A stretch of 45,830 nucleotides of DNA from Lachnospiraceae bacterium (GTDB lineage Bacteria > Bacillota > Clostridia > Lachnospirales > Lachnospiraceae). The position numbers and the translations under genes are program-made. The stretch spans positions 1 through 45,830 of the forward strand of contig JAFZRH010000053.1 of assembly GCA_017619975.1 (NCBI GenBank), written 5' to 3'. The notes beneath the pieces were generated by a model. It had not been told where the DNA came from and did no database searches. It was given only the letters and a program-made list of their open reading frames with translations. The first letter of the stretch is position 1. Every line of letters begins with the position of its first letter. Below, in pieces: positions 1-45,830 of the stretch.

Positions 1-636
1 GCCTACTTAAGCGTCGAAAACGCGTCCGCGCTGGCAGGGGATCTTTCCCGCGTCGCTCTGCTGCGGCAGCACGGCGTCCGGTTCATGACTCTGACCTGGA
101 ACGGAGAAAACGAGCTGGCTTCCGGCCACGTGACCGATCACGGCTTTTCTTCTTTTGGCCGGGAAGCCGTCGCGGAGATGGAGCGGGAAGGGATCGTGGC
201 GGATATCTCCCACCTGAACGACAAAGGCGTCGAAGAATTCCTGTCTTTCGCGCGAAAGCCGTTCGTTGCCACGCATTCCAATGCGCGCGCCGTCTGCTCC
301 CACAAACGCAACCTGACCGACGACATGATCCGCGAAATGGTCCGCCGGAACTGCCTGATCGGGCTCAACTACTTTACCCGCTTTCTGGAAGACGACGGAA
401 ACGTCCCGGAGCCGGCAGCGATTCTGCGCCACGTGGAGCACTTCTTCTCTCTCGGCGCCGAAAAGATCCTCGCGCTGGGATCGGACTTTGACGGAGCCGA
501 TCTGCCGGAATGGCTGAACACGCCGCGCAAGGCGGCCTCCCTCTACGGCCTCTTCCTGGAGCACGGCTTAAGCGAGGAGCAGGCCTCGGACATTATGTAC
601 CGGAACGCCGAGCGCTTCTTCCGGGAAAATCTGTAA
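1..636 (+). CDS. Membrane dipeptidase, peptidase M19 (5' end outside window)
   Basis: The open frame runs in from the left edge, so the N-terminus is missing; 211 residues are visible. It belongs to the M19 renal-dipeptidase-like family, zinc enzymes that cleave dipeptides, often including D-amino-acid-containing ones. Visible family blocks, in order: a GVRFMTLTWN stretch near residue 26, the metal-site-type segment VADISHLNDKG, the ATHSNARAVCSHKRNLTD segment (His ligands and substrate site), and a late GSDFDGAD motif. The C-terminus ends NAERFFREN, as is usual in the family. The gene is convergent with ald; the space between holds two palindromic repeats that could end transcription from both sides. 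Substrate cannot be told from sequence. Confidence 0.93.
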   Translation, partial: AYLSVENASALAGDLSRVALLRQHGVRFMTLTWNGENELASGHVTDHGFSSFGREAVAEMEREGIVADISHLNDKGVEEFLSFARKPFVATHSNARAVCSHKRNLTDDMIREMVRRNCLIGLNYFTRFLEDDGNVPEPAAILRHVEHFFSLGAEKILALGSDFDGADLPEWLNTPRKAASLYGLFLEHGLSEEQASDIMYRNAERFFRENL

Positions 637-653
637 ACCGATATTCTTAAAGA

Positions 654-682
654 GTGCCAAAAGGAACCGTCCCTTTTGGCAC
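654..682. repeat. 29-nt palindromic repeat, copy 1
   Basis: A 29-base near-perfect hairpin with GTGCCAAAAGG and CCCTTTTGGCAC arms around AACCGT. A copy differing by one base lies at 34141-34169. It sits 17 bases after the dipeptidase stop and could act as a terminator hairpin, but no T-run follows directly. Confidence 0.8.
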
Positions 683-691
683 CTGAAAAAC

Positions 692-795
692 GTGTCATCC
701 TGAGCGAGCGAAGCGAGTCGAAGGATCTTAAAAAATTGATATTTCATAAGATTCTTCGACTTCGGAGGCTGCGCCTTCTTCGCTCAGAATGACAC
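692..795. repeat. ~104-bp imperfect inverted repeat (GTGTCATCCTGAGCG type)
   Basis: The arms begin GTGTCATCCTGAGCGAGCG and end CGCTCAGAATGACAC, with a central A+T-rich loop and inner arms AAGGATCTTA / TAAGATTCTT. The arms pair along nearly their whole length. Similar 'CATCCTGAGCGAAG' palindromes are common between genes in many bacteria. It carries no coding sequence and lies between convergent genes, so it may be a MITE-like or transcription-ending element. Confidence 0.8.
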
Positions 796-838
796 ATTTG
801 ACCGTGTTTTCACATCACGTTTTCTTTTCGAGTCCCTC

Positions 839-1957
839 TCACCAGTTCTTCACCAGCTCCTCGGGATCGGTCCAGGGCCTGTTCTGTTTTAAAGCCGTCT
901 CTTTCAGCGTCAGGTGCCCGTTCCAGCAGGTCATCCCCCGGCGCAGCAGCGGATCTTCCCGGATCGCCTTTTCAAAACCGAGGTCAGCCAGCTTCAGCAG
1001 ATACGGCAGCGTCGCGCCCGAGAGCGTCACGGAAGCCGTCCGGGAGAAAGCGGACGGGATGTTGTCCACGCAGTAATGCAGGATCCCCTCCTCAAAGTAG
1101 ACCGGATCGTCGTGCGTGGTAGAGCGGCAGGTCTCTACGGCGCCGCCGTCGTCGCAGGCCACGTCGACGATCAGCGCGCCTTTCTTCATCATTTTCAAGT
1201 CTTCCCGGTACACGATATGATCCCGCCGTTCTTTCGGCCATAGGATCGCATTGAGGAAAACGTCGCTTTCCCTCAGACATTTCTCCAGGTTGTCGCGGTT
1301 CGAGAGCAGGAAGGAAACATGCCCCGGCAGGCTTTTCTCTGCCTCCCGCATCGCATTCATGTTGATATCCAGGATCCGGACCTCGTTTCCGAGAGCCGCC
1401 GCCATTTCGGCCGCGCCCCGGCCCACATTTCCGCAGCCCAGGATGGTGATCAGCGGTCTCGGCACGCCGGCCACGTTGGCCAGCAGGATGCCGGGGCCGC
1501 CGTGCACCGACTGCGCGAAATGGGCCGCCGCCAGAAAACCGCCCCGGCCTGCCAGCTCGCTCATAGGCCGGAGCATGGGAAAACGGCCGGCTTCATCCGG
1601 GACATCCTCATAAGCGAGGGCCGATACTTTCGAAGAGAGCAGGACATCCGTCTCTTCAGGGTGAGCGTTGGAATGGATGTATGTCATCAGGATCCGGCCC
1701 GGACGCATAAAACGGTACTCCGGCGGCAGGATCTCCTTGACTTTATAGATCAGATCGGCCCGGTCCCAGACCGTCTCTTGATCGCTCACAACAGCGCCTG
1801 CCGCACGGTATTCCCCGTCTTCAAATCCGCTGCCGGTCCCGGCGCCGCTTTCCACATACACGGCATGTCCGTGCCGGACGATCTCCCGCACCGCGGAAGG
1901 GACCGCCGCGACCCGGTATTCATTTGCCTTGATCTCTTTCGGAATGCCGATGATCAT
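839..1957 (-). CDS. ald: Alanine dehydrogenase
   Basis: Catalyses reversible NAD-dependent deamination of L-alanine to pyruvate and ammonia. The 372-aa length fits the family. Visible signatures: N-terminal MIIGIPKEIKANEYRVA, the KVKEILPPEY segment with the substrate-binding Lys, the Rossmann motif ILGCGNVGRGAAEMA, and the C-terminal block THDDPVYFEEGILHYCVDNIPSAF. The ATG at 1957 is chosen because GGGAGG lies 8 bases upstream and the family N-terminus starts there; the frame stays open a further 22 codons upstream without support. It follows the Na/Pi cotransporter by 55 bases and could share its transcript. Confidence 0.95.
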   Translation of the reverse strand: MIIGIPKEIKANEYRVAAVPSAVREIVRHGHAVYVESGAGTGSGFEDGEYRAAGAVVSDQETVWDRADLIYKVKEILPPEYRFMRPGRILMTYIHSNAHPEETDVLLSSKVSALAYEDVPDEAGRFPMLRPMSELAGRGGFLAAAHFAQSVHGGPGILLANVAGVPRPLITILGCGNVGRGAAEMAAALGNEVRILDINMNAMREAEKSLPGHVSFLLSNRDNLEKCLRESDVFLNAILWPKERRDHIVYREDLKMMKKGALIVDVACDDGGAVETCRSTTHDDPVYFEEGILHYCVDNIPSAFSRTASVTLSGATLPYLLKLADLGFEKAIREDPLLRRGMTCWNGHLTLKETALKQNRPWTDPEELVKNW

Positions 1958-2012
1958 GTCCGCGCCTCCCTGAATAAACGTTCTGCCCGGCCTGCAGGGC
2001 CGGGCAGCTTTT

Positions 2013-3836
2013 TCATTTTCCATTCTCCGCCGCAGAACTTTCCTGCGGCTTTTTCAGCAGCGAGAAATAACGGTTATAATTCCGCTCGTAAGTCTCGTTG
2101 AACGTCTTATCTCCGCCCTGATGCAGACTTTCAAAGAAGAGATGCTCATGATCGGCCAGCTCCGGATACACACGGACCATGGTCGCAATGCCGATGTTGG
2201 AGCAGATATCCGCAATGCGGCGGAATTCGTTCATCAGATTGGTAAAGCCCGAATCCGCGAAGATATTGCACTCCCCGCGGCTCATCCGCCGCAGGTGATT
2301 CTTCTTCAGTTCCGCGATGATCTCCGCGATCACCTGCACCATCGGTTCGATCCGCTGCGCTGCGTCTACGTCCCGCTTCTTGAAGGACTGTTCCGCCTCG
2401 TCCAGGATGCCCATGACCGCGGCTTCCAGCACCGCCAGCTCGGACTGGGCGGTTGCGGAGAACGTCGTGTTGTTCTTTTTCAGCGCAGCCGCCTGCTCCG
2501 CGATGTTGACCGCATGGTCGCCCAGACGTTCAAACTCCGCCATCACCTTGTAATACTGATTCAGGATCGAGACGTGGCCCGCCAGCTGCAGATGCGGCAG
2601 AAGCTCCACCATGTAGTGACTGAGCCGGTCCGTCATCTTGTCGATCTCATCTTCTTCCGCAAGGAGCTCCCGGTGCAGCGTCTCATCGTAATGCTCCAGC
2701 AGACGGAAGGATTTCTCGATATTGCCGCGGGCGGCAAGGAAGGAAGCCGTCAGTACGGAATAGCAGCTCCGCAAGGCCAGTGCCGGCGTATTGAAGAAGA
2801 CGGGGTTTAAGGCATCCAGTTCTTCTTTATATTTGGAGTCGGGAACCGGATCGTCCTTGATCAGCCGGCGGCTCGTGCGCTCGTAAACGTTCAGCATCGG
2901 GAAAAGCAGCAGGGCGCAGCCCAGATTGAAGATCGTATTGGTGTTGGCGACCATGCCGGAGTTGACGGTCTTATCCCACAGCGAATCCAGCCAGCCGAGG
3001 CGGTGGATCAGGACGACCGTTACCAGGACCAGTACCGTTTCGCTTAAATTGAACAGTATGTTGACAATGCCGACCCGTTTGGCTTCCGCCTTGGCGCCGA
3101 TCCAGCAGACGATGGCCGTGGTGACGCAGTCGCCCAGATAAATGCCGACGATGACCGCATAGATCGACTTAAAGCTTAAGAGACCGGTGGCGGAAAACGC
3201 CTGCAGGATGCCGATGGTCGCCGAAGAGCTCTGCAGCACAAAAGCGACGCCCGCACCGGTCAGATACCCCAGCACCGGATGATCGCCCAAGCCGGAGAAC
3301 AGCGATTCCACCAGGCCCGACTCTGCCAGGGACGTGACCGCACCGGTCATGTTCAGCAGGCCGGAGAACAGGATCCCGAAGCCCACGGCGATGCGCCCGA
3401 CGGAATGAGAGTTCTGTATGAAATTCCCCATGATCAGCGCCATGCCGATGATCAGGGCGATCGGCGCGAGGGTGGAAGGCTGAAAGAAACGGAGGGCCGA
3501 GGAGCCGGACGCGTCCAGATCCAGCAGACGAATGATCTGACCGGTGACTGTGGTGCCGACGTTGGCCCCGATGATGATGCCCAGCGACTGGTGCAGGGAC
3601 AGGATGCCTGCGCCGACCAGACCGGCCGTAATGACGATCGTAGCGGTGGAGGACTGGATCAGAGCGGTGATAAGCACGCCCAGAATAAAGGCCTTGAACG
3701 GGTTGTTGGTCACCTTCTCCATGGCGGTCTTGAGGGCGCCGGAGGAATTTTCCTTCAAAGCGTCTCCCATCAGACGCATTCCGTATAAGAACATGGCCAG
3801 ACCGCCCATCAGGGAGATCACGTTAAAAATATCCAT
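2013..3836 (-). CDS. Na/Pi cotransporter family protein with C-terminal PhoU domain
   Basis: A 607-aa inner-membrane protein of the NptA/YjbB type. It has two inverted Na/Pi-cotransporter repeats, each with its diagnostic motif: QSSTAT at residues 61-66 and QSSSAT at 202-207. From about residue 350 a soluble helical PhoU-like domain follows, with EFERLGDHAVNIAEQ and EFRRIADICSNIG repeats. The family moves phosphate with sodium, and the PhoU domain is thought to modulate it. The ribosome site (AGAAAG) is weak. The gene lies 31 bases after the EIIC-like gene and 55 bases before ald; whether this set is functionally linked is unknown. Confidence 0.93.
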   Translation of the reverse strand: MDIFNVISLMGGLAMFLYGMRLMGDALKENSSGALKTAMEKVTNNPFKAFILGVLITALIQSSTATIVITAGLVGAGILSLHQSLGIIIGANVGTTVTGQIIRLLDLDASGSSALRFFQPSTLAPIALIIGMALIMGNFIQNSHSVGRIAVGFGILFSGLLNMTGAVTSLAESGLVESLFSGLGDHPVLGYLTGAGVAFVLQSSSATIGILQAFSATGLLSFKSIYAVIVGIYLGDCVTTAIVCWIGAKAEAKRVGIVNILFNLSETVLVLVTVVLIHRLGWLDSLWDKTVNSGMVANTNTIFNLGCALLLFPMLNVYERTSRRLIKDDPVPDSKYKEELDALNPVFFNTPALALRSCYSVLTASFLAARGNIEKSFRLLEHYDETLHRELLAEEDEIDKMTDRLSHYMVELLPHLQLAGHVSILNQYYKVMAEFERLGDHAVNIAEQAAALKKNNTTFSATAQSELAVLEAAVMGILDEAEQSFKKRDVDAAQRIEPMVQVIAEIIAELKKNHLRRMSRGECNIFADSGFTNLMNEFRRIADICSNIGIATMVRVYPELADHEHLFFESLHQGGDKTFNETYERNYNRYFSLLKKPQESSAAENGK

Positions 3837-3867
3837 TTGATTTCTTGCTTTCTTTGAATCTGTCTGT

Positions 3868-4956
3868 TTACAGCTTCATGTCTCCGTCTTTGACCCAGCC
3901 GAGCTTCTTCACCGCGGCGTGGAACAGAAGCGAAAACAGCGCCGGAAGCACGAAGGAGATCAGGATCAGGCCGGTCCAGTCAAAGGCTGTGATGGCTGCC
4001 TTGGTGCCGGCCGCGATATCGTTCACCCAGCCGGTATAGACGCCGATCTGCCCCACCAGACCGCAGGTGCCCATGCCGGAGGAGACCGGCGCGCCGTTCA
4101 TCTTCAGCTTGAAGAGACAGGTTGCGATCGGGCCGGTGACGGCCGAAGCCAGCGTCGGCGCGATCCAGATCCTGGGATTTTTTACGATGTTGCCCATCTG
4201 CAGCATGGAGGTGCCGATCCCCTGCGAGACGAGGCCGCCGAAACGGTTCTCCTTAAAGGAGATCACGGCGAAGCCGATCATCTGCGCGCAGCAGCCGGCC
4301 ACCGCCGCACCGCCCGCCAGGCCTGTCAGGCGCAGTGCCGCGCAGATGGCAGCGGAGGAGATCGGGAGCGTCAAGGCCATGCCGACCACCACCGAGACCA
4401 GAATGCCCATGATGAAGGGCTGCTGCTCCGTCGCCCACATGATGAGGTCTCCGACCCACATGGCCGCTTTGCCGATGGGCGGCGCGATGAGCCAGGACAG
4501 AAGCACGCCGATGCCGATAGTGACGAGCGGCGTAACCAGGATATCGACCTTCGTTTCCTTGGAGACAGCCTTGCCGCATTCTGCCGAAAGGATCGCGATG
4601 AAAAGCACCGCTAGCGGACCGCCGGCACCGCCTAAGGCATTGGCCGCGAAGCCCACGGAGATCATGGAAAAGAGCACCAGCGGCGGACACTTTAAGGCAT
4701 AGCCGATGGCCACGGCCATCGCCGGGCCGCTCATGGCGGTGGCAATGCCGCCTACCGTATAGTCTACCTTGCCGACCGTGGCGACCGGCTCGGTCAGAAA
4801 GGCGATATTGAACTGCGTCCCGATCGTATTGATGATGGTCCCGATCAGAAGGGAACAGAACAGGCCCTGTGCCATCGCGCCGAGCGCGTCGATGCCGTAG
4901 CGCTTCAGCGAGATCTCGATATCTTTCCGTTTCAGAAAGGCTTTGAATTTCTCCAT
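3868..4956 (-). CDS. PTS EIIC-like / PfoR-type integral membrane protein
   Basis: A 362-aa protein with about nine to ten hydrophobic segments. The sequence (SLKRYGIDALGAMAQGLF near the start, ISSAAICAALRLTGLAGGAA in the middle, and an NGAPVSSGMGTCGLVGQIG motif near the end) is that of the EIIC_2 family, which includes the PfoR membrane regulator of Clostridium perfringens. No EIIA, EIIB or other PTS component is nearby, so sugar transport by phosphorylation is not supported. Starts at ATG 4956 with GAGGA just upstream. It is divergent from aqpZ across 200 bases and heads a possible leftward operon with the Na/Pi transporter and ald. Confidence 0.82.
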   Translation of the reverse strand: MEKFKAFLKRKDIEISLKRYGIDALGAMAQGLFCSLLIGTIINTIGTQFNIAFLTEPVATVGKVDYTVGGIATAMSGPAMAVAIGYALKCPPLVLFSMISVGFAANALGGAGGPLAVLFIAILSAECGKAVSKETKVDILVTPLVTIGIGVLLSWLIAPPIGKAAMWVGDLIMWATEQQPFIMGILVSVVVGMALTLPISSAAICAALRLTGLAGGAAVAGCCAQMIGFAVISFKENRFGGLVSQGIGTSMLQMGNIVKNPRIWIAPTLASAVTGPIATCLFKLKMNGAPVSSGMGTCGLVGQIGVYTGWVNDIAAGTKAAITAFDWTGLILISFVLPALFSLLFHAAVKKLGWVKDGDMKL

Positions 4957-5156
4957 TTTTTCCTCAGGCCCCCGGCTTTTTCAGCGCTCAGACGGCGGGC
5001 CTGTGTCCCGCGCGGCCTGACCGCTTCTTTGTCGCATCGTAACATGAAGCGGCGCCGCCGTCAATGCGGGAACTCTTTCTTTTCCATAAAAAAGAAGGCA
5101 ATCTCTTTCTTTTTCCAGCTTTTATGATAAAATAAAGAAAAAGGAGGAGCTGTCCT

Positions 5157-5849
5157 ATGAAAAAGTACATTGCGGAATTCATCGGTACCTGCACGCTTGT
5201 CGTGTTAGGCTGCGGCACCGCCATGCTGGTCGGCTGCGATGCGGCGGCCGGCAGCGGCTATCTTCTGACTGCCTTCGCCTTCGGTCTTACTATCGTGGCG
5301 ATGGCCTATTCCATTGGCAACATCTCCGGCTGCCACATCAATCCGGCCGTCTCGCTGGGCGTCCTGCTCTCGGGCGGCATGGAAGTCAAGGAATTTATCG
5401 GCTACGTGATCAGCCAGTGCCTGGGCGCTCTGGCCGGTTCCGGCATCCTGGCGGCGATCTTCGGTCTCGGCAAAGTCAAGGATATGACCGGCGGCTTCGG
5501 CTCCAACGGTCTGGCCGGCGTGAACGGCAATGCGTTTGCGGGGCTTCTGGTCGAGATCGTTCTCACCTTCATCTTCGTGACCGCGATCCTGGGCGTCACC
5601 AGCAAGAAGGCGAATCACGGCTCCTTCGGCGGCCTGGTGATCGGCCTGACGCTGGTGGTTGTGCATATCCTCGGCATCGGTCTGACCGGCACCTCGGTCA
5701 ATCCGGCCCGCAGCTTCGGTCCCGCCGTGGTAGCGGCGATCTCCGGCAACGCGGAACCGCTCGCGGCGCTCTGGGTCTTCATCGTGGGACCGCTGGCCGG
5801 CGCGGCGCTGGCGGCGTTCTGCTATAAGTATCTGGAGAGCAAGAAGTAA
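5157..5849 (+). CDS. aqpZ: Aquaporin Z-type water channel
   Basis: A 230-aa six-helix MIP-family channel. Both half-helix motifs are intact: NPAV at residues 62-65 and NPAR at 182-185. The aromatic/arginine filter can be read as F42, H170, T179 and R185, the water-selective set of aquaporin Z rather than the glycerol-facilitator set. The start is an ATG with AAGGAGGAG upstream. A possible -10 (TATGATAAAAT around 5123-5133) has no clear -35 partner. A good rho-independent terminator lies at 5894-5928, so the gene is probably monocistronic. Confidence 0.96.
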   Translation: MKKYIAEFIGTCTLVVLGCGTAMLVGCDAAAGSGYLLTAFAFGLTIVAMAYSIGNISGCHINPAVSLGVLLSGGMEVKEFIGYVISQCLGALAGSGILAAIFGLGKVKDMTGGFGSNGLAGVNGNAFAGLLVEIVLTFIFVTAILGVTSKKANHGSFGGLVIGLTLVVVHILGIGLTGTSVNPARSFGPAVVAAISGNAEPLAALWVFIVGPLAGAALAAFCYKYLESKK

Positions 5850-5893
5850 AACAGCGCCGCACGCCTCTGCGCGTATGGGCGCCTACGCAGAAA

Positions 5894-5928
5894 GCGGGAT
5901 CCTGCCAGCAGCGGGGTCCCGTCTTTTT
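5894..5928 (+). terminator. Rho-independent terminator after aqpZ
   Basis: An 8-bp stem (CGGGATCC against GGGGTCCCG, with one G-T pair) and a loop of about 11 bases, followed by CTTTTTC. It lies 45 bases after the aqpZ stop. Confidence 0.8.
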
Positions 5929-5939
5929 CAATAATATTT

Positions 5940-5984
5940 TATCGTTTTTCGATATTTTCTGCTTGACATACGATAATTCTCGTG
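5940..5984. promoter_or_regulatory. Candidate operator dyads for the HTH/DUF2975 pair
   Basis: Two dyads overlap the DUF2975 promoter: TATCG-N5-CGATA at 5940-5954, just upstream of the -35, and ACGA-N6-TCGT at 5970-5983, between -35 and -10. Position and CGATA half-sites fit repression by the small HTH protein encoded two genes downstream. This assignment is inference. Confidence 0.45.
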
Positions 5985-5991
5985 TTACACT
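5963..5991 (+). promoter_or_regulatory. Sigma-A-type promoter of DUF2975-HTH operon
   Basis: TTGACA at 5963-5968, a 17-base spacer, and TACACT at 5986-5991. It lies about 66 bases before the DUF2975 start. Confidence 0.8.
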
Positions 5992-6057
5992 GCCTCCTGA
6001 CCGGAGAGGAAAGATGCGGCCCTTTAAGCCGCGATTTCTCCGGCCGGGAGGTTTTTT

Positions 6058-6567
6058 ATGAACTGGAATCAGGACAAAAGCGTGAAGCTTTCGCTGGTCT
6101 GTGTCGCCCTGTTTGCTCTGATCCTGTCGGCCGCGGATCTGGCCGTTATTCTCTTTCTCAGAGAATTGGTCGGTCATGATCCCTCTGTGACAGATGCCGG
6201 CAGCATATTTATCAGTCTGTTCAGCTGGCGCGGCATCTCGCTGCTTATCTGCTTTCTTCTTTTCAGCATCATTGCCTGGATCGCCCTGGCGCAGCTCTAT
6301 CTGATGCTGATGAATCTGAGGAGAAACAATGTCTTCGTGGCTGAAAACGTCCGTCGCATGCGTATCGCCTCCTGGTGCTGCTTCGGCGCCGCGTTCCTCG
6401 GACTGATCGCCGCCCTCCTCTGCATTCACGAAGATCTGGCCTTCCATTTGCCGGTGCTCTTCTGCCTGGCCCTCGCCGCTGCCTTTATGGGGCTCATCGT
6501 CCGCATCGTGAAGAACAGCTTCGAGGCAGCCATCCGCATGAAGGACGAGCTGGATCTGACCATTTAG
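6058..6567 (+). CDS. DUF2975 domain-containing membrane protein
   Basis: A 169-aa protein with four predicted membrane segments: about residues 12-37, 52-85 (through the RGISLLICFLLFSIIAWIA region), 103-120 and 125-150. The helix pattern, the NLRRNNVFVAENVRRMRIAS segment before helix 3, and the neighbour identify DUF2975. These proteins are typically encoded with a small Xre-like regulator, as here with a 9-base gap. Their biochemical role is unknown; a partner or anti-regulator role for the HTH protein is a reasonable guess. The ATG has GGGAGG upstream and a clean promoter at 5963. Confidence 0.88.
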   Translation: MNWNQDKSVKLSLVCVALFALILSAADLAVILFLRELVGHDPSVTDAGSIFISLFSWRGISLLICFLLFSIIAWIALAQLYLMLMNLRRNNVFVAENVRRMRIASWCCFGAAFLGLIAALLCIHEDLAFHLPVLFCLALAAAFMGLIVRIVKNSFEAAIRMKDELDLTI

Positions 6568-6576
6568 GAGGCCGCC

Positions 6577-6780
6577 ATGGAGATCATTGTCAATATCGAC
6601 GTCATGATGGCAAAGCGGAAAATCTCCGCCGGCGAGCTCGCGGAGCGCATCGGAATCACCCCGGCCAACCTTTCGATCTTAAAGAACGGCAAGGCGAAAG
6701 CGATCCGCTTTTCCACGCTGATCGCGCTCTGCCGCGAGCTGAACTGCCAGCCGGGAGATATATTGGAATACAAGGAGTAA
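6577..6780 (+). CDS. Small helix-turn-helix regulator (Cro/C1, YozG-like)
   Basis: A 67-aa DNA-binding protein made almost entirely of one Xre-type HTH: KRKISAGELAERIGITPANL, then SILKNGKAKAIRFSTL, and the ending CRELNCQPGDILEY. This short class is the usual partner of DUF2975 proteins. The start ATG follows GGAGGCCGCC. It is co-transcribed with DUF2975 and probably autoregulates through the CGATA dyads at 5940-5984. Its other targets cannot be seen here; the next gene, a large membrane protein, is separated by a 300-base stretch of hairpin repeats. Confidence 0.92.
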   Translation: MEIIVNIDVMMAKRKISAGELAERIGITPANLSILKNGKAKAIRFSTLIALCRELNCQPGDILEYKE

Positions 6781-6799
6781 AGTCAACGAGCGAAGCGAG

Positions 6800-6851
6800 C
6801 CGGACAACACTTTCGAGGGGCCTTTTTCGTGCCCCGAGAAAGTTTTCGTCC
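6800..6851. repeat. 52-nt hairpin repeat, copy 1
   Basis: The arms ACTTTCGAGGGGC and GCCCCGAGAAAGT enclose a short T-rich loop and are flanked by GGAC / GTCC. An identical 52-base copy lies at 6996-7047. Confidence 0.85.
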
Positions 6852-6916
6852 GGGCGCGGAGCGAACAACAGGCCGGGAAAGAACCGTTCCCATGGTTCAC
6901 GGACGCCGGCCGAGCG

Positions 6917-6990
6917 CGCCCGACAATACTTTTGGAGTGCCCCTTGGAAGCGAAGCGGACCGGGGCCGACAAAAGTTTTCGTCGTGGCAG
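6917..6990. repeat. Related hairpin element, divergent copy
   Basis: Outer arms CGAC-AATA-CTTTTGG and CCGACAAAAGTTTTCGTCG pair, with an inner GC-rich segment. It is followed by GTGGCAGCGAG, a flank also seen after the element at 10.1 kb (GTGGCAGCGCG). It stands between two identical 52-nt repeats. Confidence 0.7.
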
Positions 6991-6995
6991 CGAGG

Positions 6996-7047
6996 CCGGA
7001 CAACACTTTCGAGGGGCCTTTTTCGTGCCCCGAGAAAGTTTTCGTCC
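6996..7047. repeat. 52-nt hairpin repeat, copy 2
   Basis: Base-for-base identical to 6800-6851, 196 bases downstream. It ends 35 bases before the next start codon, so a hairpin here would lie in the leader of the DUF4173-like gene. The stretch 6781-7082 holds only these repeats and the ribosome site. Confidence 0.85.
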
Positions 7048-7082
7048 CGGCAGCGAGCGGAACCAGGTAAAGGAGATAAATC

Positions 7083-8435
7083 ATGAACGAAGCAATTCAG
7101 TTTGAAAACAAAGAAACTACTGCAGTAGCGGCAGACGAAAGGCCCCTGGTGACGCCGGTCGCCGTAAAGCCGTTTCTCGTAAGCAAGGCCGAGATCCTCT
7201 TCGCCCTGCTCTCCTATGCGGCAGCCTACATCTATACAAAACTCGTCTTTAACGACATCGGCCGCTACGACGAGATCGGCGGACCGATCTGGCGCGTCCT
7301 GCCCATCCTGGCCTTCGCCGTCGCGGCAGTGATCGTCTTAAACCGCGGGAAAAAGATCACGGCGGAATCCTGGTTCTGGCTGGCCTGCCTGCTGGCGGTG
7401 ACCGCCGCCTTCATGTTCCGAATCTATACCGTCTGGAACGAAGCCCAGCTGTTTTTCTTCGTACACGGACTCATCGTCTGGTGGGTTCTTTCCCACAGCG
7501 GGAAGCTTTTAGACGGAGAAAGCGGTCATTTCCTCCCCATGGACGGCATAAACGGCTTTATTGTGATCCCTTTTTACCACTACTTCCTCCGTGTCCGCAC
7601 CTTGGCCAAAGGTCTTCAGAACGCCATGAAGGGTTCCGGGAAGAGCAAAAAGCAGAATGCGTGGTGGATCGTCGGCGCGCTCTTCCTCTCCCTGTTCCTC
7701 TTTGTCTGTGCCGCTAAGCTTCTGATGCGGGCCGACAGCCAGTTCGCCGAGAAGTTTGAACATCTGCTCGACTGGGTGCGGCTGGATGCAGAGATCCTGA
7801 TCTATCTGTTCTTAAGCCTGCCTGTCGGCGCGTATATCTACGGGCTCATCGGCGGGGCCGCCCGCATGGAAAACGACCTGATGCTGCGGCAGAAAAGCTC
7901 GTTAAACCGTTTCCTGGAAAGCATCCGGCGCGTCCCCGCCGGCGTTTGGGCAGTCGTCATCCTGCTCTTCTCCGTCCTGTATATTGCCTTTTTTGCCCTG
8001 CAGGCCAGCTATTTTCTGGGCGGCTTCAACCACACGCTGCCGGAAGGCTTCATCGTTTCACAGTACGCGAGGGAAGGCTTCTTTGAGCTCTGCCGCGTCA
8101 TGACCTTAAACTTCGTCCTGCTCTGGCTGGTGACCCGCATGAGCGAGGCCGATGCCGCCGGGCATGAAACAAGCAGCAAACTGCTGAAAGTCAGCTGCCT
8201 GCTGCTCCTTGCCGAGAGTCTGCTTTTCGCGGTGATCGCGGCCTCCAAGATCCTGCTCTACATCTCCAACTTCGGCTTTACATCCAAACGCATCCAGAGC
8301 CTGTGGCTGGTTGGCGTGCTGGCGGCCGCCTGTCTCGCCTGGGGCATCCACCTGATGAGCGGGAAGAAGACCATGAAGCTCTGGATGATGCTCTCCGCCG
8401 GGACGCTCTGCGCGCTGGCCTATCTGCCGGTATAA
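7083..8435 (+). CDS. DUF4173/DUF4153-like polytopic membrane protein
   Basis: A 450-aa protein with roughly ten to twelve hydrophobic helices after a soluble N-terminus of about 35 residues. The segments SQYAREGFFELCRVMTLNF and YISNFGFTSKRIQSLWL resemble the conserved core of DUF4173-type membrane proteins. Function is unknown; members are often near small regulators such as the upstream HTH gene, which may suggest linkage. The ATG has AAAGGAG at a good distance. There is no recognisable promoter of its own among the upstream repeats. Confidence 0.72.
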   Translation: MNEAIQFENKETTAVAADERPLVTPVAVKPFLVSKAEILFALLSYAAAYIYTKLVFNDIGRYDEIGGPIWRVLPILAFAVAAVIVLNRGKKITAESWFWLACLLAVTAAFMFRIYTVWNEAQLFFFVHGLIVWWVLSHSGKLLDGESGHFLPMDGINGFIVIPFYHYFLRVRTLAKGLQNAMKGSGKSKKQNAWWIVGALFLSLFLFVCAAKLLMRADSQFAEKFEHLLDWVRLDAEILIYLFLSLPVGAYIYGLIGGAARMENDLMLRQKSSLNRFLESIRRVPAGVWAVVILLFSVLYIAFFALQASYFLGGFNHTLPEGFIVSQYAREGFFELCRVMTLNFVLLWLVTRMSEADAAGHETSSKLLKVSCLLLLAESLLFAVIAASKILLYISNFGFTSKRIQSLWLVGVLAAACLAWGIHLMSGKKTMKLWMMLSAGTLCALAYLPV

Positions 8436-8495
8436 AATAAGCTGGAAAAGAACCGTGCCCCTGGCTCCGTCCCTCTGACTCCTGGCTCAACCCCC

Positions 8496-8524
8496 TTGCC
8501 GTCCGGCTCCGCCGGGAGTATAAT
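8496..8524 (+). promoter_or_regulatory. Sigma-A-type promoter of ceramidase-like gene
   Basis: TTGCCG at 8496-8501, a 17-base spacer and a perfect TATAAT at 8519-8524. It lies 30 bases before the ATG. Confidence 0.8.
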
Positions 8525-8553
8525 GACATCAGCCTGTCCAAGGAGGTTCGAAA

Positions 8554-9975
8554 ATGTCTTCACTGTCCGCCGGCTTTGCCCGGGAAAATATCACGCCCGC
8601 CATCGGAGGGATCCCGCTGGCCGGCTACGGGATCACGCATCTGCGCCTGGCCAGCCGCATTCTGGATCCGATCTATGTCAATGCTGTCGCGCTTTCCGGC
8701 GCTTCCGGCGAACGCGCCGTTCTGCTCACGCTCGATCTCATCAGCCTGAAAAATGAGCTGATCGACGAATACCGTGCCGCGATCTCCGCGGCTGCCGGCC
8801 TGCCCGAGGATCGCATTTTCCTCGGCGGTACGCATACGCACTCCGCGCCGGATCACAAGAGCCCGCTGGAGAGCATGCGCGTCTATCTGCACGAATACCT
8901 GCCGCCGATCCTAATCCGCGCCGCAAAGCGTGCGCTCGCGGACTTAAAGCCGGCGAGCGTCTCCTACGGCAGCATCGAGGTCGGCCGTCCCGGCACCCGC
9001 CTGAATTTCGTCCGCCACTATCTGATGACCGACCGTGACCGAAAGGACGATCCCGCACCGGAAGACGCCTATGAGACCGGCGACAATTATGGGGAAGAAT
9101 ACAGCTCCGATCTGACAAAGTACCGCTACATCGGCCACGAGGAGCCGGAGGATCCCATGCTCCAGCTGGTAAGGCTTTCCCGCGAGGACGCGGACGACAT
9201 CCTCTTCATCAACTTCCAGGCGCACGCGACCATTACCGGCGGCCGTCTGAAGCCGGATCTAAGCGCCGACTATCCGGGCGTGCTCGTGAAGGAAGCAGAA
9301 GCGCTGCTGCCCGGCACCCGCGCCGTCTATCTGCAGGGCGCTGCCGGGAACCTCAATCCCGCCACGCAGATCGAGGAGGAATCCATCACCGGCATCACCT
9401 TCGGGAAAGGTTACGGGGATGAGACGCACCGGGCCTATGCCCACATCCTGGCCTCCCACGTGGTAAAACTGATGGAAAAAGGCCTGACCCCCTCCGTTTC
9501 GGGGGATCTGGCCTTTGCGAGAGAAATCTTCACCGGCGAGCTGGACCACACGACCGACGTGCTGCTGCCGCAGGCGGAAGAAGTCTGGGCTATCTACAAG
9601 GACGAAGGCAATACGCCGCGCATCCGGGCGCTCTGCCGGGAGAAAGGCTTCTACAGCCCGTATCAGTGCGGCTCCATCCGCCGCCGGGCCCAGGCCGGCC
9701 TGACAAGAGACATCGAGCTGAATGCGCTTCGTCTCGGCGACTGCGGCCTGATCCTGGCGCCGTACGAAATGTTCTGCGGCAGCGGGAAATACATCAAGGA
9801 GCACTCTCCCTTAGCGCTTACCCTGATCAAGGCTTATTCCTGCGGCTACCATTCCTACATGCCCACGAAAAACGCCACGCCCGCCTGCTACGAGCGCCAC
9901 CAGACGCCTTTCGTCCTCGGCACGGCGGAAAAACTGGCGGAGGAATACGTAAAACTGCTCGAAACGCTGGTATAA
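8554..9975 (+). CDS. Neutral/alkaline ceramidase N-domain-like hydrolase
   Basis: A 473-aa protein with the N-terminal neutral-ceramidase fold. The N-terminus (GFARENITPAIGGIPLAGYG) and the zinc-site motif GGTHTHSAPD (His 94 and 96) are clear. A second metal segment, NFQAHATITGG, and GAAGNLNP follow. There is no signal peptide, unlike secreted ceramidases, so the protein is probably cytoplasmic. Many bacterial members of this family are annotated ceramidase without known substrate, and this one is shorter than the full enzyme and lacks its C-terminal domain; amide hydrolysis is the safe inference. The start has AAGGAGG upstream and its own promoter at 8496. Confidence 0.82.
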   Translation: MSSLSAGFARENITPAIGGIPLAGYGITHLRLASRILDPIYVNAVALSGASGERAVLLTLDLISLKNELIDEYRAAISAAAGLPEDRIFLGGTHTHSAPDHKSPLESMRVYLHEYLPPILIRAAKRALADLKPASVSYGSIEVGRPGTRLNFVRHYLMTDRDRKDDPAPEDAYETGDNYGEEYSSDLTKYRYIGHEEPEDPMLQLVRLSREDADDILFINFQAHATITGGRLKPDLSADYPGVLVKEAEALLPGTRAVYLQGAAGNLNPATQIEEESITGITFGKGYGDETHRAYAHILASHVVKLMEKGLTPSVSGDLAFAREIFTGELDHTTDVLLPQAEEVWAIYKDEGNTPRIRALCREKGFYSPYQCGSIRRRAQAGLTRDIELNALRLGDCGLILAPYEMFCGSGKYIKEHSPLALTLIKAYSCGYHSYMPTKNATPACYERHQTPFVLGTAEKLAEEYVKLLETLV

Positions 9976-10011
9976 ATACATTGGCACAGAGGCCCTCTGG
10001 CCTCGCGCGCC

Positions 10012-10100
10012 CGAACACAACTTCCCGGCGTCCATTGAGGAGACCTGACATTTCCTGCATTCAGGAAGGTCTCCGAACGGATGCCGGGAAGTTTGTGTCG
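10012..10100. repeat. Long covarying hairpin element, copy A
   Basis: Outer arms CGAACACAACTTCCCGGCGTCC and GGATGCCGGGAAGTTTGTGTCG pair over almost 22 bases. Inside are stem 1 (GGAGACC 10039-10045 with GGTCTCC 10068-10074) and stem 2 (TTCCTG 10052-10057 with CAGGAA 10062-10067) closed by a CATT loop. It shares loop motifs with 25684-25772 and 27696-27788. It lies between convergent genes and may terminate both. Confidence 0.82.
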
Positions 10101-10162
10101 TGGCAGCGCGCTGCTGCAGCCGGTCTGTTTTAGCGGTCGTTCACGGACATTGCTTTTCGTAT

Positions 10163-10819
10163 TTATTTTCCTCTAACCTTCGCGTTCGGGCAGTGGTCCG
10201 CGATCCAGCTGCGGACGAAATCGAAGTCTTCGCTTTCCGCGTAGACCTGATTGTGTCCCAGCAGCTGATTGACGTAGATCACATGCCGGCGCTTTACGGC
10301 TTTTACCTTCCGCACGTACGCAAACACCGACGTGGATACGTCACGCGTCGCGGAAACAAGACCCGCGCCGAGCGTCGTCAGATTCCCGGCAGCAAGTCCC
10401 ACCACGGCGGTGAGCCAGCCGAGGGCCTGCGCCTTCTCGAAGGTCTGCTTCATATAGCGGCTTTCCACGCCCTCTTCATCCATCGTAATGAGGACCCAGT
10501 AGCTCCAGCCGAAGATCTTCGCCGCGATCAGGTAAGCGATGACCGCCAGCACCAGAAGGACCGCCAGCAGGACCAGCATCCATCTGTAAAAATGCCAGTA
10601 TTCTTCAAAGCTTGTCATAACGCCCTCGATCAGGTGCGCCACGAGCATGAACAGCAGGACGATGCCGAAGGCCAGCAGTACCACCCGAAGGACGGAGATC
10701 AGGATCGTCGGGTTTTTCCGCATGTCAAACTTGTAGATCCAGCGGTATTTTCCGTCATCCCCCCGCCAGATATTTTTCGTGACCTGCGTGCCGGTCACTT
10801 CTTCCCGTTTTTCATTCAT
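10163..10819 (-). CDS. Unrecognised membrane protein with two N-terminal helices
   Basis: A 218-aa protein whose family is not recognised. A charged N-terminus (to about residue 30) is followed by two membrane helices (about 38-60 and 75-98). A soluble region of about 110 residues follows, beginning WVLITMDEEGVESRYMKQTF; its beta-rich look and position after a two-helix hairpin recall PH-like membrane proteins. The start at 10819 is chosen over an upstream in-frame codon: it has GAAAGAGG in front and overlaps the stop of the preceding lipoprotein gene by 8 bases (ATGAATGA), indicating translational coupling. Confidence 0.7.
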   Translation of the reverse strand: MNEKREEVTGTQVTKNIWRGDDGKYRWIYKFDMRKNPTILISVLRVVLLAFGIVLLFMLVAHLIEGVMTSFEEYWHFYRWMLVLLAVLLVLAVIAYLIAAKIFGWSYWVLITMDEEGVESRYMKQTFEKAQALGWLTAVVGLAAGNLTTLGAGLVSATRDVSTSVFAYVRKVKAVKRRHVIYVNQLLGHNQVYAESEDFDFVRSWIADHCPNAKVRGK

Positions 10820-11372
10820 GTTCGGCCTCTTTCTTTTTTTTCTCCACATTTTGTTTTGCCTGCTCCAGCTCGGCTTCGGTCAGATTGCGAAAACCGGGCA
10901 GTTCTTCACTGAAAGCGTACCGGTCGTCAAACAGTTTCCGGATCTCGGGCTGGTTGAATTCTTCCAGCCGGAACAGTACGCTCGAAAACATGTTGGTACA
11001 GGGATGAATGACGATCTCCTCGTCCGGAAGACCGTAATACCGAAGCAGCGCCTTTATTTCTTCCGGCGACAGGTCAGCCCCGTATGCTTCCGCCAGAAAG
11101 GACTCCGGTTTCTTTTTGTTCGGAACGACGCTGTAAAAAGCGTTCCCCGCGCCGCCGAAACCCTGGACCACCAGGATCGACAGGCCTTTTTTTGTATCCA
11201 TGTCAAAATAGAAAGGCCATTTTTCCCGGATCGCATCTAAAAGCGCCTGATCTTCCGCCGACACCGAAGGGGCTGCCGTCTCCTCTCCCGTTTTCTTCCC
11301 GCAGGCCGCGCAGATCAGCAGAAGGCACAGCGTGCCCAGACACAGACAAAACATAAGAGATCTCCTTCTCAT
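10812..11372 (-). CDS. Putative lipoprotein of unknown function
   Basis: A 186-aa protein with a positively charged start, a hydrophobic stretch and a CAAC signal ending at Cys24, so lipid anchoring is likely though the -3 residue (Cys) is not typical. The mature part is acidic and helical, ending in a Lys/Glu-rich tail (KQNVEKKKKEAEHE). No family was recognised. It is the first gene of a coupled pair with the membrane protein at 10163-10819 and lies 26 bases after an anti-sigma-like gene, so all four genes from the ECF factor may form one operon. Confidence 0.7.
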   Translation of the reverse strand: MRRRSLMFCLCLGTLCLLLICAACGKKTGEETAAPSVSAEDQALLDAIREKWPFYFDMDTKKGLSILVVQGFGGAGNAFYSVVPNKKKPESFLAEAYGADLSPEEIKALLRYYGLPDEEIVIHPCTNMFSSVLFRLEEFNQPEIRKLFDDRYAFSEELPGFRNLTEAELEQAKQNVEKKKKEAEHE

Positions 11373-11398
11373 TCCGTTCTCCTTTCCGCCGCCGGGTT

Positions 11399-12013
11399 CT
11401 AATACCCGATCCCTTCCAGGACCTTAAGATTGACCGTATTGGACAGGTCGCTTATCATGCTGAAGAACAGGTCATTCTTTTCATCCGTCCAGAAGTAACT
11501 GTTGAAAATGTCATTCACACCGAGTACCGCCTCGACCGTTTTATCTCCCGCCTGAAACTGCTGTGTCTCGGTCTCTTTTCCGAAAGGCGCCGACGGATCG
11601 ATCTGTGTATTGCCGCTGATAGGACCGATCTTTAACAGCAGCGTTGCTTCCGTGGAAACAACGGTGATGATCTGATTCGGCGGATCGATCTCTTCCGGCA
11701 GGCGGATAACCTCCGCATTCTCCGGCAGCCATTCCCAGCGAACTTCCGGCAGGGGGACGGGACCGCGGTCTTTGAAAAGCGGTACAACGCCAAGCGTCAG
11801 CACCAGGACGGCAGCAGCCGCCAGTCCCTGCCAGAGATGCCGGCCTCTTTTCCGTCCGGAGCGGGCCGTTGGCTGAGACAGAAGCAGCTGGCGCATCTTC
11901 TCGTCAAAAGCAGGATCCGGCTCCAGCGGCTCGGCCGCCTCCGCTTCCCGCAGCCGGTTTTTGAGCAGAAGATGCGCTGCCTCTTCCAGTAATTTTTCTT
12001 CCCGTCTCTTCAT
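11399..12013 (-). CDS. Putative anti-sigma factor, ECF pair 1
   Basis: A 204-aa single-pass membrane protein with a cytoplasmic N-terminus of about 60 residues (KRREEKLLEEAAHLLLKNRL at the start), a helix around residues 62-80 and an extracytoplasmic domain resembling the DUF4367-type sensor region. The ATG at 12013 overlaps the sigma-factor stop by four bases (ATGA), the classic arrangement of sigma/anti-sigma pairs. No zinc-binding HxxxCxxC motif is present, so it is not a ZAS-type anti-sigma factor. The inducing signal is unknown. Confidence 0.75.
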   Translation of the reverse strand: MKRREEKLLEEAAHLLLKNRLREAEAAEPLEPDPAFDEKMRQLLLSQPTARSGRKRGRHLWQGLAAAAVLVLTLGVVPLFKDRGPVPLPEVRWEWLPENAEVIRLPEEIDPPNQIITVVSTEATLLLKIGPISGNTQIDPSAPFGKETETQQFQAGDKTVEAVLGVNDIFNSYFWTDEKNDLFFSMISDLSNTVNLKVLEGIGY

Positions 12014-12537
12014 GCCTGCGCCTCCTTTCCGCTTTTCTTTATCCGCTGCCGGAGCCGGGATACCGTTTTCTGCACGGCAGCCGGCGTCAGATCCATCAGA
12101 GCCGCCAGATCCCGGTAGGACAGACCGTACGCGAAATGACCGATCAGGATCCGCTGCTCTTTTTCCGAAAGCACCCCGAGAATGTCTTTCAGCTGTTCTG
12201 CCGCTTCCGTCTGTTCCGCGTCCCTCTGCCAAAACGGATCCGGCAGATCCTCCGACCATTCCTCTTTCAGCTCCACCTCGCTCCGCTGCGTGCGCTGCCG
12301 GAGCAGATCCCGCGCCCGGTTCATCACGCAGCAGGTCAGAAAGCTTTTCCGCTTTTCGGGCGCCATGTTCCGGAGCAGCTCCGTGCGCGGCAGCAGCTTC
12401 AGAAAGACATCCTGCACGGCGTCCTCGGCATCGTGCCGATTCTGCAGGATCCCGAAAGCCGTGCCGAGCAGGCGGGAGCGCTGTTCCCGGTACAGCTCGG
12501 ACAAGATATTCATTTCCGGCGGATCCTTCCCGGCCAT
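12010..12537 (-). CDS. ECF RNA polymerase sigma factor, pair 1
   Basis: A 175-aa sigma-70-family factor. Region 2 is visible as LLGTAFGILQNRHDAEDAVQ followed by DVFLKLL; region 4 ends in an HTH, SYRDLAALMDLTPAAVQKTV. The start has AAGGAG 8 bases upstream. It should direct RNA polymerase to promoters of its own regulon, held inactive by the membrane protein encoded next. A run TTTTGACG and a TATATATTAC stretch upstream (about 12591-12620, minus strand) may hold its promoter, but the spacing is not convincing. Confidence 0.92.
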   Translation of the reverse strand: MAGKDPPEMNILSELYREQRSRLLGTAFGILQNRHDAEDAVQDVFLKLLPRTELLRNMAPEKRKSFLTCCVMNRARDLLRQRTQRSEVELKEEWSEDLPDPFWQRDAEQTEAAEQLKDILGVLSEKEQRILIGHFAYGLSYRDLAALMDLTPAAVQKTVSRLRQRIKKSGKEAQA

Positions 12538-12666
12538 AGCGCTCTCCTTTGACTGCCTTCTTCCGTGGAGCTGTCCTTTTTAACCCCTCTGTAATATATA
12601 ACGTTTGGCAGCGTCAAAAGCAGACAGCATCGGAACAATTTTTAAAAAATTTTTTTTTGCCGGATA

Positions 12667-12697
12667 CAGAAACAGGGCACGCGGCGGGCGTGTCCTG
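12667..12697 (-). terminator. Terminator after thioesterase gene
   Basis: Read on the minus strand: CAGGACACGC, a five-base loop and GCGTGCCCTG (one G-T pair), followed by TTTCT. It lies about 25 bases after the thioesterase stop. Confidence 0.6.
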
Positions 12698-12720
12698 CTT
12701 GCTGGTCCTTCCGGTTTTTC

Positions 12721-13116
12721 TTATTCTCCCATGCAGAAGAAAGTGACGTCGCCCTCCAGCAGAAGTTTTTCGTTCTGATAGACGCGCGTGCGGATGAAGG
12801 CGAGCGTGCGGCCGCGCTTCACGACTTCGGCGCGGGCGATCAGCTTCTCGCCGGCCTTGCCGCCGCTGATGAAGCGGAAGCCCGCTTCCACGGAGACGTA
12901 GCGGCGGGAATCGCTGCGGGTCATAAGACCGGCGGTGACTTCAGCCAGGCTCATCAGCATGCTGCCGTGGACCGTGCCCATGTGGTTTAAGGCGTGGGGG
13001 CCGGCATCGGCTTCGCAGACGGCTTCCTTCTCGTTCACGGAAACGGCGCGGATATGGTTATGGATCATGAACGCATTTTTGGTATTGGCTGTTTCCAGCT
13101 GTTCTTCGAAGGTCAT
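12721..13116 (-). CDS. PaaI-type hotdog thioesterase
   Basis: A 131-aa single hotdog-fold protein. The diagnostic segment HALNHMGTVHGSMLMSLAEV carries the Asn/His/Gly pattern of the PaaI/YbgC-like acyl-CoA thioesterase active site. The C-terminal strand ends LEGDVTFFCMGE. It probably hydrolyses an acyl- or aryl-CoA thioester in the cytoplasm; the substrate cannot be inferred. The start has AAAGGAG upstream. It appears monocistronic, between the ppdK terminator and its own. Confidence 0.88.
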   Translation of the reverse strand: MTFEEQLETANTKNAFMIHNHIRAVSVNEKEAVCEADAGPHALNHMGTVHGSMLMSLAEVTAGLMTRSDSRRYVSVEAGFRFISGGKAGEKLIARAEVVKRGRTLAFIRTRVYQNEKLLLEGDVTFFCMGE

Positions 13117-13133
13117 GCTATACTCCTTTTTTC

Positions 13134-13166
13134 AGAAAAATCCCATGGCGGTCAGGTCATGGGATT
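13134..13166 (-). terminator. Terminator after ppdK
   Basis: On the minus strand, AATCCCATG and CATGGGATT form a perfect 9-bp stem with a 10-base loop and run straight into TTTTCTG. It lies about 85 bases after the ppdK stop, beyond the GC-rich repeat at 13190-13238. Confidence 0.85.
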
Positions 13167-13189
13167 CGTTTTCAGGCGTCCTTAAGTCG

Positions 13190-13238
13190 CCCCCTCCTGT
13201 CACCTTCGGTGACACCCTCCCCCGCTTCCGGGGGAGGG
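13190..13238. repeat. GC-rich palindromic repeat (CCCCTCCTGTCACC type)
   Basis: Contains an inner hairpin TGTCACC-TTCG-GGTGACA and a CCTCCCCC / GGGGGAGG hairpin side by side. Such double hairpins are common intergenic repeats in clostridial gut genomes. It lies between the ppdK stop and its terminator. Confidence 0.75.
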
Positions 13239-13251
13239 CAAGGACTTTTTC

Positions 13252-16110
13252 TTATTTGTTTCTCTGTTCGCCGAAGGTCTTCTTGACTTCTTCCCAGCCG
13301 GCCACCAGGCTCTTGACGCCCGCGGAGAGGAAATCCTTCAGTTCGGCACCGGCATCCATCGCGGCGGAGCTGAACTTCTCGCCGGCATCCTTCAGGGCAG
13401 CTTTCGCCGCTTCGACTTTGCGCTCGACTTCTGCCTGGAACTGCTCAGCCTCTTCCTTTTCGGCCGCTTCCTTGGCTGCCTCGGCCGCGATGGCCGCCTG
13501 CGCCGCCGCTAAGCGGGCGATCGGTACGCGGAACGGGCTGCAGGACACATAGTCCAGACCGATCTCGTTGCAGAACTCGATGGAGCTCGGATCACCGCCG
13601 TGCTCGCCGCAGATACCGACGTGCAGCGCCGGATTGACGGGCTTGCCCAGATCGATGGTCATCTTCATTAGCTTGCCGACGCCGTTTCTGTCCAGACGGG
13701 CGAACGGATCGTTCTCCAGGATCTTTGCGTCGTAGTAGTAGCCGAGGAACTTGCCCGCATCGTCACGGCTGAAGCCGTAGGTCATCTGGGTCAGGTCGTT
13801 GGTGCCGAAGCAGAAGAAGTCCGCTTCCTTCGCGATCTCATCGGCCGTTAAGCAGGCGCGCGGGATCTCGATCATGGTGCCGACCTGGTAAGGGATCTTC
13901 ACGCCGGCGGCAGCCAGCTCTTCCTCAGCGGTCTCGACCACGAACTTCTTCACATAGACGAATTCCTTGAGCTCGCTGGTCAGCGGGATCATGATCTCGG
14001 GGCACATGGTCCATTCCGGATGATTCTGCTGGACCTTGATGGCCGCGCGGATGATGGCGCGGGTCTGCATCACGGCGATCTCCGGATAGGTGACGGCCAG
14101 ACGGCAGCCGCGGTGACCCATCATCGGGTTCACTTCGTGCAGAGAGCTGACCAGGTTGTGGATGTATTCGATACTGCGGCCGGTGTTCTTCGCTAAGAGA
14201 GCCATCTCTTCTTCGGTGTTCGGAACGAACTCATGCAGAGGCGGATCCAGCAGACGGATCGTGACCGGCGTGCCTTCCAGCGCTTCGTACAGCTTCTCGA
14301 AGTCGTCCTGCTGATACGGCTGGATCTTGGCCAGAGCGACTTCGCGCTCTTCCTTGGTCTCGGCGCAGATCATCTCGCGGAAAGCCGCGATACGGGTCGC
14401 TTCGAAGAACATGTGCTCGGTACGGGTCAGGCCGATGCCTTCCGCGCCCAGCTCACGGGCCTTCCTCGCATCCCGCGGCGTATCGGCATTGGTGCGGACC
14501 TTTAAGGTGCGGTACTTGTCGGCCCAGCCCATGATGCGTCCGAAATAACCGGAGATGGAGGCGTCCACGGTCGGGATAACGCCGCCGTAGATGTTGCCGG
14601 TGGTGCCGTCGATAGAGATGAAGTCGCCTTCATGGAAAGTCTGGCCGCCCAGCGTGAAATACTTGGCTTCTTCGTCGATCTTGATGTCACCGCAGCCGGA
14701 GACGCAGCACTCGCCCATGCCGCGGGCCACGACGGCCGCGTGGGAGGTCATGCCGCCGCGGACGGTCAGGATGCCTTCCGCCGCCTTCATGCCGGTGATA
14801 TCCTCAGGGGAGGTCTCCAGACGGACCAGAACGACCTTTTCCTTGCGGGCTTTCCAGGCCACCGCGTCGTCGGCCGTAAACACGATCTTGCCGCAGGCAG
14901 CGCCGGGGGAGGCGCCAAGGCCCTTGCCTAAAGGCGTCGCAGCCTTTAAGGCAGCCGCGTCGAACTGCGGGTGCAGCAGGGTATCCAGGTTGCGGGGATC
15001 GATCATGGAAACGGCTTTCTTCTCGTCGATCATGCCTTCATCGACCAGATCGCAGGCGATCTTTAAAGCGGCCTGCGCGGTGCGCTTGCCGTTGCGGCAC
15101 TGCAGCATGTAGAGCTTGCCGTTCTCGATGGTGAACTCCATATCCTGCATGTCGCGGTAGTGATCTTCCAGAAGCGCGCAGACCTTTACGAAATCTTCGT
15201 AAGCGGCCGGGAACTTCTCTTCCATCTGCGCGATCGGCATGGGGGTCCGGATGCCGGCCACCACGTCTTCGCCCTGGGCGTTGGTCAGGAACTCGCCCAT
15301 CAGCTTCTTTTCGCCGGTGGCGGGGTCGCGCGTGAAGGCGACGCCGGTACCGGAGTTTTCATTCAGGTTGCCAAAGACCATGGGCATGACGGAAACGGCG
15401 GTGCCCCAGGAATACGGGATGTCGTTGTCACGGCGATACACGTTCGCGCGGGGGTTGTCCCAGCTGCGGAACACGGCCTTGATGGCTTCCTTTAACTGCA
15501 CGATGGGATCGGACGGGAAGTCTTCGCCCAGCTGCGCCTTGTATTCGGCTTTGAACTGCTCGGCCAGTTCCTTAAGATCAGCGGCGGTCAGCTCCACGTC
15601 GAACTTCACGCCTTTCTTTTCCTTCATCTGGTCGATGAGCTGCTCAAAGTACTTCTTGCCGACTTCCATGACGACGTCGGAGAACATCTGGATAAAGCGG
15701 CGGTAAGAGTCGTAAACGAAACGCTCGAACTTGGGATCCGGGTTGTTCTTGATCATCGAGGCAACGACGTCATCGTTTAAACCGAGGTTCAGAATGGTGT
15801 CCATCATGCCGGGCATGGAAGCGCGGGCACCGGAACGGACGGAGACCAGGAGCGGATTCTCCAGGCTGCCGAACTTCTTGCCGTTGATCTCTTCGATCTT
15901 CGCAACATATTCCATGACCTGCTTCATGATCTCGTCGTTGATCTGGCGGCCGTCCTCGTAGTACTGCGTGCAGGCTTCGGTGGTGATGATGAAGCCCTGC
16001 GGCACCGGCAGGCCGATGTTGGTCATTTCAGCCAGGTTGGCGCCTTTGCCGCCCAGCAGGTTGCGCATGGTGGCGTTGCCTTCGCTGAAGAGGTACACCC
16101 ATTTTTTCAT
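13252..16110 (-). CDS. ppdK: Pyruvate, phosphate dikinase with C-terminal extension
   Basis: Interconverts pyruvate, ATP and phosphate with phosphoenolpyruvate, AMP and diphosphate. All modules are present: an N-terminal ATP-grasp domain (NLLGGKGANLAEMT), the phosphohistidine loop GGMTSHAAVVARGMG with catalytic His457, and the C-terminal PEP-binding TIM barrel with Cys834 in the ICGEHGGDP motif. The ATG at 16110 matches the family N-terminus and has AGGAGG upstream; the open frame extends 41 codons further without support. The family normally ends soon after PFRVPIARLAAAQAAI at about residue 874. Here 78 more residues follow, rich in Ala, Glu and Lys and probably helical or coiled-coil. A TATAAT at 16202-16207 gives a leader of roughly 85 bases. 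Confidence 0.97.
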   Translation of the reverse strand: MKKWVYLFSEGNATMRNLLGGKGANLAEMTNIGLPVPQGFIITTEACTQYYEDGRQINDEIMKQVMEYVAKIEEINGKKFGSLENPLLVSVRSGARASMPGMMDTILNLGLNDDVVASMIKNNPDPKFERFVYDSYRRFIQMFSDVVMEVGKKYFEQLIDQMKEKKGVKFDVELTAADLKELAEQFKAEYKAQLGEDFPSDPIVQLKEAIKAVFRSWDNPRANVYRRDNDIPYSWGTAVSVMPMVFGNLNENSGTGVAFTRDPATGEKKLMGEFLTNAQGEDVVAGIRTPMPIAQMEEKFPAAYEDFVKVCALLEDHYRDMQDMEFTIENGKLYMLQCRNGKRTAQAALKIACDLVDEGMIDEKKAVSMIDPRNLDTLLHPQFDAAALKAATPLGKGLGASPGAACGKIVFTADDAVAWKARKEKVVLVRLETSPEDITGMKAAEGILTVRGGMTSHAAVVARGMGECCVSGCGDIKIDEEAKYFTLGGQTFHEGDFISIDGTTGNIYGGVIPTVDASISGYFGRIMGWADKYRTLKVRTNADTPRDARKARELGAEGIGLTRTEHMFFEATRIAAFREMICAETKEEREVALAKIQPYQQDDFEKLYEALEGTPVTIRLLDPPLHEFVPNTEEEMALLAKNTGRSIEYIHNLVSSLHEVNPMMGHRGCRLAVTYPEIAVMQTRAIIRAAIKVQQNHPEWTMCPEIMIPLTSELKEFVYVKKFVVETAEEELAAAGVKIPYQVGTMIEIPRACLTADEIAKEADFFCFGTNDLTQMTYGFSRDDAGKFLGYYYDAKILENDPFARLDRNGVGKLMKMTIDLGKPVNPALHVGICGEHGGDPSSIEFCNEIGLDYVSCSPFRVPIARLAAAQAAIAAEAAKEAAEKEEAEQFQAEVERKVEAAKAALKDAGEKFSSAAMDAGAELKDFLSAGVKSLVAGWEEVKKTFGEQRNK

Positions 16111-16201
16111 ACAATATTTCCTCCTGAAATTAATGTGCAAGTATTCTTTCAACCGGCGGCTGTTTCTCTTTTCAGACCGCCTGATAAAATTGCCGCGTAG
16201 T

Positions 16202-16207
16202 ATTATA
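16202..16207 (-). promoter_or_regulatory. -10 element of ppdK promoter
   Basis: A perfect TATAAT on the minus strand, 92 bases before the ppdK ATG. The -35 region (TTCCCT, 17 bases upstream) is weak and overlaps a small GTTCC-N5-GGAAC hairpin after prs. Confidence 0.6.
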
Positions 16208-16238
16208 GCACAAAGGGTTCCAAAAGGGAACACCCGGA

Positions 16239-17366
16239 TCAGGTCATTTTCAGTTTGCTCGTGATCTTTTCGCTCGGCGTAATGTAGCGTTCCAGCGAAG
16301 TATTGTGATTCAGGGTGTCCACGACGCTGGCCAGATATTCGCTCATATCCACGCTGGTATAATAATCTCGCTCCAGCGTTTCCGGACTCTGATAGATCAG
16401 GTTCGTAGTCAGCACGTTGTCGATCACGCCTTCCTCCACCGCTTTGTCAAAGCGGTCCATCCCGCTGGTAAACAGACCGAAGCTCGCACACGCAATGACT
16501 TTCTTCGCGCCGCGGCTCTTTAACTGCCGGCCCACGTCGATGATGCTGTCGCCGCTGGCGATCATATCGTCCACCACGATGGCGGTCTTGCCGGTCAGAT
16601 CCTCGCCCAGATATTCGTGCGCCACGATGGGGTTCCGGCCGTTCACGATCCGCGTGTAATCGCGCCGTTTATAGAAGATGCTGACGTTGACGCCCAGAAT
16701 ATTGGCAAAATAGATCGCCCGCTCGACAGCGCCTTCATCCGGAGAAATGATCAGGACGTTGTCCTTGTCGAAATTCTCATGGATGTTCATATTGATCATG
16801 GTCTTGACGAACTGGTAGGAAGTGGGCAGATTTTCGAAGCCCATCAGCGGAACCGCGTTGCTGATACGGGGGTCGTGTGCGTCGAAGGTCAGCAGATTGT
16901 CCACCCCCATGGCCTGCAGCTCCTGCAGCATCATGGCGCAGTCCAGCGATTCCCGGGCCGTGCGGCGGTGCTGGCGGCTCTCGTACAGGAAGGGCATGAT
17001 CACGTTGATGCGGGTGGGCTTGCCGGTACAGGCGGAGATCACCCGCTTTAAATTCATGTAGTGCTCATCCGGAGACATCGGATTCATGCGGCCGTTCATC
17101 TCGTATTCCAAGCTGTAGTTGCATACGTCCAGCATGATATACAGATCGTAGCCCCGGACGGTTTTCGGCAGGATCGCCTTGGCTTCCCCGCCGCCGTAGC
17201 GATTCAGTTCCACCGGCAGAAGATAGGAATCCTCCACGTATCCGGCCTGTCTGGTCTGACGGTCCGCCCGCCAGGCCACCAGATAGGCATTCACCTGCTT
17301 CGCCAGCTTTTCACAGCCGGGCAGAGCGATAATCCCCAACGGACTGAAGTGCTTTAATGCCTCCAT
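16239..17366 (-). CDS. prs: Ribose-phosphate pyrophosphokinase (clostridial long type)
   Basis: Makes PRPP from ribose 5-phosphate and ATP for nucleotide, His and Trp synthesis. The 375-aa protein is longer than the usual 315-aa form. It keeps the PRPP-binding loop VVDDMIASGDS (residues 264-274), the FDAHD segment (161-165), and an R-QHRRTARES flexible-loop region (131-140). N-terminal insertions (about residues 30-110) set it apart from classical Prs and fit a clostridial subfamily. The start has AAAAGGAG upstream. It is followed by ppdK on the same strand, but the latter has its own promoter. Confidence 0.93.
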   Translation of the reverse strand: MEALKHFSPLGIIALPGCEKLAKQVNAYLVAWRADRQTRQAGYVEDSYLLPVELNRYGGGEAKAILPKTVRGYDLYIMLDVCNYSLEYEMNGRMNPMSPDEHYMNLKRVISACTGKPTRINVIMPFLYESRQHRRTARESLDCAMMLQELQAMGVDNLLTFDAHDPRISNAVPLMGFENLPTSYQFVKTMINMNIHENFDKDNVLIISPDEGAVERAIYFANILGVNVSIFYKRRDYTRIVNGRNPIVAHEYLGEDLTGKTAIVVDDMIASGDSIIDVGRQLKSRGAKKVIACASFGLFTSGMDRFDKAVEEGVIDNVLTTNLIYQSPETLERDYYTSVDMSEYLASVVDTLNHNTSLERYITPSEKITSKLKMT

Positions 17367-17438
17367 ACTGCTTCTCCTTTTGACAGAAAAATGGGTGGAA
17401 CCAAGGCTTTTTCATCATATCACAGGCAGGTCGGCTTG

Positions 17439-18428
17439 TCACGGCTTTCCGGCCTGTTTTTTCGCCAGACGGATATCCGGCCCGGTAAAGGGCAGGATCC
17501 GGTAAGAGCCCGCGATCCGGGACGTGACACGGTTCGTATACAGATCCTCCATCTCTTCCAGCGTAATATTTCCGGTCAGGATGGTGCCAAGTTCCCGGAT
17601 CTCCCGCTCGTTGATCATGGTAAAGAGAGCATTCTGCGCCAGACGGCGGCTCGTAAACTCCGTGCCGAGATCATCGATCACCAGAAGCTGCGCCCGGTTC
17701 ATCTGTTCGATCAGCAGCGGATCGCCGTTTTCTTTATCGAAAGCCAGCGCTTCCGCCGCGCCGAAGAATTCCTGCGCGGTGACCAGACAGGTCTCATAAC
17801 CCTGCGCGGCGACTGCCCGCGCGATGCAGCGGCCCAGGAAGGTCTTGCCGGTCCCGACCGGTCCGGTCAGGAAAAGACCGCCCCGTTTTTCGGAGAAACG
17901 GTCCGCATACTCTTCCGCGGCCGCCAGAACGTTTTCCATGACCCGGCGCGCCGTCAGACCGCCGAAAGCCCGAAGCGGCTCGGCATCATCGTACCAACTT
18001 AAGGAAAAATCTTCAAAGCGGGCTTCCGGTTCCCGGGACAGCGGCGTTCTCCCGACGGCTTCTTCCAGCGTTTCGGCAAAACAGCGGCACTCCCTCCCTT
18101 CAAAACGGCCTGTATCCCGGCAAAGCGGGCAGGTATAGACGGGCTCCAGATCCGCCGGCGTATATCCTTTGGTGCGAAGAAGACTCTCCTTTTCCCGGCT
18201 GATCCGGCGCATCTTTTCTTTCACGAGCGCCGCTTTTTCCGGATCGCCGCCGAACGCGCTGCGGATCCGGTCCATGGAAAGGCTCAGACGCTGCTGTTCC
18301 AGCTGTTCCAGCTCCGGCAGCTCCTGCCGGATGCGGGCCGCCTTTTCATCCGCCAGAAAGCGGGCCCGGCGCCGCCGCTCCCGATACAGCTCTTCCACCG
18401 CCTCGTATTGGTCTTTCGTTATCGGCAT
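17439..18428 (-). CDS. DnaC/DnaI-like helicase loader ATPase
   Basis: A 329-aa AAA+ ATPase that probably loads the replicative helicase. In order: a helical N-terminal region (1-95), a zinc-binding Cys cluster (Cys100, 103, 114, 116 in CPLCRDTG...CRC), Walker A GPVGTGKT at 189-196, and Walker B LLVIDDLG at 248-255. A further arginine-rich segment (NRVTSRI) is near the end. The ATG at 18428 was chosen because it lies one base after the stop of the DnaD-like gene with GGAGG upstream; the two are translationally coupled. The longer upstream frame is the antisense-biased Lys/Arg-rich overlap of that gene. Confidence 0.92.
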   Translation of the reverse strand: MPITKDQYEAVEELYRERRRRARFLADEKAARIRQELPELEQLEQQRLSLSMDRIRSAFGGDPEKAALVKEKMRRISREKESLLRTKGYTPADLEPVYTCPLCRDTGRFEGRECRCFAETLEEAVGRTPLSREPEARFEDFSLSWYDDAEPLRAFGGLTARRVMENVLAAAEEYADRFSEKRGGLFLTGPVGTGKTFLGRCIARAVAAQGYETCLVTAQEFFGAAEALAFDKENGDPLLIEQMNRAQLLVIDDLGTEFTSRRLAQNALFTMINEREIRELGTILTGNITLEEMEDLYTNRVTSRIAGSYRILPFTGPDIRLAKKQAGKP

Positions 18429-18429
18429 T

Positions 18430-19563
18430 TTATTCCTCCGATCCGTACTTGATCGACTGGACAAACAGGTCGCGCAGCGCGGCATCGTAATCCACCCGGC
18501 GCTCCGCCGTCTTTTCTTTCGCTTTTTCTTTCTTCTTCGGTGCGCTTTCCTGCGCGGCATGGCGGCGGTCGGCCTCTTCCACCTCAGCCAGCGTCTTTAA
18601 GCCCTGCTGCTGCCAGGACTCCAGGATCCCCTTCATGTAGCCCTGGTCAAAGGCGCCTTTGCGGCGGACGGTCCGCCGGCAGGCCTCCAGGATCAGCTCC
18701 TGCGGAAGCTTTTCTTCGTACTGCCAGTGGAAGAAGAAGTTCCGCTCGTCCTCCGTCAGCTGACGGCCTTTCAGGCCAAGCGCCTTCTCCACCTCACGGT
18801 AAGAGAGCGTTTCCTGCTCGAAGAGCTTCACCTGCCGCTTCGCTTCCTCCGGTGTCCGGACACCGTTTTTATGCCAGTTCAGCGCCACCTGCTCCAGATA
18901 GCGGATAATGGTATAATCTTTCTTTTTGTCTTTTTTCTCCCAGATATCCACACAGTACTCGACCAGGTATTCCAGCACTTCGCCGGAAAAGCCCAGATCA
19001 TCGTACAGGTAGGCAAAGACGTCGACGTCCCGGCTGCTTAAGGTTCGTCCCAGATAGTGCTCCACGACAAACAGAAGCTGGCCGAAATCCTCCTGCCCGC
19101 GCAGTTCCTGCAGCCGCGCCGCCGAACAGCTGCGAACGACCGGCTCCTCCGCCACGGCAGCATCCTGCGGCTTCACCGCGCTCAGCTGCTGCTCGGACAA
19201 CTTCAGCTCTCCGCTCTTTCCGGCCGCTTCGGCCGCCTGTCCGCCGGCTTTTTCCGCCTTCCGGAAGCTTTCCGGCAGCGGTTCGCCCGGATAGCAAAGC
19301 AGCAGACGGGCGATCTCGCCGTCCTTCTCTTCCGCCGCCAGCAGGCCTTCTTTTTCCCAGTACTTAAGCCCCCGGCGCACGTCCTTTTCCGTCTGCTCCA
19401 GACGGTCCGCCAAGAGACTGACCGTCAGGCCTTCTTCGCCCGCAAGGCGCAGCAATAAAAGGTAAGTCTTGACGAACTCCCCGTTGGCCGCACACATGTA
19501 TCGATCGATAAATATATAAGGAACCGGTATAAATCCTGCCGGGTAAACACTTTCAATTCTCAT
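18430..19563 (-). CDS. DnaD-domain replication initiation protein
   Basis: A 377-aa protein with an N-terminal winged-helix region (residues about 25-85, including SLLADRLEQTEKDVRRGLKY) and two C-terminal DnaD/DnaB_2-type domains: about 140-225 (HYLGRTLSSRDVDVFAYLYD) and about 255-330 (ending in YMKGILESWQQQGLKTL). The family remodels origin DNA and helps DnaC/DnaI recruit the helicase; the coupled loader gene supports this. ATG 19563 with GGAGG is preferred to a GTG 42 bases upstream lacking a ribosome site. A promoter lies at 19620-19647. Confidence 0.92.
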   Translation of the reverse strand: MRIESVYPAGFIPVPYIFIDRYMCAANGEFVKTYLLLLRLAGEEGLTVSLLADRLEQTEKDVRRGLKYWEKEGLLAAEEKDGEIARLLLCYPGEPLPESFRKAEKAGGQAAEAAGKSGELKLSEQQLSAVKPQDAAVAEEPVVRSCSAARLQELRGQEDFGQLLFVVEHYLGRTLSSRDVDVFAYLYDDLGFSGEVLEYLVEYCVDIWEKKDKKKDYTIIRYLEQVALNWHKNGVRTPEEAKRQVKLFEQETLSYREVEKALGLKGRQLTEDERNFFFHWQYEEKLPQELILEACRRTVRRKGAFDQGYMKGILESWQQQGLKTLAEVEEADRRHAAQESAPKKKEKAKEKTAERRVDYDAALRDLFVQSIKYGSEE

Positions 19564-19619
19564 CGCCCAAAGATCCTCCGCTTTTCCGTGCGATACCCCC
19601 TGCACGGGAAAGCCTCTTC

Positions 19620-19647
19620 AGTATAACACAGTTTTTCGGGGATGCAA
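19620..19647 (-). promoter_or_regulatory. Promoter of dnaD-dnaC-like operon
   Basis: On the minus strand, TTGCAT (19642-19647), a 16-base spacer and TATACT (19620-19625). A hairpin between this and murC (GGACGGG and CCCGTCC arms with an inner CCCC/GGGG stem, 19649-19686) could end murC transcription. Confidence 0.65.
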
Positions 19648-19765
19648 GAGGACGGGCCGTCCCCAAAAGGGGGCGAAACCCGTCCTGTGGAAAATGTGGA
19701 AAAGTGGATAAATCGTCAAAAACCCTTGCCGGAGCTTGTTTTCAGGCACCGGCTTTATCCCCTGT

Positions 19766-21244
19766 TCAAGGCTGCTTCCCGGCGGTGGACGATGTGCATA
19801 AGTCGGAGGCGACCAGCGCATCCGCCACCAGATCAACGTTTCCGCAGCCGGTAGTTATCAACATCTCGCCGTTGACAGCTTTCTCAAAAATAAATTTTTC
19901 AATTTCTTCGAAGGTCGGAAGATAGTAGGCTTCGACGCCCCGCTCGTTCAGCGCTTTCACCAGCTGCGAGGCGTGCATGCCCAGATCGTCGGTCTCGCGG
20001 GCCGGCATGATATCCGAGATCAGCACCCGGTCGTAGTGCGCCAGCACGTCCACGAACTCATCGAAGCAGTCACGCGTGCGGCTGTAGGTGTAAGGCTGGA
20101 AGATGCAGGTCAGCCGGTAGGGATAGCGATGCGCCACTTCCCAGGTCGCGAGGATCTCCTCGGGATGGTGGCCGAAGTCGTCGAAGATCGGGATGTCCTC
20201 CCGCAGGATGCCGCGCTTTTCGAAGCGGCGGCGCACGCCCTTAAAGTTCTCGAGCCCCTTTTTAACCGCCTCGAAGGGAATGCCGTCCTCCAGGGCCGCC
20301 GCGCCGGCCGCGAGCGCGTTCGTCACGTTGTGCTCGCCGGGCACGTCCAGTTCGATATGCCCCAGACAGGTATCGCCCTTATAGAAATCGAAGCGGCCGA
20401 GGCCCAGCTTCGTTTCCCGGATATTCCGCGCGCTGTAATCGGACGTTTCCTGCTTCCCGACCGTGATCACGCGGCAGGGCAGGTCCTTGAAGAGCTCACG
20501 GACATCTTCTATCGCGTCCTCCGCGATCAGGATCCCGCCCGGCGCGATATTTTCCGCGTAGCGGCGGAAGGACGCGCGCAGATTTTCCATGTTGTGGAAG
20601 AATTCCATGTGATCCGGCCGGATGTTTAAGATGATCCCGACCTTCGGATACATGTGGTGGTAGCTGTTCGAATATTCGCAGGCCTCCGCCACGAAGTACT
20701 CGCTGTGCCCCACCCGAAGGTTCCCGCCGATGCTCTCCTGCATGCCGCCGATGGAGACCGTGGGATCCGCACCGGCCGCGACTAAGATTTCCGTCACCAT
20801 GCCGGTGGTCGTGGTCTTGCCGTGCGTGCCGGAAATGCCGTAGGAGTCCGGATATTGGGCCATAAACTGCCCCAAAAGCTCCGTGCGGTTTAAGATCGGG
20901 ATGCCGCGGCGGGCCGCCTCCACGTATTCCGGGTTGTCCGGATGCACGGCGGCCGTGTTCACGCAGAAATCGATATCGTCCGAAATGTTCTGCGGGCCCT
21001 GGCCGATCATGATTTTTACGCCCTGCTCGCGCAGGCGCAGCGTATTTTTCCCTTCGGATTTGTCCGAGCCGGAAACGTCAAAGCCTTTTTCTTTTAAGAA
21101 CTGCGCCAGCGAGCTCATGCTGATGCCGCCGATGCCCATGAAATGCACCCGGCAGGGCTTGCTGAAATCTACCCGAAATCCTTTGGAATAGTCCCGATCC
21201 GTTGCGATCGCGTTGCCTGCCAGAAAATCTTTTGCCTGATCCAT
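19766..21244 (-). CDS. murC: UDP-N-acetylmuramate--L-alanine ligase
   Basis: Adds L-alanine to UDP-MurNAc with ATP, the first step of the peptidoglycan stem peptide, in the cytoplasm. The three Mur-ligase domains are visible: an N-terminal Rossmann part with HFMGIGGISMSSLAQFL, the ATP loop ISGTHGKTTTTGM, the central EACEYSNSYHHMYP and NIRPDHMEFF segments, and the C-terminal part with FDDFGHHPEEI and CIFQPYTYSRTRD. It is 492 aa, slightly long because of about 30 extra N-terminal residues. ATG 21244 has AAGGAGA in front; the frame is open 32 codons further but begins without support. Confidence 0.96.
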   Translation of the reverse strand: MDQAKDFLAGNAIATDRDYSKGFRVDFSKPCRVHFMGIGGISMSSLAQFLKEKGFDVSGSDKSEGKNTLRLREQGVKIMIGQGPQNISDDIDFCVNTAAVHPDNPEYVEAARRGIPILNRTELLGQFMAQYPDSYGISGTHGKTTTTGMVTEILVAAGADPTVSIGGMQESIGGNLRVGHSEYFVAEACEYSNSYHHMYPKVGIILNIRPDHMEFFHNMENLRASFRRYAENIAPGGILIAEDAIEDVRELFKDLPCRVITVGKQETSDYSARNIRETKLGLGRFDFYKGDTCLGHIELDVPGEHNVTNALAAGAAALEDGIPFEAVKKGLENFKGVRRRFEKRGILREDIPIFDDFGHHPEEILATWEVAHRYPYRLTCIFQPYTYSRTRDCFDEFVDVLAHYDRVLISDIMPARETDDLGMHASQLVKALNERGVEAYYLPTFEEIEKFIFEKAVNGEMLITTGCGNVDLVADALVASDLCTSSTAGKQP

Positions 21245-21395
21245 AGTTCTCCTTCCGCCCGGCGCCATGGCCGTACACGAAAATCCGCCCCGATCACGGG
21301 ACGGATTTATTATAGCGCAGCCCGAAGGGAAGAGCAACAAAAGATTTGAGCGGGGCTACAGACAGAACATCTTTGTCCTATAACCCGAGTTTTCA

Positions 21396-21908
21396 TCAGG
21401 GAATGTTAAAATGCAAAAATTCATTTTGTCCGAGAAAGCAGACTTCTCCCGTTTTCGGATCGACCAATTCTATGGTGCCTAAACTGATTCGATACTCTCC
21501 CTGGCTCAGCTTCACTGAACGGGGAAGAACACCAATGACGCAGTTGTCTCCCGGCGGCAGTACACGTGCGATGCCTGCTATTACGGCTGTTCCCTGCGAC
21601 AGATCGGAAAGGGAGGGATATAAAGCTTCATACATTTCACCAAGCGTTTTTTTATACAAAACAGCCGGATCGCCTATGCTCATTTCATACGCCGTGTTAT
21701 TGATGATAGTAAGGGAGATGCCTCCGCTTTCTGGCAGGTATTGTATCTCCGCATCAATGCTGCCGCCAACGCCTGCCGGATCCAACCGGTCAAGCTTTAT
21801 TTTCAATATCTTCTCCGCTTCCGGAGAATCGGCGCAGGCATTCAAAAGGACGGTGATCAGAAAAAACAAGATGAGAAGCCTGTACATTATTTTATTTGTT
21901 TTTTGCAT
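21396..21908 (-). CDS. Lipoprotein with Ig-like (Big_14-type) domain
   Basis: A 170-aa protein with a type II signal peptide (lipobox LLNAC, lipid Cys about residue 25). The mature region looks like a small beta-sandwich: ISLTIINNTAYEMSIGDP, later PPGDNCVIGVLP and SQGEYRISLG, a pattern resembling bacterial Ig-like domains in secreted Clostridia proteins. Function unknown. ATG 21908 is chosen for AGGAGGG at good spacing. It follows the anti-sigma-like gene of ECF pair 2 by 47 bases, so it may be the third gene of that operon. Confidence 0.75.
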   Translation of the reverse strand: MQKTNKIMYRLLILFFLITVLLNACADSPEAEKILKIKLDRLDPAGVGGSIDAEIQYLPESGGISLTIINNTAYEMSIGDPAVLYKKTLGEMYEALYPSLSDLSQGTAVIAGIARVLPPGDNCVIGVLPRSVKLSQGEYRISLGTIELVDPKTGEVCFLGQNEFLHFNIP

Positions 21909-21955
21909 CCGTTCCCTCCTCCGAAACATTCCGAGCACGGCCTTTCCCCTTCAGA

Positions 21956-22819
21956 TTACTCTCCAACGATTCTTTTTTCCGGGTCCGCATAGCGCATCAA
22001 CTTTTCAAAAGAATCTGTCGCAGGCAGATACATAAAGACCCGTTTTCCGTCTTTGAGAAAGACGATTTCATAGCCGTTCAGGCTTTTTTCACTATCGTTT
22101 TCTGCGTGTTCTTCCCAGACATAATAGCTTTTTTCATCAAAAACAGTTTCTTGAAAACCGTTTTTGACAAACATTTCCAGGCCCTCCCGGGAAAGATATG
22201 TCGTACAAGTAAGCATCGTGCGGCGCTCCGCATCATAAGCACTTAACGGCTCTGTACTAACGGCAGGATCCACGGCCTTATACAGAAGAGAAATATAAAC
22301 GCCGTCGCGCTTGGACACCGAAACAAGCTGATACTCTTCCGGAGGAAGATCGGGAACAAAGAATACTTCCCCCGCGGATCCGGGATCCTGCTTCTGTGCT
22401 TCAAGGAAGTCTTCTATACTGCCATAAAAGGACAAATAGTCTATCTCTTCCGCCGGCAGGATCGTACCGGTGCTCTCTTCCGGAAGCGTCGTTTCCGCCG
22501 GGTCCGATGATGCCTCCGTGCTGGCCGCCAAGGACTTTGCCGCAGTAATCACCTCTATAAAAACCATAGAAGTATCCGGCAGGGTGAGCGCGGACGTTCC
22601 CTCCTGCGCAGGCATCGTCTCTGCGGGCACTGCCCGTCCAAACAGCTTCGGCGCATTCATACCCAGCAGCACGGCCAGCGCCAGCCCGGCGGCCAGCGCC
22701 GCATAGCGGGCAGCCTTCGGCCAAAGCGCTTTTTTCTTGCCCGTTTTCGGCGCCTCTGCCTCTTCGATATATTCCGGCCGGATCTTCCCCATGGCCTTCA
22801 GCAGATCAGTGTCTTTCAT
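21956..22819 (-). CDS. Putative anti-sigma factor, ECF pair 2
   Basis: A 287-aa single-pass membrane protein: cytoplasmic residues 1-33 (DTDLLKAMGKIRPEYIEEAE, a motif typical of clostridial sigma-partner proteins), a helix at about 36-55, then a Ser/Thr/Pro-rich linker and an outer domain that contains no recognised fold. Its ATG overlaps the sigma-factor stop by four bases. It likely sequesters the sigma factor until an envelope signal arrives. No zinc motif is present. Confidence 0.75.
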   Translation of the reverse strand: MKDTDLLKAMGKIRPEYIEEAEAPKTGKKKALWPKAARYAALAAGLALAVLLGMNAPKLFGRAVPAETMPAQEGTSALTLPDTSMVFIEVITAAKSLAASTEASSDPAETTLPEESTGTILPAEEIDYLSFYGSIEDFLEAQKQDPGSAGEVFFVPDLPPEEYQLVSVSKRDGVYISLLYKAVDPAVSTEPLSAYDAERRTMLTCTTYLSREGLEMFVKNGFQETVFDEKSYYVWEEHAENDSEKSLNGYEIVFLKDGKRVFMYLPATDSFEKLMRYADPEKRIVGE

Positions 22820-23379
22820 GGTTTAAAACCTTCTTCTTCCAAATAAACCCGCAGACGTTTTCGCAGCCGGTACAGGATGGATTTCACCTTGCTTAAGGAG
22901 AAATCATAGCGTGCGGCGATCTCTTCGATCGGTTCCAAGAACCAGTATCTTCGAATGAAGACGCGGCGCTGCTCCGGCGTGCATTCATCCAGGAAGCGAT
23001 TGATGCACTCAGCCAGAAGCGTTTCTTCGACCGTCTTTTCTACGCTCTCGTTTCCCGGCAGGATCTCCTTCATCTCCTCCGTCAGCTCGCAAAGCTCCGC
23101 CTGGCGCTTTAAGCGCGATCGCCTCTGGCATTCGTTGATCGCCAGATTACGGATGATCTCCCCCAAATAAGCGAAGAGATAGGTCCTCGGCTCGTGCGGC
23201 GGGATGGACTGCCACGCCTTCAGATACGTATCGTTTTCGCACTCTTCCGCGGCCTGCGGGTCCTGCAGGATGCTGTTTGCCAGGCGGCGCAGACGCGCGC
23301 CGTATTTTTCCGCCGTCAGGACAATGGCAGACTCATCGCGCGACAAAAACAGGTCCACGATCCGGGAATCGTCCGTCAT
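22816..23379 (-). CDS. ECF RNA polymerase sigma factor, pair 2
   Basis: A 187-aa sigma-70-family protein. Region 2: KYGARLRRLANSILQDPQAA, then EECENDTYLKAW, a variant seen in many Clostridia. Region 4: CTPEQRRVFIRRYWFLEPIE, then the HTH RYDFSLSKVKSILYRLRKRL. ATG 23379 is preceded by AAAGGAGAG; an upstream extension of 29 codons has no ribosome site. It is coupled to the downstream membrane protein by ATGA overlap. Confidence 0.92.
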   Translation of the reverse strand: MTDDSRIVDLFLSRDESAIVLTAEKYGARLRRLANSILQDPQAAEECENDTYLKAWQSIPPHEPRTYLFAYLGEIIRNLAINECQRRSRLKRQAELCELTEEMKEILPGNESVEKTVEETLLAECINRFLDECTPEQRRVFIRRYWFLEPIEEIAARYDFSLSKVKSILYRLRKRLRVYLEEEGFKP

Positions 23380-23494
23380 GCTCTCTCCTTTCGGCGTACG
23401 GTTTTCAAGTGGAAGGCCTTCACTTTCTATTACAACAATTTGCCCGGCGCGGTTGCGCGGCCGCACCGGTTTTTGAAGGTTTTTTAGAAGCTTT

Positions 23495-24538
23495 TCAACG
23501 CTGCCCGGCCAGCCAGTCCTGCCGGGTCATGACGCTCACGTGCCCCGTCCGTTTCTCGTGCATCAGCGGCACATCCACCGCCTCGGAACGCCACTGATAG
23601 CGAAAGCCGCACTTCTCCTGGACGCGTTTTGACTTCGTATTGCCCTCATAGTACCCGATCCAGACCTTCTGCATGCCGAGGTCTTCAAAGGCATGGCGGA
23701 GCATCTCCCTTACGGCTTCCGGCATGATTCCCTGCCCCCAGAACGGTTTGCCAAGCCAGTATCCCATCTCGCATTCATCGTCCCGGTCGGTCATATCCGT
23801 ATGACCGTTTAATTTCAGCTCGATCGCCCCGATCGCCTTTCCATCCTCCTTTAGGCAGATCGCATACGCCTCTTTGCCGCCTAAGACGTTCCGGATCACG
23901 GAGCGGCTTTCGTCCAGGCTTTTGTGCGCCGGCCATCCGGCGATCGGCCCCACGTCCGGATCACTGGCATAGCGGAACAGATCCTCCGCATCGCCTGCCT
24001 CCCAGCGGCGCAGGATCAGCCGCTTCGTCTCAAGGGTTCTTTCTATAAACAGCTCCATGTCCAGACAGTTCCAGCTGCCGATCGGCATCGTACAGTCCCG
24101 GCTGCCGCAAAGCTTAAAACCGACCGCTTCATAACAGTGCCTGGCGCTTTCATTCTTTTCAAAAACGCCCAGTCCGATCCTCGAAGCAGGCAGGTGCTCT
24201 TTCACATATTCGATCCCGAGCCGCAGCATTTTCGTACCGCAGCTTTGCCCTCTTTTGGAAGGATCCACGATGACAAAGCCGAAGCGGACGGCGCTGTCAT
24301 CGTCCGGTTCGGGAAAGCGGATGATGAAATGACCGACGATCTCTCCCTTTTCATCCACGGCGGTCAGCGGGAAGAAGCGTCCCGCTTCGATCTGCGACGC
24401 ATAATTTTGATTGATATCCTCGCCGGTCAGCGGATACTTGTTGTATCGGACCGACGACCACAGGTACAATTCTTCCTCCGAGCGGATCCAGCCGGCGATC
24501 ACCGACGCATCTTCTCTGACATATTTTCTCAGGATCAT
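23495..24538 (-). CDS. Tandem GNAT acetyltransferase
   Basis: A 347-aa protein with two complete GNAT folds. Domain 1 (about 1-160) has the acetyl-CoA loop DPSKRGQSCGTKMLRLG. Domain 2 (about 168-347) begins ETKRLILRRWEAGDAEDLF, a RimJ-like start, with the loop LGKPFWGQGIMPEAVREML and a SKRVQEKCGFRYQW end. Each could transfer an acetyl group to an amine; substrates unknown. The domains are of different subtypes, so this looks like a fusion, not a recent duplication. It follows the LysR gene by 46 bases and may be co-transcribed. Confidence 0.87.
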   Translation of the reverse strand: MILRKYVREDASVIAGWIRSEEELYLWSSVRYNKYPLTGEDINQNYASQIEAGRFFPLTAVDEKGEIVGHFIIRFPEPDDDSAVRFGFVIVDPSKRGQSCGTKMLRLGIEYVKEHLPASRIGLGVFEKNESARHCYEAVGFKLCGSRDCTMPIGSWNCLDMELFIERTLETKRLILRRWEAGDAEDLFRYASDPDVGPIAGWPAHKSLDESRSVIRNVLGGKEAYAICLKEDGKAIGAIELKLNGHTDMTDRDDECEMGYWLGKPFWGQGIMPEAVREMLRHAFEDLGMQKVWIGYYEGNTKSKRVQEKCGFRYQWRSEAVDVPLMHEKRTGHVSVMTRQDWLAGQR

Positions 24539-24584
24539 TCCGATTTCCTCCCTGCCATCTTATTTTCAAAACTTTTCGGATCCT

Positions 24585-25541
24585 TTACTGCATCTCTTGA
24601 AACTGCTCTTCCAGGATCTGCATCAGCCGCCGCTTGTAAGCCGGGAAGACGGATTCCCGGTGCCGGATCAGCGCCACGTCCGAATCGATGGGGGCGCCCT
24701 CCCAGTCGACCGGCAGGATCAGCAGACGCTCTTCTGCCTTCCGGTTCCAGTCCAGACGGCGGCTGAGCCTGGTCATCTGCTGCGGGAGCAGGCAGCCGGC
24801 CAGGTCCGTCCGCGCGATGGCATCGAAGGTCTCCAGGCGGTTGGAGGAAAAGACGATCCGGAAAGTCAGGCTCTGCTTTTTTGCGGCCGCATCCAGGATT
24901 GCCCGCAGGCGGCTGCCGGCCGGCGCCGAGACGAGCGGAAAGCGGCTGATCTCCCGCAGGCGAATGCCGTTCTGCTGCCAGCGGGCTGCCGCCGCGCCTC
25001 TGTTTTCTCCCATGATTTCTGCGAGCAGCGGCCGGGAGACCAGGAAGGAATAGTGTTCCTTCAGCAGCGTCTTTCGTTCCAGCTTTTCGCTGCCGCCCGC
25101 CTGCTGGACCACGAGCGCCATATCCAGAAGCCCCCGCTCCACCTGCTGCTCCAGAACGTCGGAGAACTCACCGTTAATCTCCAGTTCCACGTTCGGATAT
25201 TCACGCTTAAAACGCGCCAGGATCGGCGGAACGATCTCCGAATAACGGGAAAAGGGAACGCCCAGCTTCACCGTACCGACGACCGCTTCGCCTGCATCGT
25301 CCAGGGCTTCGCTGATGCCCTGCTCGATCAGGCGGATCTTCTGCAGGGATTCCGCCAGGATGCGGCCGCTTTCGGTTAAGGCAAAATTCGGCCGGCGCTC
25401 GAACAGCTTCGTATGATATTCCTCTTCCAGGCTGCGGATGTGGCCGCTGATGCACTGATAGGACACACACTGCTGCTCGGCAGCTTTCTGCATGCTCTTG
25501 CACTCGGCTACGGCCAAAAAAGCTTCAAAGCGCTGATTCAT
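24585..25541 (-). CDS. LysR-family transcriptional regulator
   Basis: A 318-aa regulator with an N-terminal winged HTH (residues 1-60: FLAVAECKSMQKAAEQQCVS, HIRSLEEEYHTKLFERR) and a C-terminal effector-binding domain (from about residue 88, TVKLGVPFSRYSEIVPPILA). ATG 25541 is the family start with AAGGAG just upstream. The frame upstream is open only because it reads through a palindromic repeat. It is divergent from the IlvD-like dehydratase gene across 486 bases; a TGCAA-N5-TTGCA dyad upstream of that gene is a plausible binding site. Confidence 0.92.
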   Translation of the reverse strand: MNQRFEAFLAVAECKSMQKAAEQQCVSYQCISGHIRSLEEEYHTKLFERRPNFALTESGRILAESLQKIRLIEQGISEALDDAGEAVVGTVKLGVPFSRYSEIVPPILARFKREYPNVELEINGEFSDVLEQQVERGLLDMALVVQQAGGSEKLERKTLLKEHYSFLVSRPLLAEIMGENRGAAAARWQQNGIRLREISRFPLVSAPAGSRLRAILDAAAKKQSLTFRIVFSSNRLETFDAIARTDLAGCLLPQQMTRLSRRLDWNRKAEERLLILPVDWEGAPIDSDVALIRHRESVFPAYKRRLMQILEEQFQEMQ

Positions 25542-25565
25542 TTTTCTCCTTTCCTGCCCTTCCTG

Positions 25566-25614
25566 CCCTCTCCCGGACGCGGGAGAGGGTGGTGCGAAGC
25601 ACCGGGTGAGGGCG
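25566..25614. repeat. GC-rich palindromic repeat (CCCTCTCCCGG type)
   Basis: Hairpin CCCTCTCCCG-GACG-CGGGAGAGGG followed by GGTGC-GAA-GCACC, with an outer CCCTC / GAGGG pairing. This double hairpin is a widespread intergenic repeat type in bacteria and lies just upstream of the LysR start. Confidence 0.75.
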
Positions 25615-25683
25615 ACTTGTCCGGGACTCCACGCTTCGCGTCCGGACGAACTGTACTGTGACACATACCCCGCCTCGCTGCCT

Positions 25684-25772
25684 CGATAAAACTTTTCTCG
25701 GCCCACTTCAGCGGCCTTCCGGAATGCGAGAGTAGTCAGGCCGCTTCACGGGGCACTCGAAAAGTTTATTCG
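25684..25772. repeat. Long covarying hairpin element, copy B
   Basis: Outer arms CGATAAAACTTTTCTCGGCCC and GGGGCACTCGAAAAGTTTATTCG. Stem 1 pairs AGCGGCC (25710-25716) with GGCCGCT (25739-25745). Read on the minus strand, the loop holds CCTGAC and GCATTCCGGAAGG, matching copies A and C. The rest of 25615-25830 holds further short palindromes but no gene. Confidence 0.82.
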
Positions 25773-25872
25773 GGCGCGCTCGGCGCCTTGCCATTACCGG
25801 ACGCATTCGTCGACGGACTCTCAAATATTCTTTTGCAAATCTATCTTCAGTAAATCACATTTATTCTTCTTC

Positions 25873-25887
25873 TGCAAGCTGTTTGCA
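25873..25887. promoter_or_regulatory. Candidate LysR-type binding dyad
   Basis: TGCAA-N5-TTGCA, centred about 78 bases before the expected start of transcription of the IlvD-like gene, near the usual position of a LysR recognition site. Related TTTGCAAA and GTTTGCC sequences flank it at 25831-25840 and 25921-25927. Confidence 0.45.
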
Positions 25888-25922
25888 AGATTTTTCTTTC
25901 ACTTCGGCAAGAAAAAAGCAGT

Positions 25923-25951
25923 TTGCCTTCCCGGGATTCTCATGCTACACT
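25923..25951 (+). promoter_or_regulatory. Promoter of IlvD-like dehydratase gene
   Basis: TTGCCT at 25923-25928, a 17-base spacer, and TACACT at 25946-25951, about 77 bases before the ATG. Confidence 0.72.
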
Positions 25952-26027
25952 GTAAGCGAAAACAAGACGGGGCCCTTCCGTGAACGCAAATGGTCCCGCT
26001 TCTTACGGAAAAGAAAGGAGCTGTCAG

Positions 26028-27701
26028 ATGGAAAGCTTCAAAGGCAATCACGATCCGTCCAATCCCCAGGAAGCTTATTTTGTCGGCCTTATGAATTCCT
26101 GCGGCTACCGCACGGAAGACTTGAAAAAGCCGATCATCGGCATCGCCAATTCGTATACGGACGTCAATCCCGGCCACAAAGCCTTTAAACAGCTGGTCGA
26201 ATATGTGAAAGAAGGCATCTGGGCTGCCGGCGGCGCGCCGGCCGAGTTTAACGTCCCGGCCCCCTGTGACGGCATGGCCCAGGGCGACGGCATGCATACG
26301 ATCCTGCCGCAGCGCGATCTCATCGCCTCCTCCATCGAGGCCATGGCCCGCGCGCACGGCTTTGACGGCATGGTCTTTCTTTGCAGCTGCGACAAGATCG
26401 TCCCCGGCATGCTGATGGCAGCCGCCGCGTTAAATAAACCCTCCCTGTTTCTGACCGCCGGCAGCATGATCCCCTATGAAGCGCCGGAAGGCACTTACGT
26501 GACCCCGGACTTAAAGGAATCCATCGGCGCGCGGAACGTGGACAGGATCGACGAGGCAACCTTCACCCGCTTTAAGGAAAATATCTGCTTCTCCTGCGGC
26601 ACCTGCTCCATGTACGGCACGGCCAACACCATGGGCGTCTTCACGGAAGCCATCGGCATCTGCCCCATCGATTCCACGACCATGCTGTTTTGCTCCGGTG
26701 CGAAATACCGCATGGCGCGGAGCGTCGGCGAGCGGATCGTGGCCCTGACGAAGGAAGGTGTTCGCTTCCGGGATATCGTGACCGAAAAGAGCCTCATCAA
26801 CGGGCTGCGGCACGTGGCCGCGACCGGCGGTTCCACCAATGCCCAGCTGCACATCTGCGCGCTGGCGAAAGTGATGGGAATCCCGATGGATCTGGGCCGC
26901 TTCGACGAGATCCAGCGCGAGGTGCCCTGCGTAGCCAAGTTCAAACCGAGCAGCAAGTACAGCATGGTCGATTACTATAAAGCCGGCGGCGTCGGCGCGA
27001 CCTTAAGAGCGATCCGGAAATACCTGAACGAAGACTGCCGGCTGGCCATGGGCGGCACAATAGGTGAGTTCTTAGACGCGTTTAACCGGCCAGTAAACCC
27101 CGAAATCATCCACACGACGAACGATCCGCTCTACCCGGACGGCTGCTATGCGGTGCTCTACGGGAACTTGGCGCCGGGCGGCTGCCTGGTCAAAAAAAGC
27201 GGCGTGGTCCCGGAAATGTTCCACCACCGCGGGCCGGCCGTCTGCTTCGACTCGGAAGACGAGCTGCGCCAGGCCATGGCGAACAAGGAGATCAAGCCCG
27301 GCTGCGTGCTGATCATCCGCTATGAAGGACCGAAGGGCGGGCCGGGCATGCGCGAGATGTCCATCCCCGCCGCCATGCTGGTCGGCATGGGCCTGCACAC
27401 AAGCGTTGCCATGGTGACGGACGGCCGCTACTCCGGCGCTACCCGCGGGCCGTGCATCGGTCACGTAACACCTGAAGCCTGGGACGGCGGGCCCATCGCC
27501 GCCGTGAAGAACGGGGATATGATCGAGATCGATATCGACGCGCACCGCATCCATCTGGAGGTGAGCGATGAGGAGATCTGCCGGCGGCTGAGAGAAGTTA
27601 AGCGGCCGCAGAACCATCCGGCCACCGGGTTCATGAAAGCCTACCGCGAGATCGTGGGCGGCGTGAATGTGGGCTGCACCTGGCTGTACGGTCGGGAATA
27701 A
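26028..27701 (+). CDS. IlvD/Edd-family dehydratase, substrate uncertain
   Basis: A 557-aa iron-sulfur dehydratase. Family blocks are clear: [47 protein letters not shown] (Lys123 is the usual carbamylated metal-site residue), [13 protein letters not shown], and late [11 protein letters not shown] and [21 protein letters not shown]. Candidate cluster ligands are Cys80, Cys121 and Cys193. The sequence looks divergent from true dihydroxyacid dehydratase, and no ilv genes are nearby; a LysR regulator and a hydroxyacid dehydrogenase flank it. A sugar-acid dehydratase is therefore as likely as IlvD. ATG 26028 has AAAGGAG at good spacing; a GTG 48 bases upstream is not supported. The stop codon lies within a repeat arm. 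Confidence 0.85.
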
Positions 27702-27788
27702 ACTTTTCAAGCGCCCCTTGAGGCGACCTGACCTCAGACGTTCTGTATTCAGAAAGGTCGCCGAAGCGGGCTGAGGAAAGGATTCGTC
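27696..27788. repeat. Long covarying hairpin element, copy C
   Basis: Left arm AATAAACTTTTCAAGCGCCCC and a weaker right arm GGGCTGAGGAAAGGATTCGTC. Stem 1 pairs GGCGACC (27722-27728) with GGTCGCC (27756-27762). Stem 2 pairs TTCTG (27741-27745) with CAGAA (27750-27754) around a TATT loop. The left arm contains the TAA stop of the dehydratase gene. Confidence 0.8.
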
Positions 27789-27864
27789 CGGACGCGAAGA
27801 GGGGAAAGCCCTGGCAAGGCAGGGAAGGACAAGCCCTCGTCAGGGGGCAAGAAAGGAGAACCGT

Positions 27865-28797
27865 ATGAAGTGCCTGATCATTGACTATATTGACGACGAG
27901 ATCTTCCGCGAATTTCAGAAATACATGGACGTGGATCTCATGATGCTGCCCACCAAAAAGACACTGATCAAGATCATCGAGCCCTACGATGTCCTGATCA
28001 TGCGCACCGATCCGAAGATCGACGAAGAAGTTCTGGACGCCGCCAAAAACCTGCGTTTCATCGGCGTCTGCTCCACAGGCCTCAATCATATCGATCTGGA
28101 CGCCGCCAAAGCGCGCGGGATCATCATCCAGAACGCGCCCGGCATCAACGCGAACGGCGTCGCCGAGCTCACCCTCTGCAAGATGCTGGAGCTCGCGCGC
28201 AGTACCATTCAGTCCAACCATGAGGTCCAGGACCGCCGCCAGTGGAATAAGTACAAATATCTTGGCATTGAGCTGGCCGGCAAAACTGTCGGCATCATCG
28301 GCTTCGGCTCCATCGGTCAGCGTGTCGGCGAGCTCTGCCGCGTCTTCGGCATGCAGGTCCTCGCCTACAATCCGCACGGCAAGCCGGCAGAATACTTCGA
28401 AGCCCGCGGCGCTGTCCCCGTTGATATGGACACGCTTCTGCGCAACTCCGATTTTATCACGATTCACGCGCCGCTCACGGAGGAAACGAAGGGCATGATC
28501 TCCGCGCAGGAGATCGTCCGCATGAAGATCGGCGCTTATGTGATCAACATGAGCCGGGGCGGCATCGTGGTGGAACAGGATATGTACGCGGCACTCATCT
28601 CCGGCCAGCTGGGCGGCTACGCCGCCGACGTCATGGAGCAGGAGCTGGAAGGCCAGCGAGCCTCCATGTCCTCACCGCTCATCGGCTGCGACCGCTTTAT
28701 CGTCTCGCCCCACTCCGGCGGTCAGACGAAGGATGCCGTCTCCAAGCTCAGCCGTTTTATCTTTGAAAAATGCAATGAAGCCCTGCACTTCAAATGA
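27865..28797 (+). CDS. D-isomer 2-hydroxyacid dehydrogenase
   Basis: A 310-aa NAD(P)-dependent reductase of 2-oxoacids. The cofactor loop is GFGSIG (146-151); the catalytic set is Arg231 (in NMSRGGIV), Glu260 (or Glu258) and His283 (SPHSGGQT). After the second strand the usual acidic residue is missing (AYNPHGKPAE), so NADP use is possible. It follows the IlvD-like gene with 163 bases holding a repeat element, and has AAAGGAG before the ATG. Together they could form a dehydratase plus reductase step of hydroxyacid or sugar-acid breakdown; the substrate is unknown. Confidence 0.9.
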   Translation: MKCLIIDYIDDEIFREFQKYMDVDLMMLPTKKTLIKIIEPYDVLIMRTDPKIDEEVLDAAKNLRFIGVCSTGLNHIDLDAAKARGIIIQNAPGINANGVAELTLCKMLELARSTIQSNHEVQDRRQWNKYKYLGIELAGKTVGIIGFGSIGQRVGELCRVFGMQVLAYNPHGKPAEYFEARGAVPVDMDTLLRNSDFITIHAPLTEETKGMISAQEIVRMKIGAYVINMSRGGIVVEQDMYAALISGQLGGYAADVMEQELEGQRASMSSPLIGCDRFIVSPHSGGQTKDAVSKLSRFIFEKCNEALHFK

Positions 28798-28881
28798 GAC
28801 TTGTCGGATCCGCTTGAAAAACGGATAGAGCCTGCTCTCGCTGTAGCCTCTCCCAATACATCGAAAGGAGAAGGAAGAGAC

Positions 28882-29688
28882 TTATTCTCTGCGTTGTTTT
28901 TTTCGTTTTAAAACAACACCTGCTGTCAACAGCGGAAGAAACACCGCCACAACAATCAGAAAAGCCCGCTCAAACGAGGTGCCCGGATGCAAAGAAAGCT
29001 GAAGAACCGAACCACCGAGAGCGCGAGAGAGAGAATCATCGTTTTCCCTCATCTGTTCAAGAAATATATTATGTTCTGCCCGGACAGCTGCCACGGCTTC
29101 TTCTCCCGTTATAAGCTCATGATAATCCCGAACTTTCAGCTGTTCTTCATTGAATGAGTACGGATTCACATACATCACTCGTTCGTCGCCGTAGAAAGAG
29201 TAATAAAGAAAATAGTCCGCATATCCGTAATGAACAACAATCAGATCGTCCGAATTACCGGATTTTCGGATCAGTTCCCGCATTTTATTGACGCACCGAC
29301 TGAAATCAGATGATTCGGCTCCGCCACCGGAGCCAAGTCCGTTTTCAAGAGAATCATATATTTGAAGTGAAGCTACAACTGTTCCATCAGATTCCGTAAT
29401 CAAATATTTCCACATAGCTTCTTCTCCAATCAGATCCGAAAAACTGGCTGCCGCAGAAAGATTTTCTTTCATCCGATAAACAGGAAAGCCTTCACCGAGA
29501 ACTAATTCAGACGGATCAACAAACGTTTTCAGTCCGATCGATTCCGCCATTGCCAGGAAAGTGCGAAACGCCGTACTCTCCGCATATTGCTGAATTTTGT
29601 CCGGAATCACCTGCGCCTGCACTTTTGATGGAGCAGCAGAAACAATAAATAAAATCGCAGCAATGAACAGAATACTTTTGTTTCTCAT
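28882..29688 (-). CDS. Unknown exported protein with C-terminal membrane anchor
   Basis: A 268-aa protein with a signal peptide (about 1-25, ending KVQAQ), an extracytoplasmic domain and one C-terminal membrane helix (about 243-261) followed by a basic KRKKQRRE tail. The domain has TPM/YgcG-like hints (LIVVHYGYADYFLYYSFYGD, then a helical region), but no family is assigned. The ATG has GGAGG. It stands in an A+T-richer island. About 100 bases upstream lies a promoter whose -35 and -10 elements and 19-base spacer match those in front of ECF sigma pair 3, so it is likely a member of that regulon. Confidence 0.75.
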   Translation of the reverse strand: MRNKSILFIAAILFIVSAAPSKVQAQVIPDKIQQYAESTAFRTFLAMAESIGLKTFVDPSELVLGEGFPVYRMKENLSAAASFSDLIGEEAMWKYLITESDGTVVASLQIYDSLENGLGSGGGAESSDFSRCVNKMRELIRKSGNSDDLIVVHYGYADYFLYYSFYGDERVMYVNPYSFNEEQLKVRDYHELITGEEAVAAVRAEHNIFLEQMRENDDSLSRALGGSVLQLSLHPGTSFERAFLIVVAVFLPLLTAGVVLKRKKQRRE

Positions 29689-29791
29689 AATTTTACCTCC
29701 ATTACTTTTCAGAGTTAAGTTTAATAATAGAGTTCATTAGTCATTCATTATAAATCGCTTGAATTTCCCCCAAGCCACGCCCTCTCTATAC

Positions 29792-29822
29792 TATATAACA
29801 AGCAAGAATGTGAAAATGTCGG
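29792..29822 (-). promoter_or_regulatory. Candidate ECF promoter of exported protein
   Basis: On the minus strand, CCGACATTT (CCGACA at 29817-29822), a 19-base spacer ending in CTTGT, and TATATA (29792-29797). It matches the promoter at 31057-31087. Confidence 0.6.
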
Positions 29823-29890
29823 AAAAGCATTTCGTTTTATAATTGCCTTTAATGATTGCATATCTTCCGCCGCTTTCAAAGAATCATCCA

Positions 29891-30535
29891 TTAATCTCCA
29901 ATAGGCTTCAATGTCTTGAGCAGGTCTGTGCCTTTGACAAATAACGGCACGTCACCATCGGTAAATGAAATGCTAAGCAGATACTGCCGATCCACCTCAT
30001 AAATGTAAATATATATTCCCGACCCGACATTTACTGTGTCGCCAAGGAATTTAAGAATATCTTCTCCGGTCATTGTCGGTGTCAATTCTTTAATCTGATC
30101 TGATGTTACTTTCGTCGGAGCAGCGAAAAACACTCCGGTAACCGTCTCTAAGCCGATAGAATCAATATCCGTCAACTCACGCCCTATTGCTCTTCCAAGC
30201 AGATCCTCGCTATCTGTTTCGTTAGACACCGTGGAAACAATACTGCTTTTTCCGGGAATTATTCTGTCAGGTTTAAGCCATTTCTGATAAATAGTCAGAC
30301 CAACAACCGAGATGACAAAACAGGCCGCAATCAGAACCACCCATATACGCATCCGCTTTACAGGTATTTGACTGAAATATTTTATCTCATCGTTTTTTCT
30401 TTTCCGGATAGTATCAGACTCTGTCTCCTGCGACGCCATCCAAAGAATATTCTCCCACATTCTCCCCTTCGTTCCTTCGGCAGGCTCTATGGCATTAATC
30501 GAAGCCTGAATACGGTTTGCAACGTGTTTATTCAC
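29891..30535 (-). CDS. Putative anti-sigma factor, ECF pair 3
   Basis: A 214-aa single-pass membrane protein: cytoplasmic N-terminus (about 1-60) with a RIQASINAIEPAEGTKGRMW stretch, a helix at about 63-83 and an outer domain with a DSIGLETVTGVFFAAPTKVT segment. It begins six bases after the ECF sigma gene, in the same operon. The partner role is inferred from position and topology. Base composition is A+T-richer than the flanking genes, as for its two neighbours. Confidence 0.75.
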   Translation of the reverse strand: MNKHVANRIQASINAIEPAEGTKGRMWENILWMASQETESDTIRKRKNDEIKYFSQIPVKRMRIWVVLIAACFVISVVGLTIYQKWLKPDRIIPGKSSIVSTVSNETDSEDLLGRAIGRELTDIDSIGLETVTGVFFAAPTKVTSDQIKELTPTMTGEDILKFLGDTVNVGSGIYIYIYEVDRQYLLSISFTDGDVPLFVKGTDLLKTLKPIGD

Positions 30536-30541
30536 TGTAAA

Positions 30542-31036
30542 TCACCTTTCTTCCAAAACTGTTTTCAACAGATTTCTCGCATCCCTCATTTGGTTTCTTA
30601 TTGTTGAAGGAGGTCTGTTAAGCAAAACCGCAATCTCTTTTGTAGAATAACCTTCATAATAGTATAGCCAGATTACCTCTTTTAGTTTTGGCGGCAAATG
30701 AATAACGGCCTCAAGAACATCCGAATAATCTGTTGTTTCAGGCGTGACAAGCTCGGGAATCCCGTCATCCTCAACAGAGACAATGTTTCTGTGATAATAA
30801 CTGTTCAGTTTATTTATACAGAGATTCATGGATGTGATTGTCAGCCATTTTCTCTCATGCATATTGTCTTTGAATTGATAATGATTTTTCAGCACCTTAA
30901 CAAAGACGTCCTGAGCACAGTCCTCGGCGTCAGCAATATTATTCATATAAGTAAAACACAGTCGGAAGACATATTTCCAGTGTCTCTCATAGAACGCTTC
31001 GAAATCTTCATACGCATTCAATTCTTTTTTCGACAT
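30542..31036 (-). CDS. ECF RNA polymerase sigma factor, pair 3
   Basis: A 164-aa sigma-70-family protein. Region 2: HWKYVFRLCFTYMNNIADAE, then DCAQDVFVKVLKN. Region 4: LPPKLKEVIWLYYYEGYSTK, then the HTH EIAVLLNRPPSTIRNQM. The ATG lies 21 bases from a TATAAT whose upstream element is CCGACA with a 19-base spacer; an identical layout precedes the exported-protein gene at 28882-29688. This suggests autoregulation and one visible target. Confidence 0.93.
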   Translation of the reverse strand: MSKKELNAYEDFEAFYERHWKYVFRLCFTYMNNIADAEDCAQDVFVKVLKNHYQFKDNMHERKWLTITSMNLCINKLNSYYHRNIVSVEDDGIPELVTPETTDYSDVLEAVIHLPPKLKEVIWLYYYEGYSTKEIAVLLNRPPSTIRNQMRDARNLLKTVLEER

Positions 31037-31056
31037 GTTAAAACCCTCTTTATATT

Positions 31057-31087
31057 ATTATAACAAGTTATCTTTCAGAAATGTCGG
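31057..31087 (-). promoter_or_regulatory. Candidate autoregulated ECF promoter
   Basis: On the minus strand, CCGACATTT (CCGACA at 31082-31087), a 19-base spacer ending in CTTGT and TATAAT (31057-31062). Both halves and the spacing recur at 29792-29822. Confidence 0.62.
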
Positions 31088-31145
31088 ATTCATTTTCAAT
31101 GATTGTGATACATTTTTACAGTTCCTCCTGTGTTTGAAAGGAGTC

Positions 31146-31174
31146 TTGACATATTTCACAAGTGGATTTATAAT
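31146..31174 (+). promoter_or_regulatory. Consensus sigma-A promoter of padR operon
   Basis: TTGACA at 31146-31151, a 17-base spacer and TATAAT at 31169-31174: both hexamers match the consensus fully. Confidence 0.88.
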
Positions 31175-31194
31175 TTATTCCACAAGTAGAATAT
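31151..31194. promoter_or_regulatory. Candidate PadR operator
   Basis: Two 16-base arms (31151-31166 and 31179-31194) form an inverted repeat matching at 12 of 16 positions, with CACAAGT directly repeated in both. They bracket the -10 element, where binding would block the promoter. Confidence 0.55.
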
Positions 31195-31209
31195 GAAAGG
31201 AGGGCTTCT

Positions 31210-31812
31210 ATGTTAAAGCACGGCATTCTGGGACTGATCTGCAGCGGCGACAAAACCGGTTACCAGATCATGACGGTATTCCGGGATTCTCTTAAGTATT
31301 TCTGGACCGCGCAGACCAGTCAGATCTACCGGGAACTGCAGACAATGGAAAAAGCCGGCTGGATCAGTGTCCGGCATGTTTTACAGACGGGAAAGCCGGA
31401 TAAAAACGTCTTTTCCGCAACACCGGCCGGACGCGAAGAACTGCAGAGATGGCTTCGCGCCGACAATCTGCCGGAAACCGTCCGGAATCCACTTCTGATG
31501 AAGACCTTTTTTCTGGGTGAACGGCCGCTGGAAGAAAATATCGCTTTCTTCCATTCACTTCGGGAAGCATCCGTTTTTCCCGATGACGGAAAACAGGCAT
31601 CGGCTGCGGCCGAGCTGTATCGGCAGGCCCTCGCGCATCCCGAAAAAGCCATCTACTGGAAACTCACGATCGAATACGGCCGCCTTTATGAAAAAATGCA
31701 CCGCGAGTGGTGTGAACTTTGTTTAAAGGAGCTGGAAGCCCTGCGGCAGCTGCAAAGCGGAGCCGGACAGAGCGGCACGGCAGCCGCTGATACAAAGGAG
31801 GAAGAAGCATGA
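31210..31812 (+). CDS. PadR-family transcriptional regulator
   Basis: A 200-aa PadR repressor-type protein: N-terminal winged HTH (residues 1-85: LKHGILGLICSGDKTGYQIM, SQIYRELQTMEKAGWISVRH, SATPAGREELQRWL) followed by a helical dimerisation domain of the Vir-type (about 90-180) and a short acidic tail. The ATG has AAAGGAGGG. It overlaps the next gene by four bases and probably represses its own operon through the repeat at 31151-31194. It likely senses a small ligand or stress relevant to the two flavodoxin-like proteins downstream. Confidence 0.92.
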   Translation: MLKHGILGLICSGDKTGYQIMTVFRDSLKYFWTAQTSQIYRELQTMEKAGWISVRHVLQTGKPDKNVFSATPAGREELQRWLRADNLPETVRNPLLMKTFFLGERPLEENIAFFHSLREASVFPDDGKQASAAAELYRQALAHPEKAIYWKLTIEYGRLYEKMHREWCELCLKELEALRQLQSGAGQSGTAAADTKEEEA

Positions 31813-32297
31813 AAGTAATTCTGCACGATCTGGATCCGCAGTGGGAAGAGCGGATCCTGACTCACTGTGACCGGGTGATCACCGCGGACGGAAAATACGC
31901 GGCCTGCCAGGGCTGCTTCGGCTGCTGGACCAAGCACCCGGCGGAGTGCTTTATGAAAGATAAACTGAAAGAAGCCTGCCGCATCATCGGGCAGGCGGAC
32001 GAGCTTGTCATCATCACGAAAAATCTGTACGGCGGCTACAGTGCGAACGTGAAAAACGTACTGGACCGCTCGATTGGGACCTCGACCCCGTTCAGCACCT
32101 ACCGCGGCCGGCAGATGCATCATACGCTGCGCTACGGAAAGCATGATCTCTGGAAGGTGATCGTATACGGTGAGATCAGCGAAGCCGAAAAAGAAAGCTT
32201 CCGTCTGCTGGCGGAACGCAATGCGCTGAACGACGGCTACGCGCGTTCCGAAGTGCAGTTCGTTCAGGATCTTACGGAAGGGGAGGCACTGTTATGA
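31809..32297 (+). CDS. Flavodoxin-fold NAD(P)H-dependent FMN reductase-like protein
   Basis: A 162-aa flavodoxin-like protein. The AACQGCFGCWTKHPAECFMK segment with clustered Cys and the ITKNLYGGYSANVKNVLDRS segment (flavin-binding loop) are typical of the iron-sulfur flavoprotein/FMN-reductase group, although the full 4Fe-4S motif is not present. It overlaps padR by ATGA and the next gene by four bases, so the three are translated together. Likely a cytoplasmic reductase; electron acceptor unknown. Confidence 0.85.
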   Translation: MKVILHDLDPQWEERILTHCDRVITADGKYAACQGCFGCWTKHPAECFMKDKLKEACRIIGQADELVIITKNLYGGYSANVKNVLDRSIGTSTPFSTYRGRQMHHTLRYGKHDLWKVIVYGEISEAEKESFRLLAERNALNDGYARSEVQFVQDLTEGEALL

Positions 32298-33034
32298 AGA
32301 CAGTCTTTATCAATTGCAGTCCCAAAAAGCGCTTCTGCGCTTCAGCCTATTTTCTCTTTCTGCAGCGCCTTTTTACGGGCGGGAAAAAAGTGACGGAAAA
32401 GCTGCGCACGCCGGCGGATTTCGATCACATCCTGAAACAGTTTGACGGCGCGCAGGCGGTCGTGTTCGCTCTTCCGCTCTATGTGGACAGCATCCCGTCC
32501 CATGTGCTGCGCTTTCTGGAAAAAGCGGAAGCATACTGTAAAGAAAACAACCTGAAACTTTCCGTTTACTGCATCGCCAACAACGGGTTTATCGAGGGCC
32601 GGCAAAACGAGCCGCTGATGCAGGGTTTCGAGCATTTCTGCACCCGTGCGGGCCTTGCCTGGGGCGGCGGCGTCGGGATCGGCGGCGGCGTGATGCTGAA
32701 CGTGACGCGCATCCTTTTCGGAGTGGATATCGCCCTGCTGGTCCTGAACACGGTCTTAAGTGCGGTGCAGACCGGCAACTTCTTCCCGAAAGGCGCCTGG
32801 ATCAGCTTCGCGCAAAACGCCGCGCTGCTGCTCTACTTTAACGCCGGCGTGCTGGTATATCTGGCCCGTCTGGGCTCCTGTATCCGCAAGAGAAGCTTCG
32901 GCGGCAAAAAGTACACGCGGATCCTGATCCCGTCCTTCCTCTTCATCCTGTTTGCGGATATTTTCTTTATTATCATCTCCCTGTTTGAGGGCGGTCTCTT
33001 CCGCGGCTGGCTTCAGAAAAAACAGCCCACATAA
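32294..33034 (+). CDS. Flavodoxin-like domain fused to membrane helices
   Basis: A 246-aa protein. Residues 1-130 resemble a flavodoxin-fold reductase: TVFINCSPKKRFCASAYFLF at the start and AVVFALPLYVDSIPSHVLRF for the flavin loop. A glycine-rich segment (WGGGVGIGGGVML) leads to two or three membrane helices (about 143-160, 170-190 and 212-235), ending in a polar tail. The fusion suggests a membrane-associated flavoprotein acting with the soluble partner encoded upstream. Its ATG overlaps that gene's stop by four bases. Confidence 0.8.
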   Translation: MKTVFINCSPKKRFCASAYFLFLQRLFTGGKKVTEKLRTPADFDHILKQFDGAQAVVFALPLYVDSIPSHVLRFLEKAEAYCKENNLKLSVYCIANNGFIEGRQNEPLMQGFEHFCTRAGLAWGGGVGIGGGVMLNVTRILFGVDIALLVLNTVLSAVQTGNFFPKGAWISFAQNAALLLYFNAGVLVYLARLGSCIRKRSFGGKKYTRILIPSFLFILFADIFFIIISLFEGGLFRGWLQKKQPT

Positions 33035-33079
33035 AGCCTGACGGACCGGAAGAAAGCGTCGGCGGACCGGCCCGGCAAG

Positions 33080-33108
33080 GTGACAAATCCGTCCGGATCT
33101 GCTATGAT
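33080..33108 (+). promoter_or_regulatory. Promoter of methyltransferase gene
   Basis: GTGACA at 33080-33085, a 17-base spacer and TATGAT at 33103-33108, 22 bases before the ATG. Confidence 0.65.
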
Positions 33109-33129
33109 AGTTTTCAGAGGTGGACCGAA

Positions 33130-34014
33130 ATGCTGATTGCTGATAAATGGACCGAATACGAAGTGCTGGACGCCGGCAGCGGCGAAAAGCTGGAACGCTG
33201 GGGCGATTACACCCTGATTCGCCCGGACCCGCAGGTCATCTGGGAACGGGACGGGAACCTGCCCGGCTGGAAAAAGCCGAATGCGCACTATCACCGCTCC
33301 GCAAAAGGCGGCGGCGAGTGGGAATTTTTTGATCTTCCGGACGAATGGGTGCTGTCCTACGCGCCGCTGGATCTCAGGTTTCACTTAAAGCCTTTCAAAT
33401 TCAAGCACACCGGCCTCTTCCCGGAACAGGCCGCCAACTGGGACTGGTTCTCCGAAAAGATCCGCTCGGCGGGCCGCCCGATCCGGGTCTTAAACCTCTT
33501 TGCCTATACCGGCGGCGCGACGTTGGCCGCCGCGCGGGCCGGCGCATCGGTCACGCACGTAGACGCCTCCAAGGGCATGGTCGGCTGGGCCAGGGAAAAC
33601 GCGCAGCTCTCCGGTCTCGGCGAAGCGCCGATCCGCTATATTGTGGATGACTGCCTGAAATTCGTGGAGCGGGAAAAAAGACGCGGCAAGACCTACGACG
33701 CCGTCATCATGGATCCGCCCTCCTACGGCCGCGGCCCGAACGGCGAGCTCTGGAAGCTGGAAGAGACCGTACATCCGCTGATCAAAGCCTGCACCGCGAT
33801 CTTAAGCGAAGAGCCGCTCTTCTTCCTCATCAACGCCTATACCACCGGCCTGCAGCCGGGCGTGTTAAGCTATTTCCTGAAGACCGAGCTGCAGGAAAAG
33901 TACGGCGGACGCGTGAGCGCCGACGAGGTCGGCCTGCCCATCACGGGAACAAAAAAGGCCCGGGATCTGGGCCTTGTGCTTCCCTGCGGCGCCGCCGGCA
34001 GGTGGTGCAAATAG
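33130..34014 (+). CDS. Class I SAM-dependent methyltransferase (RlmI/RlmK-like)
   Basis: A 294-aa enzyme with an N-terminal beta-rich part (1-105) and a Rossmann methyltransferase domain: motif I LNLFAYTGGATLAAARAGA, acidic VTHVDASKGMVGWARENA, and the catalytic-site motif IMDPPSYGRGPNGELW. Family relatives methylate rRNA bases or small nucleic-acid targets; the Cys of RlmI-type m5C enzymes is not evident near this motif, so the target is unclear. The frame ends LVLPCGAAGRWCK, with the TAG inside the left arm of a 10-bp inverted repeat. RBS AGAGGTGG. Confidence 0.88.
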   Translation: MLIADKWTEYEVLDAGSGEKLERWGDYTLIRPDPQVIWERDGNLPGWKKPNAHYHRSAKGGGEWEFFDLPDEWVLSYAPLDLRFHLKPFKFKHTGLFPEQAANWDWFSEKIRSAGRPIRVLNLFAYTGGATLAAARAGASVTHVDASKGMVGWARENAQLSGLGEAPIRYIVDDCLKFVEREKRRGKTYDAVIMDPPSYGRGPNGELWKLEETVHPLIKACTAILSEEPLFFLINAYTTGLQPGVLSYFLKTELQEKYGGRVSADEVGLPITGTKKARDLGLVLPCGAAGRWCK

Positions 34015-34106
34015 TCGAAGCGCCGCCTGCGGCGGATGAAGCGAGACTATTTGCTTGACATCGTCCGAAAAAACGAGCGGGCAGCGAAGTTTTTTCGCTG
34101 ACGATG
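34007..34106. repeat. Two adjacent inverted repeats after methyltransferase
   Basis: The first has perfect 10-base arms, GCAAATAGTC (34007-34016) and GACTATTTGC (34045-34054), around a GCCGCC/GGCGG hairpin. The second has arms CATCGTC (34059-34065) and GACGATG (34100-34106) with inner GAAAAAAC / GTTTTTTCG. No gene lies in 34015-34170. Confidence 0.75.
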
Positions 34107-34140
34107 GAGGGGGCATAGCCGAAGCGCTGCCAGCGGCACA

Positions 34141-34169
34141 GTGCCAAAAGGAACCGTCCCCTTTGGCAC
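34141..34169. repeat. 29-nt palindromic repeat, copy 2
   Basis: Differs by one base from the copy at 654-682. It abuts the stop codon of the gene at 34171-34866 (one base between), where it can act as a 3' hairpin. Confidence 0.82.
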
Positions 34170-34170
34170 C

Positions 34171-34866
34171 TTAGTAGAACATCTTCTTGTACATCGTGCG
34201 GCGCAGGGGCAGGATAAAGGATGCCACGAAGAGGAAAATTCCGAAAAGCCCGAACAGCGCCGCCGTATAGATCGACCAGTTGAACATCGGCAACCGGAAG
34301 GCCAGATGCAGAAAGAATTCGACCAGCATGGTCGCGCCGCCTAAAAGAAAGAAATACACGCCCGAAAGCCGCAGCTTGATCCGCGGCTTTATTTTGATGA
34401 CCGCCAGCCCGTAGCCCAGGAAGGCAAACAGGAATAAAAGCCCTGTCACCGGGAAGGCAAAGGGCAGAAACCAGCTGCCGCCGGTATACAGGCAGATGAA
34501 AAGCGTCAGCCCCTCCAGCGCCGCAAAGCTCACCGGCAGGAAGATCAGCGGATAATAACGCACAAACCACAGCGGCAGGACCGCCGTCAGATAAAAGAAC
34601 AGGATGCCGGCCAGCACGTAGGCGGACCAGGCCAGGCGTCCGTAATAGACCAGGCAGGCCGTCGTGCAGCCGATGATGACCCCGGCCAGAATGCAGGTGA
34701 GAACACCCAGCACCCAGTATTTTCCGCTGTTTTCCTTTTCCGGATACAGGCCCGGATTGTAGTGCGGGTTCTTTTTTTGCGGTTTCGGATCCCAGACCGG
34801 CGTGCCGCATAAGGGGCAGGCCGCCGTTCCCTTCTCCAGTTCCACGCCGCAGCGCATACAGTACAT
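34171..34866 (-). CDS. Zinc-ribbon membrane protein (DUF6320-like)
   Basis: A 231-aa protein that begins with a zinc ribbon (residues 1-24: CMRCG and CPLCG, two CxxC pairs) followed by a polar linker and six to seven membrane helices. The layout fits DUF6320-type proteins, which are often found beside an acyltransferase as here. It starts two bases after the acyltransferase stop, with AAGGAGG overlapping that gene's end, so the two are translationally coupled. The role is unknown; a membrane partner or transporter for the acylated product is a guess. Confidence 0.82.
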   Translation of the reverse strand: MYCMRCGVELEKGTAACPLCGTPVWDPKPQKKNPHYNPGLYPEKENSGKYWVLGVLTCILAGVIIGCTTACLVYYGRLAWSAYVLAGILFFYLTAVLPLWFVRYYPLIFLPVSFAALEGLTLFICLYTGGSWFLPFAFPVTGLLFLFAFLGYGLAVIKIKPRIKLRLSGVYFFLLGGATMLVEFFLHLAFRLPMFNWSIYTAALFGLFGIFLFVASFILPLRRTMYKKMFY

Positions 34867-34867
34867 G

Positions 34868-36151
34868 TCAGTCCTCCTTAAGGGGCGGCGTCCCCTCTTC
34901 GATCATCACCGGGATCCCGCGCTGAACCAGCCGTGTAAAGAAACGCCGCTCCAGCTCCGTGTCCCGGATATTGCGGATCATATTGATGCAGGTGAGATCC
35001 CCGTAGGAAGCCACCGAGCAGTTGTTCGGATACGAGATCTGCACGCCGATCATGAAATCCACGCGCTTTACGAAGGGTTCCATTTCCGCCGGCAGCTCCA
35101 CGCGGCCCAGATTCGAAAGATTGATGCAGCCTTTCTTTTCTCCGACCTGCCGGTACACGCCCCGCATGATCGGATTCTTTAAGAAGAGCGGCACCAGCCG
35201 GATGCTTAAAAGGCGCTGCAGGTTCACATTGGCCGCGACCCGGGCCGCCATCTTTTCCGGGACCAGCTCCAGCGCCATCTGGCGGTCATACTCCCGGCAG
35301 AGCTCTTCGACGCTGTAAGCTTTCAGGCGGGGATCCACGCCGACGTTTAAGGCCAGCGTGAAGTTGCGCAGCGTATCCGTCTGAAAGACCTTCCGAAGAT
35401 TGATCGGGACCGTGATCTTGACCGGCCGCCACTTCTTTTCCTTCACATGGCAGGCCTGTATCTCAATGATCGTCTCCATCATCACGGCGGCAAGATACCC
35501 CGTCACGGTGCTGCCGGCCTTGCGTGCCTTTTCCCGCAGGATCTTTGTCGATACCAGCCCGGTGATGATATGCCGCTCGCCGCCGGGTTCCCGCATGCCG
35601 CTTAAGCGATAGGCCGTTTCCTCCTTCCGGCTCATGGCATATTTGCCGCCGGTCTTCTGGAAAGCGTCCTCCGTCTCCCATTCCGCCGGCTTCGTCCGAT
35701 GATCCAGCACGCCTTTTTCCGGCGGGACACTGATGCCGTATTTCAGCTCCAGATAGCGGGCGGTCAGCGTTTTGACGTAAGTGAGACCGCCGCCGCCGTC
35801 CGTCACCACGTGAAAAAATTCCACGGCAATGCGCTTTTCATGATAAAACACCCGAAAGCAGCAGCGTTTCTGCTCCTTTGCGGACATATGCGTTAAGGGA
35901 AAGGCGTATTCCGGCCGGACCTGCGGCAGCGTTTTTACCTGCTCCAGAAAATACCAGAACAGGCCGCGCCCCAGCCGCACGTACAGAGAAGGAAAGCGGG
36001 GAAACAGATCCTCCACCGCCTGCTGCAAGAGAGCCGGATCCACTTCTTCCGAAAGATCCACTGAGATCCGGAAGGTATTGACCCACTGCCGGCTGCGGAT
36101 CGCCGGAAAGATCAGCGCCGCGTTATCCAGTCTCATCCATTTCCGGTTCAC
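34868..36151 (-). CDS. HxxxD acyltransferase (alcohol acetyltransferase-like)
   Basis: A 427-aa enzyme of the CoA-dependent acyltransferase/condensation superfamily. The active-site motif HVVTDGG lies in EFFHVVTDGGGGLTYVKTL at about residues 117-123. A C-terminal ISYPNNCSVASYGD segment fits the second half-domain, though no DFGWG is present. The GTG at 36151 is chosen since AAAGGAGG lies 8 bases upstream; an ATG 15 bases later is too far from it. The natural acyl acceptor is unknown; coupling with a zinc-ribbon membrane protein suggests a conserved pair. Confidence 0.84.
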   Translation of the reverse strand: MNRKWMRLDNAALIFPAIRSRQWVNTFRISVDLSEEVDPALLQQAVEDLFPRFPSLYVRLGRGLFWYFLEQVKTLPQVRPEYAFPLTHMSAKEQKRCCFRVFYHEKRIAVEFFHVVTDGGGGLTYVKTLTARYLELKYGISVPPEKGVLDHRTKPAEWETEDAFQKTGGKYAMSRKEETAYRLSGMREPGGERHIITGLVSTKILREKARKAGSTVTGYLAAVMMETIIEIQACHVKEKKWRPVKITVPINLRKVFQTDTLRNFTLALNVGVDPRLKAYSVEELCREYDRQMALELVPEKMAARVAANVNLQRLLSIRLVPLFLKNPIMRGVYRQVGEKKGCINLSNLGRVELPAEMEPFVKRVDFMIGVQISYPNNCSVASYGDLTCINMIRNIRDTELERRFFTRLVQRGIPVMIEEGTPPLKED

Positions 36152-36197
36152 AGCTCCTGCCTCCTTTCCGTGATTGGCCCGTCCGGACGGTTTTGCT

Positions 36198-36203
36198 ATC
36201 ATA
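36198..36203 (-). promoter_or_regulatory. -10 element of acyltransferase promoter
   Basis: TATGAT on the minus strand, 47 bases before the GTG. A possible -35 (TTTCGT, 17 bases upstream) overlaps the tail of the murI terminator. Confidence 0.45.
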
Positions 36204-36217
36204 ACATATTTCTCCCG

Positions 36218-36247
36218 GAAACGAAAGAGGCCCGCATGGGGCCTCCG
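36218..36247 (-). terminator. Terminator after murI
   Basis: On the minus strand, GAGGCCC and GGGCCTC form a 7-bp stem with a 5-base loop, followed by TTTCGTTT. It ends the leftward cluster that begins beyond the window's right edge. Confidence 0.78.
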
Positions 36248-36284
36248 GGAAGCTGTCTGATCTCTGTCTTTTCCGTATTTTCTT

Positions 36285-37082
36285 CTATCCCAGAGTGATT
36301 TGCTCCAGGATGTCCGGTTCGCCGATCCCGAGCCGCAGGCACATATCACGGTAGAAGGACGGCTCGCCGCTGGTCGCCACCTCCAGCTGCCCCCGGTGGC
36401 CCTGCCGCAGCAGGCCGTTTTCGGCCAGCCAGTTTTTGATATCTTCCGCCTGCGCATGGGCGGGATCCAGGAAAACCACGTCGGGCGCCGCCTTTTCGAA
36501 CTCCTCCTGCACGATCGGATAATGCGTACAGCCTAAGATCACATACTTCGGATGCCCCTTGGCAAAGAGACGCTCCATATTGGCGCGGACGTTGGCCGGC
36601 ACTTCGGCAAAGCGTCCCTGATCCAGCGTGGAAGCCAGATTGTGATTGCTGGCCGTATAGACCGGCAGATTCGGACAGCGCTCATCGATCAGCTTCTGGT
36701 ACAGGCCGGAATTGGCGGTGAATTCCGTGCAGACCAGGCCGACTTCTTTCAGATTCCGGCGGGCAACGTCGTCGGCTGCCGCCTGGACGATACTGAAGAT
36801 CCGCGTATGCCGGGCCGGCGCGTACTCGTCATACAGGGTGGAAAGCGTATTGCAGGCCACGGCGATCGCCTTTACCTGTCTTTCTTCCATAAAATCCAGG
36901 ATCTTGTTCATCAGTCTCAGGATATCTTCCTTCGTGCGGTTGCCGTAAGGGCAGTTGGCACTGTCTCCGAAATACAGAAGATCCTCCCCGGGCAGCAATG
37001 CTTTCAGACTTTGCATGACGGTCAGCCCGCCCACACCGGAATCCAGTACGCCGATCGGCCGGTCAATTTTTATCTCGTTCAT
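36285..37082 (-). CDS. murI: Glutamate racemase
   Basis: Interconverts L- and D-glutamate, supplying D-Glu for peptidoglycan. The 265-aa protein keeps both catalytic cysteines: in VACNTLSTL (about residue 77) and LGCTHYPIV (about 188). N-terminal IGVLDSGVGGLTVMQSL and LYFGDSANCPYGNRTKEDI are standard. It lies 21 bases after the M14-like reading frame, the last gene of the gamma-glutamyl cluster. That position may reflect use of D-glutamate from gamma-glutamyl compounds or simply a wall-synthesis role. RBS AAAGGTG. Confidence 0.96.
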   Translation of the reverse strand: MNEIKIDRPIGVLDSGVGGLTVMQSLKALLPGEDLLYFGDSANCPYGNRTKEDILRLMNKILDFMEERQVKAIAVACNTLSTLYDEYAPARHTRIFSIVQAAADDVARRNLKEVGLVCTEFTANSGLYQKLIDERCPNLPVYTASNHNLASTLDQGRFAEVPANVRANMERLFAKGHPKYVILGCTHYPIVQEEFEKAAPDVVFLDPAHAQAEDIKNWLAENGLLRQGHRGQLEVATSGEPSFYRDMCLRLGIGEPDILEQITLG

Positions 37083-37103
37083 CTTTCCAACACCTTTCTT
37101 CCG

Positions 37104-37877
37104 TCACTCACCGCGCATGCCTTTCCAGGCCAGCACGTATTCCACGATCTCCAGCTGTTCCTCCACCCGATGCGTGATCGGATAGCCGCGGAAAGTTTCC
37201 ACTGTCAGGATCGGAATCTTCAGTTCTGTCGTTACCGTATAATTCAGGCTGCCGTTCGGCGCGGGGCCGTTGTAGCCGAAGGACTCAAAGCAGATCTCCC
37301 CCTCGTCGATGGCATCCAGCAGATCAAAGAAAAGATCTCCGAAATCTTCCGTGACCGTGAGGCTTGTGAAGATCAGGGAGCTGCCAAGGAAATCCCGGCC
37401 TTCCTGAACCGTGATCGCCTCGTGAAGATCGAGAACAAATTCCGGCGATTTTTCCCGGATATCCGCATAGATCGCAGCCGCCAGACGGCCGGACTGAGAA
37501 TCGGCCGAGCCGGGATACGAACGGTTTAAATCTTCTTTTCCCGTCACATAGCGGCGGTTCGCCGCCGCGCCCTGCCTATTGGCTATGCTTAACACGTACA
37601 GGTCTCCGCAGGAGATCGTTGCCTCCCGGAGCAAAAGGCCCGCATACCAGCCGGCTTTCTCATCGCCGTGCGTCCCGGCTACCAGATAGATCACCGGGCC
37701 GGCCTTCTCCGAATGGATATGCCAGACCTCTGTCTGGATCGCTTCTCCTTCACAGAGCCGATACGTTTCCCGGCTTACCGGAAAACTTTTTTCAAAAGAC
37801 GGTCCGAAGTCCAAAAGCGCATATTTTCTATCGGAAGGCTGCTTTCCGGCTCGATCGCCCGCTTGTCCTTGACCCAA
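37104..37877 (-). pseudogene. M14-type zinc amidohydrolase, catalytic part of a frameshifted gene
   Basis: Encodes the catalytic domain of a succinylglutamate desuccinylase/aspartoacylase-like (M14) enzyme: zinc ligands in GTHGDEKAG (HxxE), the third His in LDLHEA, and the DLNRSYPG substrate motif. The open frame has no ATG; its first possible start is a TTG with no ribosome site, and it overlaps by 103 bases the lipoprotein frame at 37775-38221. Together the frames make one plausible lipoprotein enzyme like the gene next door. One extra A in GAAAAT near 37827-37832 would join them as LPIEKYALLDFG. A broken gene, a phase-variable one or an assembly error are all possible. Confidence 0.8.
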
Positions 37878-38221
37878 AAAACAGTGCCGTTGATCAAAAC
37901 CGTCTTCGCGCCGTCTTCCCGCGTCTCTGACACGAAAGCCGTTGTGGGCTCTGCCGTACTTTCCGGCTGTGATTCAGTCTCTGTTACTACAGCGATCACC
38001 GTTTCCGCTGCCGTCTCCGGCTGTGTTTCAAAAACCGTACTTACCGCCGCCGTATCTGAAGCAGGCTCCTCCTGCACGCTGCCGCTGACGGTCGGATCCG
38101 GCCTGCCGCTCTCTGTCAGCACCGGAGAACTCTCCGTTCCCCCGGAACCGCAGCCGCCAAGCAGCAGCAAACAAAGCAGTCCGCACAGGAACCGCCGGAA
38201 GGCTGTTCGCTTCTTCATCAT
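37775..38221 (-). CDS. Lipoprotein N-terminal part of the frameshifted M14 gene
   Basis: A 148-aa frame with a clear lipid signal (LLLLGGCGSG, Cys about 24), a long Ser/Thr/Glu/Pro-rich linker, and a short beta-like segment (KTVLINGTVFWVKDK). Its last residues (about 30) overlap the M14 catalytic frame and read as out-of-frame sequence. The signal and linker match those of the other cluster lipoproteins. The start has CAGGAG upstream, 12 bases after the end of the next upstream gene. If the shift is real, the cell exports only this fragment. Confidence 0.75.
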   Translation of the reverse strand: MMKKRTAFRRFLCGLLCLLLLGGCGSGGTESSPVLTESGRPDPTVSGSVQEEPASDTAAVSTVFETQPETAAETVIAVVTETESQPESTAEPTTAFVSETREDGAKTVLINGTVFWVKDKRAIEPESSLPIENMRFWTSDRLLKKVFR

Positions 38222-38233
38222 GAATGCTCCTGT

Positions 38234-39385
38234 TTATTTCAGCCAGTCGCCCACCGAAGCGCTGATTAAATCATTATACTGTGGCAGACCGGTCATTTCA
38301 ATCGTGTATTCATCACCGAAGACCCAGCCGAGAGCCTCCGCATAAACCTGAATGGCCTGCAGATGCCGTCCGCATCGTTCCTCGACCGCCACCCCGTTTT
38401 CATCGTACGGGATGTAAAGATAGCCCAGTTCCGACGCTTTGACGTAGCAGGGATCCTTCCCCATAAGGGCCAATTCTGCATTGGTCGCCCCGCGGATCCG
38501 GCCCTGGCAGGGATTCGCTGTTTCCATCAGCAGTGCCAGGGTATTGGTATAGTCTCCCAGTTCACGGTGTGTCAAACCGTGCAGATTGACGGGTGAGACC
38601 TCCATCCGCATGGAAATGCCCAGATCGTCCAGCTCCAGGCTGGCGTCGCCGGAGAGCTTCATGGCACGTTCGTGCAGCACGGACGAATTGATATTCGGAT
38701 ATTCCGGAGAGGCCTCATGCAGATCGATGGTCAGATCGATCGCATTCGTGTTGATAAAGTTCCGGATCGCACAGGCAACGCGTTCCGTAAAGTTCCCGTT
38801 CTCCCGCCCCGGATAGGAGCGGTTCAGGTTCCGGGTCTCCGCGCCGGAAAGTCCCTGTCCCGAAGGATAATGTGTATACAGATCCGGATCCGGCCACTGA
38901 TCCACCGGATTGGTCGCACGGGAGCCGTAGACAACCGTTCTTGTTCCGTTTGCTGTCGGGATCTCAATGTACATGGGAGAGGCTTCCTGCGGGAAATTGT
39001 TGGTAAAACCGCTGTTGTTTGCCCGGGGGATCACATAGACCGTCCCCCTTGTCACCTTCAGGTTCTCCACCATGATAATGGCGGAAAGATGGCCTGCCAG
39101 TTCATCCGCGTGCGTACCGCCCATGACCAGCATTGAACCGCCGTCCTGTTCTCCGCGGAAGACGTAGATCTCCGTATCTCCCGCCGTTCCTTTTAAAGAC
39201 GGCAGATAATCGCTTAAATGCTGGATCTCCGTACCGTCCGGGGCTTTGATCTCTTCCCGATAGGTCCGGAAGCGGTAGAATTCCCAGCCGGTGATGCCGG
39301 CAACGGTCAGAATCAGCACCAGACAGATCAGATTTTTCACCAGCTTGTTTTTCAGAAAGGCAGGCGCTTTCTTTTCTTCCTTCAT
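38234..39385 (-). CDS. Membrane-anchored M14-type succinylglutamate desuccinylase-like enzyme
   Basis: A 383-aa protein with an N-terminal membrane helix (about 16-34) and an extracytoplasmic zinc-hydrolase domain. Zinc ligands: His92 and Glu95 in GGTHADELAG, and His223 in IDLHEASPE. Substrate motif NLNRSYPG at 186-193. The family removes acyl or aminoacyl groups from amino acids such as glutamate and aspartate. Facing outward beside two gamma-glutamyltransferases and a permease, it probably trims amide-linked glutamyl compounds; this is inference. ATG 39385 with AAAGGAGG is preferred to an in-frame GTG two codons upstream. Confidence 0.88.
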   Translation of the reverse strand: MKEEKKAPAFLKNKLVKNLICLVLILTVAGITGWEFYRFRTYREEIKAPDGTEIQHLSDYLPSLKGTAGDTEIYVFRGEQDGGSMLVMGGTHADELAGHLSAIIMVENLKVTRGTVYVIPRANNSGFTNNFPQEASPMYIEIPTANGTRTVVYGSRATNPVDQWPDPDLYTHYPSGQGLSGAETRNLNRSYPGRENGNFTERVACAIRNFINTNAIDLTIDLHEASPEYPNINSSVLHERAMKLSGDASLELDDLGISMRMEVSPVNLHGLTHRELGDYTNTLALLMETANPCQGRIRGATNAELALMGKDPCYVKASELGYLYIPYDENGVAVEERCGRHLQAIQVYAEALGWVFGDEYTIEMTGLPQYNDLISASVGDWLK

Positions 39386-39398
39386 AAGCACCTCCTTT

Positions 39399-39548
39399 TT
39401 ATTTGATCATCAGGACCCGCAGAAGCAGCGGGATCATTACAAAACAGGCGCAGAGCTTCATCTGCATCTTTTCTTCCTTCCAGAGCTCCCGTCCGGTCAG
39501 GACCAGGATCAGGAGCGCGATGCCGCGGTAAATCCATGTCAGTAGCAT
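39399..39548 (-). CDS. 49-aa small membrane protein
   Basis: A short open frame with ATG at 39548, strong GAGGAGG 6 bases upstream and stop TAA. The product has two hydrophobic stretches (about 3-18, YRGIALLILVLTG; and 31-48, LCACFVMIPLLLRVLMIK) joined by a charged loop (RELWKEEKMQ), i.e. a helical hairpin. It lies 12 bases after the permease and 13 before the next start, tightly within the operon. It may be an accessory subunit of the permease, which lacks the usual small TRAP subunit. No family was recognised. Confidence 0.78.
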   Translation of the reverse strand: MLLTWIYRGIALLILVLTGRELWKEEKMQMKLCACFVMIPLLLRVLMIK

Positions 39549-39560
39549 TTCACGCCTCCT

Positions 39561-40835
39561 CTACAGCAGAACGCCGGCGATCTGTTTGGAAAACAGAATG
39601 TATAAAACCGCATAGACCAGACTGACAGCGATCGGCAGCAGGCTTCGGCGCACGACCCGGCTGTAAGGCTCGACACCGGCGGTTTTCGCCGCGATCCGCC
39701 CGGCCAGCGCAGCCGGCGGAATAAAGTCGCCCATGGCTGCCATCAGAGACAGACCGCAGATCGCGATGGTGATATCCGTCTGCGCCAGCAGCGCCAGAGA
39801 AAAAGGAACACCCAGCACGGAGGCGGAACCGAAGCAGGAGATCGCGCCGAAAAGCGGCATCGTGACAGCAGCCACAAGAATCATAACCGTCTGCGGCAGA
39901 CTCAGTCCTCCGGCAACGATGAGCCCTCTGACACCGGTCAATGTCATCACTTCGATAAACATACCGACTGCCATCAGGATCCCCATGACCGGCAGACAGC
40001 TGTGAACGGCATCCTGCAGTGTGGCGATCAGCGGCAGCTTTTTTCCGCTCAGGAAGCCGAAAGCGGCGCTGATCAGGAACATCAGCGGCATGGCCATATC
40101 GGGAATCAGCTTGAAGACCCGGGTCAGAACGATCAACAGCACCAGTACGATGACCGGAATAAACAAACGCCAGCTGTATTTCCTGTCCGCCTTCTCCCCC
40201 AGATGGGCTGTTATTTCTTCTTTTGTGAGCTTTTTGGCTTTTTTCAGCCCCATGATCAGGGTCAGCAGGATCGCCAGCGGCAGCACCAGCAGCAGGAGCG
40301 GCAGCTCAAATGAGACAAAGGGAACATCCACACCGCTGCAGATCATCAGCGCCGGCAGATTGACCGGCGGCGCGATCATGCCCAGAATGGCCCCGTAAGC
40401 CACTAAAGACGCCGTCGTGACCGCATCGATCCCCAGCATCAGCATGACCGGCGCCACAATGCTCCCGACAGATAGAACTGCCGCCGTCGAAGAGCCCGTA
40501 ACCATGCCCGGCAGCATCATCAGGACGGTCAGGCAGATCAGAAGCAGGGCCGGACGCCGGTAAAAGCGCCGCAGAATCACGGTGGAGATCGCCTCCAGCG
40601 TCCCGATCGCCTCGATTACCTTCATAAAGATCATTGCCGTCGCGATCACCAGGATCGTATCCAGATACGAAAAAGACCCTTCCACCAGATAGCGCAGTCC
40701 CAGACCGTTCCCGCTTACCAGACAGCCTGCCAGCGCTGCACAGGCCAGGCAGAGACTGATATGCAGCTTTACCGCAAAGCACAGAACGGCAAAGACCGCC
40801 GCCATGACCAGCAAAGCCAGTATACTTGCTTTCAC
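39561..40835 (-). CDS. TRAP-type large permease (DctM-like)
   Basis: A 424-aa protein with about twelve membrane helices. Motifs resemble the DctM/large-permease family: TGSSTAAVLSVGSIVAPVML in the first half, GAILGMIAPPVNLPALMI (the conserved PP motif) and GDFIPPAALAGRIAAKTAG in the second half. It starts with GTG (GGAGG 7 bases upstream). No DctP binding protein or DctQ subunit is nearby; instead a DUF6305 lipoprotein is 15 bases upstream and a 49-aa helical hairpin 12 bases downstream. It is likely a sodium- or proton-driven importer for an acid released by the surface enzymes. Confidence 0.86.
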   Translation of the reverse strand: MKASILALLVMAAVFAVLCFAVKLHISLCLACAALAGCLVSGNGLGLRYLVEGSFSYLDTILVIATAMIFMKVIEAIGTLEAISTVILRRFYRRPALLLICLTVLMMLPGMVTGSSTAAVLSVGSIVAPVMLMLGIDAVTTASLVAYGAILGMIAPPVNLPALMICSGVDVPFVSFELPLLLLVLPLAILLTLIMGLKKAKKLTKEEITAHLGEKADRKYSWRLFIPVIVLVLLIVLTRVFKLIPDMAMPLMFLISAAFGFLSGKKLPLIATLQDAVHSCLPVMGILMAVGMFIEVMTLTGVRGLIVAGGLSLPQTVMILVAAVTMPLFGAISCFGSASVLGVPFSLALLAQTDITIAICGLSLMAAMGDFIPPAALAGRIAAKTAGVEPYSRVVRRSLLPIAVSLVYAVLYILFSKQIAGVLL

Positions 40836-40850
40836 CGTGTTTCCTCCGAA

Positions 40851-41546
40851 TTATTTGCCGAAGAGCTGTTTGATAATGTCCGTTCCTTCTTTCTGCTTCT
40901 CGATATAGAAGTAGGGCGTGCCGTTCTTTTCCAGAATATCCTTCATCATACCGTCTTCGTCGCCTTCCCGCACGATGATCGCCGCATTGCAGGCGTCCAT
41001 GGCATCCGGGATAAAACGGTCGGAAAGAGTGCCGCGCCGGGTCTGGCCTCCCACATGCAGGGCCAGGATCGGGATGTTCTTTCCCTTCGCCGCATCGATC
41101 AGCTCCTGAACGCGGGCCAGTTCCTGCTCTTCCTTGATACCGGCCTGTCCCAAGCCCTTGGAAGATCCGCCGGCAACAAGGACCAGACATTTAAACTCTG
41201 CCAGATCATCCGGTCCGGCCATCTTGATGACTTCACATTCGATACCGGCGCGTGTCAGCAGGGTCTCGGCCACGGTACCGTCCGCGCTCTGGCCGGCGGT
41301 CGTGACCAGAACCGGTCCTTCAAAAAGAGCCTGTACAGCAGAGGGCTGAGATTCGGGAGCACTGCTGTCAGCCGGAACATTTGCCGCCGTGCTTTCCGCA
41401 GGCTGGGCCGCCTTTGTCGTTTCGGCGGGCTGCGCCGTGCTCTGCGGCGGATTGGTCGCAGGCACCGTGGGCGCCGGTTCACTGCCGCAGGCCGCAAGAC
41501 TCAGCAGCATCAGAAAGGCCAGAATGATTGCGCATAACTTTTTCAT
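40851..41546 (-). CDS. DUF6305-like lipoprotein
   Basis: A 231-aa protein with a type II signal peptide (LSLAAC, lipid Cys20), a Pro/Thr/Ala-rich linker to about residue 68, and a globular domain beginning GPVLVTTAGQSADGTVAETL with a second GGSSKGLGQAGI segment. The domain looks like an alpha/beta sandwich. Its position next to a permease suggests it is the binding or docking protein that replaces DctP; family members have no known role. RBS AAGGAGA. Confidence 0.8.
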   Translation of the reverse strand: MKKLCAIILAFLMLLSLAACGSEPAPTVPATNPPQSTAQPAETTKAAQPAESTAANVPADSSAPESQPSAVQALFEGPVLVTTAGQSADGTVAETLLTRAGIECEVIKMAGPDDLAEFKCLVLVAGGSSKGLGQAGIKEEQELARVQELIDAAKGKNIPILALHVGGQTRRGTLSDRFIPDAMDACNAAIIVREGDEDGMMKDILEKNGTPYFYIEKQKEGTDIIKQLFGK

Positions 41547-41619
41547 CGTAATTGATCTCCTTCTCTTTTCTTATCATGAACGCTTTTCGAAAAGACGCGG
41601 TGTCTTTCGTTTCGCTGTC

Positions 41620-43506
41620 TCAGTATCCGATGGCTTTGCCGTCCCGGCGCGGATCTGCCGCGCCGTAGATGACGCCGTCTTTATACTCTATCGCCTGCAC
41701 GGAGCCGTAAATCTTGTCGAAATCGTCCGACCCATGTACCGAATAGCCCATCTTCTTTAACGCTTCGATAACGGCTTCGTCAAATCGGCTCTCATAACCG
41801 AAGGAACGCTCCGTATCGTTGAAAACACGCGGCTGATTGACCGCTTCCTGGATCTCCATGCCGAAGTCCAGTACATCCACAAGGATCTGCGTCAGGGTGG
41901 TGATGATCTTGCGGGAGCCGGGGCTGCCCAGCACCAGGAAAGGCCTGCCTTCGGGATCCAATACCATTGAAGGACTCATGGAGCTGTTGGGTGTCTTGCC
42001 GGGCTCGCACTTGTTGTTGGAGTTGACGCTTGTAGAAAAGGCCGCCATAACGTTGTTCAGGACGATGCCGTATTTCCCTACACAGATCTTGGAACCGAAA
42101 ATGCCGTTGACGGTCTGTGTGCAGGCCACCATGTTGCCCTCCGCGTCCGCCACGGAAAAATGCGTGGTATCCTGCGACTCACCTGCGTCAAAATAATCAT
42201 AAACACTGAGCTTTTCCGCTTTTTTCGTGGTACCGAACTCGATCTGACCTGCCCGGGCTTTGGCAAACGCCTTGCTCAGCAGGTGATCCAGCGGGATATC
42301 CGCATAATCCGGGTCGCCCAGATTGTCAAAACGGTCCCTGTATACCAGCTGGAAGAGCTCTCCGTACAGATTCAGCAGCTTTTCGGAGCCGAAGCCCATT
42401 TCCTTCACATCGAAGTTCTCCAGAATATTCATAGCTTCCATGACAGAAGCGCCCCCGAAAGGCGTCGTCAGAATCGTATAGCCGCGGTAGCTGCCCCTTA
42501 CCACGTCCAGCTCGCGCACCCGGCGGTTTGCCAGATCCTCTACCGTCATCAGACCGCCGTTTTCATCCAGTGTTTCAATGATCGCCTCTGCGATCTCACC
42601 GGTATAGAATCCGTCCGGCCCTTCAGCCGCGATCTTCCGCAAAGCCGCCGCCTGCGGCAGATTGGTCAGGCGGTCGCCGATCTCATAGAGGAAACCGTCG
42701 TCCAGATAGATCTCCCTGAGGCCCGGATCCTCCGTCAGATAGTCGTAGGTATCGAGCATATCCTTATAGAGAGTCGGCGTGATGTAATATCCTTCCTCGG
42801 CCAGACGGATGGCCGGCGCCAGGATCTGCTCCCAGCTGACCTTGCCCGAACCATAATTTGTATAAGCCGTCCACAGCCCTTCCACTTCCAGCGGTACCGT
42901 AACGGAACGGGCGCCGTATTCCGCGCCGCCCCAGCTCTGGCTGGTCGCCGCCGCCGGTGCTGTCCCCCGGAAATCCAGGAAGTGTGCCTGACCGTCTGCC
43001 GTATAGATCAGCATATGACCGCCGCCCCCGATCCCGGAGGCGTTCGGTTCCACCACGGAGAGAGCAAAAGCCGATGCTACGGCCGCGTCAATCGCGTTGC
43101 CGCCCAGCTCCAGAATCTCCATACCGGCACAGGATGCCTCATATTTGGCCGTCGCGACCATGCCGACCTGACCGGTGTCGCCGCGTCCCTCGCGGCTTAC
43201 ATGATTGCTCTCATCCCAGAGATACCAGCCTTTTCCGTCGGTGACAACGCCGCTTGCCGGCAGCGGATCCGTCGGTGCCTCGCTGCTTTCGACCGGCTGC
43301 GGCTCCGTCTCGATCGGTGCGGTCTGGCTCGGCTGCGGCTCCGTCTGAGCCGGCTGCGCAGGCACGGAAGTTTCTGCCGCCGTACTGCTTTCGGCAGGAA
43401 CCGCCGTCGTACCGGCAGGCTGCTGTCCGCAGGCCGTCATCGTCAGTCCCATGACTGCCGCCAGCACCCAGGCCAGAAATCTCTTTTGCTTCTGATTCTT
43501 TCTCAT
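41620..43506 (-). CDS. Gamma-glutamyltransferase lipoprotein 1
   Basis: A 628-aa Ntn-hydrolase precursor: lipid signal LTMTACGQQ (Cys26), a Thr/Pro/Glu-rich linker to about 85, then the GGT fold. Visible: DFRGTAP with substrate-binding Arg180, SGIGGGGHM, autocleavage site and nucleophile Thr447 in QDTTHFSVAD, and the terminal DPRRDGKA. The serine pair SSMSP (about 508-512) is kept; the oxyanion glycine pair is GS, not GG. It cleaves gamma-glutamyl bonds of peptides such as glutathione. It starts 19 bases after its paralogue's end, AGGAGGG at the start. Confidence 0.92.
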   Translation of the reverse strand: MRKNQKQKRFLAWVLAAVMGLTMTACGQQPAGTTAVPAESSTAAETSVPAQPAQTEPQPSQTAPIETEPQPVESSEAPTDPLPASGVVTDGKGWYLWDESNHVSREGRGDTGQVGMVATAKYEASCAGMEILELGGNAIDAAVASAFALSVVEPNASGIGGGGHMLIYTADGQAHFLDFRGTAPAAATSQSWGGAEYGARSVTVPLEVEGLWTAYTNYGSGKVSWEQILAPAIRLAEEGYYITPTLYKDMLDTYDYLTEDPGLREIYLDDGFLYEIGDRLTNLPQAAALRKIAAEGPDGFYTGEIAEAIIETLDENGGLMTVEDLANRRVRELDVVRGSYRGYTILTTPFGGASVMEAMNILENFDVKEMGFGSEKLLNLYGELFQLVYRDRFDNLGDPDYADIPLDHLLSKAFAKARAGQIEFGTTKKAEKLSVYDYFDAGESQDTTHFSVADAEGNMVACTQTVNGIFGSKICVGKYGIVLNNVMAAFSTSVNSNNKCEPGKTPNSSMSPSMVLDPEGRPFLVLGSPGSRKIITTLTQILVDVLDFGMEIQEAVNQPRVFNDTERSFGYESRFDEAVIEALKKMGYSVHGSDDFDKIYGSVQAIEYKDGVIYGAADPRRDGKAIGY

Positions 43507-43525
43507 CTCGTTTTCCCTCCTGCTC

Positions 43526-45361
43526 TCAGTAGGCTAACGCTTTGCCGTCCCGCCGGGGATCCGCTCCGCCCAGCATCCTGTCCGGGCCGAACTGAACGCC
43601 CTGTACCGCGCCGTAGCTGTGATAATACGCGTTCACTGCCTGCGTTTCATAGCCCAGCGCTTCCATTTGTCCTATTACCTCTGCGCCGAAACGGTCTTCA
43701 TACCGGAAGATCCCGTCGGTATCCACATAGATGCGCGGCGCGTCGACGGCGGCCTGCAGATCCATTCCGTAATCGATCACGTTGCTGATGACCTGCGTTA
43801 CGGTGGTGATGATCCGCACGGAGCCGGGGCTGCCCAGCACCAGGAACGGTTTGCCCTCCGGATCCAGGAGGATCGTAGGGCTCATGGAGCTTAAGGGCGT
43901 TTTGCCCGGCGCGATGGCGTTCGGTGATTCGGGATCCGCGGAGAAATCTCCCATCTCGTCATTGAGGACGAAGCCCCGTCCCGGTACGGCCAGCTTGGCC
44001 CCGAAGGCCAGATTGACGGTCTGCGTCACGGCAACCATGTTGCCGGCCGCGTCCGCCACCGAGAAATGCGTGGTGTCGGTGTGTTCATAATCCCAGGGAT
44101 CGATATCTGAAAAATCGGCGCGGGCGGCCGGATCGAACTGCGCCGCCACGGCTTTCGCGTAATCCCGGGAGATCAGCCCTTCCTGCGGAACCGCCACATA
44201 GTTCGGATCGCCCATATAGGCAGCCCGGTCTTTGAAGATCCACTGGAAGGTCTGTGCTTTCAGATGCAGCTCTTCGGCCGAACCGAAGCCGAAAGAAGCC
44301 AGATCAAAGTTTTCGAGAATATTCAGTGCTTCGATCACGTGCGTTCCGCCGGAAGACGGAAGGGGACTCGAGAGCACCGTATATCCGCGGTAGCTGCCCC
44401 GTACCGGCTCCAGCGTCTGCACTTCGTAAGCCGCCAGATCTTCCGCCGTCAGAAAACCGCCGGCCGCCTGCACCGCATCGGCGATCTCTTTTGACAGCGT
44501 TCCCTGATAAAAGGCGTCCCGGCCGCCTTCCGCCAGAAGACGGAGCGTTCCGGCATAGTCCGGATTCTTTAAAAGAAAGCCCTGTTCCGGCTGAAAGCCG
44601 TCATCGAGAAAGAGTTCGGAGAGATACTCGTCTTTCAGCAGATATTCATAGCTTTCCGCGATATCCGCCGCCAGCGTCCCCGTAATGGGGAAGCCCTCTT
44701 CCGCCAGCCGGACGGCCGGCTCGATCAGTTCAGCCCAGCTCATTTTTCCTGAGCCGTATTTTTCATAGGCCTCCCAGAGACCCGCGATCTCGCCGGGCAC
44801 GCAGACCGCTTTCCCGCCCACGGATTTTTCCGAATTCAGGATCTGACCGGCGGCATCTTTTTCAAAAAGGGCCGGATCTGCGCCGCGCGGCGCCGTTTCC
44901 CGGAAGTTCAGGAAGATCGCCTGTCCCCCGGCCGTACGGATCAGCATGAAACCACCGCCCCCGATGCCGGAGGAATTCGGTTCCACGACCGATAAGGCAA
45001 AGGCCGTGGCGATGGCGGCATCGATGGCATTGCCGCCTTTTTTCAGGATCTCAAGACCGGCCCGGGAAGCTTCCACCTTGGAGGAGGAGACCACCGCCTG
45101 CGTGCCTTCGGCACTGCGGCCGCTCAGATTGGTTTTTCCCTTTTCATCCCAGAGATACCAGCCGTTTCCATCCGTTGGAACGCCTTCCCGTACAGCGGGC
45201 GCCGCTTCCTTTGTTTCTTCTGCGGAAGCAGATACCGGTGCCTTTGTCCCCGGGGCCTCCGGGCTGCTTCCCGAAGGCCCTGCCGGCTGCTCTCCGCAGC
45301 CGGAGAAAAGGAGGACAAACAGGCTGAGTATCGCCGGGAATAGTCTGATACGTTTCTTCAT
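43526..45361 (-). CDS. Gamma-glutamyltransferase lipoprotein 2
   Basis: A 611-aa paralogue of the adjacent gene: lipid signal LLFSGCGEQ (Cys22), linker, NFRETAP with Arg154, SGIGGGGFM, and Thr430 in TDTTHFSVAD as autoprocessing nucleophile; it ends DPRRDGKALAY. It retains the SSPLPSSGGTH loop, which paralogue 1 has lost (TTPFGGASVM), so the two may differ in acceptor or substrate. No ribosome site is obvious ahead of the ATG; it follows the preceding stop by four bases and probably relies on coupling. Confidence 0.92.
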   Translation of the reverse strand: MKKRIRLFPAILSLFVLLFSGCGEQPAGPSGSSPEAPGTKAPVSASAEETKEAAPAVREGVPTDGNGWYLWDEKGKTNLSGRSAEGTQAVVSSSKVEASRAGLEILKKGGNAIDAAIATAFALSVVEPNSSGIGGGGFMLIRTAGGQAIFLNFRETAPRGADPALFEKDAAGQILNSEKSVGGKAVCVPGEIAGLWEAYEKYGSGKMSWAELIEPAVRLAEEGFPITGTLAADIAESYEYLLKDEYLSELFLDDGFQPEQGFLLKNPDYAGTLRLLAEGGRDAFYQGTLSKEIADAVQAAGGFLTAEDLAAYEVQTLEPVRGSYRGYTVLSSPLPSSGGTHVIEALNILENFDLASFGFGSAEELHLKAQTFQWIFKDRAAYMGDPNYVAVPQEGLISRDYAKAVAAQFDPAARADFSDIDPWDYEHTDTTHFSVADAAGNMVAVTQTVNLAFGAKLAVPGRGFVLNDEMGDFSADPESPNAIAPGKTPLSSMSPTILLDPEGKPFLVLGSPGSVRIITTVTQVISNVIDYGMDLQAAVDAPRIYVDTDGIFRYEDRFGAEVIGQMEALGYETQAVNAYYHSYGAVQGVQFGPDRMLGGADPRRDGKALAY

Positions 45362-45365
45362 TGTA

Positions 45366-45830
45366 TTACGGTTCTGTTTCCGTGCTTACCAGAACGGCTC
45401 CCGTCCCTGCGACCAGCTGCAGCGCCAGCTGCAGATCATCCGTCAGTTCCGGAAGAGTAAAGGCCAAAAGAGAAGCTTCCACAACGGCATCCGTTCCGGT
45501 CAGGACGACCTTGCCGTCCGTATAGGCATCCAGATACAGATCGATCTGCGATTCGGCGCTGAAGCTGTCAGCCAGCGCGACGGCCGCCGGCGTATAGATC
45601 GAAGCCGTGCACTTGCCGTCCAGCGTCAGCTGCGAACTGGCGCCGGCGCGGTAAATAGCCGTTCGATTGCCGCTTCCGCTCTGAATCGAGCAGTTCTTCA
45701 TTTCCAGAATGCCCTTGTTCGCCAGGTAAATATCCTGGCCTTCAAAGGCGCAGCTGTTTCCGCTCATCGTAACGTTCTCCAGTACGACTTTGCTCAGCTT
45801 GTCACCGGAAGACGTGATATAGATCGTTCC
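45366..45830 (-). CDS. Beta-helix-like surface protein, C-terminal part
   Basis: The frame stays open to the right edge, so the N-terminus is outside the window; 154 residues are visible. The sequence has short repeating strands with Asn/Ser/Gly turns (KVVLENVTMSGNS, IYLANKGILEMKNCSIQSG, SQLTLDGKCTASIYT), as in right-handed beta-helix proteins. It ends in an acidic tail. It is encoded four bases upstream of gamma-glutamyltransferase 2 and so belongs to the same operon. It may be a surface or polysaccharide-binding protein; no catalytic residues can be judged. Confidence 0.7.
   Translation of the reverse strand, partial: GTIYITSSGDKLSKVVLENVTMSGNSCAFEGQDIYLANKGILEMKNCSIQSGSGNRTAIYRAGASSQLTLDGKCTASIYTPAAVALADSFSAESQIDLYLDAYTDGKVVLTGTDAVVEASLLAFTLPELTDDLQLALQLVAGTGAVLVSTETEP

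Follow-up and report, generated by a model that had tools for sequence, protein, structure and literature searches.

A dispersed family of about 111-nt imperfect palindromes in a genus of Lachnospiraceae

Palindromes in the window

The window, that is, the whole stretch of DNA analyzed here, comprises 45,830 nt (contig JAFZRH010000053.1) of a rumen-type Lachnospiraceae genome of 2.1 Mb, hereafter G000. It contains three hairpins (copies A, B and C), which are members of a dispersed family of imperfect palindromes of about 111 nt, as well as shorter relatives with other cores. The scores given below are those of R1, a covariance model built on 24 copies that were picked by BLAST and not by pairing.

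6790..6861, + strand: short rod with another type of core (GAGGGGCCTTTTTCGTGCCCC); weak R1 match (E 0.009); fold z -3.60; left out of the 56 places described below
6909..6996, + strand: short-core relative keeping the ends and the arm type, its core being TTGGAAGCGAAGCGGACC; R1 59.9 bits; both ends fit the end pattern
6995..7059, + strand: second copy of the short rod, 94% identical to 6799-6863 and directly behind 6909-6996; not listed as an R1 match
8554-9975 (+) and 10163-10819 (-): convergent genes neighboring copy A
10000..10110 (about), + strand: copy A, canonical core, stem 1 GGAGACCT/AGGTCTCC; R1 89.8 bits
24585-25541 (-, LysR family) and 26028-27701 (+, IlvD/Edd family): divergent genes neighboring copy B, families by Pfam
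25672..25784, - strand: copy B, complete canonical element, stem 1 AGCGGCCT/AGGCCGCT; R1 123.4 bits; both ends fit the end pattern
27683..27799 (about), + strand: copy C, canonical core, stem 1 GGCGACCT/AGGTCGCC, both ends degenerate; R1 87 bits

The initial annotation, whose observation is confirmed overall, had located the three copies correctly and had quoted their stem 1 sequences and loop words without error, while the elements themselves prove longer than it had given. The outer arm that it took for a family trait, AAACTTTTC, is one of many arm sequences, and copy A itself differs from it. Compared with dinucleotide shuffles, the folds of copies A, B (on its own strand) and C reach z-scores of -9.48, -4.35 and -2.38, respectively, with 5 of 200 shuffles equally good in the case of copy C. 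The latter covers the last codons and the stop codon of the IlvD/Edd-family gene.

Size and distribution of the family

A BLAST search of the same genome with copy B as query returned 52 pieces. The covariance-model search of the genome and its relatives that the initial annotation had suggested yielded 63 matches at E<=0.1 in G000, 56 places being kept, and matches in 11 of the 61 genomes searched. All 11 belong to one genus, which is represented by 16 of the 61 genomes; none of the 45 others has a match, and G000 is the richest in elements. Scanning with the core pattern recovered four stretches, all of them in one MAG (Tb.RUG.433), from a genome contig collection that may omit records of G000 and of very close genomes, and no match in viral contigs.

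As is characteristic of MITEs and BOX-like repeats, the 56 places are dispersed, non-coding, shorter than 200 bp and nearly all intergenic. Overlaps with called genes, as judged with a home-made gene caller, concern copy C (19 nt), C70 (11 nt) and C28 (one probable start-call error). Nearest-neighbor identity among canonical-core copies has a median of 82%, and several copies are truncated or composite. A 77-nt short-core form is present at three loci in near-identical copies (97-100%), two being identical and one at 97%.

Architecture and covariation

The unit forms a rod of about 111 nt on one strand, with conserved ends (GCCGAGCGCGCCCGA...TCGAGGCAGCGAGGC), a variable yet complementary arm between them and then a GCCC/GGGC clamp. 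Within this is a predicted inner hairpin, which has tandem G.A mismatches (TGA/GAA) at both its outer and its inner boundary and a loop that usually ends in ATTC; other members keep the ends and arms and carry another core.

The compensatory stem changes described in the initial annotation are borne out by the 24 BLAST-chosen copies: the fraction of cells that pair is 95%, and both sides have changed in 15 of the 24 pairs, neither value being reached in any of 500 shuffles. Cells with changes on both sides number 44, whereas shuffles give 7.3 +/- 2.3; when the partner is shifted by 1-3 columns, the share of paired cells falls from 95% to 39-52%. Among copies at least 80% identical, 89 Watson-Crick changes on both sides stand against 48 one-side changes.

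In stem 1 of the 24 copies, changes on both sides number 15 and one-sided wobble changes are absent; in 48 copies, selected for Watson-Crick pairing at 7 or 8 of the 8 positions, it has no G.U and two A.C in 384 cells. Over the whole model G.U (18) and A.C (17 of 1290 cells) are equally rare, so RNA wobble leaves no trace, and the pairing is apparently maintained in DNA; a weakness is that the alignment behind the A3 counts was itself fitted to the structure. The arms in a looser alignment hold 32 G.U and 58 A.C; for comparison, seven tRNAs from the loci fetched have 12 G.U in 153 pairs.

Much of the loop that had been described as fixed consists of the tandem G.A mismatches: 47 of 49 rows have TGA/GAA where stem 1 ends on its outer side, and one of the two exceptions is an antisense match. 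Since such mismatches can stack on one strand alone, a folded single strand looks to have been under selection. The proposed second stem (TTCCTG/CAGGAA) does not characterize the family, a run of at least 4 pairs being folded in the inner loop of only 13 of 48 canonical-core copies. Mismatches are conserved in the terminal helix too, so it lacks the perfect terminal inverted repeats that mark DDE-type MITEs.

Genomic setting and occurrence among relatives

At orthologous gaps the copies differ between species, an insertion polymorphism of the kind seen in MITEs and BOX-like repeats. In the relative G010, the gap corresponding to copy A holds a plain terminator-like hairpin instead and that of copy B has no element; G010 also lacks copy C, its stop lying four codons earlier, a comparison limited to the left junction as its DNA further right is not syntenic. 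The element C42:23102 has no counterpart in any of the seven relatives having both flanks, and C10:17027 has none in six of seven, the seventh (G007) carrying a short-core element at that site. No clean base-exact empty site was seen in these comparisons, the orthologous gaps differing outside the element as well.

Copies between co-directional genes are oriented in the gene sense in 42 of 54 cases (p 5e-5), with similar counts for one copy per gap (38/50) and for canonical-core copies (27/35). This bias is explained equally well by RNA, a point against a DNA reading. The median distance is 33 nt behind the upstream gene as against 81.5 nt to the downstream gene. About 8 of 73 places lie inside terminator-like hairpins, 7 of them between convergent genes (8 places score >=14, among them C73:28062, which forms the core of a larger composite; one more, C66, scores 12).

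Sense bias, proximity to the upstream gene and the terminator-like hairpins are each what one might expect if the palindromes were structured RNA elements, namely intercistronic or 3'-end hairpins that stabilize, process or terminate mRNA, are kept for their RNA fold and spread by duplication. Tandem G.A pairs are, moreover, common in structured RNA. The initial annotation had offered a structured 3' RNA as one possibility, and the sense bias and the position close behind genes agree with that suggestion. Nevertheless, G.U is not in excess over A.C, 12 of the 54 copies are antisense, the orientation is opposite at two of five orthologous sites and the element is missing from relatives at conserved operon junctions. 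Further, Rfam has no match in the window at gathering scores; in four element loci searched at E<=1, its sole matches are a ZTP riboswitch and two others below threshold, all off the elements. Hence, we regard an RNA element as an unlikely, though not negligible, reading.

Search for a mobilizing enzyme

The initial annotation had further suggested recognition by a Y1/REP-type transposase. On this view the family would consist of REP-type palindromes mobilized by a Y1 enzyme, RAYT or IS200-like, whose gene G000 has lost or carries in its missing 5%. Consistent with this, the Y1 domain (PF01797) is present in 7 of the 16 genus members, G010 included. The strand that folds is, moreover, mostly the coding one, and Y1-type enzymes use the lagging-strand template, with which the coding strand coincides in many bacteria. 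However, PF01797 has no match in G000 itself (94.45% complete), the genome richest in elements, and R1 at E<=1 finds no element in the eight Y1 loci fetched from relatives, out of 13 Y1 matches listed. Nor does Y1 presence follow element number across the genus: G005, G006, G007, G009 and G014 have elements without Y1, whereas G011 and G012 have Y1 without elements. Three RAYT-like loci have other palindromes, two of which share the word GACCTGAC with the family core, a likeness taken as chance. Finally, the ends lack the GTAG tag, which is a defining mark of GTAG REPs (PMC3733652). A Y1-driven origin is thus improbable, and we give it little credence.

The search for transposase families covered Y1 only. 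With one end pattern, G000 and G010 gave 70 exact end matches, among which inspection revealed no end pair enclosing a transposase; a widely spaced pair in G010 C102, the single one examined, has a Na+/H+ antiporter gene between its ends.

It is highly improbable that the copies are mere decayed remains of old palindromes, sharing ancestry with neither present function nor mobility: their median identity does mean that many are old, and the truncated and composite copies agree with decay, yet neutral drift would break the pairing found in 95% of cells, the G.A mismatches are kept in nearly all rows and the short-core form includes identical copies.

A probable family of mobile palindromes

The many dispersed copies, their covariation, their presence or absence at orthologous gaps and the conservation of mismatches that can stack on one strand only support the earlier proposal of a mobile palindrome with a selected folded form. 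We therefore consider it probable, albeit far from certain, that this is a genus-restricted family of non-autonomous mobile palindromes working like BOX, REP or MITE elements. Briefly, we envisage that a folded DNA strand is recognized by an enzyme during mobilization, probably when single-stranded at the replication fork, and that insertions would be tolerated behind stop codons, at operon junctions and within terminator hairpins. Template switching in the hairpin, in which one arm serves as the template for its partner, might be the main means by which the arms stay complementary, rather than stepwise RNA compensation. Template switching is known to create double changes on both sides (PMC8794818).

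A bolder version of this proposal, which we think doubtful, would have the palindrome spreading and diversifying as folded single-stranded DNA without Y1: (i) an enzyme would read the ends and the G.A-bracketed core; (ii) the arms would be rewritten from each other; (iii) cores would be swapped as modules; and (iv) terminator hairpin loops would be favored for landing.

Relationship to known repeats

ERIC, RUP, Correia elements and other MITEs are imperfect palindromes of about 100-150 bp that insert in transcribed intergenic DNA, as the present family probably does. MITEs typically carry target-site duplications, whereas examination by eye of the flanks of 73 places (no statistic) showed none in common. 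Among the closest parallels are the BOX elements of Streptococcus pneumoniae, treated together with RUP and SPRITE (PMC3049150): like the present family, they are about 100-200 nt long, strongly folded, intergenic and modular, with constant outer modules and an exchangeable middle, confined to close relatives and devoid of a transposase of their own. They differ in sequence and fold and are AT-rich Streptococcus DNA, whereas the cores here contain tandem G.A mismatches; further, BOX has been proposed to be moved by an IS (ISSpn2) via similar terminal repeats, and no such partner is known here. REP/BIME/REPIN sequences with their RAYT (Y1) enzymes are likewise extragenic palindromes with many copies, sometimes clustered, and imperfect stems; REPs are, however, 20-40 bp long with a GTAG or CGTC tag (PMC3733652), as against about 111 nt, ends of the form GCC...GGC and no tag here, and the present family has neither a Y1 gene in its host genome nor an element beside the fetched Y1 genes. 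Integron attC sites were also considered as a possible parallel and provisionally set aside. The family is new, though resembling BOX and REP elements; an open-access literature collection, which leaves out most subscription journals, yielded no account of it.

The small interspersed repeats of bacteria thereby gain a family that numbers dozens of copies and folds in a strand-specific manner, and the genus allows a hunt for the mobilizer by comparing many-copy with few-copy species; were this not a Y1 enzyme, hairpin DNA would prove to be moved in yet another way. The copies also offer clean natural material for examining whether template switching in DNA is the source of covariation that lacks G.U intermediates; were this the case, a functional RNA should not be deemed proven by covariation alone.

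Gene-pair classes and terminator loci

Of 72 places, 15 are between convergent and 3 between divergent genes; relative to gaps of at least 60 nt in the same loci (3 convergent and 4 divergent of 34), neither skew is significant (p 0.17 and 0.21). The idea that the elements as a rule insert into terminator loops was rejected, given the small share of places concerned. At one terminator locus, C43:9313, the corresponding gap of both G010 and G011 contains a plain terminator with a different sequence, an arrangement that fits an insertion without proving it. The terminator arms of C43:9313 also occur in its two sister copies, and the arms and the element may therefore have moved together.

A family of covarying palindromes in one genus

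The elements described here, imperfect palindromes of about 111 nt, form a new family among the small mobile repeats, and they provide unusually clear evidence for a folded strand that is kept, with its pairing restored at the DNA level. The three hairpins claimed for the window by the initial annotation are present, and a re-reading of the window confirmed the quoted sequence letters:

~10000-10110, forward strand: copy A
25672-25784, reverse strand: copy B
~27683-27799, forward strand: copy C

All three fold better than shuffled sequences (z of -9.48, -4.35 and -2.38 for A, B and C). With copy B as query, BLAST against its own genome (G000) returned 52 pieces, and an alignment (A2) was built of 24 BLAST-found copies, counting A and C. 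RNAalifold proposed 23 pairs for this alignment, with both-side changes in 13; the structure we scored, written by us after that proposal, has 24 pairs (564 cells), and 95.0% of the cells pair. Both-side changes occur in 15 of the 24 pairs (44 cells); none of 500 shuffles reached these counts or this pairing level, and sliding the partners lowers pairing to 39-52%. Thus, the covariation of the stems claimed earlier is real and not an accident of composition.

A covariance-model search, likewise proposed at that stage, uncovered many further copies in G000 and its genus relatives. Our model, R1, matched 63 places in G000 at E<=0.1; removal of seven (five opposite-strand duplicates, the partial match C16:46250 and the weak window match C65:6790) left 56, among them composite forms and short-core forms, which share the ends and arms around another core. 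The relative G010 gave 18 matches at 17 places (one being on the opposite strand), for a combined 73 places, 48 of them with the canonical core. Across 61 genomes, searched with stricter filters that lose weak matches, R1 matched at E<=0.001 in 11, all within the 16 of this genus; besides G010, nine other relatives hold 1 to 4 matches each, mainly with another core, and the 45 genomes of other genera gave zero. A scan of named genomes for the core pattern matched in one MAG only, Lachnospiraceae bacterium isolate Tb.RUG.433.

Anatomy and the folded strand

Parts of the element, read on the folding strand
Outer end, 5' side: GCCGAGCGCGCCCGA
Arm variants: ATAAACTTTTC, ACACAACTTTTC, ATATTCTGTC, ATCAGGCTTTTC, with the complement opposite on the other side
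5' inner order after the arm: GCCC, TTGA, stem 1 (8-bp helix), GAC, then the loop
Loop: 14-19 nt, with ATTC plus one base as its end in 31 of 48 canonical copies
3' order after the loop: GGA, stem 1, GAA, GGGC, second arm, then TCGAGGCAGCGAGGC

The letters conserved around stem 1 are tandem G.A mismatches: outside it, TGA faces GAA in 47 of 49 aligned rows (one of the two exceptions being an antisense match), and inside it GAC faces GGA or GGG in 41 of 49. At the element ends, GA lies opposite GA in 45 of the 73 places, the ends elsewhere differing or being fully complementary. Since GA/GA stacks well on this strand, while the complement would pit TC against TC, base-pair chemistry points to a single folded strand as the conserved form, rather than an inverted repeat that a protein would recognise as a duplex.

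Some elements are nested in further structure. Flank-to-flank pairing scores at least 14 in 8 of the 73 places, against 0.07 expected from swapped flanks; one of these is the core of a composite. In the other seven, and in an eighth place at score 12, the element forms the loop region of a hairpin that resembles a terminator and has A/T tracts; seven of these eight sit between convergent genes. Three of the eight are near-identical 77-nt copies with similar terminator arms, so in these the arms may have moved along with the element.

Pairing restored in DNA or kept in RNA

Stem 1 of the 48 canonical copies comprises 12 different helices, with 380 of 384 cells Watson-Crick, two A.C and no G.U, these copies having been selected for Watson-Crick pairing at 7 or more of the 8 stem-1 positions. 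In A2, which was not selected by pairing, stem 1 shows 15 both-side changes, no one-side wobble changes and 2 of 192 cells unpaired. Were an RNA fold what is kept, selection would be expected to favour G.U above A.C; however, the whole model over 57 distinct rows gives 18 G.U and 17 A.C (Watson-Crick 1216, other 39), and the arms in a looser alignment 32 and 58. For comparison, seven tRNAs from fetched loci have 12 G.U among 153 pairs. It is orientation that speaks for a role in RNA and against the DNA reading: between co-directional genes, as called with a home-made gene caller, 42 of 54 copies lie in gene sense; counting a single copy for each gap leaves 38 of 50, and the canonical copies alone give 27 of 35. 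A bias towards one replication strand could also produce this pattern.

Close relatives among the copies were compared as well: in 60 copy pairs with an identity of 80% or more, both-side Watson-Crick changes number 89 versus 48 one-side changes (11 of them G.U). Such an excess is expected if one arm serves as the template for the other, a mechanism that PMC8794818 describes for hairpins. The counts fit arm copying but do not prove it, as rapid compensatory change in DNA hairpins would leave the same picture.

Mobility and the search for a mobiliser

Orthologous gaps differ in content. The gap holding A is 207 bp in G000 and 84 bp in G010, where it contains a plain terminator-like hairpin; B is without a counterpart in G010; and C covers the end of an IlvD/Edd-family gene and gives its stop codon, the G010 gene having an earlier stop, no element and non-syntenic DNA beyond. 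At C42:23102 (G000 contig:position) the element is missing in all seven relatives having both flanks, and in two of these the flanking genes even share TAAATG. The C10:17027 junction is short in five of seven relatives, with a short-core element in G007 and another hairpin in G001 (locus L144), a repeat GGGGCGGCCATTGGCCGCCC unrelated to the element, which suggests that operon junctions collect hairpins. None of these five gaps offered a base-exact empty site. Of the 17 places in G010, five have an orthologous place in G000, yet core or sequence differs there, as does orientation clearly in two: the gaps have been re-used or their contents replaced.

The transposase search covered the Y1 family (PF01797), and the proposed mobilisation by a Y1/REP-type enzyme is not supported: the family is missing from G000, its presence in 7 of the 16 genus genomes is unrelated to element number, and R1 has zero matches in eight fetched Y1 loci. 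Exact end-pattern matches number 52 in G000, 18 in G010 and 0-3 in each of the other 14 genus genomes; inspection of G000 and G010 found no pair around a transposase, and one wide pair in G010 encloses a Na+/H+ antiporter gene. The palindromes at three RAYT-like (REP-associated transposase) loci are of other kinds, in two cases the GGGGACGGTTC type. Palindromes with GGACCTGACAAAG also occur at two of these three loci (L119:2880-2924 and L121:417-459); they have the 8-mer GACCTGAC in common with the element core, probably by chance.

Neighboring repeats and genes

A different palindrome family, GTGCCAAAAGGAACCGTCCC..., has inverted copies at 640-682 and 34141-34183 of the window. Because the related GGGGACGGTTC palindromes occur at two of the three RAYT-like Y1 loci of relatives, it is a candidate REP family for this genus. 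Beside copy B, at 25560-25615, lies a further hairpin-rich, repeat-like stretch with CCTCTCCCGGACGCGGGAGAGG and GGTGCGAAGCACC, which has two matches in G010 (C6 and C15). Adjoining gamma-glutamyltranspeptidase-family genes (PF01019) at 41620-43506 and 43526-45361 form a tandem duplication with direct repeats at most 85% alike. On contig C28 of G000, a ZMP/ZTP riboswitch (L019:870-953; 52.4 bits, with the gathering score at 39) lies ~550 nt from an element.
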